Positions 1-64,000 of a DNA stretch of 64,000 bases are shown here, in pieces. The notes beneath the pieces are model-generated. The model did not search any database, was not told the DNA's origin, and saw nothing but the letters and a program-made list of their open reading frames with translations. Source of the DNA: Tetradesmus obliquus (lineage: Eukaryota; Chlorophyta; Chlorophyceae; Sphaeropleales; Scenedesmaceae); NCBI GenBank assembly GCA_030272155.1, contig CP126194.1, forward strand, positions 558,001 through 622,000, given 5' to 3'. Each line of letters starts with the position of its first letter. Position 1 is the first letter of the stretch. A program made the position numbers and the translations under genes.

Positions 1-3000
1 TGCGCCGCCACGTCTGCTGCCGCGCGCGCTGCCGCCGCCTTGCGCTGCCTCAGCGCGTCCTCCTCGCCCTTGGCCTGCTTGGCCTCCTCCTGCAGCTTGG
101 GGGTCACCAGCTTGCTCCAGCGCTCCTGGAAGTACTCCTGCAGGCAGCAATGCATGATGCAAGGCAGCAGAAGAGGTGTGACAACAAGGCGTGAAGGGGT
201 TGACCAGGACACGCATGCGCATCTGCTCCTGGAGGTACTCCTGCAGGCCGGGCAACAAAAACACGGCATCACAAGGTTCGAGAATAAGGCATAAAGAGTT
301 GCGTAGGACATGCATGCGAGAGGGCGATGAACGTACACGGAGCGTCACATTGTCAGTGCCATGTCACCAGTTCAGCCACAGCAAGCCACAGACAGTGCCA
401 TGCACCCGTGCTGATTGTAAATAGTCGTATCTGCTGCACGCCAGCCTGCCAAGAAAGAGTCCACGGATCAACCAGACAAATACGCACAGCAGCCAGCCCG
501 GCACAGCACAAACAAAACACTTTCGCACCTGCAGCACGGTGGCCATGTAGTACACATCCTCTGTGGGCTGGTTGTAGGTGCGCGCATTGTTGAACACCAG
601 CAGCGCATCGCTGTACACCTGCACAGGTCAGAAATCAGAAAATAAGATGGTTGCAAGTCAACTGTCAGGTCGTCGCTGATTTTGAATCGATGGTGTGCAA
701 GCTGCAGATGCAGATCATCAATCACGGAACGCAATTAATCAACACAGCAGCACCGCAGCAGCCATGTCAGCCGCACCTGTGCAGGCTCCCCGTAGCCTCC
801 TTCCTCAGCTTTGACCTTCATGCTGCCAAAGTCCATGGGCGTCTTCACGTATGAGCAGTAGTCGCGGTACTTGGTCACGTCCACGGGCGAGTTGAAGGGG
901 AAGGCAAACTGCGGCAGCGGCAGCAGCAGCAGCAGTGAGGGTGACAGCGCACAACCGCCTGCTGGCGCCGGTGGCAGCAGTTATCTATAGCTGAGGTCCC
1001 TTCCACAGCGCGCCAACTACCACAATAGCGCCAGCAGCAGCATCTCGCTGCCGCTGATGGCCCAGAAACTAAAGCTGTACAGCAACCAGTTCATCCGAGT
1101 GCAATTGATGGTCTTCTGGCGCACACACCTTGCTCCTGCAGCACCTTGCTCCTGCTGCTGACGCGCCATCTGCTGCTGCGGTCACAACACGTAACGTTGC
1201 ATACTCACCTTGTGCGCCATGAGCGCCTTGATCACCGCCACTGCTCGACTTCCGACCGCTACAACAGCAGCAGCATATTGCTACAGCTGCTGATACACCA
1301 CACATCATCTGTTGCATACTCACCTTGTGCGCCATGAGCGCCTTGATCACCGCCAGGCACTGCTTGGCAGCCAACCACCGCAACAGCTGCAGCACCTTGC
1401 TCCTGCTGCTGAAACATCATCTACTGCTGCGGTCACAACACGTGAGTTTACATTGCATACTCACCTTGTGCGCCATGAGCGCCTTGATCACCGCCACTGC
1501 TCGACTTCCAACCGCTACAACAGCAGCAGCAGCTTGCTACAGCTGCTGACACACCATGCATCATATGTTGCTGCGCTCACCTTGTGCGCCATGAGCGCCT
1601 TGATCACCGCCAGGCACTGCTTGGCAGCCAACCACCGCAACAGCAGCAGCACCTTGCTCCTGGTGCGGTCACATTACATTACGTTGCTTTGATGCTCACC
1701 TTGTGCGCCATGAGCGCTTTTATCACCGCCAGGCACTGCTTGGCAGCCACCTCAGCCAGCCTCCGCGAGCGCGCGCCAGCCAGCATGCGGCGCTCACTGG
1801 CGTCCAGCCGCGGCGCCTTGGCTGCTGCTGCTGCTGCTGCTGCGCTGCGCGGCGAGAGCTTCCAGGCAGACACAGCACGCGTCTGCAGCAGCGGCAGCAC
1901 GCGCGAGGGCACAACAAACTCGGTTAGGCTTGAGGAGCACCACAGTGGTATGACAGGAGCCATGGCTAGGAGCATGTGCTAGGTGCAACGCTTGGTTGTG
2001 CATATGGAAGCAAGCGTTGTTGCTGTGCGCACAGCACGATCGCCCTGCACCTCCCAAACACGCACACACAGCACCCACCCGTGCGTTCACTGCATGTAAA
2101 CAGCAACATTCACAACCTAAACCGCCTACCCACCTCGCACAGTGCACCCTCCACCTGTGCGGTGAGCTCCGCAAACTTGCGCTTCAGATTAAACACTTTG
2201 CGCTGCTTCAGCCGCAGATCACGCTCGCTGGGCTGCCGCGCGCCAACAGCAGCAGCGCCATCCGCGGCGCCGCCTGCTGCTGCTGCTGCCTCCTCCTGCT
2301 CATCTGCACCATCCATATCTGAATCCAGCAGCAGCAGCTGATCATGCATGTCTCTGCTGCTGCTGTGCTGCTGCAGAGCTTGCTGCGGGGCGTCCTGCTG
2401 CAGCTGGTGGGAGGCCTGCTGCTGCTGCTGCTGCTCTGCCTGAGGAGCTGCAGCAGCAGGTGCTGCAGCAACAGCTGCGCCGGGAGTGTTAGCTGCAGCA
2501 GCTGCTGCAGCGGCCTCGGCTGCTGCTATGGCTGCCTCTGCAGCAGCAGGGATGCGTGACGCTGCTGCTACTGCTGCTGCCTCCAGCGCTGCGGAAGCAG
2601 GCGCCACTGCGCCTGTGCTCTCTGGTGAAGCAGCAGTGGAAAGGTCCAAGCCTACCACCTGCTGCTGCTTCTGCTTCTGTTGCTGCTTGTGCATGCGCAT
2701 CGTCGCAGCGTTGTGGCTGGCGGCAGCTGCTGCAGCTGCAGCTGTTGCTGCTGCTTGTTCCTGCAGCGCTGCAGCGCCCTGCACCTGGAACGCTGCTGCC
2801 AGTAGTGATGCGCTGTCAACTGCCACTGGCGCAGCAGCTCCTGGCCGCGCAGCAGCCGCTGCTGCAAGTGCAGCTCTGCTGTCTATGGCTGCGCCAGCAG
2901 GTGCTGCATCGCCATGCTGCAGCTTCTGCTGCTGCGCGTCTGCTCCTGCTGCTGCTGTTGTGGCTTTTGCTGCTGCAGCAGCTGCTGCCGGGCCTGCCAG

Positions 3001-3414
3001 CGCAGCTCGCATGGCAGGGTCGAGGCCTAACAGCATGCCTTGCTGTTGCGCTCTGCTTGCGGCAGCATCCTGCTGATGTTGCTGCTGCTGCTGGTGCTGT
3101 TGTTGCTGCTGCTGTGCTGCCATCAGCACTGCTCCCTGACGCGTGGGGTCCTGGTAGAGAGCCGCTTGAACCTGCTGTCCTTGCACTAGCTGCGCCAACG
3201 CCTGCATCTGCAGGCCTCCAAGGCCCTGAGCAGCGCCCAAGAGCGGGACTATGTGGAAGGGCACTGCCACAGGCTGACGAACAGTTTGGCCCTCGGGAGC
3301 GCCAGCACCCGCAGGCATCTGTATATATGCAATCTGGTACGGCATCGATGCGGCCAGCTGCTGCACCTGCTGGCCCGCACCCTGCCCTTGCTTGGCTTCG
3401 CCTTGCTGCGACAT
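1..3414 (-). CDS. Bromodomain (GTE/BET-like) chromatin protein, 3' end outside window
   Basis: Exons, read on the minus strand, are 3414-2134, 1918-1700, 908-777, 618-529 and 137-1 (continues beyond base 1); all junctions are phase 0. The first 427 residues are low-complexity (polyQ, polyA) and end in a basic stretch, RKVFNLKRKFAELTAQ. The bromodomain follows across four exons: helix Z in QCLAVIKALMAHK, then FPFNSPVD (WPF-shelf-like), PMDFGSMK (the PMDLxTI motif) and VFNNARTYN, whose last Asn is the expected acetyl-lysine contact, closing with EYFQERW. Such proteins read acetylated histones in the nucleus; plant GTE factors are the nearest known class, but no ET domain is visible because the end is missing. 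I start at the ATG at 3414; the frame is open one GTG further upstream. The intron at 1699-909 holds repeated copies of the preceding exon edge. Class is sure, orthology is inference. Confidence 0.85.
213..240 (-). repeat. Decoy copy of the EYFQERW exon start
   Basis: On the minus strand CTGCAG|GAGTACCTCCAGGAGCAG ends its AG at 241. It repeats the true acceptor and exon start at 138/137 (CTGCAG|GAGTACTTCCAGGAG) 103 bp upstream, so it is a second usable-looking 3' splice site in the same intron. Confidence 0.7.
1203..1750 (-). repeat. Tandem array of exon-edge copies with splice donors
   Basis: Five copies of the 3' end of the bromodomain helix-Z exon plus its GTGAG donor. On the minus strand the last exonic base falls at 1700 (the real exon), 1581, 1465, 1324 and 1209. 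Copies 1 and 3 are truncated and share one flank; copies 2 and 4 share another and keep the sequence up to the GCTGCC of the exon. Spacing is about 116-141 bp, and copy 1 to 3 and copy 2 to 4 are both about 256 bp. This suggests a dimer that was itself duplicated. Confidence 0.9.
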
Positions 3415-4189
3415 CACATCATGTGATCAAAGCAATCAATCAGACAAACGCAACTGTTTGATTCTTTGATATCGCCTTGTACTACTGTGGGTGTGACAGG
3501 GTGTTGACACCACCTGCCAAGCCCTGCACCACTGTCGTTGTCTGACCAGCATGCTCTGATACGACCAGTCTATCCCTGACACGAATGTCCAGTATGTTTT
3601 AACGCAAGCTCAAATCAATGTCTTGTGATGGGTGTGCGGTGAACTATCTTGCTATGCGTTGCACAAACATATGTGCAGGACATTGCCAACGTTCAGGCTG
3701 ATGGGACAGGCAAGATTTGGCTGACTTCAAGGTGAATGCAGCAGGCCCTCCACATCCGGCATTAACCACAATCTCAGTCGAGTGCGTTGTCAAGTCTAGC
3801 TTGATTAAAGCATTGAAGTGAACCAGCTGCTGGAGCCACCGTCTGGCTGGTATAAGGCTATGGCCTTGGCCCGGCCAACCACCAGCTGGTGGATCGCGAT
3901 CGGCGTTGCAGCATGCTGTTCGACACAGTGCTTTTGTGCTGGCAGCAGAGCATTTGTTAGAACATGTTAGCTGATTTCACTGGCTGTAGATACTCTGCCA
4001 GCTGCCTTCTGTTGTGTCCAGGGCAGTCTCACCACCCAACATCCAATGCATGCAAAACGTCAAATGTTGAACTTTGGAGTTGACTGCCGAGTCAGCAGTG
4101 CTCAGCATGAAAGCAGGGGAGGGCAAACCACGACAGCTACTGAAATTCATTGAAGAAAAGCAGGGGCATGCACCCGAGCACAAACTGTG

Positions 4190-4212
4190 CCCGGAGACAG
4201 CCTGTCTCCGGG
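4190..4212. repeat. 23-bp palindrome in divergent promoter region
   Basis: CCCGGAGACAG, one C, then CTGTCTCCGGG: two perfect 11-bp arms with one central base. It could be a dimeric transcription-factor site or a small hairpin; function unknown. Confidence 0.8.
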
Positions 4213-4732
4213 CCCCGGAGTTCCTGAGGAATCCTCGATTTGTCAGGTGATGGTGTGCAGGGGGGGAGCACACTACCTGCTGGTTGACAATTGTTTCATG
4301 CTGTACTAGCAGCTCCTCAGAAGCTCGTATGTGGGCGCACAGGAGGCATGGGGTGGCTCACTTGCCAGGGCATGCTTGCCAGCTGCAGCTTGATCTTGAC
4401 CGTGCAGGACACTTCCCAGCGACTCGCTTGAAGGATGCTGCTTGTGCAGCGCAAGCAAGTTTACTGCTGTTCAAGTTGATAATACTCATAGAAACGTGGG
4501 TTGACCGCGCGCTTGCTGTGCGTCATCCAACACAGCCCTCATGATAAGCGAGTGTGTCACTAGGAAGTGACTGAGATGGCGCACGCAATAAGCATCCGAC
4601 TGTCAATAGGTCTTTTCGTATGAGTTGAGATACTAGATACGTCTACTGATAGTACTACGCTGAAGACACCGCGTGCAAATTTTGGGCCCTCTTCTCACAG
4701 TGCTCACTCCTCGATCTGCCAATCACGCTCCA

Positions 4733-4738
4733 TATATA
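4733..4738 (+). promoter_or_regulatory. TATA box, Cys-rich secreted protein gene
   Basis: TATATA in CTCCATATATAGGGCC, about 120 bases before the ATG at 4860, which leaves room for a leader of roughly 90 bases. Confidence 0.5.
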
Positions 4739-4859
4739 GGGCCGCAAAAAGACCCATTCCGTTGTGTAGATGCTGTAATACACCCAAACAGTCCTTTCAT
4801 ACAGTGTCACCAGCTGCGAACAAGCCCTGCAGGAGAAGAGAGGCAGTGGAACACACATC

Positions 4860-7599
4860 ATGACTGCGCGCAAGGGCGTCAGGGGTGTAATAGCGTGCTG
4901 TGTAATTTTAGCGACAATTATTGCAGCTACACCGGCAGAGGCGCAGGCGCCGAGCGACTGCGGTCAGCAAGGCAAGGCCTGCTGCTGCAAAGGTAGGTGT
5001 GGAGCAGCTGTTGCTGCTGCTGGCCCACAGGATGAATTGGCAGGTACCAGTCGCTAGCACCTGTTGACCTGCTGCGCTGTGCTGCTGCATTGTAGCTTGA
5101 TGCAAACTGGCCACTGTTGCCCCACTCACCCTTGCACTGCGTGCTGCTGCTGTCACCGGTCCTGCTGCGACTGGCATGGCACATCACCACCACCTCAAAA
5201 CCAAACACATCTGCAGCCTTGGACTGGCAGAACCCCAGGTGCTGCTCAAGCGGCCTGCAGTGCACCATGTTCAGCGGCCAAGGCTTTGGCTTCCCACCAG
5301 TGGTGCAGTCAGCGTGCCTGCCCAAAGCAGCAGCAGCAGCAGCAAGCAGCTCACCCAAGGTAACAACTGAGGCAGCTGCAATATTGATTAGCACCTTGAG
5401 ACGGTTTGTAGCAGAGAAAGTCCCAGATGGCAGAGGCTGCTCTGGTCGCTGCCCAGCCTGTGTCCCACAGTGCCAGTCATCAGACGCACCTTTCACATGT
5501 CAATGTTTGCGCATGTGGACCTGCTGGCACCTCTAGTCACTCCAGATCATTTAAAACATCATGTTACACCGCAACTCAACTCACAAGTTGTATTTCATTG
5601 CAGGGCTGCGGCGCAGAGGGCGGCCCCTGCTGCATCTCCACCAGCAGCAATGGCGGCCCGCAAGCCTCCTGCAGCAGCGGCCTGTCATGCATGCCGCCCA
5701 GCAGCGGTTGGGGCAGCAAGGCGCAGCTAGAGGCGCTGTCGGGCGGCTTTGCAGCAGCAGTGGGTGACCCCGCGGTGATGGGCACTTGCAGGAAGTTCAC
5801 TGTGAATGACTGCGGCAAGGCCTTCATGCCCTGCGGCAAGGACATAGGTGAGCTGGGGGTACAGCAGTGGCTGTGAGGTGTCTGGCGCTGCACTTCAGCC
5901 GCACTGTTAACTGTCACTGGTGAACTTGGGTTCCAATAATCAACATGCGGCAGAGGCGTTGCAGCTGCCACCTGGCATACGGCAGAATTTTGCTTTCATG
6001 TTGTTTTTGCGGAAGCCTTTCGTCAGTAGCACCCATTGTACGGTGTTTCCTTACAAAGACACTCCTTGGCTGCATCAGTACAGCAACATGATGTACTGCA
6101 GCATGCAGCCATTGACCCGCACCGCACTGTTGCTTTGGTCGTTTTTATGCAGCTGCCGCTGGCGTGACGTGCCCAGGCAGCCCTGCTGCATGCCCCTCAG
6201 GCTTCTACTGCGCAGCCAAGTTTGATGCTGGCGTCGGCGAGCGATGCATACCACTGCCCAAGAACGCAGGCTCAGAAGGTGCACCCTGCCTGCCCAACAA
6301 CCTGCCGGTAAGATGCGCTGCTGCAAGGCATCACGTGGTCAGATACAGCACCATGCAACTCTTTTCAGCGAACTGCACATCGTGTACTTTCCCAAACGGC
6401 TGCATGGGACGAAGCTTTCACCCCTCTTGTTCTGCGGGAAGCCATTTCCTCGCCATGATGACCTTCATGATGGCTCTCTCACACTCTGATGACCTGTTGT
6501 GTGTTGCATTGCAGGCTGCGCCGGTTGTGAAGTTCAGCGGCAAGGAGCTGGCCCCGGCCTTCTGCAGCGGCACTGCTGTCTGCTTCAGCGCCACTGCTGG
6601 TGACACCACCGGCTTCACCCATGGCCAGCCAGCACAGGCCAAGAGCCTGGCCAGCCGCATCAGTGGCACACGGTGAGGACCAGGCAGCAACCAAGGCATT
6701 CTCTGTTTTCACAGAATATCTTTTTAGTATAACTTTGTCGTTGTAAGATGTACACAAGATTCCTCTGCCGCGGCTGGCAGCTGGCAGCAGCAGCTTGGCC
6801 AGCCAGCAGCAGCTAGCACTGCAGGTCGCACGGGCAATGCAACGCGGTGTTGACATGTACTGGTGCATTCAGCTACAGCAGCAACAGCACGGTGCAGGGC
6901 AACATGCCAGGCAGCAGCTACACACCAGCAGATGCATACCGTGTAGGGCACGGCCAGTGTTCAATCTCATGCGCTGCTGCTGCTGCCGCTGCCTGGCTTC
7001 AGGTGCATCAATGTGCCGAGTAATTGCGGCTCCGCACCTGGCAAGCCCTGCTGCCCCTCCGGCTTTGGCGTGGTCACAGACAAGCCACTGCCTAGCACTG
7101 GCACAGCCTGGGCCAACTCGCCATGCAGCGGCGGCGCCAGCAAGTACGGCATGTGGTGTGAAGGTGCGTGGCTTGTTGCTTGGTCGGCTTTGGTTGGGCA
7201 AGCAGCAAGCTGATATCATCACAGAAGTTGCAGCAGCAGCATCCTGCATTGCTTGCGCAACTCCAAAAGGAAATTACACCACTTTGCAGTGCAGAGGTGC
7301 TGCACTGGTTTGCCAGGCCTTAGCTGCAGGTGCATGGCCCTCAGCCGCTGCTGCTGCTGCTGCTGCTGTATGCAGGGAGCTATGTCGCCTTTGGCGGGCA
7401 GCCCATGGGCACCTGCAGGGCCAACCCGGAGTGTGGCGGGGACAAGCAGCCCTGCTGCAAGTACAGCAAACCAGAGATGGCCGGCGTGGCCTGCCCCAAC
7501 CTGGGCGGCCCAGGCGCTGGCTACTGCTCACTGAGTTACAAGTGCAAGCTGTGCCCCAAGACGCTGGACCTTGTGGAGGACTTGCTGCGCTGCTACTGA
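4860..7599 (+). CDS. Secreted cysteine-rich modular protein, 405 aa
   Basis: Seven exons: 4860-4992, 5217-5359, 5604-5847, 6153-6307, 6515-6672, 7003-7163, 7376-7599; phases agree and the sum is 406 codons with TGA. Residues 1-28 form a signal peptide: basic start (MTARKGVRG), hydrophobic core (VIACCVILATIIAA), cleavage probably after AEA. The mature chain is a string of Cys modules that begin with a CG-x(3-6)-CC pattern (DCGQQGKACC, GCGAEGGPCC, NCGSAPGKPCC, ECGGDKQPCC). Several continue into SSGLxC or PSGF. Module boundaries roughly follow exons. The spacing recalls disulfide knottin-like repeats, but I do not recognise a named family. It is likely exported to the wall or periplasm; any role (adhesion, inhibitor, defence) is a guess. 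The TATA element at 4733 fits this start. Confidence 0.82.
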
Positions 7600-9323
7600 G
7601 GCTGCTGCGAGAGAGCGTGCAGCTGAACTTTGGTTTGATTGCTTGTGTGGGCGTTTGTGTTGGTGGACGGTGTTTGGCGTCATGCGATTCATCTCAGCCG
7701 AATGTGCTGCGGGCTGCAGTCAGCAATGAGCCAACCAATGACTTGATTTACCTTGAGGGGGGCATCGGTGGTAGCTGTATTGCATGCAAGCACCTGCCAC
7801 AGGCTGAAGTGTGTACAGTGTTGGCGGGCACGGCAGCTGGATGCGAGTCTGTTCAGTGGCAGGCTGGCTCGCAAACAGAAGTATGCTCCTGCACACCTGC
7901 TCAGCAGGGTAGGAAGCATTGCGTGCTTTGCAGCAGCATGTACCAACCACCAAGTTGATGGTGCATGAGGCACCCAGTTTAATGAAAACCCATGCTTCAC
8001 CCATGGCTGTTTATTTGGCAGTGTAGCACTTGCAGCGCATGCTGAGCGGCAGCCGCTGCTGCACTTGTGTGCAGTCAGGTTGATCATTCATACCGTATAA
8101 ATGCTGTGCAGGAATTGGGCCCACGATGATAGGGTCTGTTGGGCTGCAGGAGACAAGTAGCGGTGCCTGGTGGTGTTTGACAGCATCACATTTGTGACGG
8201 ACTGGAAGCTGCAGATGCTGGCATGACATGTGAATAGATAGACAGCATCATGCAGCTTCTGCAGGGACTATGTGTCCGGATGTCATGCACATCCGCCCCT
8301 GCTGTGGACAGCAGATGATGACATCGTCATCACTCGCAATGGCTATTGCTTCAGCAGGTCCGACCTGGTGACCATGTGAGCACTGCTTCAAGAGCATCAC
8401 CAGCTCTCCCTTTATTGTGGTCCTGGGGATAGCTATTTTATTGACATTGGATTTACATGGTTTTGTGCCCCTATGAGGGAACAACTGTTGTCAGGTTGAG
8501 GGCCAGTGCGGCCACGCCAGTGTGTAAACATTGAGGCTTCTGTTGTTATATGATTGACCTGCTTGCACGTTGTACCAATCTTATATTTCTGTTGTTAGGA
8601 GTTCGGACACAGGCCACAGCACCGCCCTTGCAACACTGATGCGAAATAAGTGTGCAAATTGCACCCGCTGGATCCATCTTGTGTGGGGATCGGTCTTTCT
8701 TTATATTTCCCTGTTATCATCTTGCCACTGCAGTGCTGTGCACTAGGCTGAGTGACAAGCACTGCTGAGCAGAGAACTTACAATTACAGCCTGGCGGTCT
8801 ATGAAGTCACAACCCTGCGATGACAAACACAAATATAACTACGTCCTTGATATGTTTAATGGAAATAAATGCCGCAGCTACGAGCAGAAGAGGGGAATCG
8901 GACTACGTACGGACTCTGTCAAACTTGTGTGCGTTGTCCCTAGAAACGATGAACCTTGTTACGATAGGAGGCTTTGCTTAAATTTATCTTTACTCACAGC
9001 ATGCCCTTACATGGGTCCCGGCTTGGCCCTGGTACTTGCCAAAGCAGCAGTACAGCAGCACAGCCAGCAGCTGCTGTTGAGGAGCATGGAGAGGGGCTCA
9101 AGCGCGGAAACAGCTCTAGTCCAGACGGAGCAGTGAGGAGAGGCAGAACTGCACCTAGTAATGGTGGGCATGCTGCCCTGGTTTGCCAGGATATAGCACA
9201 ACCAGCAGCAGGACGCAGCCTGGAGCAGTGCTGCGCTGCTGATCCTACGAAACCACAGCTAGAACACACCACACCAGTCCTAGTGTGACATGCTTACGAC
9301 AAGTGACAGCACATTGCTCAACA
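7600..9323. other. Intergenic and probable 3' UTR
   Basis: It follows the stop of the Cys-rich gene. A TGTAA at 8523-8527 is the only clear polyadenylation-type signal I found on this strand, implying a long 3' UTR if used. The part from about 8970 to 9290 is open in one frame and rich in Ala/Gln; it could be a 5' exon of the following gene, but no ATG with a convincing donor is visible. Confidence 0.45.
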
Positions 9324-12300
9324 ATGATAAGCAGACATGCAAACCATGTAGCGGTAGCCTCAGGCCAAGGCAGCTGTGCAACTGGAATCACTTGCACTGC
9401 CAAATCCACATGTGCAGACTCCATCAGCCTACCAGGCATCAAGGCGCAGCAGCAGCAGCCTGCAGGCGCAGCTGCACAGCCATCAAACACAAGCAGCAGG
9501 CAGCAGCCTGCAGCAGCACCTTCTCCGAACAGCTATGGCACCCAACAGCAGCAAAAGCAGCAGCAGACGCAGCCAGGCCTCCAACTGCCAGGCCCCGCTG
9601 GCAAGGGCCTGGGCCAGCTCAGCAACCTTGCTGCAGCTGCCACTGCCGCCATGCAGCAGCACCGCCAGCAGCAGCAGCCGTTCCTGCAAGCCGCAAACCA
9701 GCCCCCACAGCAGCAGGCGCAGCAAACACAGCAGCAGCAACTCCTAACCTCATCCGGCAGCATCCAGCAAGCCTCCCGCAGGATCCGCAGCAACAGGACG
9801 ACAGGCAGCAGCTTTGCGGCACGTGGCCGCAGCCAGCAGCAGCAGCAGTGGCAAGAAGAGGTGCCAGATGAGGACCCTTTTCTGGCGCAGCGGCGGCTGC
9901 ACCAGCTGCCAGGCCTTGAGGGCGTGTGCAGCGGGGCGCTGGAGGCGCAGGCAGGGCGGCGCATCATGGCGCTGCCGCACATCATCTGCAGGGCGGCAGA
10001 CGGCAACCTGTACAGGATGAAGACAGGGTGAGGCTGGTGCCCTGCAAACGTACAGCGCAGCGAATATGCATCGGCAGCACTTGTTTTGTTTATGCCTGTC
10101 GCAGCAGGGGAGCATCATGCAATGTTAGCTCAAAGTATTCAGCTCTGTGTGTTGATGCAGTAGCAATAGCAGCGTAGTTCTGCAATCACAGCAGCTGCCG
10201 GTGCGCCTGGAGCACGAGTGCAAATTAGCTTGATGATCATGCTCGTGGCAGCAACACAGACAGCGTTGATCATCGCAGCTCCATCTGTCTGCTGCCTCGC
10301 CTCAGCACAGTCGCATCTTCTGCTGCAGCCACGTGCAGGCCATGATGCTGCGCCGCCACCTGGAGCAGCTGGGCGTGACTGAGCTCACTGAGCAGGAGGA
10401 GCGGCTGCTCACTGCAGGGGTGCGCAGCAGCAGCAGCGGCAGCAGCCGATTGCCGTACAGCTGTGCGAGCTGCTGCTGCAACCAATCACACGTTCAGCAG
10501 TCCTAGATGTGCAGCTTGGTCCAACCAGCATGACCTGCCGCTTGATGCTACAACAACCCTGTGTCTGCTTGTATCCAACTTCTAACTCCTCGCCATAATA
10601 CGTGCGTTGGCTATACTGTACTGCCGCATGCTGCTTCTCACCGCAGGCCACTTTTGAGCAGGCGTCCCGCAGCAGCGGCAGCAGCGGCATGCAGGGCAGC
10701 AGCATCAGCAGCAACCTGCTGCGCGGAGCCTACGGCAGCTCCTCCGGCTCCCTCAACACCACAGCAGAGCGCTGCAGCAGCATCGGCGCACTCAGCGCAT
10801 CAGCAATCGGCAGCTCCTGCGGGGATGCAGGCTCTGGTGGGGGCGGCAGCGGTGGCACATCTCCCACCAGGGGCGCTGGCAGGTCTGTGCGCATGAGCGT
10901 GCTAGGCATGCAGCTGCGCAGTGCGGTGGGTTCTGCGCTGGAGGCGCACGTGGCAGCAGACGCGGCGCAGGCGGAGCAGCAGCAGGTGGGCTGGGCTGCG
11001 GCAGCAGCAGCAGCAGCAGCTGGCGGTGTTTTGAGGTGCCAGCAGGCAGTACTGTGCTAGTGCAGTTTGTAGGTTTGCTGGACAACCAGCCAGCAAGCTG
11101 TTCTGCATGACTTCTGCTGCATGTGCCACGACAGATGCTGTTGGAGGCTGCCATGCTACTGCATATGACAGCCGCGGCATTTGTGACAGCAACAGTGCAT
11201 ATGAGTGCAAGCTGATTCCACCTGCATGTGCATGTGCTGCTGCTGCCTCTTCGCCTGCAGTTCATCCTGGACGATGCCGTGCTGCAGCGCGTAAACCAGC
11301 TGGACCTGTTCGTGGACAACTGGCGCGCACAGCTGGCACAGCAGGCGGCAGCAGCCAAAGAGGCCAAGGCAGCGGCTGAGGCAGCAGCAGCAGAGGCAGC
11401 AGCAACGGCAGCCAGCGGCGGGCGCGAGCACCACCGGCACGGCTACCATTCATCAGAGAGCAGGGCACAGCGTGCGCGGCAGCGGCACGTGACGCATGCG
11501 GCAGCTGGCCATGGCCAGGTGCGCGCGCTTCAGCTGAGGTCAATTTAGTGCAGACTCTGCACCGCACAGCCGTGTGCCGTTGTGGTGCTGCGCAGACGCT
11601 GGTGCTGGTGCAGGTACTTTTATCACGCTGCAAACTCATGTGATGGTCTACTTTTGGCTTTGAGGGACCTAGGAGCTGCATGCAAGCCGCTTGTCACGCA
11701 ATTTAGGGACGCCAAGCACGTAAACTTCTCCCGCTCCTATGCTGCCACTGCTGCTGCTGCTGCCGCAGGCGCAGAGCCCGGGCTGGGCTGCTGTGCGCGG
11801 CCTGGTGCAGGTCAACATTGCCAACTGGCAGGCACAGGAAGCTGTGTCGCGGCGCTGGAAGCAGCCCAGCAAGCCACCAACCTGGGAGGACGTCATCATG
11901 ATGGTGCGGTGATGCTGTGTGCAGTGCAGGGATGGGTGCATGTTGTGATTGTGGCGGGGTTGCCCTTGACCACGCAAGCAGGTTGCTGCTCAGTTTCGTG
12001 CTGCTATGTTTGGTTGAAAGTGCAATTTACATGTCACACAGGGGAAGTGAGTACTGTTCTGCTGTGAGGTGCAACTGCATGTGCTATACTCAATCGTATT
12101 GCTTCAAGGTTTTGGTATGCAATGCGCGCTTAAAAACTCATCAATTTGCTTAGTCCTGTGCACTGCGCTGCTGCAGGGTGACGTGTATGTGAAGCGGCGC
12201 AGTGGCCAGGGCGTGGCCGTGTATGAGACTCGCTGCGCTGAGCTGGGCCTCACGCCATGCAGCCAGGTGCGAGGCTGCATGAGCTGCCTGGGCCAGCTGC

Positions 12301-15002
12301 AGGGTCTGCAGCCTGGCAGCTGCAGCTGCAGTCCATGCGTATGCATAGCTGCATGAGCAGCTGCCAAGCTGTATTACCAGTGGCTGCAGCTGCTGGTCAT
12401 GGTATGACGTTGTGTGCCGTGTTGGGACACTGTGTGGCCCAGCTGAGGATGATTGTTGTGGCACCCGCTGCTGCTTGACCGCGCGCATGCAGGTGGTGCA
12501 GCAGCTGGAGAACCAGCTGGCCAACCTGGCGCACTGCAAGCTGGGCGCTGCTGGCGCGGTGCCGCTGGCTGCTGCGCTGTCTGCGCAGAACAGCATCGTG
12601 GCGCTGGACCTGCGCGACAACGGCCTGGACGGCAAGGTGGGCACCGGGGAGGGGTGGGGTCGGGAGGGGGCAAGCAATGCGGTATGGACGCCATTTTTGT
12701 TGCGTCCCTGGTCTGGCAGCTGCGTATGGAGGCGCTTGCTGCAGTTGCAGGCAGCTGCCAGCCCATATGTGCTGCGCGTATTGTTTTTCTTGGGCTGAGC
12801 CGGACATTCGCATGCTGGTGACATACAATCGCACTGCGGCGCGATATGGGATAATTGACGCAGGATATGCTGTCTGGTCAAAAGGATGTATGTTGACAGG
12901 GGCTTTCGTGTGTGCTGCTGCGTGTGCTGCTGGTCAGGCCGTGGGGCTCATCATCTCAGCCATCATCACCGCCACGGCAGCACACATGACGGAAAAGGCA
13001 CGCCAGCGCAACATCAGCTTTGCAGGGCAGTCCATGGCCGCTATTGGTGCAGCAATGAGCGCAGCGGCCATCCAGCAGCCGCCACACCAGTTTGCAAGCG
13101 ACGCTTGCTGTGCAGCCGGCAGCGGCGGCTGCAGCGAAGCAGGGGCTGCTGCCGCTGCTGCTGCTGCTGCTGCAAGTGGCAGCTTCAAGAAGAGTAGCCA
13201 TGCCCGCGGCATGAGTGTGTCATGGGATGCTGCAGCCTTAAGCGCAATGAGTTCTGCATCAGGGCGCCCCGACAGCTTGCATGTGCGCATTGATGAGGCA
13301 GATGGAGACCAGCAATTTGTTGCAGCGGCAGCGTTAGCACCTGGTGCTGACGCTGCAGCGCAGTTGCAGTATAGCTGCACCAGCCCTGGAGCGCTGCAGA
13401 CAGACAGCAGCAGTGGCTGGACGCTGCAACAGGCTGGAGTAGAGCCAAACAGCAGCTGCAGCAGCCCAACAGCTGCAGCAAGGCGCGGCAGCACCGGCTG
13501 GTCATCTGGCGGCGGCAACACTATTTCTTCTGGCAGCCCTGACTGCCCGGATAACTCGCTCAGCGGCGCCAGAGCTGCTGCTGCTGCTGCTGCTGCTGCT
13601 CGTCGCAGTAGTGCTGCAGATGGTGAGGTGCGCTGGCTCATGGATACCTCTCAGGACGGCGGTACTAATATTAGTAGCACTGCTGCCAGCAGTGCTGGGG
13701 GCTACAGGGCTGTAGCTGGGCTGGGGCCTGCAGGGCTGGGGCCTGCAGGGCTGGCTCAGGAGCAGGATGTAGCTGCTGAGGCGCAGCTGGCGCTGGCTGA
13801 GCTGCACAGCGAGGCCTCAATGCTGAGTCCAAGTGCTGGCAGGGCGAGCTTTGGGTGGCAGGGGCTGGGGCGGCAAGGCAGCGCAGTCAGTGTGGCGGCA
13901 GGGGCAGGTGCTGGTGATGCTGATGGGCTCGAATTGGATGATGCTGACGATGATGATGGTGGTGGGCCTGGCGGCAGCAGCAGCAATGAGGCATCCTGGG
14001 CGGCGGCCGGCGCATGCCAGTCACAGCCGGGCAGCATGCCTAGCTCACCCAGACGCTCCGCTGCAGGTGCAGCAGCAGGGTTTGGCTTGCAGGGTTCTGG
14101 CAGCAACAGCAGCAGCAGCGGCCAGCAGCAGCAGCAGCAGCCGGGGTCGCCGAGTGGCAGGGCTTCCCTGGCAGTCAGCAGGAGCAGCAGCAGGCGCGGC
14201 AGTGCTGCTGCGGATGGCGGCGGCGGCGTGTATTCTGTGCTGAGTGAGCTGGACCTGTCGCAGAACCCGCTGGGGGCCACAGGCGCCAAGGTGGTGGCAG
14301 AGGTGCGCGCAATAATGCTGCAGGCGGCGGTGTGGTTGTGCCTGCGATTTAAATGCAGAGGCGCCAAGAACAGTTGAATGTTGAATGTTGTCATAGTAAA
14401 CATTACTAGGTCCCTTGGTTCCTCGCCCTTCATCTCCCTGCGCCCAGCTGCTGGACCCGGGCCGCAACCCCAGCCAGTTCCTGCTGTCCGCCAACCTCTG
14501 CTCCACTCCCCAATGAGAAAAATTAAACACACTCACTCCTCGTCTCCCTGTCTGCGCAGCTGCTGGACCCGGGCCGCAACCCCAGCCAGTTCCTGGTGTC
14601 CCTCAACCTGGCCAAGTGCGGCATCCCAGAGGCGGGCGGCCTGGCCCTGGCTGCCGCGCTGGCTGCGGGCAACCTGCGGCTGCGTGTGCTGGGCCTGTCG
14701 CATAATGCGCTGGGCAACAAGGCTGCTGCTGCCTTTGGGGAGCTGCTGGAGGGCAGCCACACGCTCAAGGAGCTGGACCTGGGCTGGAACCAGATCAAGG
14801 TGGGGGGCTGGGAGGCTACACACTAGAATGGCTGGTGTTCACAGCACCACACATGATGCATGATGCATCGGGAGCAGGCGGGCACACAGTGGTGGCTGGT
14901 GATGTGCATGTGCAACCAGCAACACCTTTGCCGCACAGCGGGAGGGATTCCTCTCACAGACGCAACCACCTGCAGACACACATAACACTGGCGCTGCTGC
15001 TG

Positions 15003-15086
<84 letters not shown>

Positions 15087-16760
15087 TATGATGGTAAATG
15101 ATCCCCGCAGGCAGAGGGAGCGCGCGGGCTGGCGCGGGGCCTGTCTGCCAACGCCACGCTGGCCAAGCTGGTGCTGTGCTGGAACGGCCTAGAAGTTGGC
15201 GGGGGTGCTGCCATGGGCGAGATGCTGGCGCTGAACATGGGGCTGAAGAGCCTGGACCTGAGCCACTGCAGGCTGGGGCCTGAGGCCTGCCTGCTGCTGG
15301 GGGAGGGGCTCAAGGTGCGGCGTTGTGTTTATTGTTCCTATGTGTTGCCTGGAAGGGACCCAGCCATGCAGCTTGCTAATGTGTGTCGTGTGCCTGCTGC
15401 TGCTTCTGCTGCTGCTGCTTGCCTGCAGGCCAACGTGGTGCTGGAGTTACTGCTGCTGGCCGGCACTGCCCTGGGATGTCTGATGCAGCTCATCAATGCG
15501 TGCTGTGCGCCTGCTGCTGCTGCTGCTGCTGGCTGCTGCTGTCGTGCAGGCCAACGTGGTGCTGGAGGTGCTGCTGCTAGCAGGCAACGACATCGGCGAG
15601 GACGGTGCGCGCCACCTCATGACGGCGCTGGCCGCCAACAGCAGCCTGCGCTTCCTGGGGCTCAATGGATCCAACCTGTCAGGTGGGCCGTTTGTGTTGT
15701 GAGGGGAAAAGGCTGTGAGCGTGTTTGTGTTGTGAGGCGGAAAGGCTGTGAGCTTGTAATGTGCGAGGGCGGGGGGGGGGGGGGGCAGGAGGCCGTTTGC
15801 CAGGCTGGCAGCCCCCTTATGCGGTAGAAGCAGCGCGGCGCAGCTATCAAGAGCAGCACCAGTAGTGCTACTGCCAAGCTTGTTCCATAGAATCCGTTGC
15901 CTTGCAAGCTGTTAGCGCCCCAACTGCCGCACAGCTGCAGGCAGCAGTGCCACCTGCTTATGTGTGTCTGCCCTGCAACTGCATGTCGCTGCGCTGACAA
16001 TGTGCCCCTGCTGCCCCTGCATGTAGCTGCCGTGCACGATGCTGCCGGCAGCCCTGCTGACTTCAACCCCGCCAGCCCTGATGGCAGCTACACGCTAGAC
16101 CTGAGTGTTGCTGCTGAGCGTGCTGTGGCTGTGCAGCTGGCGGAGCTGGACAGGGCCAACACCAGCGGCAGCGGGCCAGACCTGATGCGCAACATAACGC
16201 TGGACGGCAAGGTGGGGTGCAGCCGGCCGCGTGTTGGTACCCTCTGCTGTGCAGCATGGACTCAATGGTTTGGGGATGACACCGCCGCTGCTGCTCACTT
16301 TATTGACGCCGTCTATGTCACACGTGTAGCACTGAAATTGCCTACTTATCCGCGCTGGCTGCATACATTCGACACATTGCAGGCCATCCCCTCGGCCAAG
16401 AAGGCCAACTGGCCTGCCATGCTGCCCAGCCGCGGCAGCCTGGCCTGCAGCTTTGCCTCCTCCAGCCTGCGCCGGCCCCTCGGGGTGATGGAGCCCTCCA
16501 AGCTGGCCACGCTGCAGCGCCAGCTGCGCGCGCCCAGCATGAGCGACAGGGAGCGGCTGGAGCTGGTGGCCATGTTCGCGCCCTTCGCGCTCTTCAGCTG
16601 CAAGCAGGTGCGGCGGCTGCGGCGATGCTGTGCGCATGTTTGTCTGATTGTGGCTGGAGTGGCAGGGCTTGGGGGTAGCACGCAGTGTGATGCTCAAGCT
16701 TTGGTGCTATGCTGATATCATGCTGCAAATTGTGTCAACAGGCTGCTCAACAGGTTGCTG

Positions 16761-16801
<41 letters not shown>

Positions 16802-17797
16802 GTCAGATTGCGGGCGTGGTGTCCACCTTCTCCATCGGCCCCGAGCGCGTGGCTGCCGCCTCGCTGCTGTTCACGCGCGCCAGCGACGCGGCCAGCAGCC
16901 TGGTCAGCCTGACTGGCAGCATGAGCGGGCACGACCTGCTGGGCTTCAGGGAGGTGCTGGGCTGGTACGCCGGCTACAGGTGGAACCAGCCCACAGGTGC
17001 GGTGCTGTATGTTTGTGTGCGGCCTGCACAGCAACAGTGGTGTAACTGTGACAACGCAACCAGCCACAACACCGGCAGCATGGCAGATCTGAAGGGATGT
17101 TCCAGGGTTGATATGTTGCAGCCGCAGGATTGTTCAGATGCTGGGTGTATGACATGCGCGGCACTGCCACTTTTCGTCACCACCTGACGATGTGCTGATG
17201 CCTGCTTGCTGCCCCGCGTGTGTGTTGCGTCTGTGCAGGCCACTACGAATTGAACCTGGGCCTGCCCGTGCACGCGGCCATCGCTGCGCGGCTGCGTGAT
17301 GACGCGCAGGGCAGCCCTGAGGGCTTCAGTTGGGTCAACCTGATGCACGACATGGCCTCGTGAGTGTGGTTGCTGGGCAATGTGTACAAGTGCTGCTGAG
17401 CAGTGTGCAGGGCAGCAGGGCATGGCCTGCGGCACATCATGTGTGTGAGAGCTGCACATGACTCAACATGCCATGGCAAGCGGTGATGTATCAGTTCGAT
17501 GCTGTGGCACGTCAACAAGTGCGCACCAGGCTGCTTGCATGTAGCCTCTGCGCAAGTTGTATGCTCAGAATGCTGTTGCAGCTACTAGCCCTACATGTGT
17601 CCTTGGCATCCTGCCGATTTACACGTCCTGCATGTCGCTGTGCCGCAGCTCCACCCGCAAGCAGCCGCAGGGCCACGGCCCTCCCTCAGACTGGCGCGCC
17701 ATCATCCCAAACAGTGGCACCCTCAGCCTGGACTACGTCAGCACACACCCACCAGGCGCCACCACATCAACAACAGTGTGGGGCGCGCTGCCGCAGC

Positions 17798-17832
<35 letters not shown>

Positions 17833-18262
17833 GCAGCGGTGGCAGCAGCGGCAGCAGGGTCTGGCAGTGCAGCAGCTGGCACAGGGCGGCGGTCGGCTGC
17901 TGGTGCAGCAGCAGCTGGTGCTGCCCGCAACTCGCCGGCTGGCGCTGCTGCTGGCGCTCGCAGCAAGAGCAACTCGCTAAATGGCGCTGCTGCTGCTGCT
18001 GCTGCTGCTTCGTCTGGCCTGTCTGCCATCAGCGACCAGCAGCTTGAGCTGCTCATGAAGAACCAGGTGCGGCCAGCAGTAAAACAATGGCAAACAATGT
18101 TTAAACAATGGCAGCATTGTTGCCGGCTGCACTATAATGTTGATTTGTCAAGCAGCTCTTGATACAGTGCATGGCATGTGACACAGATGTGACTGAGTTG
18201 CTGGACCAAATCCCTTGTGTCATGTTGCCCTGGCTACATGATTGTGTCGTGAATCCTTCCTG

Positions 18263-18299
<37 letters not shown>

Positions 18300-20038
18300 A
18301 GATGGGCATCCAGCTGGGGCCTACTACTGCTGCTGGCTTGACCACCACTGTTGCCGCTGCTGCCGCGCTGAGTGAGGTGGCTGCAGCTGATGCTGCTGTG
18401 CAAGCGCTGCGGCAGGCCACAGCTGCCGGGCTGCTGCTGATGTCAGCGCAAGTGCGGGTGCTGGTGGAGGCCTTTTCGGTATGTGACGCCTGGCTGAGTT
18501 CAATGAACTCAGTTCATTGTGTCAACTGCTTTGAGGGTGGCGCAGCTGTGCATGCAGTGTTACATTGCCTTGCTGAATGTTGCTGTACAGGATGTGAGCA
18601 CAACGCGTACCTGGCATGCGTACCTGGCCATATCACCCCACAGCAGTTGCCTTATCCAGTTGGCTGGCACTGGCTGTTGATTGTGTATGATTCTTGTGTG
18701 TTGCTGCTGCCACTGCTGCTGCAGCTGTCCCCGCACAGGGTTGAGGTGGCAGTGCTGTGCTGGCCAGTCACCCTGGACAGGGCAGACAACTACTGGACAG
18801 TGCTGTACTGCCTACAGGTGTGTGGGATTGTGTGTGGTGGTGCGTCAGCATTGTCGCCTGGGCAGCAGCTGCAGCAATTCTGCAGGACACACTCAACGCT
18901 GAAAGTATGAAATGCCTGTTGTACTTGCTTGTTCATGAATCCAACGTTGCTTAAGAAACAGCTCCTGCCGTGCCGCCGCTGCACTCACTCGACCACATCC
19001 ACACCTAACCCACATGCTGCTGTTCTCCTCTGCCTGCCCCACCCCACGCCGCTGGACACTTGCATGCACACACCTCCTGCGCAACAACCGCACCCAGTGC
19101 CTGGAGCAGTCCAACCTGCTGCAGCGCCTGGGCCCCTGGCGCCTTTATATCCCCGGCCACGCCTCCTGCCACTGGGTGCTGGACCTGAGCAACCCCGGCC
19201 ACGAGGAGGTGGCGCGCAAGCTGGTGGGGCTGGCAGTGGCGGGAGGGGAGCTGCCCAACTTCTGGAACATACGCCTGCGCGGTGAGCTGGCGGTGCTGTG
19301 GCAGCAGCAGCAGCGATGGCTGCACGATAACACTGCTGTGCCGCGGTACAGACAGTGTGCCGCTGCTGCCAGCAGCCGCATGCCATGTGTTCAGCTGTGC
19401 TGCGCTGCCTGATGTGCTCCTGCCGCGCGCTGCCTCCTCCCCTGCCGCAGGCGTGAAGAAGGCGGTCAACGAGAACCAGAACATGTGGGGCATGCTGACC
19501 GCGGAGTCGTTCACGCCCTTCCTGGAGTTTGACTTCCTGGGCGCTGACGCGTGGGCGGCATCTGGCAGGAGCGAGGCCGAGGTGGCGGGCATGACGCCTG
19601 GCGACAAGCTCAAGGCCCGCGCCAAGCAGGTGTGCCGGCTGCAGGGCGGGGACAATAGGAGGGGTGTGGAAGGAGGCGGCGGCATTGGTGTTGCTGACAG
19701 ACAGGATGCATGCGTGGTTGTGAGCTAAGGGGTGAAAGGATGTGTGCAGCGGCCTTGCTGGCAGGCAGCATGAGCGGTGTGCAGGATGCAGCTGTTGCAT
19801 GGCTCCGCTGTAGTATTGCCAGGGTGCGGCCGTTGTCAGCCACACAGCGCATGGTGACTTGCCGCGTCAAGCTAGCTGTGTATCATAAGCTGCATCTCAG
19901 CCTCTGCGGGTTTGCGTGCTGCAGGCCGCGCGGCTAGAAGCGCAGCGAGCCAAGCAGCTGTACCCCTACAGCTGCGATGGCAGCAGCTGGGCGCGCCCGC
20001 CATGGGCCAGCTACGACAGCCTCATGGCGCCACAGGTG

Positions 20039-20083
<45 letters not shown>

Positions 20084-22167
20084 CGGTTGCTTCCAGCCAG
20101 GGGTGAGGTTGCTGTAATTGGTCTCTGCCTGTATGGGGCTGCAATGCTGCAGGAAATGCTGCTTCGGACTGTGCTGCTGCAGAGACAAGCAAACAACCTT
20201 TGCCTGTAGCCTGGTGTTGCATGTCTGTGAGCTTCGTTTGCTCGCACCAGACTTGCTGCTGCCTGCTGAATGCCTGCCTCGCACTGGCGCTGCTGCTGCT
20301 GCTGCTGCAGCTGGGCAAGACGCCCTGGGTGGCAGCCTGGGACCGTCTGCTGCGTGTGGTGCTGCGCCTGGAGCTGCGCTGCGGCAGCCTCAGCAGGGAC
20401 AGCAGCGCGCTGCAGGAGGCCTTCAAGGCGGCGGCTGTGTCAGAGCAGCGCGTGGCAGCAGCAGCGGCACCGGCAGCAGCAAAGGCAGGCAGCCGGGGGA
20501 ACAGCAGTGGGGCGGCCGGCAGCCAAGCAGCCAAGGACGCAGCGGCAGCAGCAGGCGAGGGTGCAGAGGGTGGCACAGCAGAGGTAGGGGAGCTGCGTAT
20601 CACAGCACCTGAGCTTGAAGAGGTGAGTGGCTGCCGTCTGTGCATGGTGCAGCAGTCAGTGTGGCAGCGCATGCTACGCTTGCACTCACTGCTGCCAAGT
20701 GCGCAAGCATACCTGTGCATTCGCTGCTTGGTGTGCAAGCATATCTGTGCATGTTGCAGCATGCCCTGCAGTGACGTCGGCAGAGCAGAGAGGTGAAGCC
20801 GTCCTGTTGTTGTGGCTGCAGCTGCTGCTGTTGTACACATGCTATGCTTGCGCTCCCTGCTGACGTGTGTGCAAGCATACCTCTGCAGTGGCTACTTGGT
20901 GTGCAAGCATATCTGTGAACAGTGCAGCATGCCCTGCAGAGCACCAGCATAGCGTTTTATTTCTTCTCTTGTTGCGGCTGCAGCTGCTGCGTGACTGGGG
21001 CTACAACAAGTCGGACATCGGGCACTACCTTAAGCTCATGGAGGCCACACTGCAGGCAGACGCAGATGCAAAGGCAGCAGCCAGGGTGGCAGCTGCAGCC
21101 GCCGCCGCCGCTGCAGAAGCAGCAGCAGCAGCAGCGGCGGCTGCAGCTGCGCTTGACAGTGACAGCAGCGCCAGCTTGACGCGGCAAGCCACAGGCACGC
21201 CCAAGTCAGCGCTGCGCCCCAGCAGCAGCCGCCTAGGTAGTGCTGATGCAACCAGCTTCAACAGCAGGAGCGCTAGCCCAAGCAGTGATGGCAGCGTGCA
21301 CAGTATTGCTGCTGCCGCCGCCTCTAGGCCTGCTTCTGGTCCGGAGGCTGCTGCTGCTGCTGCCAGCAGCAGCAAGCGGCGGCAGGGCTCAGCCAGCACA
21401 CAGTTTGCAGCAGGCAGCAGCAGCAAGGGCAGCTCCGACAGCAGCAGCAGCAAGCGTGCTAGTGCGGCAGGGAACATCAGCAGGAGCGCCAGTCCGGCAG
21501 GCGCTGCAGCGGCACGCCGCATGAATGCGAGTGAGAGCGGCAGCTCTGCAGCGGCTGCCAGCAGCAGCGGTGGCACGTCTTCTGCTGGTGCCAGCAGCCG
21601 TCCATCCAGTGGCCAGGTGTCAGCTCTGGCTGCAAAGTTGGAGGTGAGCAGGCGGCATGTGGGGGGGGGGGGGGGGGGGCTGCTTGGGTTGCCATGCAGT
21701 TGATATCTGCACCTTTTGATGAGGAGGGGTGACTGTAGAAGCAGGGTAAGAGGACTTGCACAGAGCAAAGTGTGCTGGGCGTTGACAGCGGGTCTGTTAC
21801 AGCTCAGCTAGCAAGTTGCGTACACTGCTTCAAGTTGAACTTCTGAGCAGCCTGTGCATGCACTAGGCGCATAGTCCCATGCTGCGGGCTGCCAGTGCGC
21901 TGAAGCTCCTGTGCGCTGCTGTGCTGCTTCTGGGTGTGTGTGCAGGCCACCTTTGAGCGAGGCCTTACCCTCAGTGAGTTCCTGGCAGTGGTGATGGCTG
22001 AGCCCCCGAAGCAGGTTCGGCTCAAGGATGTGGCCCTGACAGTCAGCAGCATACTGGGTGCTGGAGGCGCAGGGGGCTTGCTGGCGAAGCTGAAGGAGAA
22101 GCAAAAAGCCCCAACAACAAGTTCGGAAGCCCCTGCTACGCTCGAGGAGCAAGCCTCGCCAGCCTGA
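9324..22167 (+). CDS. Giant leucine-rich-repeat protein with DUF4476-like region, about 2265 aa
   Basis: Twenty-five exons: 9324-10027, 10329-10419, 10647-10985, 11261-11518, 11596-11613 (18 nt, least sure), 11769-11903, 12177-12266, 12493-12636, 12938-14302, 14560-14799, 15111-15314, 15550-15682, 16027-16211, 16383-16607, 16807-16996, 17239-17359, 17649-18066, 18302-18478, 18725-18817, 19098-19281, 19451-19629, 19925-20035, 20311-20622, 20984-21643, 21946-22167. N-terminal polyQ is followed by a helical Ala-rich part. Ribonuclease-inhibitor-type LRRs lie at about residues 545-1240 (VLGLSHNALG, LKELDLGWNQI, LKSLDLSHCRLG). Around 1350-1440, MSDRERLELVAMF to the FSIGPERV region resembles DUF4476. 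Three modules follow a Y-x-LDLS/LNL pattern (SYTLDLS, GHYELNL, CHWVLDLS), each followed by an Asn-centred tail. Ser/Ala-rich ends. Function unknown. The start at 9324 is the first in-frame ATG; more 5' exons are possible. Confidence 0.8.
14448..14520 (+). repeat. Decoy copy of LRR exon 10 start
   Basis: CTGCTGGACCCGGGCCGCAA, preceded by a pyrimidine-rich CCAG, repeats the true exon start at 14560 (shift 112 bp). The copy decays into unrelated bases after about 55 nt and has no donor. Confidence 0.9.
14994..15082 (+). repeat. (CTG)n microsatellite in LRR-gene intron
   Basis: About 29 CTG units on the sense strand with one CTA interruption near 15004. It lies about 30 bases before the acceptor of the exon at 15111. 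Confidence 0.95.
15429..15549 (+). repeat. Decoy copy of LRR exon 12 start
   Basis: GCCAACGTGGTGCTGGAG after TGCAG at 15428 repeats the real acceptor and exon start at 15550 (shift 121 bp). The flanking CTG-rich intron is part of the repeated unit. Confidence 0.9.
15771..15785 (+). repeat. Poly-G run in LRR-gene intron
   Basis: Fifteen consecutive G on the sense strand, inside the intron after exon 12. See the finding on sense-strand G runs. Confidence 0.9.
20697..20983 (+). repeat. About 162-bp tandem duplication before LRR exon 24
   Basis: The segment with GCAAGCATACCT, GTGTGCAAGCATATCTGTG and GCAGCATGCCCTGCAG occurs at about 20700 and again at about 20867. The unit includes the acceptor: GTGGCTGCAG|CTGCTGCTG (exon-like start 20822) copies the true GCGGCTGCAG|CTGCTGCGTG (20984). 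Confidence 0.85.
21661..21679 (+). repeat. Poly-G run in last LRR-gene intron
   Basis: Nineteen consecutive G on the sense strand, 17 bases after the donor of exon 24. Confidence 0.9.
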
Positions 22168-22307
22168 CAAACGTCTCCGTGGATGACAAGACAGCTGGCA
22201 ATGCCAGCTGGCAGGCAGTACCGTACGGCGCACGTGCAGGGCTGTTTTAGTGCCTTGCCTACGCTTTTGTTTTTACGTGTGGCTATTCTGACCAACGTCG
22301 GCTTGCT

Positions 22308-22312
22308 TGTAA
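22308..22312 (+). terminator. TGTAA polyadenylation signal, LRR gene
   Basis: It is the first TGTAA after the TGA at 22165-22167, giving a 3' UTR of about 160 bases. TGTAA is the known chlorophyte poly(A) signal. Confidence 0.5.
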
Positions 22313-23315
22313 CGACAAGATGCAGCAGGCAGCCGATCAATGCCTGGATTGCGAGCGGCTGTATACAAGCTCAAAAATACCCAGATGTTCTAAAGCACTG
22401 ATGCGAGCACAAAAAAGAGTTTTTCCGAAACCAACGTGCAAGGATACGCCAACAGACCAGAAACATTGCAGAGGCGATCTCGTAGCTGCCATGATGGCTG
22501 TATATAACCATCCATGTAATACTTGCAAACTGACTGACTATGTGAGATTGTGGAAGCAGCACTCAAGGCCGGCAGCTCTCTTGTCGGAGGTGTTGATTTG
22601 CTTGGGGGCATACGACACGCACAGATGCATGCACCGCCACACAACAAGCCTAATGATACAAGTGAAGCACCTTTCTGCTTTGCAGAAGTTTTCCGCTCCT
22701 CCGGTCACATGCACAGGTTCTGGTAGCGAGAGCTGTATAACACGTTTGCCGGAATGTCCCTCTTCCAAGCCTATAAATACCTGGTTTCCGGCACCGACAC
22801 CACATTGTATGCAACACAAGCTCATCTTGGTTTGAACCTATTGCTTTCGGAGAATACATATCCTGTCTGATACTGAGGGGCCACACGCATTGCCGCCTGC
22901 CGTCCAGGCCTAGGCCAGGTGAGGAGTGGTGTCCTGCATACTCATTGCATTCTCCTGTTGGTCTTTTGCATCGGATGCGAGGCAGCAAGAGCTGTTGTTT
23001 GCTTGCCACCTCCGAAACGAGGAGTCCCGGCAATAGGCACGTAGTTGTGAGACATCCTTGCTTGATCCTGCATTGTTGTTGATTGAAGACAAAAGATCAG
23101 CAGCAGCGCATGGAATGGACACGGCATCACGCTGGGCAGCGCGCCACAAACAGCCGGTGTACAGCGTGGGCACTGCTGCCTTCTGATTCAACTTGCTTTT
23201 ATCTCATGAGGTTTCCTTGCATGCGTGGCTTTGACCTTGGTGTCTCCATGCTGGTGCTTTCGACACGCAGATCACCGACAAGACCACGTCACCTCTTTCC
23301 ATCACAACAAGCACC
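22313..23315 (+). promoter_or_regulatory. PPDK promoter and 5' leader with probable leader intron
   Basis: TATAAATA at 22772-22779 puts transcription start near 22800. A good donor (GGCCAG|GTGAGG, intron from 22920) and an acceptor (ACACGCAG, ending 23267) suggest an intron in the leader. After that acceptor the frame is open and in phase with the ATG at 23316, but has no ATG of its own. The leader contains a short upstream ORF starting near 22808. Confidence 0.5.
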
Positions 23316-26300
23316 ATGGCGCTCACACAGCCTCGCATCTTCACCTTCATTAAGGGCCAGTCCAAGGGCGACAAGAGCATGAAGGAGCTGGTGCGTGTCT
23401 TGAGCGAGTTGCTGCTGCCGGACATAACGCAACTGTCGCTGCTGCTGTGCTCTGCATGCATGGCAGCATAGCCCATTCATATACTTTTATATGCATCCTT
23501 TGCGTTTGTACAGCGGCGCTTGCAGTGCTTGCGTGCCTTTCGAACTGTTGTATCACAGTGCCAGCTCATCATTTCTCGCTCCTGCTATTTCTCTGCTGCT
23601 CGCAGCTCGGTGGCAAGGGTGCCAACCTTTGCGAGATGGCCAAGTGTGGCGTGAACGTGCCTCCCGGCCTGACCATCACCACTGAGGTGTGCCAGGAGTT
23701 CTACAGGGTCGGTGAGTGCCGCCAGACTCCCTGCTGCTGCTACGGCTGCTTCCACTGCTGCAGCTGCTGCTGCTTGCCGCATATGCTGCCGCAGCTTGCA
23801 CACTATCACCTGCTAATCAGCGCCAGCATCCTTGTACAACAGCCATCCAATCAGACCAAACCATTCGACGCGTCCCACTGCTGTACCCATTTCCCGCCTC
23901 CTCCACACACTCGCTGACTCACCCTGCTACCACCTCTCCCTGCTACTGCCTCTCCCTGCTGCCTTTCCCCGCTGCCTCTCCCCACTGCTGCTGCTGTAAC
24001 ACTCAAAACAGGCGGCGACCTGCCCCCCGGCCTCATGGACGAGGTGCGTGCCGCAGTGTCCCAGGTGGAGGCCGCCATGGGCAAGAAGTTTGGCGACGTG
24101 AACAACACGCTGCTGTTCAGTGTGCGCTCCGGCGCTGCCATGTCCATGCCCGGCATGATGGACACCGTGCTCAATGTGGGCCTGAACGACACCGTGGTGG
24201 AGGGCCTGGCAAAGCAGGTCAACGAGCGCTTCGCGTGGGACTGCTACAGGCGCCTGCTGCAGGTGAGGTCTGGGCGTATGTGTCTGCGGCTGGGCCATGG
24301 GTGTGTTTTACGGCGACAGAATGCTGCCGTTGCATGTGGTATTGTTTAGGCTAATGCTGCTTCAGGCTGTGCCTTTGCCCTGCTGCTGAACGGCACGTGC
24401 AAGCTGTCACCTGCAGGCATGCACCTGCCTGGCCTCTGCCACAATCCCTACCTGTGTTGTCCTCCTGTTGCACGCTGTTGCTCGCTCCCCTGTCCCCTGC
24501 CCTCCAGCAGCTGTTTGTCGGCGTGATGCTGCGCACCCCCCCTAGTCTTTTCAATGCTCCCGTCCTCCTGCCTCTGCCTGACAATCTGCTGCTCTCTGCC
24601 GCCCCCTGCACCCCCTCCCCTCCCACCCCCTGCACAGATGTTTGGTGATGTGGTGCTGGGCACCCCTTGTTGTTTTGATCGATGCTCCCCATCCTGCTTG
24701 TGTTTGACAATCTGCTGCTCTCCCTTCCCTTCCCTTTCTGCAGATGTTTGGTGATGTGGTGCTGGGCATCGAGCACGAGGAGTTTGAGCACGAGCTGTCC
24801 GCCATCAAGAAGGCTGCCGGCGCCAAGTTTGACATCGAGCTGACCGCCGCGCACCTGAAGGAGCTGGTGACCAAGTACAAGGCCGTGTATTTGAAGAACA
24901 AGCAGGTGCTGCCCGAGGACCCATGGGAGCAGCTGCGCATGGGCGTGGACGCCGTGTTCAGGTGCGGTGCATGGTGTGGGTGTACGAAACGGTCAAGTCA
25001 AACTGATTGTGCTGAGGTGGATCTGATGCATGGGTGTGGATGCGTGCTCAGAGGCTGGAAATTGTGCAGCGCTGTGAGGAGTGCTGTGTATTTGGGAAGC
25101 TGCGCGATTGGTAGTAGCAGGCGTTCCGCTCCAGTGCTCTTGGTGCTGAAGTGTTGGCTGGGTCAAGCTTGACAGGCATGTGCCTGTATACTCGACCGAG
25201 CCAGCGCTTGGGCACTGGCAGCATTACTAACACCCTGCTGCGCCACCACTTCGGCGCGCGCAGCACATTATGATGCTTAACACGAGTTTTGTTAGTATAC
25301 TTGTGTGTAAGATGCTTGTGTGTAAGATGCTTGTGTGTAAGATGCTTGTGTGAGTGAAGCCATCACTGCAAGCTGCTGAAGATATCACTGCAAGCTGCTG
25401 ACACGATAAGACATGACAAGACAGCCGGCGGATCAAACATTATCCTGCATGCCACCCAGGATTGCTGAAGTTGTCTCAACCCTGTTTGCTGCCTTCTGTG
25501 TGTCTTCCCCTGTTCCCCTCTGCTGCCCCTCATCCCCGCAGGTCCTGGAACATCCCCCGTGCCGTCAAGTACAGGGAGATCAACAAGATCACCGGGCTCA
25601 AGGGCACAGCCGTCAACGTGCAGACCATGGTGTACGGCAACGTGAACGACAACAGCGGCACGGGCGTGCTGTTCACGCGCAACCCCGCCAACGGCACCAA
25701 CGAGCTCTACGGAGAGTTCCTCATCAATGCGCAGGGCGAGGACGTGGTGGCAGGCATCAGGTGGGTGTGGGTGTGGTGCCTGCTGGCGCTGCTTTGCAGT
25801 GTGCTGCTGCTGCTGCTGCTGTTGGAATAGACAGCAGCAGGGCGAGGACGTGGTGGCAGGCATCAGGTGGATGTTGATATTGTGCCAGGTGTGGTGCTGC
25901 TGTGCACCCCCGTGCAGGACGCCCATGCCCATCGCGCTGCTCAAGGAGAAGATGCACCTGACAGTGATCTGCTGCTAAGTCTTCGCTGCTGCTGCTGCTG
26001 CCTGCCGCTCTTCCACCCCTTGCAGGACGCCCATGCCCATCGCGCTGCTGAAGGAGAAGATGCCCACCATCTACAAGGAGCTGCACGACACCGTGAAGAT
26101 GCTGGAGCGCCACATGCACGACATGCAGGACACGGAGTTCACGGTGCAGGACGGCGTGCTGTTCATGCTGCAGACGCGCAACGGCAAGCGCACCGGGCCC
26201 GCAGCGCTGCGCATCGCCATCGACCTGGAGGCAGAGGTGAGATTGGTTGTGGTGCTACTGCTGCTGCTGCTCTATATCTGTTGTGGTGCTGCTGCTGCTG

Positions 26301-26697
26301 CTGCTGCTCTAGAATGTAAGTGAATCAAACAGTAAGTTGCACCTGTTGTATCGCCATCGACCTGGAGGCAGAGTTGAGGCAGGGTGCTGTTGCTGATGCC
26401 GCACATGCTTCTGCAGCTTTGTGATGCCATTTGCAACAGTTTCGTGGCCATAAACAGCATGAGAACATTGCTACTGCTTGTGGTGCTCCGTGGCTATCGC
26501 CAATCAAGTGGCAAGCTTTTCGCGCCTGGACTGGGCAGTATCGTCTAGCCCACGCGAAACGCTTGCTCCTTGATTGGCACAACAGCTCAGCCAATGCTTG
26601 TCTCTCACTAGTCTAGGATAACCATAAATTACATTAAACACACTTCACACCATCTGCATATCATGTATAACTTGTAGTCTGCTGGCAATTAATCCTC

Positions 26698-26728
<31 letters not shown>

Positions 26729-29700
26729 ATGCTCTCACCCCACCCGCAGGGCCTGGTGGACAGCGATGGCACTGTCTTGATAATGAATCAGCTGCTGACT
26801 CCTGCTTCTGTTGCTGCTGCCGCTGCTGCAATCCTTCACAGGGCCTGGTCGACTCTGATGGTGCTGTGATGATGGTGGAGCCGCGCCACCTGGACCAGCT
26901 GCTGACTCCTGTTGCTGCTGCCCTTGCTGCTGCTGCTGCTACTGCTGCTGCTGGTGCTGCAACCCCCTACCTGCAGGGCCTGGTGGACTCTGATGGTGCT
27001 GTGATGATGGTGGAGCCCCGCCACCTGGACCAGCTGCTGCACCCCATGTTTGAGAACGAGAAGGCCTACCAGCGCGACGTCATCACCAAGGGACTGGGCG
27101 CGTCACCAGGCGCAGCAGTCGGCAAGCTGGTGTTCACAGCAGGTGCGGCGCTGCTGCTCTGGGGTTGCACGTGTGTTTGGCTGCTTAGTTCTTTTGCACA
27201 ACCTGCTTGGTCTTCGGCAGCGAGTTACTCACGTGCTGTACCATGGTATGGCTTGCAAGACCTGTCCTAATGTGGCGCTGCGCATGGTTGCCCTTTGACA
27301 ACTTGCTGCTCACTTACTCTGCTCTGCGCCGCACCTTCCTGCTTCTTTTGCTGCTGCCTTCTAACCCTGCAGAGGACGCTGAGGCCTGGAAGGCCAAGGG
27401 CGAGGCAGTCATCCTGTGCAGGCAGGAGACCTCCCCTGAGGATGTGGGCGGCATGCACGCCGCTGAGGGCATCCTGACCAGCCGCGGTGGCATGACCAGC
27501 CACGCTGCAGTGGTGGCGCGCGGCTGGGGCAAGCCGTGCTGCTGCGGCTGCGAGGAGCTCATTGTGGACGCGTTCGCCAAGACGCTCAAGGCACCCGTGA
27601 GTGACTGTGGTGACTGCTGCTGGTGTGCCTAGTTATGTGCTGTTCGTTGGCTTGTCTTCTGCATAGCTCATCTTGGACGCGTTCGCCAAAAGATGCTCAA
27701 GGCGCCCGTGAGTAGCTTTGGTGACTGCTGCTGCCTTGCTTAGTTGTGCGCTGTTCATCGACTTGTCGGCAGCATGGTGCAGGGTGCAGCACCTGCTTTT
27801 ATGCAGCGCTGTGTCGTCCTTTGCATTCACCTATCCTCGCTACCTTGTCCTGCAGGCATTCTTGCGGTCCTTGATATTAAACCCTCTGCTGTGCTGCCCG
27901 TCTGCGTCACCTGTTCTTGCTGTTCCCTGCAGAACGGCGTGGTGCTGAAGGAGGGCGACTTTGTGTCGCTCAACGGCGTGACGGGCGAGGTCATCAAGGG
28001 CGCGCAGCCCGTGAAGAAGCCCGCCATGACTGGCGACCTGGGCACCTTCATGAAGTGGGTGGACGCCAAGCGCCGCCTGCGCGTGCTCACCAACGCAGGT
28101 GAGGGCAGGGAAGATGGGGAAAGTGTAATCAGCCAGCAGCAGTAGATGGTGCATGCATGCATTGTTTGTGTTATAGAGTGTGTTTATAATATGGCTGTAA
28201 TATGGCTGTTTATTATAATATGGCTGTTTATTATATGGCTTCATGCAGCTGTGATGACGTGTGCACTGTCTTGCAAATTCAAAAACATATTCGTCCCCAG
28301 TAAAACCATTACTTTTCCTCACACCCTTGCACCTGCTGCGCTGCTGCTGCCATCCCACAGACACCCCCGAGGATGCCAAGGTGGCCATTGCCAACGGCGC
28401 GCAGGGCATCGGCCTCACCCGCACGGAGCACATGTTCTTCGCCACACACCAGCGCATTGCTGCTGTGCGCCGCATGATCGCCGCTGTGGAGCTGGGCAGC
28501 CCCGCTGCTGCTGAGGCGCTCAAGGAGCTGCAGGGCTACCAGACCCAGGTACGGCAGTGTGTTGCTTTAAATTTGTTTAGAGGTAAATTTCAAAATTAGC
28601 ATAAACATGGCAGTTTCCTTGCTGAGGTTTAGTCTGCAAGTGGCTTGGTGCGTTCCTGCAAGCCGCCAAAGTCGCTGTTTGCACAGGCATGCTACAGCTT
28701 GTGTTGCCGAACCTGCTCTAATGTTTGTCTGTCATTTGACCAATGTTTGACTGAGCCAATGTTTGACCGATGTTTGACTGATGTTTGACCGCTGCCTTGC
28801 AGGACTTTGAGGGCATCTTCCGCGCCATGGACGGCTACCCAGTGACCATCCGCATGCTGGATCCGCCCCTGCACGAGTTCCTGCCCCAGGAGGGCCCTGC
28901 CCTTAAGAAGCTGTGCGAGCAGCTCGCCAAGGAGCTCAACACAGACACGGAGACAGTCACGCGCCGCCTGGAGGGCCTGCACGAGTGCAACCCCATGATG
29001 GTGCGTTGCGGCGACAAGCTGCCAGCAGCAGTAGCAGCAGCAGTGGCAAAGCAGGGCTATCACGTGTATGTGGATGCTTACAGCAGTGCAGATTGCTGTG
29101 GTGGTGCCTTGTGAGTCATCCCCACTGCTACCTTGGTGGAACCATATGTTACCAACTCAACCACACTGCTGCTGCTGCCGCCTGCGTGCTCATGTGCACA
29201 CCTGCAGGGCCTGCGCGGCTGCCGCCTGGGCACGGTGCACCCCGAGATCACCGAGATGCAGGTGCGTGCCATCATTGAGGCTGCCGTCAACGTGGCCAAG
29301 GAGGGCATCAGGGTGCACCCGCACATCATGATCCCCCTGGTGGGCATTGAGGACGAGCTGGTGGGGCAGGCCAAGATCGTGAACGAGGTGGCGGCGCAGG
29401 TGTTTGCGGCCACAGGTGGGTGCGGGGGTTTTAGGGTTGCGGTTTTGTGTTATTGGTGTGCGTGGTGGAGTTGCAGAGACAGTGGCAGTGTGACAGCTGC
29501 AGTGTAGGAGGGCGGCCCTACAAGGCAGCTTGGGGCCAATATTACACATGTGTTCCGGCACTTCCCAGTGATGTTTGCTGTGGCTGTGATACATAAAAGA
29601 TTCTTTGTAAGTGTCAAAAGCTCACACATCCTGCTGCCGCTGCTGCTGCTGCCCTTCATCGCCAGGCTCCAAGGTTGACTACAAGGTGGGCACCATGATT

Positions 29701-30798
29701 GAGGTGCCTCGTGGTGCGCTGCGCGCCGGCGACCTGGCTAAGACCGCCGAGTTCTTCTCCTTCGGCACCAACGACCTCACACAGATGGTGAGTGGCAGGC
29801 GGCAGGATTGGAGCTACAGCAGCAGCAGCACAGCCCTTGCTTATGAACTTATCTGTTCAAGCCGGCAGTTGCAGCAGCAAGCAGCATATAGCGAGAAATG
29901 ACGCTGTTTCTCCACAGTCGATGTCCCTGCCATCCGTTCCTGGCAAGGTGTCTGAACTCACTCCCTACCCCCCGCCGCTGTTCTCTTGCAGACCTTCGGC
30001 ATCAGCCGCGACGACGCGCAGGCCAAGTTCCTGCAGTTCTACACCAAGAACGGCCTGCTGGCCCTCGACCCCTTCGAGACCGTGGACGCGGTTGGTGTGG
30101 GCGAGCTGATCAAGCTGGCTGTGGAGCGCGGCCGCGCCACGCGCCCCGACATCGAGCTGGGCATCTGCGGAGAGCACGGCGGCGACCCCGTGTCCATCAA
30201 CCTGTTCGAGCAGGTGCGTGTGTTGGTGTTGAGCGTCTTGCTGGACCTGTTGCCGACCTGTTGTCAATGCGTTATGAAACTGCTGCCTGAACAAGGTGTT
30301 GTGGTAATGAAGTTTGAAACACTGGCGGCAATTACCAGATAACGGAGTACAAGAACAAGGATGGTTAGTGATAGCATGAGCAACACTTGTGCAGCACAAG
30401 TACTACAAATTGGAAACAACTCACCGGTACTTGTGCTGCACAAGTACTACAAATTGGAAACAACTCACCGGCTGTCGAGTACGTTTGCAGTACCCAAGCA
30501 TTGCAAGTGCTGGACTGCCACTGCGCTGTTCCCAGTACGTGGCACTTCACTGCACAGTTTGTTGATGGACGTGTGCAGATGACGGTGGCTGATCACAGGT
30601 TCATGCTTGCAGCTGGCATTGGCTGCATGTTGGCGTGTCAACAATGCACCCGCGCAGTCTGCATGCTCGCCTGACCCTGCTGCCTGCTTGTCTGTCTTGC
30701 TGCAGGTCAAGCTGGACTACGTGTCCTGCAGCCCTCTGCGCGTGCCCATTGCCAGGCTGGCAGCCGCACAGGCCTTCCTCAAGGCAAAGAAGGCCTAA
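23316..30798 (+). CDS. PPDK: Pyruvate, phosphate dikinase
   Basis: Interconverts pyruvate, ATP and phosphate with PEP, AMP and pyrophosphate. Fifteen exons: 23316-23390, 23606-23711, 24012-24262, 24744-24961, 25542-25760, 26026-26236, 26977-27142, 27373-27596, 27933-28098, 28361-28548, 28803-29000, 29208-29415, 29666-29787, 29992-30213, 30706-30798; 888 aa, normal for the family. The N-terminal ATP-grasp part has [10 protein letters not shown] and [19 protein letters not shown]. The swivelling phosphohistidine domain has [13 protein letters not shown] with catalytic His459; Thr457 sits where plant PPDK is regulated by phosphorylation. The C-terminal PEP domain has [15 protein letters not shown] and GICGEHGG with catalytic Cys843. 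No transit peptide precedes [13 protein letters not shown] from this ATG, so this form should be cytosolic unless another 5' exon exists. Several introns hold copies of exon edges. Confidence 0.96.
24511..24743 (+). repeat. Two decoy copies of PPDK exon 4 start
   Basis: CACAG|ATGTTTGGTGATGTGG at 24638 repeats the true exon start at 24744 (shift 106). A more decayed copy, CAGCAG|CTGTTTGTCGGCGTG, starts at 24511. All three are followed by a TGACAATCTGCTGCTCT-type pyrimidine-rich intron segment, except the real exon. Confidence 0.85.
25300..25350 (+). repeat. 15-bp tandem repeat in PPDK intron 4
   Basis: Three copies of CTTGTGTGTAAGATG, then a partial. A second small duplication, ATCACTGCAAGCTGCTGA twice, lies at 25364-25402. 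Confidence 0.9.
25735..26025 (+). repeat. Duplication covering both edges of PPDK intron 5
   Basis: The end of exon 5 (GGCGAGGACGTGGTGG... with its donor, 25735-25760) is repeated at 25841-25866. The start of exon 6 (CAG|GACGCCCATGCCCATCG, true start 26026) is present earlier at 25918. Shifts are 106 and 108 bp, so one unit spans exon edge, intron and acceptor. Confidence 0.9.
26350..26373 (+). repeat. Decoy copy of PPDK exon 6 end with broken donor
   Basis: ATCGCCATCGACCTGGAGGC followed by AGAG and TTGAGG repeats the exon end at 26236, where the donor is GTGAGA. The shift is 137 bp and the donor GT is TT in the copy. Confidence 0.9.
26750..26976 (+). repeat. Two upstream copies of PPDK exon 7 start
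   Basis: GGCCTGGTGGAC-type starts after an AG at 26750, 26842 and 26977; the last is the real exon. The copy at 26842 keeps about 65 nt of exon, through [10 protein letters not shown], and is open and in frame to 26977 (135 nt). The one at 26750 is 92 nt further upstream and out of frame. Confidence 0.9.
27665..27707 (+). repeat. Decoy copy of PPDK exon 8 end
   Basis: AGCTCATCTTGGACGCGTTC ... GGCGCCC|GTGAGT repeats the end of exon 8 (last base 27596) 111 bp downstream. It has a small insertion and substitutions but an intact GTGAGT donor. About 60 bases of following intron are repeated too. Confidence 0.9.
30391..30471 (+). repeat. 44-bp tandem repeat in PPDK intron 14
   Basis: Two copies of a segment with GCACAAGTACTACAAATTGG and AAACAACTCACCGG, nearly identical, 44 bp apart. 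Between them ACTTGTGC-T-GCACAAGT forms a small inverted repeat. Confidence 0.9.
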
Positions 30799-32330
30799 GC
30801 CGGCTGCAGCACGCAGCACATCACATGCAGCAGTGGCAGGTGGCTGGCTCGCTAGCTGGCTGGCAGCTACTGTGCTTGTGGATGTGACAACCTCACTTGC
30901 TTGTGTTCGGCTCCGCTGAAGTACCTTGGTGCTATGGTGTGGTCTGGCGCTTGAGTGTGTGAGTGTGTGTGCTGAGCACTGCTCCTCGGAGACTTGCCGA
31001 TCCTTCTGCCGGTGCGGTGTGTTGCGGCGGCAGGGGGAGGGAGCTGGTGCATGGGTCTGCTTGCATGTGCACGGAAGCCGTGAACATGGTGGATGCTGTA
31101 GTAGGACGGAGGTGTGTGTGGCTGACCGGGCCATCACAGCTTGGCGTGTGTGCAAGCAACAGCGGAGAGGAGGCCCGGTCTGTCTTGTCTGTGGTCTGTT
31201 TGTGCTTGTGTTGCAGCTAGCTGGTAATGCTAGCCTGTGCTATGCGTAGTGTGTGCTACATGAGGGGCGCTGGCGCACCTCTGCAACAAGTACCCTACCG
31301 TCGAGTATCAGTATAATCACGTGGAAATCGTGAGGAAGATGCTTGAACATGTTTGCTCTGTGTCTGTTTGTTTTGCCTGCATATGTTTGTCGTATGTGTT
31401 TGTGCGTGATCCTGTCCTGGATCAGCCTGCTCTCAATCAAATCAAAAGGTTTTTTTGCTGCGGTGAACCTCTTTCCCGCCTGCTAGCCCTGTGTCAGAGG
31501 CGGGACTGCAAGCCATTGCCACGCGTGTGTAGCAGTGGCACCCCATCCCTACTCTCGTCATGGTATCTGCCCACTTGCTGGTTGCTACACCTGTACGCTG
31601 TAGTGTTTGCCGTTTATGACATCATCATTTTGAGCCGCCTTGATGGTTGACTGGCACAATACAAATTCCCTGTACGTTGTCCTTTACTTTCAGGACGTTT
31701 ATATATACAGCCCAGTCGCATGGGCACGTTGTGTTTCGTCTGGGCCGTGTTGTGCTGCGCCCGTTGTTTTGACAGACGCCACAGTTTTCCCTCAGCAGGT
31801 GGCTTTGCGTTTTTGACCCCACAAATACTGCTGTTTGTGCTACACTGTTGTAACATGATGATGGTAGAAGCAGTTTTGAAGTCACCTGGAGAATCCTACA
31901 ATTTTAGAATAGCAGGCTGTGCAACACTCCAGTGGAATTGCATAGATAGGACACAGCGCCCGGCGTTCGGAACGTTTCCAGCATGTTGAATGGCAGGGAG
32001 CAAGGAAATGGAGGATACAGTAGCTTGTGAAACACAATGTCAGAACAGGTTGTGCTGAAAGTGTGCAGTCCGTTGTTACACTGGAAATGCCACTTCCGAG
32101 GACCATCTAAGCTGTTCAGAAGGCTACTGAACACAGCGCACGGCGGCAGCTGCAACACCTGCTGAGATAAATTGGTCACCCGTGTACAACACTTACCCGC
32201 AGCCCGCTGCTACACGCTGAGATCACCATGTTGAATGACAAATTTTAGACGAAGCCAGGAGCCATGTTTAGAAGCACACAAGTGCCGTACAGCAGCGCTC
32301 AACAGCCTATACAACCCGCATCCCTCTGCA
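30799..32330. other. Convergent intergenic region with 3' UTRs
   Basis: It lies between the PPDK stop (plus) and the membrane-protein stop (minus). TGTAA at 31848-31852 (plus) and its complement TTACA at about 32074 (minus) are the likely polyadenylation signals of the two genes. I see no coding region. Confidence 0.5.
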
Positions 32331-32968
32331 TCAAGCCCGTTTCTTCTGTTGCTTCTTCTCTGCTTTTGAAGGCGTCTTGCCAGCTTGGCTTGAGCTGCCA
32401 GCTGCTGCTGCTCCGCTGGCCGCCGACACCCCAGCCTGCTGCCGCACCGCTGCTAGCTTGCCTGTACTGCTGCCGCCACGCATCTCCCCCAGGTTGAAGC
32501 CAGCGTACACGCACAGGAAGGCAGTCAGCACAATTGGCGGCAGCGGGATGTGGTCGCCCTGCAGCCCAGGCAGCGCAGCAGCAGCAGCAGCAGCAGCATG
32601 ACAAGGGGCTGTGAGGTTCTGGAGATGCGGGAGGCACAGAGCAACATGCGTGACAGCGATATGCAAGGAAAACTACAGGCCCAGCGAGTGCGCTACAAGT
32701 AGGTGGCATGCCGTTGCGGCAAGCAAGTGGATGGTGCTGCTGCTGGCATTTCAGCCCGCAGCTGCTGCTCTGCCTGCATTGAGCTGGCTACGTATACCCC
32801 CTGCTGCCACTGCATTTGCCTGCACCCACACAGTCCTGCCTATACCCCCCATGCACACAACCACTGCTTGGATGTGCTATCCAGTGTGTGGGCAGCTGCT
32901 GCCAAACCTACTGCAGCAAGGCTACCCCGGCTCTCCATGCAACAGCAGGCGCCACCACCACTCTTGCC

Positions 32969-33004
<36 letters not shown>

Positions 33005-33496
33005 CACCTGGATCATTCCATAGCCCAGCAGCAGGAAGCCCAGCACGGCAGACTTCACCGAGTAGTACAGGCTGAACAGCGCTGACACCACAATCAGCGC
33101 ACAGCCGTACAGGATGAGCGTCTGCTGGCGCACGCTGTTGCTCTGCAGCAGCTCCACCAGCAGCGGCAGGTTGTTGGCCTTCATGATGTACTGCAGGTCA
33201 AACAGCCGGGCTGTCTGCTCTGTGCAGGGCCCTTTGCCGCCTGACAAGTACTGACACCTAACAAAAGGCGATAATCCCTCACGCATCCAGCCCCCTGGCA
33301 CCAGGGCGTACTGCAGCATGGGTGCATGGTCTGGGAACGTTTTGGCTAGGTTTGCTGCAGTGACTTGCAGGGGCGAGAGCACGAACATGCCATTAGACGA
33401 CAGGTTGCTTTCTACGACGAAGAAGGGAACCTGCACGAGAGTGAACAAGAAGAAAGCATAGCCTGCTAGGCGTTCGGTTGGTGCTGCCCGTATCAT
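32331..33496 (-). CDS. Small multi-pass membrane protein, unrecognised, 238 aa
   Basis: Two exons on the minus strand, 33496-33008 and 32558-32331, joined in phase 0. The chain begins MIRAAPTERLAG. Likely membrane segments are GYAFFLFTLVQVPFFVV (about residues 13-29), TLILYGCALIVVSALF, SAVLGFLLLGYGMI and IVLTAFLCVYAGF. A loop carries YLSGGKGPCTE. The C-terminus is Ser/Ala-rich and ends very basic (KAEKKQQKKRA), which would sit on the cytosolic or stromal side. I do not recognise the family. The frame stays open upstream to an ATG at 33658; I prefer the inner ATG because the added residues look like leader sequence. CTG runs on the sense strand follow the donor and precede the acceptor of the single intron. 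Confidence 0.65.
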
Positions 33497-34883
33497 TGTG
33501 TTGTGAGGGTCTGAAGCGTGTGTAAAGGTGGTGAAAAGCACATGATCTGGCGTCTGCTGCTGCCTCGACAGAGTTTGATGGTCGCCACATGACCGAGGGT
33601 TTGTCACGTGGTGCTGCTGCTGACATGACACCTGTGGGACTTCTGGCGTTCTGCTCATTGTTGCGTGCTGCTACATCATTTTTTGAGCCTCTTGTTTGAC
33701 GGAACGAGCACCTGAAACAGCCTCGTGTCGGCACTGGTTGCTGATGGCAAATGATGTTGTAGGCATGGCTGGCTGCCCTGCTCACCTGACACTCAGCGTC
33801 TGCCCTGTGTGAGCAAAACTCGCTCATTTGACAGAGAGCCTGACCAGCAAGACGTATCCAATGCATACCATCCTGCCTAATGACTCATTGTGAAATCATC
33901 ACCTGCCTGCAGTAATGTCATCCGCAGTGTTACATGGCGGAGGTGCTGGGAGCACCGTCCCAGCATCCACTGCAAACAGCACGCACAACTCTGTGTTGGC
34001 GCACAACAGTAGTGCGTTGCGTAGCCAGAGCCAGCACCACATACCAACAGCGTGGCGTGGCGGGCTGCCGCCGCGGCAGCCGGTATATCACCACCAGCGC
34101 AAGATGAACTCAGCTGTGCAAGTCGCATCAAGCATCCTTGCAGCAGCTCATGCGCAAGCAAGTTTTCCATGTCGCCATTTTCCTCGGCACTGCAAGCCAG
34201 TGTACCACACAGTGCAGCTGCGTGCTCATGTGCCGGCTGCAAACAAAGGCTGCAGCAACCAGCAGTGGCAGGCAAGCCGGCATGCTCAGACAAATGCATG
34301 TACTATGGTAATTTGCCATCATGGCCGCGACTGCCCGGGGCATTAATCTCGGCAAATGATCACACAGTGACACCCTCTGTGGGGCATTACGCAGCAATGC
34401 TGCGGCATGCGTTATTGCGCCCGAACATGGCACGAAAGCAGCCAAGCACTGTGTAGCGCCAACGAATGCGCCGAGCAAACAAGCAATACCAGCATGCCGC
34501 TGCCCTGATGCGACACGGATGCATGGCAACAGCTTTGCTGTAGAGCAAAGCACAATGCAGTCAAAATGCCCGAGCCGTTCAGCCCCTTTCAGTCAACGGC
34601 CTGGGGCAAGAGCAAACAAGCAAGCAACATTTCATGCAAGCCATTCCGCCCATTGCTGCATCGCTTTCATCAGCATCAAGTAAAGCGCATGCGTTTGTAC
34701 GAGGCACGTGTTTTTTAGGCCGCGACTTGGTGGCCCGTGCCGGAAGCAGATATTGTCAGACACCACAAAGCATGTATGCCAGATGAACATGTATGCCACA
34801 TGTATGCCACATGAACATGTCGCTGGCCTCCCTGAGGACAGCATGCACCTTTCCACTGCGCTCCCGTTACGTTTGGGGGCCCC

Positions 34884-34901
34884 TGGTCAGCATGCTGACC
34901 A
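34884..34901. repeat. 18-bp perfect palindrome
   Basis: TGGTCAGCATGCTGACCA reads the same on both strands, with no known role. Confidence 0.85.
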
Positions 34902-36838
34902 AGCAGCATCCGCAGTGCAAACAAGCAGCAGAAAGATCCAATCTATATCTGAGCTCAAGCTAAGTTGGATGAAGTCGCAAGCCTTCTTCGCCTGCGATTG
35001 GCAATCGTGTAGCAGCCAGCAACAGCAGCACTGCGGCCGCTGCGGCGGCCCTCCCACACAGCTTCACTCCACACGCATCACATCATCCAGCAAACGCAGC
35101 AAGTGTGTAAGCAGCTGGTGATGCCAGGGCGAGGCATCTTTAGCATGCTGCCGCAGTAGGGCGCAAGCTCCCCGCGGCACGTTCAGCAATGCGTATAGAC
35201 CATGTGTTCAACCTGTTGTGGCTCAAACCATCCAAGATGGTGCCAGGACCCACATGTAACTATCCCCTGTCATGTTTGAACCCTCCACGCGGGCTCAAAG
35301 CAGTTCATTCATGCCCAGCACTGACAACAGTTCCAAGTAGAGCACGAGGCCGCTGACCCCACGCCGCTGCGAGGGCATTCGAGCCGGCAGCAGCAGCATC
35401 GAGCTGGGACATGCAACAATAAGCCCAACAAAATGAGGGCCAGGAGCTGCCTTTCCTGTAACAGGAGGGATGAGCAGACGCCTGCCAAGGTGCATGTGAG
35501 ACAGTGCAATGGGATGATGTAAAGTATAACAAAAAGCACCGTACGCCACGTGCCACAAGTACTACTTAGTAAGACTGTTGCATTGTGGACGCGCAAGCAA
35601 GTGTGTATACGCCAACTATAGCTGAGCCGCTAAGTGGAGCGGCAGCTCTAACGCAAGTGTTTGACTCCACAGTGGTCGAACGTCCGCCACGATAGATGCC
35701 TCAGTGCCGTTCTGCCAACTCACGGCCGCTGCTGAAGGATCTGCCAGTACCCCCTGGGTCACTCAACCCTGCTGCGACACATGCCTTGAAATGCTGCAGC
35801 ACCTGCCGGTCACGCCCAGCACATGTGCCAGCTGTGCTGCCAACTATGCGAGGCGTGGCATGCCTTGCCATGCCATCTTTACTGCCAGTAACAGCAGCAC
35901 AGGCACCTCCAGTGCAGCACAAGCCTCCAGGTTTGACGAGGCAGGCGCTCCCAATGCTGGCCAATCAGTTGGAAAGACTAGAATTCCGGTATACTGCTGA
36001 GCAGCAATCTGCCGGTCGGCAGCCACCACAGCACGCCACCCGTGTTGTAACAAACGCCTGCGGACCCACAGCAAGAGTTCTTGCCGTGCCCCAGGCAGGG
36101 CATACAGCACATCTCAGTCGACGATGACCCGGAGCACACGCATGCCAACATACAGGCAGGTGCTAACCAGACGCAGTACGTCCAATGTGAAGTGGATGCC
36201 AGTGCTGCAAAGCGCCCAGCAAGAGCAGCAGCCAGGCAGCACTGCTAACTCTCACAGTCCTGCAACCCACACAGAGGTGTTACGGGCTCAGCCCACATGC
36301 AAGTAGCACCGAGTGACGCGCAGACCAGCGTCTGTGACAGCTCTCAGCACATGACACCCACGTAACAAGAAGCAACAGATCCTCAGGGCTCCAATGTCAG
36401 CCGCTGGCACACCGGCAGTGCCAGATGCTGCCATGCACGGCTGACTCACTCCTACATGTACAGCTGATGAGGTGGCGCAAGCAGCTCGCCACAAGCCATG
36501 GCTGTGCAGGTTGCCCTGGCCAAGTGTAGCCGGGGAGGCAGCGTCTGAAGCCTCAACTGCAACCACACACAACCCAATCCTGCAAACGCTTTCCATACAC
36601 AACCAAGGAACTGCCCTCAAAGAAAAGCACATCACAAGCAAATGCGCTTGCACCTTTGCCATCAGTGGCCACCATAACCTCAGACATCTGTGGCATTGAA
36701 CCGTACGACGACACAAAGGGACAGGACACCTGCACACATGTCTGCAGACCATAACAAGCAACGCAAACCTCGCGCCATCCGCCATCTCATGCACCTTTCC
36801 ACAACGAGCTCTTCCGCTCAACTCATAGACATGAAGTT

Positions 36839-36930
36839 CATGTGGGGTGCATCCTCTCACTCGTGTGGGGTGCATCCTCTCACTCATGTGGGGTGCATCC
36901 TCTCACTCATGTGGGGTGCATCCTCTCACT
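36839..36930. repeat. Four tandem 23-bp repeats
   Basis: CATGTGGGGTGCATCCTCTC ACT is repeated four times at 36839, 36862, 36885 and 36908. The only difference is CGTG for CATG in copy 2. It lies in the coding-free region. Confidence 0.95.
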
Positions 36931-36982
36931 CCCGGCCTCTCTCAACACCAGCTGCATGGCAGGTGGCGGGCGCTGTTTAGAC

Positions 36983-37028
36983 ACATGTAAACACAGCGCA
37001 TACGCACCTGTAAACACAGCGCATACGC
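36983..37028. repeat. Two 23-bp repeats
   Basis: TGTAAACACAGCGCATACGC occurs at 36986 and 37009, a second minisatellite-like pair close to the four-copy one. Confidence 0.85.
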
Positions 37029-39610
37029 CGCCACCTGCGCCTCCCTCCGACATCTGCAGCACAGCTCAGCCAAAAAGCAGCTCATCGACATCATCAACTA
37101 CACCAGCTGCAAGTCCATCAAGCAAAACAAGGCGCCAACTGCATGAAACAGGCTGCTGACAGGCAAGAGTGAGGTGCCAGCGGAAGCTGTCCAAACACCA
37201 AGCACAGCAACGCTGGAGAGCAACATAAATAACACACAGCAGCCAAGAAGCTGTCTTCGGCGTGTGATGGTTGTGAGCTGTCATCATCACACATGCACAG
37301 CACACATCAGCCGTAGGGCATTCCTCAACACTTCCATACACCTGACGTAGTTGTAGCATGTTTGGTGCCTGTTAGTAAAGCATGCCACCAGGACTGGCGA
37401 ACAGATAGAAAATATTGCAGCCACAAAGCAGGGTAGGCCTCTTGTAGAGGCGAAGCCGACAGCAAGCCCTCATGAGGACAGCAGCAGCTAACACCTCCTG
37501 AGGCCAACACAGCTCAAGCACACCTTTCTGTTCATCTGAGCAGGGTGCTATTCAGTATGGCACCACTGCACAATGCGCATCAAGCTGTTGGCCTGCACCT
37601 GCTCCGCCAGTGCTATCTGTGCACCAGATACACTTTCACCGGAGAGGGGGCAATGCAGCAGCAACACTGCTGAGAGTCACTGTGTATCAACAAGCCTGCA
37701 AGTTGGTACGGGTGCAACTCGTTCACATGCAGCATTGCGACGCCCATGCAATCTCAGCAATCTATTTAAAAAGTAAAACAGGCTGCACACGTCCAGCCAG
37801 TCTTTGGGGTGCCTCCACCTGCTGTGTGCCAACGCTCAAAGCAACGATGCACTGCAGGTGCAGCAGTAGAGCGCAAGGCTCCCCACACGCAGCCTCACAG
37901 CAGCGCCTCTTTCACAACCTAAACCGCCAAAACAAGTTGATTTTGGGACCAGTCTGTAGCACTGCTACTGTGGCTGAGCTGCAGGATGGATGGAATGGGG
38001 CCTCCTAGGAATGCTGTCAGATGAAGCAGCCTGGCATGCTTTCCTGCAAGCGCATGCCACATTCCAGCAGCATTTCCTGCAAAACAATGACACAGCCTGC
38101 ATCGCTTCAACCATGCTGCACCCTGGCAAATCCTGACAGGGCTGTCCAGCCCGGCCAGGTACATATTTATGTTAAAGTACAGCCTGAAAATGAAGCGCGC
38201 CAATGCACAAGGGGGTGCACAAGACAGCGGCTGCAGGCACCGGGCATCGCCCAAGGAAGACCTCTACGGATTGCTGCTGCAAGAAGACCATTGGCAGTCG
38301 TGCCATGTGGGGTCGCTGCATGCCCGCCTAGTCTCCATGATTCCACATTTCAAATTGATGCCACAGCTGTTACTGCGGCAGCGCAAGCCCTCTGCTGCTG
38401 ACCAGCGCCAGCAACAACACGCGCTCCCAGGGGTTGCTCAGCCTGTAGCGCTGGCAGTGGTGTGTGGCAGCCTCAGATGCATCAAGTTTGCTGCTCTGCG
38501 GGGGCTTTCCGCAGCCACACACATCACCATCAGGACACCAGTCTCAAGGTGTGTCGCAAATGGAACACAACCGTCTCCAACAAGTGCTGATGCAAGGGAC
38601 ATGCCCTGCTATGTCAGCTGCAGCCGGCAGACACGCCATGCAAGCGGCACACTGTAGAGACGCCTATGCAAGGCAGTAGCTGCGCGGCGCACGCAATTCA
38701 CCAGGCTGATGAATACACCATAAATGCATAACCACAGTGCGTGATCCTCATCGCATGACGCATGGTGCTGCTGGGGCAGCCAGTGAACGGTGAAGGGGCG
38801 GGGGCAGGCAGACAGCTGCTGCAGTCGCTGCCATACGTGCAACAATCCTGCATCGCTGCTCGAAATATAACCTAGGCTGCAAATAGGAGGCCTGCGTGGC
38901 TCGTTATGTTCGTAACATGCACGCGCACAACAAACACACACAGCAGGCAGGTCTAGCAGTTGCTGGCAGCGCGTCAGCCGTCACTGCTGGCGCACAAACA
39001 GGGGGCCGGAGGAACCAGCACAACGTACACAGGAGCAACATACGGTATAGTTCAATAAGGGGCATGCGGGCTCCTCACTACACCTGACAACAACACAAGA
39101 TCCTTACAACACAGCACCAAACACAAGAGTCACTTTGGTACATGAGAATGATGCTGCTTTGCTGCAGGACACTGCGTGTCCCACAACAGACTTGGCAGTT
39201 GCTGGCGCAGATGCAGCAGCAGCAGCAGCAGCAGCAGCACCAGCATAACATGCTCATGTCGCTTGTCAGGAAACTCCTGGGGCATGCATTGTGCAGATGG
39301 CCCCAGGTCCTGCTGGCATGGCTCGACGCATGCCCTGCTAAGAAAACTCAACACGACAACTGACACATAGTAATTAACGTGCACACAACAACAAGTACAC
39401 ACCTCCATGTAAGTTACGCCTGGGATTTCACAAGCATACCGAAAACAATCCGCCCAGTTCCCAGCGTGGCCACCAAACTTCAGCGTGCTGGTCGCTCAGT
39501 CCAGTCATACACCCTGTGCGCCAATGGCCGAGCCAAACCACACCGCTGCACCTTCCCGCTGCGCTGCTACTAGCAGCTGCAGCTGCCCATCTTCTTCCTT
39601 CTTTTCTGGC

Positions 39611-41189
39611 TCAATAGTAGCACACGCCGTGCATGGCGTCCTCGCTGGCCGCCCATGACAGCTCTGCTGCAGCCAGCTCCCGCGTCTGCGCCTGCAGCTC
39701 CTGCAGTGCTTCCATGGTGTGCTGCAGCGTCTCAAACTGCACCCGCAGCCGCTGCAGCCTGACACCAGCCTGCGCGCTGCCTGGCAGCGCCGCCGCCGCT
39801 GCTGCTGCTGGCGGCGGCACAATGCACTGCACCCCAATGGGCAGCCCATATGCATATCCAGCCGGCGCAGGTGCTGCTGCTGGCGCCATGCCAGGCAGCA
39901 TCACATGCACGGGTACCTCCTGCTGTGGGCAGAGCAGGTGCTGCTGAGCTGGCGCAGGTGCCGGCACTTGTGTGAAGGCAGCGGGTGCTGCCAGCATGCC
40001 TGCTGCCAGCAGCTCCTGCTCAATAATTACCTCTAGCTGCTCACTGCTGGGCTCTGCTGCATAGCCCTCAAGCAGGCTTGAGGTGTAGCCGCACAGCTGG
40101 GGTGATGCCGCAAAGCTCGCTGCTGCGCTGCAGTTGCTGCTGCTGCTGCGCATCAGCGGGCTGCCCGCCAGGGCCTTGCTGATCTCCATCTGCACCAGGC
40201 TGCTCAGGAAGCTGTCGCTGTCGCTGCTGCTGCCTGCTGCTGCTGCGGCGGCGGACATGGGTGATGCCGGCAGCGCAGAGCAGCTGGGAAAGTGCTCATA
40301 GTCGCTGTCGCTGCAGCCCACGCTGCACCAGGCGTCAGCCAGCGCTGCTGCTGCATCGTCAGCGCTCACAGCGCGGCTCAGCTCCAGCAGCTGTGCATCG
40401 CTGGGCGCCGCCACAACCTCAAGATCAGCTTCTGGTGCGGCAGGCATATCAGGCATGTCAGGCGTGCTGGCATTGGCAGCTGCTGTGCTGTCGGCGCGCC
40501 TGCTGCTGTGCCTCCGCTGGCGCCGTTGCTGCTGCACGCATGCCAGCTCCTGGTCGCCTGAGGCCGCTTTAGAGAGTGTGCGGCGCTTGAGCAGGCTGGG
40601 GCGGCAGCTCCTGCGGGTCCCTGCAAACCTGGCCAGGTCTTCCAGCTTGCCACACTGCTGGCAGAAGCGGAACAGCTGCTGCCCGCAGCCCTCCACCTGC
40701 ACTGCGTCGGCCTGTGTTGCGGGGTGTGAGGGAGGCGGAGAGAATGTGATGGTGGAGGGCGGGACAGGAGGGGCTGTGTGAGTGTTTGTGAGAAGGATAG
40801 TGTGTGCGCTGGAGATGGTTTGGCGGATGAGGGGTCGTGCAGGTTGCCACTAGTGTATAACTCGGCACTGCAGCGGGGCACGTGCTCTGCTGGCACGAGT
40901 ACAGCCGCGTATCGCCGCAGCGTGTTTAGTGTGGCTGCCAGGCCTGTTTCAGGCAGTGCGGCTGTAGCTCACCTTGAGGTGCTGGGGGCACAGCCGCTTC
41001 TTCAGGTTGTAGCGCATGTTGAGCTGCTGCAGGTCAACACAGCAGCCAACCACCTGCAGTGGCAGTAGCATGCGGTACAGTTGGTTTCTGTTTCCCATGA
41101 AAGGCAGACTGAAGGCGTGCATGACGCATTTCTAAGGTGTGCCTTGAGATGGAGCCCATATAATGCTGATCAAACCCGCGTGTTCTACC
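39611..41189 (-). CDS. SBP-box transcription factor, 5' end unresolved
   Basis: Plant/algal-specific zinc DNA-binding factor. Exons on the minus strand: one ending at 41189, then 41053-40973 and 40711-39611 (stop), all phase 0. The SBP domain is split over three exons: HCQ | VVGC...RYNLKKRLCPQHLK | FRFCQQCGKLEDLARF, RRSCR. Zinc site 1 (C, C, C, H) is complete. Site 2 keeps FCQQC and RRSC, but the His of the usual FCQQC-x2-FH is Glu (KLED). The basic RRSCRPSLLKRR matches the nuclear-localisation segment. The remaining about 300 residues are Ala/Ser/Gln-rich with a possible C-terminal coiled coil. The exon ending at 41189 is open upstream but shows no ATG before 41416, so the start exon is missing from this model. 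Chlamydomonas CRR1 is the best-known relative. Confidence 0.85.
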
Positions 41190-44100
41190 TGGCAATGCTT
41201 CGCCCTGCTCCTGCATGCCTTGTGCGCGGTGGGCGTGCTAGCTACAGCCGGTGTCGCGAAAAGGGGCGCGCCTGCATGAAGGTATGAGGCGTTAAGTGAA
41301 TGTGATGTACAAACGGGAGTTCCCTGCCGGTCTGTGGAAGACCGGAGGAACCTAAGCACATCAGGATGCCGATGTCCACAGATGCGCCGAGAGCAGCTTT
41401 CACTGAAGTCAAGCAAATCTACATGCTATGTTTGCACGACGACCCTGTCTGCCGGTCCCTGGTGCTGGGTAAGGTATCCGCTAGGTGCCCACTGGATGCG
41501 ACCATGCCTGCAGTCTGTATTCATCGCAGATGCTTTGGCAAGTACATAACTCCGAAGAAGCCTACGACGTGCTTGCTCACCTTGTTCACTTGCCAAGTCC
41601 ATGCTGTCGATGCGCGACCTTCAAGGGCTTGTTTGCTTGCTTTTAGAACAAAATACTGAATTTTTTATGCTTATAAGCTAACTCCGTGGCTGTATCGTCC
41701 GTGAGCTCGTCTTCTACAAGGACAATAGAGCATGTGCGAAGCGCTTGTGTCTAGCAGACTAATGCAAATTGTATCAAGACATTTGAGATAAACATAAATG
41801 AGTGCATGTAACGACCTGTATAGGATACCTGCTTTGTCACATGCACACAAACACTCCGACAAATTTCGAACTAATGCAGGTGCGTATTACATAGCACTTC
41901 TGTACCGAAATCTGACACTTGCATAATGTTTCTCGACCCAAACAAGTTTATATTCAGGGCCTGATAGGGGAATGCGGTCCTACAGCTGGCTCTTCCTGAG
42001 CACTGCAGAAGGGAAGTGCAGCTCGAAGTGAGCAAGCCCGTCGGATAAGCCCTGCAGAACGTACATGTAACATCTCAAAGTTGACTTACGTCCTTTCAAG
42101 ATGCGTTTAAGGCGACTCTGCTTGCGGTCGGAGGTTGCGTTCAGCAAAGTCACTTCGCTCGGTGACCATCCATGACCGATGCATGTGATGGCTATCTGCC
42201 GCCGTTTGCTGCTGAAGTATACATTCCAGTGAGCTTTGAGCTGTTACACACGTACGAGAAATGCGCACAGGCTGCTCCGCGTAAGCTGGTCCCTGATGAC
42301 ATGTAATGCATGCAGAATTTGCTGGGTCATAACGACGCTCACTAGCAGACCTTGTCTGGCAGCTGGAGCAAGCAGGCGCTGCCATCACGTATGAAAACAG
42401 AAGACAGGCACTGTTAAGCTTTTGATTGGTGGCAATCAGGTGATGACGCGCTCACCGATTGCTGTTGTGTCAGTTTCAGGCGTTTGCTGTGATCATCACA
42501 TGCGGCATGCAACAGACGCAGCCACAGGTGCGGCCCACTACCTCAGCCACATCAGGGTTGTAGCAAGCTGGATCGCCACATAGCTGGCGGTGCAGCAGCA
42601 CAGACCAATGAACACAGTGCCAGTATGCAACCAAGAAGGTGTAACTGCGCGCCAGCCTGGGCGTGAGCAGCACACTATGCAACGTCTCTGTCAACTCCAT
42701 GCAGTATAAAGGACGGATTAGCATAACAAATGCAAAGCCGCTCAACTTCAAGGAAAGCTGGACCAGGAGAGCCCTGCTCAAAATCTCCTGATGCTCCGAG
42801 TGGGCTGTTGATGCAGGCACAGCAGTCCGGCAGCACGCCCCAGTGCGCTACCGATTGGGGCACTGCACACACCTGTTCTACAGCTCAGTAACTTTGATGT
42901 CTGTATACGAGTCTACCCAGGGGCCTGTCTGTTTACATCAGTACTTCATATTACAATGACACCGGCGGAATTGATAAGGTCAAGTTTCAGGCGCCTGGCG
43001 TCGTTGGCCTTGACCTGGTGTGCATAGTGTGCTGCCTGCCGCGGCAACTGCATGCACAGTGTGTGGCTTGACGCACTGTGCCAGCCAGAGCGCAGCTACA
43101 CACACAGCTCTGTACTGGTTGGCTGTGCTGGCTGCTGCAGCGCTGCAGCTCAGTCAGGGAACATCATCATCATGTTGCCCATCAAGCCATAAGCTCAGTC
43201 AGGGAACAATCTGTCCAGCTCAGCAGTGCGGCGCTCCAAGAGGGCCCACAAACCATGCGGTACACCAAGCTGCAAAAAAACACAGGTGGTTGATCCGAAC
43301 ACTAGGTGCACGCAACTTCAAGCATCCTCCCCTGCAACCAATCTGCTGTGTAGCTACAGACACACTTGCAATGCTTGAAGGTGCGCAGCTTTGCATTTTT
43401 CATGCTAGACTGTCCAACTTTACACTCGCCGACACAGCTGCCGCCAACTAGCATAGAGCGGTAGGTGTAGTGTGTTGCTGCCATACCCGGTTTGAATTGA
43501 ATGCAGGGCAGCCTGTGCTGTAGATACTGTTACAACAGCCAGCCCTGCCAAACCAGGACCGGCAGCTAGCTGCAGCAACATGCTGCATGCATTGGAGCAA
43601 CTTGACAAGGGGCACACCGCCTCGCTGAGCTTGCTTTCACTAGAGTAGCTTTGAAGGTCATAAGTTATGTAACTGGTAGTACGTATTAGGCACCACGTCG
43701 ATAATGTGGCTTGTGTGTGTGCTGTGTTGGTGTTCTGCCTGAGTGGCAGGCCTGACCAGCCTGAGCCCTGGTGCGAGCCACAGCATAGCCAAGAACATGG
43801 GGCAGTGAGGAACAGAGTTGCCAAAACCCTCCTTTAAACCACAAAGCATCTACCTGGGACGACTCGGGCCACTTATAGGTGCTGCATGCTGGGGTGATGT
43901 GCTTTTACCGCAGAGGCAGGTCCGACCTGTGAGGAGTCCTCAGGACTCCTGTGAGGCTCACAGCAGGGATCAGCCGCAGGCGCCAGGCTACTTCAGAGGA
44001 TTCTGCTGGACCTGCAGTGAACAATGTTGTACTTAAATCTGTTCCAGCTGAAATACTGCTCTTGGTGACCTGACGGGTGAACAGCCAGCTCGGTTGCCTT

Positions 44101-44325
44101 CTGGCTGTCATGACAGTCATGTACAGAATCCTCCAACACGTTGACTCGCTTGCACGCCATGCACGTGCCAGCCAATCTGCAGATCGTTTTCGGTTCGACT
44201 CGGAAGCGCGCTTACACTTGTTTGGTGGCTGCATCGTTCGCAGACGCGCCAGCGATTGGAGTGCTTTGCAGTGCCATCATATCCTTTGTCTTCTGGCGAC
44301 GTCGTAGTGGTTCAATAGCTTCATA
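41190..44325. other. Divergent region, missing 5' exon of SBP gene, no firm gene
   Basis: The SBP first exon(s) must lie in its left part; a Cys-rich minus-strand ORF from about 42388 is one weak candidate. Nothing else codes convincingly. A 49-bp dispersed repeat copy lies at 43368-43416. Confidence 0.45.
43368..43416 (-). repeat. Dispersed 49-bp repeat, copy 1 (inverted)
   Basis: It is the exact reverse complement of 49628-49676, beginning GCAATGCTTGAAGGTGCGCA. Similarity continues imperfectly for about 20 bases on one side. It could be a remnant of a small mobile element. Confidence 0.9.
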
Positions 44326-44532
44326 ATGGCGTTTATAAAGCGGCTCATGGACCACCTGCTCAACCAGGTGCTGGTGGAGACCCTAGCCAACAGCAGATGG
44401 TTCCAGCGCTTCGCTGTGTATACGCACAAGCTAAGCAAGGAGGCAGCAGAAAAAAGTAAGTGGTTCACGTAAACATACCATCACAGGGATGTTCCTTGCA
44501 TGGCTGTGAGTAGCATGCCAGTGCAGTCGGTA

Positions 44533-44605
<73 letters not shown>

Positions 44606-45018
44606 TGGTTACACACTGTTGTTGTGTATCTGCTGCAGGCAAGGACCACAGCAAGGTGCTTGACGAGCACGTGTCCACAGTGATGGACAAGGCCAAGCAG
44701 TTCACCTCCAAGGTACGCAGCGCCTGCATGTGCAGCCGCTGCATGTGCAGCCGCTGCTGCTGCATGTGCCAGCTGCAGCCGCGTTGTGGACCACATGCGT
44801 CGGGACTGCTGGTGCTGGGCCTCAGGATGATGCCATGCTTAGCGCCAGGCATGCATGTGCAACGCCATGCTTATGGCCGAGTCATACTAGTCAGTAGCAA
44901 TGGAGCGGTGTGTTTCAGAGCCGACATGGTGTGGTGCAGGCAGCCAGCAGTGCTGGGCCCTAGCCATGCATGCCATGCGCTGAACATAGCTGATGGCGAC
45001 ATTTATTTGCAGTTGTCG

Positions 45019-45071
<53 letters not shown>

Positions 45072-45226
45072 TTTTGTTAGCCTGTCCAGCCGGCATGGCT
45101 TGGCAATGCTGCTACTAGTTCACTGCATGCTTGTCACCTGTGCATGCACGCCCACATCAGCAGATCACCCTGTTACCGCAAGCTGCCTGGCATAGTGCCA
45201 CCAGCCTTGCCTCATGCTTTGGCTTG

Positions 45227-45319
<93 letters not shown>

Positions 45320-45396
45320 AGATGCGCGAGGACTTTGCGCAGGAGCTGAAGAAGCTGCAGGAGGCAGAGGCGCAGCAGCGGCACATGAAAAAGTGA
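44326..45396 (+). CDS. Small conserved-looking helical protein, 92 aa
   Basis: Three exons: 44326-44455, 44639-44712 and 45322-45396 (stop TGA); phases agree. It starts MAFIKRLMDHLLNQVLVETL, then ANSRWFQRFAVYTH, a Lys/Asp-rich helix, and ends REDFAQELKKLQEAEAQQ. The N-terminal amphipathic helix with ANSRxFQRFAV recalls an uncharacterised small plant protein type, from memory only. No catalytic motif, signal peptide or clear membrane span is present. The introns are far longer than the exons' needs, and each carries a long sense-strand CTG tract (23 and 31 units); the second ends directly in the acceptor. Confidence 0.65.
44535..44603 (+). repeat. (CTG)23 in intron 1 of the 92-aa gene
   Basis: Pure CTG/TGC run of about 23 units on the sense strand, 35 bases before the acceptor at 44638. 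Confidence 0.95.
45021..45070 (+). repeat. (CAG)n in intron 2 of the 92-aa gene
   Basis: About 16 CAG/GCA units with one TAG interruption. It is opposite in sense to the CTG tract in the same intron, so the two could pair. Confidence 0.9.
45227..45319 (+). repeat. (CTG)31 abutting a 3' splice site
   Basis: Thirty-one uninterrupted units whose last triplet runs straight into CAG|ATGCGCGAG, the acceptor of the final exon at 45322. Confidence 0.95.
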
Positions 45397-47264
45397 CACA
45401 GCAGTAGTGCATTGACACAGGAGTGACAGTAGCGAACAGTAGCAGGATGTCACGGCGGTACTGCACAGGCCTGCTGTAGCGCTGCTGTGCTATGGTCTTA
45501 TAAACACTACCAGCAGCAGCAGCAGCAGCAGCAGTGTACCACAGCTGCCGGCAATGGCAGCGCTGGTGATGCAGACGCACGCACGGGTGCTGCAGCAGGG
45601 GCGCCAAGCTGTTGTGCTGGGGAGTGTGCTGTACGCACAGCAGGTCTGCATGCATGCAGCACTTGAAACAATTGCTGTGGATACACGGCCTGCTGGTAGT
45701 TGGGTGTGGTGGTGGTGCTACCAAGCAAACATCACCGGGTGCTGAGCAGTGGCGTAACCAGCATTGTCAGCACCGTGTTTGCTGCTGTGTGATGTTGATG
45801 TGCTCGATGCTCAGCATGCTGTTGGCTCAGTCAGCAATGCATGGTAGCAAGTGCTGGCTGCTGCCTCGACACTGCTAGTGAGCCAGGCATGGCAGCAGCA
45901 GCAGCAGCAGCTGCTGCACCATTGTAGCATGAGCGGACTTGAGCGCATTGTTGCGTTGTCAGGGGTCAATCCAGCAACTGGCAAGCGCTGCTGCAGCCGC
46001 CGCAGCAGGCCGCCAGCCTGGCATGCTGGCCTGCTGTGGCACTCATTGCAGCTTCAGCATGCACCACGACTATGCAATGCAGCATGCAGCACACAGATGC
46101 GGCGCTAATTGCAACAGCAGCGTGCAGCATGCAGCATGTGCAGCACACAGTGCAGGTGCATGGCTGCTGTGGAGTTGCGGCACCCTGCACCTGCCGAGGT
46201 GAATTCATAGTACACCACAATGTCTATGCTGCTGTTGTGGTTACTGCACATGCACCAATCAGCTGCATGGGCTGGTGCCGCGTGCATAGTAGATGAGTAG
46301 GCAGTATGTGAGTAGAGAGCACAGAAGGGCACAGGGCATGCAGGTGTACAGCTGCTGCAACGCCCTGGTCAGCAGTGCGCCCCATAGCTGTGAAGATTGC
46401 TGTGGTATTGTGGTTAGCATATCTACAGCGGCGAATGTTGAGCATGCTCTGCGCGCAGTAAGCGGTGCTCATTCAACCAAGTTGGCAGGCGCCTCTCAAA
46501 TGGCAGCCTTTTAGTTAGATGTTGATGCTGGTGGGTGAGATTGGTCATGCTTGTGGGACTTGTGGGGAACCACAGCTGTGCGTGGAACACTGCCAAGATG
46601 GAGGTTTTACGTAATGTTGATGGAGCTACTGGTTTGGCTGGCTCCTGTCAAGTAGGAGTGTCCCACAGCAACTGGTGGTGGATCTGGCTGGACTGCATTG
46701 CTTGAGGTTGGATTTGATGGTTGCCCAATGAACTTTGTCTTTGACTTCATGAACTTGATCAGGTCAATGGCGATGTGTTATCTTTGTGTAACACAGAAGT
46801 CATGATACAGTGGGAGTGGCAGAGTATGATAGCTGCAGCCATGATACTCCCAGGACTGCGATTTCCAGCATGCAGACTGTACTGGTTAGTTACCAAGCCT
46901 TTTCAGCCCTTTGACAAGTTGACGAGGCTGGTTCAGGCAGCATCGTACTGGAAGCAGCCGTATGGCAGCGTCGTACTTTGGGCTAGCGCCGATGCTGTAT
47001 GTAGTTGCCGGCGTGCTTAGTCGACAACTCAACCTGCAATTGATGGTACGTGCCAGCAAAGACCACCCGCTGCACACCTGGTTCAGTGCGTTACCCGCTG
47101 ACGCACAATGACCGCACCAGCTCAGAACATCGGGCGGGCACGCTTGATATGCCACCGCGTGCCTGTAGCACATCGTTCTACGAGTCTGCTACATCAACAA
47201 GACTTCAGCAAATCCACCTCATTGTCTTCGTGCAGCACAGTTGTGACGTGCTTCAGCTGTAATC
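45397..47264. other. Intergenic, no gene seen
   Basis: Same-strand gap between the 92-aa and 521-aa genes. It contains short CAG runs and GCATGCAGC-type direct repeats around 46070-46140. No ORF here has motifs or splice logic. Confidence 0.5.
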
Positions 47265-50200
47265 ATGGGTACCCTAGCTCGCCTCAAGGCAGAGAAGGAA
47301 AGGCTGCAGAACGAGGGAGCCAGGAAGATGTTCGTCAGCTCTAGCATAGTGCAAGCGTTCAGGGTGAGCTGCTGGGCGGGCGCTAGCCTGAGCTCTTCTG
47401 CTGTGGCACCTCACACCAGCTGGCATCAGATGCTGTCAAGCAGCAGCAGCAGCAGCACCTGCATACGACTGCTCTGTATGCATGCGCGGGCTGTTATGCA
47501 TTCATACTGCCCCCAACATGCCACTACAAGATGCTTTGCTGCTACTGTTGTTCAGTTCAGCCCCGCATGCATGCAGCATGGATGCAGCAAGCACGGGTTT
47601 GGCTTCCGCACTGCTGCTGCTGCTGCTGCTGAGCAACAAACCAGCATCCAGCCACATAGACAAGCACAATGCGCACGAACAGTTGCATCACACACATCAT
47701 CACCCTGAAGCACAATGTGTACTCTTTTTCACCCCCACAGCCCCACCTACTCACCACCTCCACACCACCCTGCTGCTGTTTTGCCGCCACCAGGTCACGC
47801 ACAACAACAAAGAGCTGCTCTCCAGCGAGTACCCCCTTATCCTGGCAGTACCCCCAGGCGGCAATAACCCCAATGCACTACCCCTGCTAGATGCCTCAGT
47901 GGGCCCCAGCCTCAGGTGGAGCTTGAGCAGCGTGAACCATGTGTTGCGCACCGCCTCCAAGCACGGCGAGCCCACCTACATATTTGCGGGCATCCTGGAC
48001 AATGACCCGCAGGCCTTCGTGGCTGTCACGCTGCGCAAGAGTGAGCGAGGGAGTGCTGCTGTGCTGTTCTGAGTGTTTAGGAAGGGCAGCAATGCAGTGC
48101 GCGGCATCCTGGACAATGACCTTCAGGCCTTCGTGGCTGTTACGCTGCGCAAGAGTGAGTTAGATAGGGCTGCTGTGCTGTTTTTAGTGTTTAGGAAGGG
48201 CAGCAATGCTTTGTGCGGCATCCTGGACAATGACCCGCAGGCCTTCGTGGCAGTTACGCTGCGCAAGAGTGAGCGAGGGAGTGCTGCTGTACTGTTTTGA
48301 GTGTTTAGGAAGGGCAGCAATGCATTGTGCGGCATCCTGGACAATGACCTTCAGGCTTTCGTGGCTGTCACCCTGCGCAAGAGTGAGTGAGGCCGCTGCT
48401 GTGCCTGTGTCTCCTTTGGCAGAGGCAGCAAGGGAGTGCTGCTGTGTCTGTGTTTTCTTTGAAAAGGGCAGTAATGCAGAGTATGGAAAGCTGGATGCTT
48501 GTCTGTTTTGAGGTGGGGACATGGGTGTCGTGGGAGAGGCTGAATGGACACTGTGCAGTGCCTGTTGCACTGCACTGGTTGTGTGACATGTGCACTGCAG
48601 AGAGCTGGGTATTGTTTGAGCATGCATGCATGCATGTATGCATGCATATCGTGGGGTGTTTCTCCCGGGGCGCTGCAACAATGCATCACCATCCTGGTCC
48701 TGACTTTTGCGCATCAAGCGCGCAGTTTGCTTGCATCAGCTAGTGTCCAGGTATGGATCTGACGCTTAGTAGAGACAGACCAGGACAGTAGCTGATGCGA
48801 GTAAATTACATCCGTGCATGCGCTTGCATGTATGCTTGTCAGCAGCTTGCAACAATGTACATACACAGGTCCTGTGGGTGCGGCACTCTGCGCTGCTTGC
48901 AGGATGTGCAGGCAGCATGCTGGCGCCTAAGTGGCACAGCAGAACCTCAATGACCCGCCACTGCTCACTGCATTCACCCTTCACCTGCTGCTGCTGCTGC
49001 TGCTGCTACCCTCCTTCCTCTCTCGCTGCATCTACCCTCCATCTGCTGTGTCCGCAGGCACGCCTGACAACGAGCTGTCTCACCTGGAGGCAGAGCACAG
49101 TTGGTGCTGCGGCCCTCTTCTTCCCACTCCTCCCCTAAATAAATCACACACTCACCAGTGGTTATGCATGCTCGCTGTACACTTTCCCCCCACACAGGCA
49201 CCCCTGAAGACGAGCTGTCGCACCTGGAGGCTGTGGTGGGCCGTGCCAGCCAGCTGCACATCGCAGAGAAGAAGCCCATGCAGGTGCCTGATGCGGGGCA
49301 GGTGAGACATATGTCCAAATGACAATGATGTTGTCTGCTGGCTGCTACACTATTGTGTTGTGTTACGAAAGACAAGGCCATGCAGGTGCCCAACGCAAGG
49401 CAGGTGCGGCACTGGCTGGACTGCAATTATGGTGCTAGGTGGCTGCTGGTGGCTGCTGCCGTTTTGTGTTGTGTTGCGGGGGCAAAGCACATGGTGGTGC
49501 TCGACGCGGGGCAGGTGCAGCGCAGCACATTGTTGTAGATACGATGGTGGCTGGCTGCTGGTGCAGTACTGCTGTATCAGCATTGACTTCGCGCATGATT
49601 GGCTGTCCGTGGTGGCAAGTGCAAAGATGGACAGTCTAGCATGAAAAATGCAAAGCTGCGCACCTTCAAGCATTGCTTGGCCAGGAGTTGTAAATGCATG
49701 GTGGCTTGGATGCAGCAGACCAGGGCCAGGCAGAGCCGCTTGCCGGCCGCGCCGGCGCAGCAGCTACTGCCGTCGCCACTGCCTTCGCACCATTTTTGGC
49801 CCAGCCTGCTGTGCTGTCCAGGCTATGCCCCGCATGTTCCCGCCACTCACCATGCACACCATAACCGCCCTTGCCTCTGTTCTCGCTCTGTTCTCTGTTA
49901 CTGCTGCAGGTGGTGTCTGCGCTGGGCAAGGGCCTGAAGCAAGTGCTGGGCATCTCCAGCGGCAGCAGCAGCGCCCAGAAGCAGCGCGAGCGCGAGCAGG
50001 CGCGCGAGCAGCAGCAGCAGGAGCAGCAGCAGCGCGAGGAGGAGCAGCGCCGCAGGGATGCTGCAGACAGGGTGGCGTATCTGGCTGGGCGTGCTGGTGT
50101 GGGTGCTGATGCTCCCCGGGTGGCGGTGCATGGCCGGCCAGTGCCTGAGGTGGAGAAGCGGTATGCGCCCTCTGCGCCATATGCGGTGAGTGCCATGCTG

Positions 50201-51662
50201 CTGCTGCCCCTGCTGCTGCACCCTGCTGGACAAACCTCCCTTATCTCTGCATAACCATGCACCATACGCAGTGAGGGAATGGTGCTGGACGTGGTTGCTC
50301 CTGCAGCCGCTTGTAGAGGCAATGTGTGCAACCACTGCAAACATCTGCATGGCGTCAGCATGTGCCTGGTGGACGTGTGGGCCTCTCCTTGTGCAGGGTG
50401 CGTTTCCGCGTGCTGTGCATACTCACGTTTCCTGTCTTAGCATCAGTGTCTTGCTCACTAACTGACACTCATGTTCTGTCCGTCATCCCTGCTGCTGCAG
50501 ATGCAGCTGGCCTCAGGCGACCGCCACGAGCCGAGCGGCATGCGGCAGCAGCAGCCCGCCATGGGCGTGACCAGCAAGGCTGCTGCCAACGACCGCCTGG
50601 CTGCACTCAAGGCGGAGCTGGCACGCGAGGTGAGAGGCCACAGGGTGTCGAATGTAGGAAGGGGCAGTATGCAAGTGCTGAAAGAGTGTGGCAAGGGCAA
50701 TGCACAGTGGACAGGGTGTTGTTCGTGTGTAGCAGCAAGGAGAGGGGTGTGAGGGTAGTGAGATGGAGCAGGATGGCACATGCAAAATGTTGCAACCCTG
50801 CTGACTTGGTGCAACACCAAGTCAACAGGGGTGGTGGTGCATGTGCTTGCGGCGTGGGGAGAGGCCATAGTGAGTTCTGCACGAATGACAACTTCCAGCT
50901 GCTGCTGCTGACGGAGCCACTGCCGCTGCTGCTGCTGCTGCCTTGCTGCAGGGTGCCCCTCCCTCTGCGCCTGACGTGCATGCCCGCCCAGAAGACACAA
51001 CAAGCGGTGGCCTCTACACACCCAGCAACCCCACCGCACCAGCAGCAGCAGCAGCCACACCAGGCGGCTACTACAACCAGCAGCAGCAGCAGCAGCAGCA
51101 CTATGAGAAGCCGTGGGAGCAGCATGTGCCAGGCACCCTCAGCAACCCCTACACCACAGAGCCAGCACACCCCCAATACCCTTCCATCCCAAGCGCTACT
51201 GACAACACCCACTACGGCTATGACAACAGCAGCAGCAACAGGCCGCAGGGCAGCAGCCACGCACATGTCAAGTATGCTCAGGTGCCTGGCGGTTACAAGG
51301 AGGTGTCACCCAGCGGCCCTGGGGGTTACGGAGGTTATAACAATGACAATGACACCAAAGACCCCTGGGGCCGTGACTCTACTACTGCAAGGGCTGGTGG
51401 GGCCTCTGAGCTAGAGAGGCAGCTGCAGGAGGAGGCTAGGCAGGCCAGGCTGGAGTGGGAGGCAGAGCAGCGGGAGGCTGAGCGGCAGCGGCAGCAGCAG
51501 GCCAGCCGCACTGCCAGGGGAGATGATGATGATGGTGGCTGGGGAAGGGACCAGGGAGGGCAGCGCCAGCAGCAGCGGCAGCAGGCGCCGGATTGGCTGG
51601 ACCTGCTGGGCAAGGTGTTTGGTGGGGGCCCGGCATATGGTGTGGCTGCGCCTGACCTGTGA
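47265..51662 (+). CDS. 521-aa protein with conserved-looking N-terminus and coiled-coil/Gln-rich tail, unrecognised
   Basis: Six exons: 47265-47363, 47794-48040, 49198-49301, 49910-50185, 50501-50629, 50952-51662 (stop TGA); phases agree. Residues 1-150 look globular: MGTLARLKAEKERLQN, PLILAVPPGGNNPNALPLLD, FAGILDNDPQAFVAVTLRKS, TPEDELSHLEAVVGRA. From about 150 there is GKGLKQVLGIS and a Gln/Glu/Arg coiled coil (QREREQAREQQ). Then come a Pro/Gly/Tyr-rich tract, a second charged helix (LERQLQEEARQARLEWEAEQ), an acidic patch (DDDDGGWG) and the end DWLDLLGKVFGGG. No signal peptide or membrane span. I know no family for it. Introns 2 and 3 carry repeated copies of the exon 2 end and of both exon 3 edges. 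Confidence 0.72.
47989..48384 (+). repeat. Four-copy, exact 114-bp array of an exon edge
   Basis: GGCATCCTGGACAATGACC starts at 47989 (real exon 2), 48103, 48217 and 48331. The donor follows base 48040, 48154, 48268 and 48382, so the period is exactly 114 in all steps. Copies 1 and 3 share CCCGCAG and GAGCGAGG; copies 2 and 4 share CCTTCAG. That pattern means a dimer was duplicated. Confidence 0.95.
48618..48648 (+). repeat. Alternating GCAT run
   Basis: GAGCATGCATGCATGCATGT continues as ATGCATGCATATC: a purine-pyrimidine alternating tract in intron 2 of the 521-aa gene. Confidence 0.8.
49058..49197 (+). repeat. Decoy copy of exon 3 start, 521-aa gene
   Basis: TCCGCAG|GCACGCCTGACAACGAGCTG at 49058 repeats the real CACACAG|GCACCCCTGAAGACGAG at 49198 (shift 140 bp). 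It keeps an intact acceptor and about 38 nt of exon. Confidence 0.9.
49365..49520 (+). repeat. Two decayed copies of exon 3 end, 521-aa gene
   Basis: The exon end CATGCAGGTGCCTGATGCGG GGCAG (last base 49301) is echoed with last bases at 49403 and 49514. Both are followed by GTGC. The flanking TTGTGTTGTGTT is repeated as well. Confidence 0.75.
49628..49676 (+). repeat. Dispersed 49-bp repeat, copy 2
   Basis: It begins TGGACAGTCTAGCATGAAAA and is the exact inverse of 43368-43416. It lies in intron 3 of the 521-aa gene. Confidence 0.9.
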
Positions 51663-52936
51663 GCCCGCTGCTGCATTTGTTACAGCAGCTGGGCTAGTTG
51701 CCGTAGCTTGCACATGGCGTGTGGTGTGAGTGCTCCTGGGCAAGCAGATTTGGGCAGCCCATGGCAGCAGCAAGATGTACCTGGTTCACTGCCAGTGAAC
51801 TCCGGTTGAGTGGGTTGTTGACAGAGATGCAGGTGTGTGTTGTCTGTGTACTGCTGCGCAGTTGTTGTGACAGTTGCTGGTGCATAGTATGCACTGGCTG
51901 TAGAATAGGTGCTTGAAAGGCAATTGCCTGTTACTTGCACCTGTGGTGAGCAGCTGTTTTGGGGTCGTTTGTTGTGCGTCTCAGCATGTGCTGCGTGTCA
52001 GCAGATAGCTGCAGCACAGCTGCCAGGGCCATATCTTGCAGCACTGTGATGCAAACATTGTCGCCATCTTTTGCGGAGCCATGGCTGTTGGTATGCCTGG
52101 TGGCAGCCGCCCCTGCTAATCATGTGTATACTAGCATGTTGCATTATGCTTTTGCACAGTGTGTTTCCTGCAACTCTTGATACGTCCAGGGTTTGGCAGC
52201 GGCAGGTGTTGACCAGTGACAGGGCCCTGTGTGTTGCAGTGCGTGCTAGCATACAGCGCGTTATAAAACAGAAGGGATGGCTACTTTAGCAAATGACTGT
52301 AACATGTGAAATGGGCAGCACGCAACATGGACCCTTGCCAATGACAGCCACTGACAGCGCTGCAGCCCCTTGCTGCGGCAAGCAAGCGGCTTGCTGATGG
52401 CTTTATTGAGAGAAACCGAGCATGCTACTTCTCGAAGGCGATGTATATGTACAGGCAAAAGGCAGTGCCGCGAAGCGTGCCTGCACAGACGAGCAGGGTG
52501 GTAATGCTGCCAGCTGGCGTGCAACACCCTGCAGTGGCAGCGTCTGCTGTGTCTTCTGACAATAAAGTCGTCAAAGGGGCACAGCAATGTCATCTTGAAG
52601 TTTTGTTAGACAGCTAAAAGCCACGAATGTGCAGTACATTCACCAGCAGCAACCCTTGCTCACAACAGCTGTGTCTTGCACCTGCACATGTGGAGACAGC
52701 AGCAGACTACACACCCACCGTCCTGCAAATCATGCAGCAGCCCGCAACGTGCGGATGGCGCACGTGAAGCAATATCAGGTTGAGTATTACTATTCTGCGG
52801 CGCTTTGTGCCCCTTATCGGGCAGCACAAGGCCACTGATCGCTGATGTGGCAGACCTGTTACCTGGTGGTGGGCGTGCGCCTGCTCGCATTCCGCTGCCA
52901 CTGAAGGTATCACCCGCAGAAGACAACTGCCTCTTC
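51663..52936. other. 3' UTR and spacer before U1 gene
   Basis: A TGTAA at 52299-52303 may end the 521-aa transcript. No gene is seen. I could not identify a plant-type upstream sequence element or TATA at the expected distance before the U1 gene. Confidence 0.45.
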
Positions 52937-53100
52937 ATACTTACCTGAACGGGGTGTGGGGGTGATCACGTAGGCCCCCCGCCCATTCGCGACTGCTCGC
53001 ATTGCACTAAGCCTGCGGCGCGGATGGGAAGGCACTACGGTGTTTTCCACGTTTGAATATTTGGCAGGCTGAGGTACCTACTAGTTAGGCCTCGGCTCCT
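52937..53100 (+). ncRNA. U1: U1 spliceosomal snRNA
   Basis: The RNA that recognises 5' splice sites. The 5' end is ATACTTACCTG, the universal U1 sequence pairing with CAG|GTAAGT. Stem-loop 1 has the loop GATCACGTAG (U1-70K site; GATCACGAAG in human). Stem-loop 2 has CATTGCACTAA, the U1A-binding loop. Stem-loop 3 is GGGAAGGCACTACGGTGTTTTCC (GGAA pairs with TTCC). The Sm site is AATATTTGG, and the final hairpin GGCTGAGG...CCTCGGCT forms eight pairs including two G-U. The length, about 164 nt, equals the standard U1. The gene stands alone between two convergent protein genes. Confidence 0.93.
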
Positions 53101-53873
53101 ATACCAAGTAATAGGAAGAGGGTGTGCTTGCTGCCACATGCCTGCATGCTGGACTGCTGCATTCATTGCCGCTGATGCTACTGCTGAGCATGAGAAGCAG
53201 GGGCATCAGCGGCCTTAAAGGCCCCTACCTGCATGCAAAGAGGTCACCTCAACGGTTGCTTGTGCATTGCTCTTGGCAGTCCAGAGTCAAGTGCTGCAGC
53301 CATTGCACTATGTGAGTTGCTCCATAAAGTCTGTTGGTGCCACCCAGCTGGCTCTTTTCCCCCGGAGGACTGAGGGCCCTCAAGAGTGTCCTCTGCTGTG
53401 CTTGCCACGGTAGTCAATGCTGAGCCACTGAGTTGTGTGTGCTTGCCGTGGCAGTGGTGTGGGGCAAGAATATGGGTTGACATTTAGACCCTTAACCGTG
53501 CTGCGCACATCAAAAAGAAGCCATTGGCACGACATGCCTTGCAAACACACTCTAGAGCAGGTGCACACTCCGGCAACGTCAGTCTGGCAACAAGAACCCG
53601 AGTTCACCACTGTGCTACAGGCTTGGATGAGGCCAGCAAACCTCACTGAGCTGAGCTGGATGTGCTAAACCCCTTGCAGGAAGCAAGCACACATGTGTAC
53701 ACATGCGCATACTGCTGGATTGCTGTGAATCAGCTGCCACCCACAACATTACATGCTAATAGCTCTGCAAACTCCCTGTTAACAGCTTGGACAATCTCTT
53801 GCCCAGCTATTGCATGGTGACCTGCTCAGCTCCGCTAGTCAAAAACTCTCCTTCCGCTCTCTGCGCTGCCGCC
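53101..53873. other. Spacer after U1, 3' side of the LMBR1 gene
   Basis: No gene seen. A weak tandem echo (TGTGCTTGCCACGGTAGT and TGTGCTTGCCGTGGCAGT) lies near 53397-53456. Confidence 0.45.
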
Positions 53874-56800
53874 TCACTCCTGGCGCGAGCTGGCCCGGCC
53901 CCTGCCCTGCTGGCTGGAGGTGCCGATCTCAGCAAAGATGCCGTCCAGGCCTGTGCCTGACCTGGCACTGTCTGCGTCACTCTCAGGCGGGCTCACGTTG
54001 GGGCCGTGCCTGCAGGCAGCAGGTCACACCAAGCCAGGCCGAAAATTACGCCATGTCAAACGAATGCAAGTCACATGCAGCATAGCAGCCTGAGCACTGC
54101 CAACCAAGGTAAACACAAGGCAGGAGCACCGGCGTCTCCTCCTCAGCATCACACAGCCAAGCAGAAACCGCGGCATTGCAGCTGTTTTTGCTACGAAAGC
54201 ATGCAGCCTGCACTCCTCACTCACTTGTTTTTCATTAGGCTTGACAGCAGGCCACCCCTGGCTTCGCCATCACCATCGCTGCGGCCAGTGAACAGCTGCA
54301 GCATTGGCACACGCTCACTCCGGCTGGCAGCAGCTGCACTGCTGCTGCTGGCACCGCCTGCGCCATCTGCGGCGCTGCTGCTGCTTGCACCAGCACTGCC
54401 TGCTGCTGTGCTGCTGCTGCCGCCCTGCTGGCGGCCAAAGTTGAACCACGACTTGTTCTTCTTCATGCCTGCAAACACAGCGAAGCAGCAACGCCAACAG
54501 CCATGCAGTGAGCAAAACATCGTGCATAGCCATACAACGCCATACATCACGCAAGCTCATGCTGCACATTGTGCATGCTCCCCCCTCTGCACACACTCTT
54601 GCTTCAACACACATAGCCCCTGAACACACCCACACTTCCATGCCACCCGCCCCGCTCACGCTTGCGCCCCATGAGCCTCGGCAGCTGCAGCTCCATGTTG
54701 TCTGCAGCCTGTGAAAACACTCCCCAACACCACAGCCACACACATTGTCCATACCCCCACCCCACCCACAAACAGCCCCCCCCCCCCCCCCCCGGGGCCC
54801 GCTCACGCTTGCGCCCCATGAGCCCCGGCAACTGCAGCTCCAGGTCGCCAGCAGCCTGTAAACACACTCCCCAAAACCACAGCCACACAACTAGTCCATA
54901 ACCCCCGGGGATGGGCCATCCACAAGCACCCGCCCGCGCCCAGCTCACGTTTGCGTCCTGTGAGCCCCGGCAGCTGCAACTCCAGGTCGTCGGCAGCCAG
55001 GATCTCGCCGATGCGCAGGCCGTTGGCCAGCGCCTCGCCCTCCTTGCGGATGAGCAGGCGACCCTTCTCGGTGTACTGGTCGTCCACGTCATCACTGCGG
55101 AGCGGCAGCAGCAGCAGCAGCAGCACCAGCAGCGGCAGCAGCAGCAGCACCGGCAGCAGCAGCAGCGCCAGCAGCAGCAGTCGCAGCAGCAGAACACAGG
55201 GGTTGTCTAGAGGTGAGCAGGAACTGGATGGGGGCTGGCTCAAGGGAGAGGGCGCACGCATGGCTTGCACGTGCAAGGCATGGATGCCGCCACAAAGCCA
55301 GCTGGCACGGAGCTGAACACGATGCAGTACAGGGTCAGCCATGCCCTTAGCCGTCACAAGAGGGGGCCACACGTTTGCTTGCTTCTTCCTGCTGTTGCTG
55401 GCTCCTGCTGTTGCTAGCAGAACACGAACAAGGGTAATTGCCTGATTGAGGCCATTCGCAAGAGATGCAGTACAACCTGTGCTGTTGCTCACTTGTCGAA
55501 CTTGTACTTGCTGCTGACGCACGCGCCCGCCAGTCGGTCCCACAGGCGCAGCCATATGAGCAGGCAGTGCACCACCAGCAGCAGCGGCAGGTAGGTGTTC
55601 AGGTGCTTGCCCAGCACAGGCAGCACCGTCATGGTGCCCATGTTCTGCGGCAGCGGCAGCAGCACACACGACACAGCAAGATTGGCACCAAAAGCCAGTG
55701 ATGTACAACATAGGCTAATGCAGCATGCGCATAAGGTGACACGGAATGTCTGCGATCAGAGATATGAGCTACAACAATAAGACAAAACTCTGCAGTAACG
55801 CATAGACTGATGTGCACTCCAACCATGGATGCAGCCTCCTCCCCCCCCCCCCCCATCCCCCACAAAAAAAACAAGCTGTACCACCCAGCACGCCACAGCT
55901 GCGCCGTGATGCATCCTGCCGCACCTGCGTGAACACGGTGGTGCCCCCTGCCTCGTCGACCACGCCGTCCATGTGTACCATGTGCAGCAGGTTCCAGCAG
56001 GTGGGCGCGGCAAAGCGCGCCATCAGGCTGCCGTTCTGCATCAGCGCGGCGCCCGTGGTGGTGCGCGGTAGCAGCTTGTTGTAGTTGAATGCGTTGATCC
56101 TGCAGCAGTTGCATGCAAAATCCATGAAGGCATAAGGCCAGGGCAACGGGGAGCAACCAGGCAGTCGCTCAAGTTGCTGCCTACCACCTACTAGTAGTGC
56201 ACGCCAAACCTGCCAGACAGCTTATCCACGTAGCGCAGCAAGCAGTCAAGGCAGGCAGCACAGCACCGGCATGGACAGCACTACACTCTCGCTGACAGCT
56301 GGCCAGTCCCAGCCCGCCGCCAGCCTTCAAGCAAGACATCGAGCCGCTCAGCAGCAACCCATGCGCTCACCTGAACAGCGCAAAGTAGGTGCAGATGCAG
56401 ATGTAGGCCAGCGGCATCATCACCAGCAGCTGCAGGCCGCCCTCGCTGCCCAGCGAGCCCCTGCGCAAGCAACAGGCAGCAGCGCGAAACCATTCAATCA
56501 TCAAGCAACATTACATATGCGAAACATGCATGCAGGCTGTTACATGTGCTCTTACTTCAGAGTCAACATGCATCACCCAACTGCTGCGTAGACCCCACCC
56601 TTCCTGATGCCCTGCAGCCCACCTGATGGCCCTGCTGAATGGTGACAGGTCTGGGTGGCCTCCTGTGAAGATGGTGGCCTCGCTCCACACCACGCAGCCG
56701 CTGAAGCACACCAGCAGCACCGCCATCACCTTGCGCCCGACAGGCTGCAGGTGGAAGCAAGCAACACAGCAGATGCAGCAGAGATGCACAGATGACACTC

Positions 56801-59581
56801 AGCAGGACAGAAATCTGAACACACACCACATGCCGCATGGTCAGCACAAAGCAGCAAAAACAGTATCTGTTATTGCTCTCAACGTTCCTGAAAGCAGAGG
56901 CATGCATGAGTGCATCAACCTGCTGCTGCTGTGCAATTGCAACTGTCAGCGCACCTGCTGTCCCCAGCAGCTGACACCCAGTGATGCTCACGCTAGAGCT
57001 GCACCAATCGCACTGATGTTCAAGCAGGAGCCGCCATTTAAGTTCCCCACCTGGCCCACGCATCTCCATCGCCACAGCGCGCGCCGCATGTTTGCGCGCA
57101 GCCCCGCCTCACCCGCGGCCAGGCCTGGCGGCTCGTACACGCCCAGCTGGCGGCACTTGATGATGGCCTCCTGGTCCAGCGCCTGCAGGGATGTGTAAAC
57201 CACGTGCTCTTTACAGTGCTCAGCTGCAACTGTGCACTAGTCAGCACATGTTGCCGTGGACACGTGCAGCGCTCAATGGGCCACTGAACTGATGCATGGC
57301 AACAGCCGCCGAGGGTCTCCTGCCACACCGACTCCTTTACACAACGCAAAGCATGCGACCCCAGCGCCGCCACGCTGTGCACGCCCCTCCCGTAGCAGCA
57401 GCTGCTCGCAGACTGATGATCAGACAGCCTCCAACGCACGCGCCTGGAGTATGACCTCCTCTTACATATTGGGCTGGTGGGCAGTGCCACAGGGACCAGC
57501 TACCACCACAGGCATGCAGCAGGTCAAACCCCCACCTCCCCCCACACCACCGCCCCACCGCGCCGCCCTCAAGCCCACACCCACCTGGCGAATGACCTCC
57601 TCGTACTGCGCCGCAGCGCCCTTGAAATCATGGATGGCGGCCGCCAGCCGCCGCCGCAGCGCCGCCAGGCCCGCCTTGTCGTAGTTGTACTCCAGGTCAT
57701 CAGCCGCCAGCGCATCCAGGTCGTAGCCGCCAGCCACCACCGTGCTGGGCTTCACGGGGGACTCCTCCTCCGCGGCAGTGCTGATGGCCTGGGGGAGAGG
57801 CGGGGATGAGATGCGAGGAGTGCAGCGCACATGTGAGGTGCTCAACGTTGCTGTGTGCTAACAACGTTGTTGCAAGCAAGCTCCTGGCGCATGACTTGCT
57901 GGCAGTAGGATTGTGCAACGCGGTGCTGGGGCTGATTAAATTATCTCGAACATCACAAGCAAGGCAGACGTGGGCAGTACAGGCAGCCCCGCAGCCCCGC
58001 AGCTGGTGGCCACATGCATGCACTGCTTGGGCTCACCGCCATGTAGGGCCGCAGCGGGTCGCGGCGCGGCATCTGCTTGTCGTTGGCCACGATGATGGTG
58101 ACCACGCTCTCCAGCTCATTGGTGGTGCGCAGCACGTCCTCCGCAAAGCGGCCAGCCCTGCACAACCACACACCAGATCAAAATCGCACCAACAGTCGGT
58201 GACAAAGCAGCTGAAAGATTACACTTCACACAATAGCACCAGCTGCAGTAGCACTGTACGCTTGGGTGCTCAATCCTGCTGCAGACAGACGAACACGCAT
58301 CATTGGCTAGCAGCCACCCCCAGTGGCCCGCCTGCGCTGCTGTCCTCTCTTACCTGTGCGCGCACCACTTGAGCAGGTGGCCTGCATCGGCCTTCCACAT
58401 CTCGCGAGGGATCTCCACCAGGCCGTAGCCCATGAGCAGGATACCCGCAGACAGACCAAACGTGTTGCTGAGCGCCATGCCTAGCGCAGGAAGGTCAGAC
58501 AGCGCTAGCGTCTTCTCATACACAACAATTACCATCAGGCCCACGGCGCCTGGCAGCAGGAACACAGCAGCAGCGCAGGCACAGAGTCAGCTACAGTCAA
58601 GTGCGCCAGAGGCAGGTGGTCAACCACAACAGCAGGAACGAGGTGGGTATCGTAGTGGCGTTGTGAACATGAGAGTGCCGCTAGCTGTTGTGCTTGCAGG
58701 ACTCCACTCGAGCAAGTGTGAGGGCGCAGTCAGCTGTGTGAAGTCTGGCAGACACGCTTGAGTTTCTGGCTGCAAGGGCAGTGCATGCATGCAACCAGAC
58801 TCAGGCAAGCAAAGGAGGCCCGCTCCTGCTCCTGCAATCATGCACTCTGCATCAGCAGCATGCACCAGTTGTGCGCAGCTGCTGGCCGTGCTTCTGACAG
58901 CGCAGCCTGCCACGCAACCTGACAACAGAAGCAGGCATAATGCTGCCTGTCATGATCTGCCAGCGCCACCCCAGTCACCTGCTGCACCCGCTAGTCCATA
59001 CAGCAGCCCATTCTCCTTCAGCGATGTCATGCAGCGGCCGCCAACAGTGAAGTCGCCGGCATCAGCATACACTTGGAAGAAGGGCAGCACCAGCCACGTC
59101 AACACCTGCAGAGGTGCCACAGCAGCTGAAGGGTTCAGCTCGTATGCACTGCTGCTGAGCGTGGTTTGCTTAAGCAATGGGCAGCACCAATGCTCCTGCT
59201 GCTGCTGCTGCTGCTGCATCGTGTCCAACAGCAACTGCATGCACTGCTGCTGGCACTTTGCAGCAACAGCTGCCTGCCTTAGCAGGAAGCACCCCATCCC
59301 TGCCGTCAAAGGCCCAGCATGCTGTGCTGCAGTGCAGGCTGCATCACCTGTGTGCTCCAGTAGGTGATGCGCCACAGGATGCTGATGCCCCGCTCCGGCT
59401 GGTGCTTGAGCGCAGCCCACACATCAATGGGCGTGATGAGCACAATGGACATGGACACCGCCCATGCATACGCTGTTGCTGCCAGCACTATGTACGGCAC
59501 AGAGGGTGCTGCATAGCGCCGCAGCAGCCAGGCAATGGCACAGGCCATACCCACAAAGCCAACAGCAAAGAAGCCCCACAT
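53874..59581 (-). CDS. LMBR1-domain (LMBD2-like) multi-pass membrane protein, 692 aa
   Basis: Thirteen exons on the minus strand: 59581-59348, 59105-58979, 58549-58354, 58157-58037, 57788-57585, 57182-57051, 56744-56623, 56460-56371, 56099-55925, 55644-55493, 55094-54949, 54468-54225, 54009-53874; phases agree and sum to 693 codons. The start MWGFFAVGFVGMACAIAW, then PYIVLAATAYAWAVSMSIVLI and TPIDVW, match the LMBR1/LMBD2 opening. Further hallmarks are ILWRITYWSTQ, YADAGDFT, LSNTFGLSAGILLMGYGLVE and IPREMWKAD. Predicted spans recur in exons 1, 2, 3, 7, 8 and 10, about nine in all, with a cytosolic helical loop between. The C-terminal tail is Ser/Ala-rich and ends near LDGIFAEIGTS, as in plant homologues. 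The family sits in the plasma or endomembranes with ill-defined roles. Decoy exons lie in the intron between 54948 and 54469. Confidence 0.92.
54660..54708 (-). repeat. 49-bp decoy exon B in LMBR1 gene
   Basis: On the minus strand TTTTCACAG|GCTGCAGAC...GCGCAAGC|GTGAGC: intact acceptor and donor around 49 nt copied from the end of the exon at 55094-54949. In the parent frame it would read ADNMELQLPRLMGRK. Confidence 0.85.
54776..54793 (-). repeat. Poly-G run (sense) in LMBR1 intron
   Basis: Eighteen C on the plus strand, hence G on the transcribed RNA, between the two 49-bp decoy exons. Confidence 0.9.
54807..54855 (-). repeat. 49-bp decoy exon A in LMBR1 gene
   Basis: On the minus strand GTTTACAG|GCTGCTGGC...GCGCAAGC|GTGAGC. 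It is a closer copy of the real exon end (last base 54949), 142 bp away, with both splice sites intact. Confidence 0.85.
55841..55854 (-). repeat. Poly-G run (sense) in LMBR1 intron
   Basis: Fourteen C on the plus strand, followed by ATCCCC; G on the transcript, between exons 9 and 10. Confidence 0.9.
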
Positions 59582-61456
59582 GGCTGCTGCTGCTGCTGTT
59601 GTTGCCTGTGGTTGCTGTCGCTGATGCTCTCAGAGGCACTGCCTCGCCGTCAGGAACAGCAGCTACTGTGCCAGTACTAGTACCTATGGACAGCTGTAAA
59701 GTCTAATGTCGAAACTAGCACGAAGGGTGCACAGTAGCTGCTGGTTGCCACGCCCGCTTGCAATGCATGCTACTCGCTGCAGGTGCCACTGCTGCTGCAC
59801 GCTGCGCTGCTGCTGCCATCAACCCATGTCGTGCCCTGCAGATAACGCTGTGTCAGTCACGTTGAAACATAATCGATCACAGCTTCAACAGCTGTTGCAT
59901 GCCAGGAGGTCCACATCAGCACACAGAACAGTAGCTGGTGGTGCACTCATGAGGTGAGCAGGACCACAGCATGGAGATGCCGAGGACTCAACCCTTTAGT
60001 AATAGCACGCGATATGGAATGGCATCGTTTAGCTTACTTACCTCGAGGTGTCGTTGCAATCCCCTCCTTGCACAGCCCAACCAACGTTCTCCCTGCTGAC
60101 AGCCCGTTCTTATCCCAGCAAATGTTCAATACAGGCTTGCTTTCCTGTAATACGTGGCATCTTACGTATCCAAGGGCGTCAGCAGCGTACACAAGTGAGA
60201 AGGGGCACTGGTCCTGTTGTACAGGACAACACGCTGAAGGTGGAATGTACGTTGTCTACAAGACTGGTCGCTGTGCACCCCGGTTTAAATGGCTGATTGG
60301 CATGGTATGTCAAGGGCAGCACACCTCAGCACTCGAGCTGGTCAACCTTTTGCAAGCCCTGAACCCAAGACACCACGCCAGACTGAACATTGCTGCAGTA
60401 GCTGCTGGGTCCGAGATGAACAACAAAGAGTTGTAGCTCAGCTAAGCTGCCGTTGCTGTCATTTCAGCTGCATACAGGCCCGTATTGTAGAGTTGACAGA
60501 TGTGAGGCTGCGCTGCCTGAAGGTTGATTTCCTGGCCTGGCAGGGCAAGCCAGTCACGGTGTGCTATGGCAGCTGGTGACCACATGCTGCATGAAACCTG
60601 TAGCAACCACGTTCATCAAAAGGGGTGCTCTAGGTTATGAGCTGGTGTAGCAGCAGTCTCAAATTCTTTGAGACCTGCAGCCTGAGGCTGCCTGAGGCAG
60701 CCTGATCAACACATGTGCTGCATGTGATGCAATGCTGACAAGGCTCTGTGCTGTAGCAGTCAAGCCTTGTTCCGCTCACAAGCTGGCATCACGCAGACGG
60801 GGAGAGAGCAGACATTCTGAAAATAGCAAGGCTGGCTCAAAAAAACAGTGACGCAATGGGCTGCACCGTAAGCACATCAGCCGAGCCATGAAGAACCAGA
60901 TCCAACAGCATTGACCTCACCCCCATCAATGCTCGTGTGTGAATGGTGGAAGAATGCCCATGCTTGGCAAATGACAGGCTCGTTGACTGTGCTGTGACAG
61001 CTGTCAGCAAACTCAACATTTAAGCTTCAGAAGCAGGTTGAGTTCGGGAGGCTGCCACAAAACTATCAGGTGCCAAGCTATCAAGCATATGGGCCAGACT
61101 GATGCAGCAAGATGATGCTGTACAGCGAGCACTGGTCACCTCAACGCAAGGGCCGGAAGTCAAACCTTTGCAGCGACAAGTGCTGTCGCACGCACTTGAT
61201 CAGCAACGATTTCAAATTCAAGAGGTTGATGCTATTGCAATTGACTAGCGGGCTACCTTGGCTGCTCGCGTAAACCCGACAACAACTGTGTCACTGCAGC
61301 TTGGGTTTGTGGGTCACTCTGAGCTCGTCTAGCTGTTTCGCAGCGAACTGGCAGTGCATTTCGGTTGACGCTCTGTCCTCTAAGCCACTCGTGCCTTTGC
61401 CCGACGCCTGCCTGCTGCTTCGCTGGCCTCAACAAAGCATCAACAGAACATGAGTG
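59582..61456. other. Mostly non-coding, LMBR1 promoter and one doubtful exon pair
   Basis: It contains the 5' leader of the LMBR1 gene at the left and the doubtful exons 60225-60579, listed separately. From 60580 to 61456 I see nothing I can support. Confidence 0.45.
60225..60579 (+). CDS. Possible last two exons of an unrecognised gene
   Basis: After an acceptor-like TTGTACAG a frame reads GGMYVVYKTGRCAPRFKWL and ends at a strong donor ATG|GTATGT (last base 60304). A second acceptor, GCATACAG, opens 60478-60579: ARIVELTDVRLRCLKVDFLA to CYGSW and stop. The two join in phase 0, and codon use in the second part looks coding. No upstream exons, start codon or family were found, so this may be chance. 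Confidence 0.25.
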
Positions 61457-62395
61457 ATGAGGCAAACAACGCGCGGCCCTAAAATATTTTTGAGTTTGCT
61501 TGCGTTGTGTTACCTAGAGGTGCGCCAGCTCGCCCAAGTGTTGGAGTACCCAGACTGGCAACGCTGCACTGCTCATGCAATGCTGCTGCTGTGCCTGCAG
61601 ATTGTGCTTTGGACCGCCTGTTTGCTTTTTACGGCACAAGGAAGTGCCTTGCCAGGAGAGGCTCTTGCTGGGCAAGTCTACTTGAGGCGTGAGACGGTGA
61701 GTTGATGGATGGCCGAGGTGGGGGCATGTTTCCCACTTGCATCGGTGCTTTCATCCTCGTCCCTTTGCTTCTTGCAGAGCAACCTCAAGACATTTGCGGG
61801 AGGCAGGGATCAACCCCCTCTGCTCTTTGATGAGCTTGCCCTGCACCTGCTGCTTGAGCACCACCAGCAGCTGGAGCACTTGTCTTTGAAGCAGCAGTTC
61901 AACGCACAGAGTGACGTAGCGTCGTCGCTGCTGCTCCAGCCGCACGCACAAAGCCTTAGAGCCTTTCCGGTGAGTTTTGGCGGGCTCACTGTTGTCTTCA
62001 AGGATGAGCAGCAACGCGGCAGCACCTGGACCGATCGCTCCTGCTACGGTGTCGCAATATGGTGCACTCATGTTTCGCGCGTGCAGCTGGAGGTTCTGCG
62101 ATCCGCCCGCCAGGCAACTTTGAACTTGAAACTGCCAGCATGCTGCTGCACACTGCACATGGTCCAAACTCGTTGTTCGCTGTAGATATCACCGATAGTG
62201 CACGCCTGGGGGTCGCAGCTGTTTTTTCATTAAGCTGAACTGAGCTAGGCAGCTGTGCCGCATGATCGGTTGCAAGGAGAGGCCTGGTGTAACATGCTGT
62301 GGTTATGACGTGTGCTTCTGCTTTGCTGCTGTTGTGTTGTGCAGGCCTTCCAGGGGCTACCTGCCCCCTTCACGGGAGTGCAGGCTATTGATTGA
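61457..62395 (+). CDS. Possible 160-aa protein, unrecognised
   Basis: Three exons in consistent phase 0: 61457-61696, 61778-61969, 62345-62395 (stop TGA), with donors ACG|GTGAGT and CCG|GTGAGT and acceptors CTTGCAG and TTGTGCAG. Exon 2 looks genuinely coding: LFDELALHLLLEHHQQLEHL then SLKQQFNAQSDV, a helical segment, closed by AFQGLPAPFTGVQAID. Exon 1 is less sure; it holds hydrophobic stretches (IFLSLLALCYLE, IVLWTACLLF) and may itself contain a 5' intron (61547-61602). No family recognised. The stop lies only about 270 bases before the next start codon. Confidence 0.45.
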
Positions 62396-62662
62396 CTGCG
62401 TCAGCCCGTTCAGCAGCAGCGGCAGCTGGTAGCAGTTAGCAGTAGCAGCAGTAGCAATAGCAGACAGGCAGGTAAGCAAGCAGGGTGCAGACACAACGCT
62501 AAACACGTGTTGTCGCAGCAACTGCAGTGTAGAACAGCTCAGTGCAGCAGCGTCCTCTCAGCGCTAGTTGAAGAGTCGCCGGCAGTCAGCAGTGTAACAT
62601 CAGCTGTAGCAGTAGCCAACGAAGAAACATCACCGCACGAGCTGATCACATCGAGCAGCATC

Positions 62663-64000
62663 ATGGACTCTCAGCCAGACGCCAGCAAGCCTGGCAACAG
62701 CAGCGGCGGCAAGCACCGCCTGCTGCCCTTCAGGCTGCACCTGCCCATCCCCGGCATCCCCATTCCTGGCCTCCGCACGCTCGGCAGGCTCACAGGCATC
62801 GGCGGCGGCAGCAGCAGGCCCAGCAGCAGCACTCCTGCAAGCGCAACAGCCACCTTCTGCCCAGCTGCCGCCAGCGGCGGCGCCGGCGCGCTGGCTGCCC
62901 CCAAGCGCTCCAACAAGGTGGCCACGAAGCCCGTCAGCGATGTCTTTGCTGGCGCGCTGGCGCGGGCGCTGTCTCAAAGCACCATCCACCCACTGGATAC
63001 GCTCAAGGTGCGCATGCAGGCAGCCGGCAACGCAGCAACCTCTGCCGCAGTCTCAGGCGGCGCTGCTGCCGCGCGTGCCGCACCGCCTGCCGCCAGCGTG
63101 CGCGGCCTGTCCAAGTTTGGCCAGCTGGTGCCGCCACCTGTGGCTGGCCCTGACTTCAAAGCCATGAGCGCCGGGCTGGCCAGCCTGTACAGGGGCGTGG
63201 TGGGTGCGGCCAGCGGCGCAGGCATTGCGATCGGCGCCTACTTTGCGTGCTACGGCGTGGCCTGCAACGTCATCGCCACGCACACCGACCTCAGCCCGAG
63301 TGCGGTCGCGTTTGTGTCCGGCGGCGTGGCGGCGGCCGGCAGCAGCGTGGTCAAGGTGCCGCTGGCGGTGTGCATCCGCAGCGTGCAGGCGGGCGTGTAC
63401 CCCAACGTGTTTGCTGCGGCCAGCAGCATCACGGCCAAGGCAGGGGCTCGGGGCTTGTTCACTGGCTTTTTCCCTACACTGCTGGAGGATGTGCCTGACA
63501 TGGCGGTCAAGTTTGCGGCGTACGAGTCGCTGCGCCAGCTGCACAAGCGGGCGAATAACGGGCGCAACCCGTCACCACAGGTGCGCAGCTGCGCGGGTTT
63601 GCTGGGTGTGTTGCCCTTGCTGCGACATATGCTGTTGTGATGCATGCGCAACTTGCTGGTGTGCATTTGGGAGTGGACGCAACACTGCGTGGCAGGTGGC
63701 TCTTCAATTTGTGTCCTTACAACTCCCGCCTGCTTTACAGAGAAGCAGGCACATTACATGATCAGCCTCTTGCTGTCTTGCACTGTCATCAACCGTGCAC
63801 ACACCATGCAAACTCCATGTTAACACCTTTGCCGACAGCTCACCTCTGCCGCTGCCCTCTGTCTCTGGCTCGTCCTTGCCGCCCTTGCAGGAGGACTTTG
63901 GCATGGGTGCATTTGCGGGTGCTCTGGCGGCCGCCTCCACCACGCCCCTGGACGTGATCAAGACGCGCATGATGTGCGCGGCAGCGCAGCGCCCCACCAT
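62663..64000 (+). CDS. Mitochondrial-carrier-family protein, 5' part
   Basis: Exon 1 is 62663-63580 (306 codons); exon 2 begins at 63891 in phase 0 and runs off the window. A Ser/Pro/Gly-rich N-terminal extension of about 90 residues precedes the first carrier repeat. Repeat 1 has HPLDTLKVRMQ (P-x-D-x-x-K-x-R). Repeat 2, GVAAAGSSVVKVPLAVCIRS, has lost the acidic and basic pair of that signature. Repeat 3 starts AGALAAASTTPLDVIKTRMM. LFTGFFPTLLEDVPDMAVKF between repeats is typical, and the layout resembles plant S-adenosylmethionine-carrier-like proteins, without a substrate claim. Carriers of this family exchange metabolites across mitochondrial or plastid inner membranes. I start at the first ATG; the frame is open back to 62507 without one. 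The intron 63581-63890 is plain. Confidence 0.85.

Follow-up and report, generated by a model that had tools for sequence, protein, structure and literature searches.

In the green alga Tetradesmus obliquus, exon-intron junctions recurrently carry tandem copies of the exon edge, its splice site and the adjoining intron sequence, in units of about 120 bp. The copies lie on the intron side of 37 of 184 donors and 38 of 186 acceptors in the window (the whole stretch of 64,000 nucleotides analysed here) and 19 further loci. These junction copies are genome-wide, and unexpectedly they diverge like coding sequence; both observations go beyond what an earlier note on this DNA had seen. The best account of the pattern combines recurrent duplication of a ~120-bp unit across the junction with exchange between the copies and the exon or its alleles, to which we assign a probability of roughly one half. 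The duplication step is well supported.

Junction copies in the genes of the window

The window spans bases 558001–622000 of contig 4 of a 104.7-Mb genome with 17 contigs. The gene encoding pyruvate phosphate dikinase (PPDK) was modelled by spliced protein-to-DNA alignment to the proteins of two relatives, P0001 and P0002, while all other genes were modelled with a gene-finding HMM trained first on PPDK and afterwards on the genes that it had itself predicted, giving self-trained, DNA-based models. A first gene model, which had drifted into tiny exons, was discarded and replaced by this HMM. Of 327 predicted exons, 204 were rated confident after score, length and repeat filters. Checked against the PPDK alignment, the HMM placed the exact borders of 13 of the 15 exons; it mistakes some junction copies for exons. 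A copy was defined as a match of the junction 50-mer with a score of at least 40, located at most 600 bp away on the intron side, a search that exon parts shorter than 16 bp would escape.

The PPDK gene provides the firmest exon layout. It comprises 15 exons and 14 introns, all GT-AG, and its translation of 888 residues is as in P0001; the best relative, with 94% identity, is the protein of Scenedesmus sp. NREL 46B-D3. At six of the 28 PPDK junctions the adjoining intron contains a copy, with scores of 50–116 against a maximum of 29 in 100 shuffles per junction. A further two reach borderline scores (27 and 25, where the shuffles reach 22 and 20, respectively) and 20 have no copy. Intron 14 also holds two 44-bp units at 30385–30471 that are 97% alike, shorter and more alike than the ~120-bp class. 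Five proteins labelled Phytophthora cinnamomi and P. ramorum (P0013–P0017) share 72–73% identity with the algal PPDK, which places them among those of green algae in the ranking; gene transfer and mislabelled sequence are both possible.

Across the window, 11 of 124 junctions have a copy at a score of at least 40 and 12 of 124 at a score of at least 36. The 12 are distributed over the LRR gene (two), PPDK (six), a gene for a 522-aa protein without a Pfam match (three) and the LMBR1 gene (one). The bromodomain gene donor at 1700 failed the exon filter and adds a thirteenth junction, with four intronic copies. The nearest copies within the window lie 102–142 bp from their junction. The copy-bearing features, together with the PPDK gene and one nearly intronic pair, are as follows:

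1209..1749, reverse strand: donor array of the bromodomain gene (Pfam bromodomain); the exon edge ends at 1700 and the intronic copy donors lie at 1581, 1465, 1324 and 1209
14422..14609, forward strand: LRR gene (Pfam LRR), acceptor of exon 14560–14799; intronic copy ~112 bp upstream, exon part 47/50
15429..15586, forward strand: LRR gene, acceptor of exon 15550–15682; intronic copy 121 bp upstream, exon part 33/37
20670..20990, forward strand: tandem pair with a period of 168, nearly all intronic and classed as intron; it just touches the acceptor of predicted exon 20984–21204
23316..30795, forward strand: PPDK gene, 15 exons, from spliced alignment to P0001 and P0002
24635..24768, forward strand: PPDK, acceptor of exon 24744–24961; intronic copy 106 bp upstream, 25/25
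25731..25874, forward strand: PPDK, donor of exon 25542–25760; intronic copy 106 bp downstream, 30/30
25895..26063, forward strand: PPDK, acceptor of exon 26026–26236; intronic copy 108 bp upstream, 37/38
26213..26378, forward strand: PPDK, donor of exon 26026–26236; intronic copy 137 bp downstream, 24/24, with TT in place of the donor GT
26738..27039, forward strand: PPDK, acceptor of exon 26977–27142; two copies upstream, at 135 bp (61/63) and 227 bp
27556..27775, forward strand: PPDK, donor of exon 27373–27596; intronic copy ~111 bp downstream, with clear homology in its intron part
47985..48439, forward strand: 522-aa gene; three copies follow the donor at 48040, at +114, +228 and +342, with clear homology in their intron parts
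49055..49521, forward strand: 522-aa gene, exon 49198–49301; an acceptor copy lies 140 bp upstream, and the donor recurs 102 and 213 bp downstream (weak, score 36)
54648..54998, reverse strand: LMBR1 gene (Pfam LMBR1), donor of exon 54949–55094; copies at 142 and 289 bp

The junction copies described in the earlier note are therefore real: five window genes have, between them, 13 junctions at which the exon edge recurs with its splice site in tandem in the adjoining intron. Its count of 14 came without a list and cannot be matched one by one to the 13 found here. Its description of the copies was accurate in that both exon edges are involved, the copies differ by substitutions and AG or GT is retained. 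Repeats of the (GCT/CAG)n type are frequent along the window (14993–15083, 44535–44603, 45227–45319 and others).

Distribution and architecture of the copies

Sampling of the genome reached all 17 contigs with 20 stretches of 10 kb, of which one (L003) was left out; five further loci, sampled later, formed a held-out set. Outside the window, 64 of 246 junctions in 18 other loci have a copy. The density of the window, which the earlier note had singled out, is thus unexceptional, since its 11 of 124 junctions fall below this proportion. Unrelated sequence produced no match at donors (0/184) or acceptors (0/186; 0/370 together). Exon centres gave 5/110 and 0/109 (5/219), the wrong side of the exon gave 8/176 for donors and 8/181 for acceptors (16/357), and intron stretches 60–110 bp from the junction contained a copy in 29/370. 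Among intergenic stretches, defined as lying outside predicted genes and therefore including untranslated and missed gene parts, 13/424 contained a copy. In the held-out loci 11 of 58 junctions have a copy, unevenly divided into 9 of 28 donors and 2 of 30 acceptors, with none at 42 exon centres or in 58 intergenic stretches.

A search for tandem pairs that was blind to the gene models identified 116 clusters, comprising 63 at junctions, 44 in introns, 9 in intergenic sequence and none confined to exons. Random placement anywhere predicts 33.0, 39.4, 38.5 and 5.1, respectively, and random placement within the same locus predicts 33.4, 56.0, 22.8 and 3.8. Over 2000 placements, by either scheme, junctions never received as many as 63 clusters and intergenic sequence never as few as 9. 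Pairs lying wholly in introns show no surplus, and the within-locus placements predict more of them than are seen (14 of 2000 placements were as low). In this sample duplications are thus not as frequent in intergenic DNA or exon centres as at junctions, which is the comparison by which the earlier note proposed to refute itself, and recurrent tandem duplication at the junctions of several genes and at both exon edges is supported. Diverged haplotypes placed in tandem during assembly would also yield divergence of a coding type next to diverged introns. Such an artefact is very improbable, as arrays reach six copies, exceeding two haplotypes, and exon-only pairs are absent from the 116 clusters.

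Variation from locus to locus is large. Low-copy loci (L007 with 0/17 junctions, L012 with 0/14, and L017) and high-copy loci (L005 with 10/19, L009 with 9/16, L013 with 17/18, and L015) cover the range from none to nearly all junctions. L013 looks in part like a whole-exon tandem duplication, and at 6652–7130 of this locus about five near-identical units of ~97 bp stand in tandem after one more diverged unit. In L008, the segment 1449–2358 contains repeats at multiples of 72 bp that are about 70–76% alike, unlike the junction class.

The number of copies per junction is one at 42 of 76 junctions and two to six at the other 34. The nearest copy lies at 86–177 bp in 55 of the 76 and at 203–402 bp in the remaining 21. 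For the 55, the period is 124 ± 18.5 bp and the exon part measures 16–79 bp, or at most 0.61 of the period. The exon and intron shares of the unit are negatively correlated (r −0.59), which identifies the length of the unit as the fixed quantity; 24 of the 55 periods are divisible by three, a weak excess. The splice dinucleotide is kept in 68 of 75 copies, as GT in 33 of 37 donor copies and as AG in 35 of 38 acceptor copies. The intron part of the nearest copy is recognisably homologous in 20 of 57 cases; this share and the numbers of copies per junction bear on any comparison with minisatellites, which are arrays of near-identical head-to-tail units. The bromodomain and L009 introns each contain copies of two kinds in alternation, indicating that a dimer was itself duplicated.

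Introns with a copy are longer, with a median of 415.5 bp (n=34) against 273 bp (n=112; p=0.016), a difference of ~140 bp in models that cut some copy-bearing introns short by mistaking a copy for an exon. The lengthening of introns proposed earlier is thereby borne out. The proposal that the same process creates introns fares differently. An intron made by duplication should have both ends alike, and among 146 introns between confident exons the donor and acceptor ends are alike in a single one, at 20036–20310, whose donor end lies inside a GCT run; intron gain with a period equal to the intron length was accordingly rejected. Duplication-driven intron gain shares with our account the idea that duplication shapes introns, but as an explanation of the pattern it is scarcely credible given this result and the behaviour of the 400-bp array at 48001–48400, which matches only itself in its own genome in a search that skips simple repeats and very common words. 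The stretch 26026–27142 does match elsewhere in the genome, among the matches listed, in the CTG-rich parts of PPDK intron 6, of which the part at 26898–26961 is the source of most of the 100 matches listed. Neither of these two stretches revealed dispersed near-identical introns, and a dispersed introner-like family was rejected.

Complete cryptic exons, which the duplications had been thought to seed, are likewise not indicated, because a second splice site shows no clear excess over the intron background, either in the test given here or in a narrower one. Among A-type copies (n=60), the best donors score above 5 in 12%, against 9% of the background and 95% of real exons; among D-type copies (n=57), the best acceptors score above 5 in 42%, against 35% (p=0.13). 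With no second splice site the copies are half-exons, and mutually exclusive or cassette exons, in which each copy has a 3' and a 5' splice site, were set aside.

The introns of relatives could be glimpsed through open frames running from intron into exon. P0121, with a near-identical PPDK exon 7, contains 65 residues of the upstream intron and shows no copy in that frame, where the gene studied here has a copy 135 bp upstream; the ~36 residues of intron in P0122 are too short to decide on a copy. The motif of the phosphate-carrier exon of L005 occurs twice in none of 94 homologues, though few of these show the intron, and 18 of 19 homologues inspected show none at the position in question. 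In the remaining one, P0187, inspection by eye suggests an intron matching the one in the gene studied here, seemingly with 37 residues and no copy, which falls just short of the 117 bp needed. On this thin evidence from protein sequences the copies look lineage-specific.

Divergence of the copies

A useless copy is expected to mutate equally at all codon positions. Mismatches between exon and intronic copy amount to 48/1080 at first, 50/1065 at second and 172/1070 at third codon positions. Counted over 1025 codons, the differences are 151 synonymous, 90 nonsynonymous and 3 stops, with a per-site ratio of 0.20. With the held-out loci included there are 181 silent and 100 changing differences (ratio 0.55) and 3 stops in 1202 codons; one copy per junction gives 129, 66 and 3, and the window alone gives 20 silent and 12 changing. 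Because the copies were searched for by their exon parts, the overall conservation of these parts comes out somewhat too high, and we see no route by which this would shift the split between silent and changing differences. At third positions, two-fold sites show 24 transitions and 4 transversions and four-fold sites show 55 and 65 (p=1e-4). This contrast points towards codon structure and away from base composition as what underlies the bias at third positions.

Differences among the intronic copies themselves likewise respect the codons, with 63 synonymous and 52 nonsynonymous differences and, at third positions, 10 transitions to 1 transversion at two-fold sites and 18 to 33 at four-fold sites (p=0.0015), in pairs that share copies and so are not mutually independent. 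In 20 of 40 copy pairs the introns are recognisably homologous; here the exon parts differ at 60/802 positions and the intron flanks, in their best-aligned stretches only, at 186/1170, with 27 silent and 25 changing differences in the exon part. The bromodomain gene contributes five of the 20, all identical in the exon part, and without them the exon part differs at 60/624. Five of the six pairs of bromodomain intronic copies were recorded with 0 mismatches over an exon part of 32–50 bp, and the exon differs from these copies at two third codon positions. The changes among the long L009 copies are mostly silent. At 19 junctions with at least two copies, first, second and third codon positions show 18, 19 and 35 changes private to one copy and 2, 5 and 15 private to the exon. 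The copies thus share the codon-position bias, though less strongly than the exon shows it.

These data bear on a simple neutral tandem duplication, in which the copy starts out identical and decays freely beside a constrained exon and the excess at junctions combines a detection effect with selection that removes exon duplications. This explanation accommodates the lack of pairs at exon centres, the greater length of copy-bearing introns and the homology of the intron part in 20 of 57 pairs, and junction pairs would remain visible longer if their exon parts mutate freely on one branch only. However, neutral copies simulated beside a constrained exon at matched divergence (totals of 258–301 differences, bracketing the observed 284) have a changing-to-silent ratio of 1.06–1.88, against the observed 0.55; two neutral copies are expected to differ from one another at a ratio well above 1, against 25 changing to 27 silent in the homologous-intron pairs; and intergenic pairs are too few (9 against 38.5). 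Neutral decay was therefore rejected as the source of the divergence, and the explanation as a whole is unlikely. Loss of signal with age was discarded since the coding-like split is found both with intron homology (34 silent, 18 changing) and without it (80 and 57). Serial budding from an evolving exon in one lineage has, by algebra, a floor of ~0.5 changing per silent change per site, against the observed 0.20. A second PPDK copy as the source of diverged copies was sought with exons 6–7 and intron 6, and none was found in the genome among the 40 of 334 candidates scored.

Alternatively, many of the copies could be real exons of repeat-containing proteins that the gene models miss; 43 of 119 copies do overlap predicted exons, with L013, where 17 of 18 junctions have copies, partly resembling tandem exon duplication. 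This is nonetheless quite improbable, as the split persists without L013 (160 silent, 87 changing) and for the 76 copies outside predicted exons, the layout of the PPDK protein is fixed by its relatives, and second splice sites are missing.

Purifying selection on the intronic half-exons themselves is the main rival to exchange, a possible though doubtful explanation. The copies would be used in some transcripts, as alternative terminal exons or edges, or a damaged copy would be harmful by converting the exon. The codon-respecting differences between copies, the retention of GT and AG and the identity of the bromodomain exon parts are consistent with such selection. Against it stand the three stops in 1202 codons, a second splice site that is not clearly enriched, the upstream intron of P0121 without a copy in its 65-residue frame, and the phosphate-carrier homologues, few of which show the intron, with the motif twice in none.

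Origin of the copies and relation to known systems

In the account that we favour, recurrent junction duplication with exchange, a process acting on DNA would repeatedly make local tandem duplications of about 90–165 bp in gene bodies. A duplicated unit spanning a junction would place an extra exon edge inside the intron, which would grow by one unit, and splicing would probably keep to the outermost sites and ignore the copies, leaving the mRNA unchanged. The copies would then expand into arrays and dimer arrays. Their exon-derived part would stay coding-like through exchange with the exon, by unequal crossing-over or gene conversion, or through an origin from its other alleles. If the exon edge alone is conserved enough to pair, intron parts would drift and exon parts would track the exon. 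The ~120-bp unit may be set by the size of a replication or repair patch, which is a guess.

The arrays, the period, the excess at junctions, the unchanged layout of the PPDK protein and the longer introns are observed and support this account. Also in its favour are the dimers, the coding-like split between exon and copies, the intron flanks that differ more than the exon parts, and the failure to find a second PPDK copy among the candidates scored. Against it count the exchange step, which we infer, the held-out acceptors with copies at only 2 of 30, and the large variation from gene to gene. Three routes to coding-like divergence are seen as possible, namely origin from or refreshment by alleles, exchange with the exon under selection on damaging changes, and use of the copies. 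By algebra, the allele-source route needs a silent-site divergence between alleles near 0.15, which is very high, with only ~0.02 of decay since. The identical bromodomain copies and the mostly silent L009 changes weigh against the allele route alone: these copies were already intronic when the dimer was duplicated and still differ little or silently in their exon part, so exchange with alleles alone is insufficient.

To our knowledge, the lengthening and origin of introns have so far mostly been argued from single cases. The closest published case found is the potato RdRp gene, in which a tandem duplication across an intron-exon boundary made a new intron (PMC4974935). Both systems involve junction-crossing tandem duplications whose copies differ by substitutions. 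In contrast, the potato case, as far as the available text describes it, concerns one gene, one event and a new intron, while in the alga about one fifth of the sampled junctions are affected, at both edges and in arrays of up to six, and no new intron was seen. Internal gene duplication (Gao and Lynch 2009, as cited in PMC3443670 and PMC4974935) likewise involves within-gene segments including introns, and the algal copies are adjacent, same-orientation copies of a gene segment; the citing text available makes no mention of a ~120-bp unit, a focus on junctions or coding-like copies. PMC3443670 reviews how introns can arise by tandem duplication, an origin for which PMC2891723 argues in Drosophila. 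The Drosophila introns resemble the present copies in the local duplication of coding sequence near splice motifs, but there a duplicated proto-splice site yields an intron of unit length, whereas algal intron ends are not alike. Introners also change intron content genome-wide, but they copy themselves into many genes (PMC9860276), whereas the algal units tested are private to their own junction. The parts of PMC4974935, PMC3443670 and PMC2891723 available describe neither arrays at a fifth of junctions nor coding-like copies, and in the open PubMed Central literature, as far as its text was available, the phenomenon was not found described in green algae.

The copies that the HMM took for exons in the bromodomain and 522-aa genes are a warning for gene finders. 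With about one fifth of the sampled junctions duplicated, it becomes possible to measure the unit size of the process, its rate per gene, its exchange with the exon and what becomes of the splice sites. If the coding-like divergence stems from exchange with exon alleles, each junction array would be a record of recombination; if it stems from selection, the intronic half-exons would have a use, one not described in the available text of the literature found. We tentatively propose that about one fifth of the junctions of this alga may carry a reservoir of intronic half-exons that either selection or exchange with the exon renews or keeps protein-coding. Amplification would act on exon edges in ~120-bp units, introns would grow from their ends, and spare copies of the junctions would stay readable.
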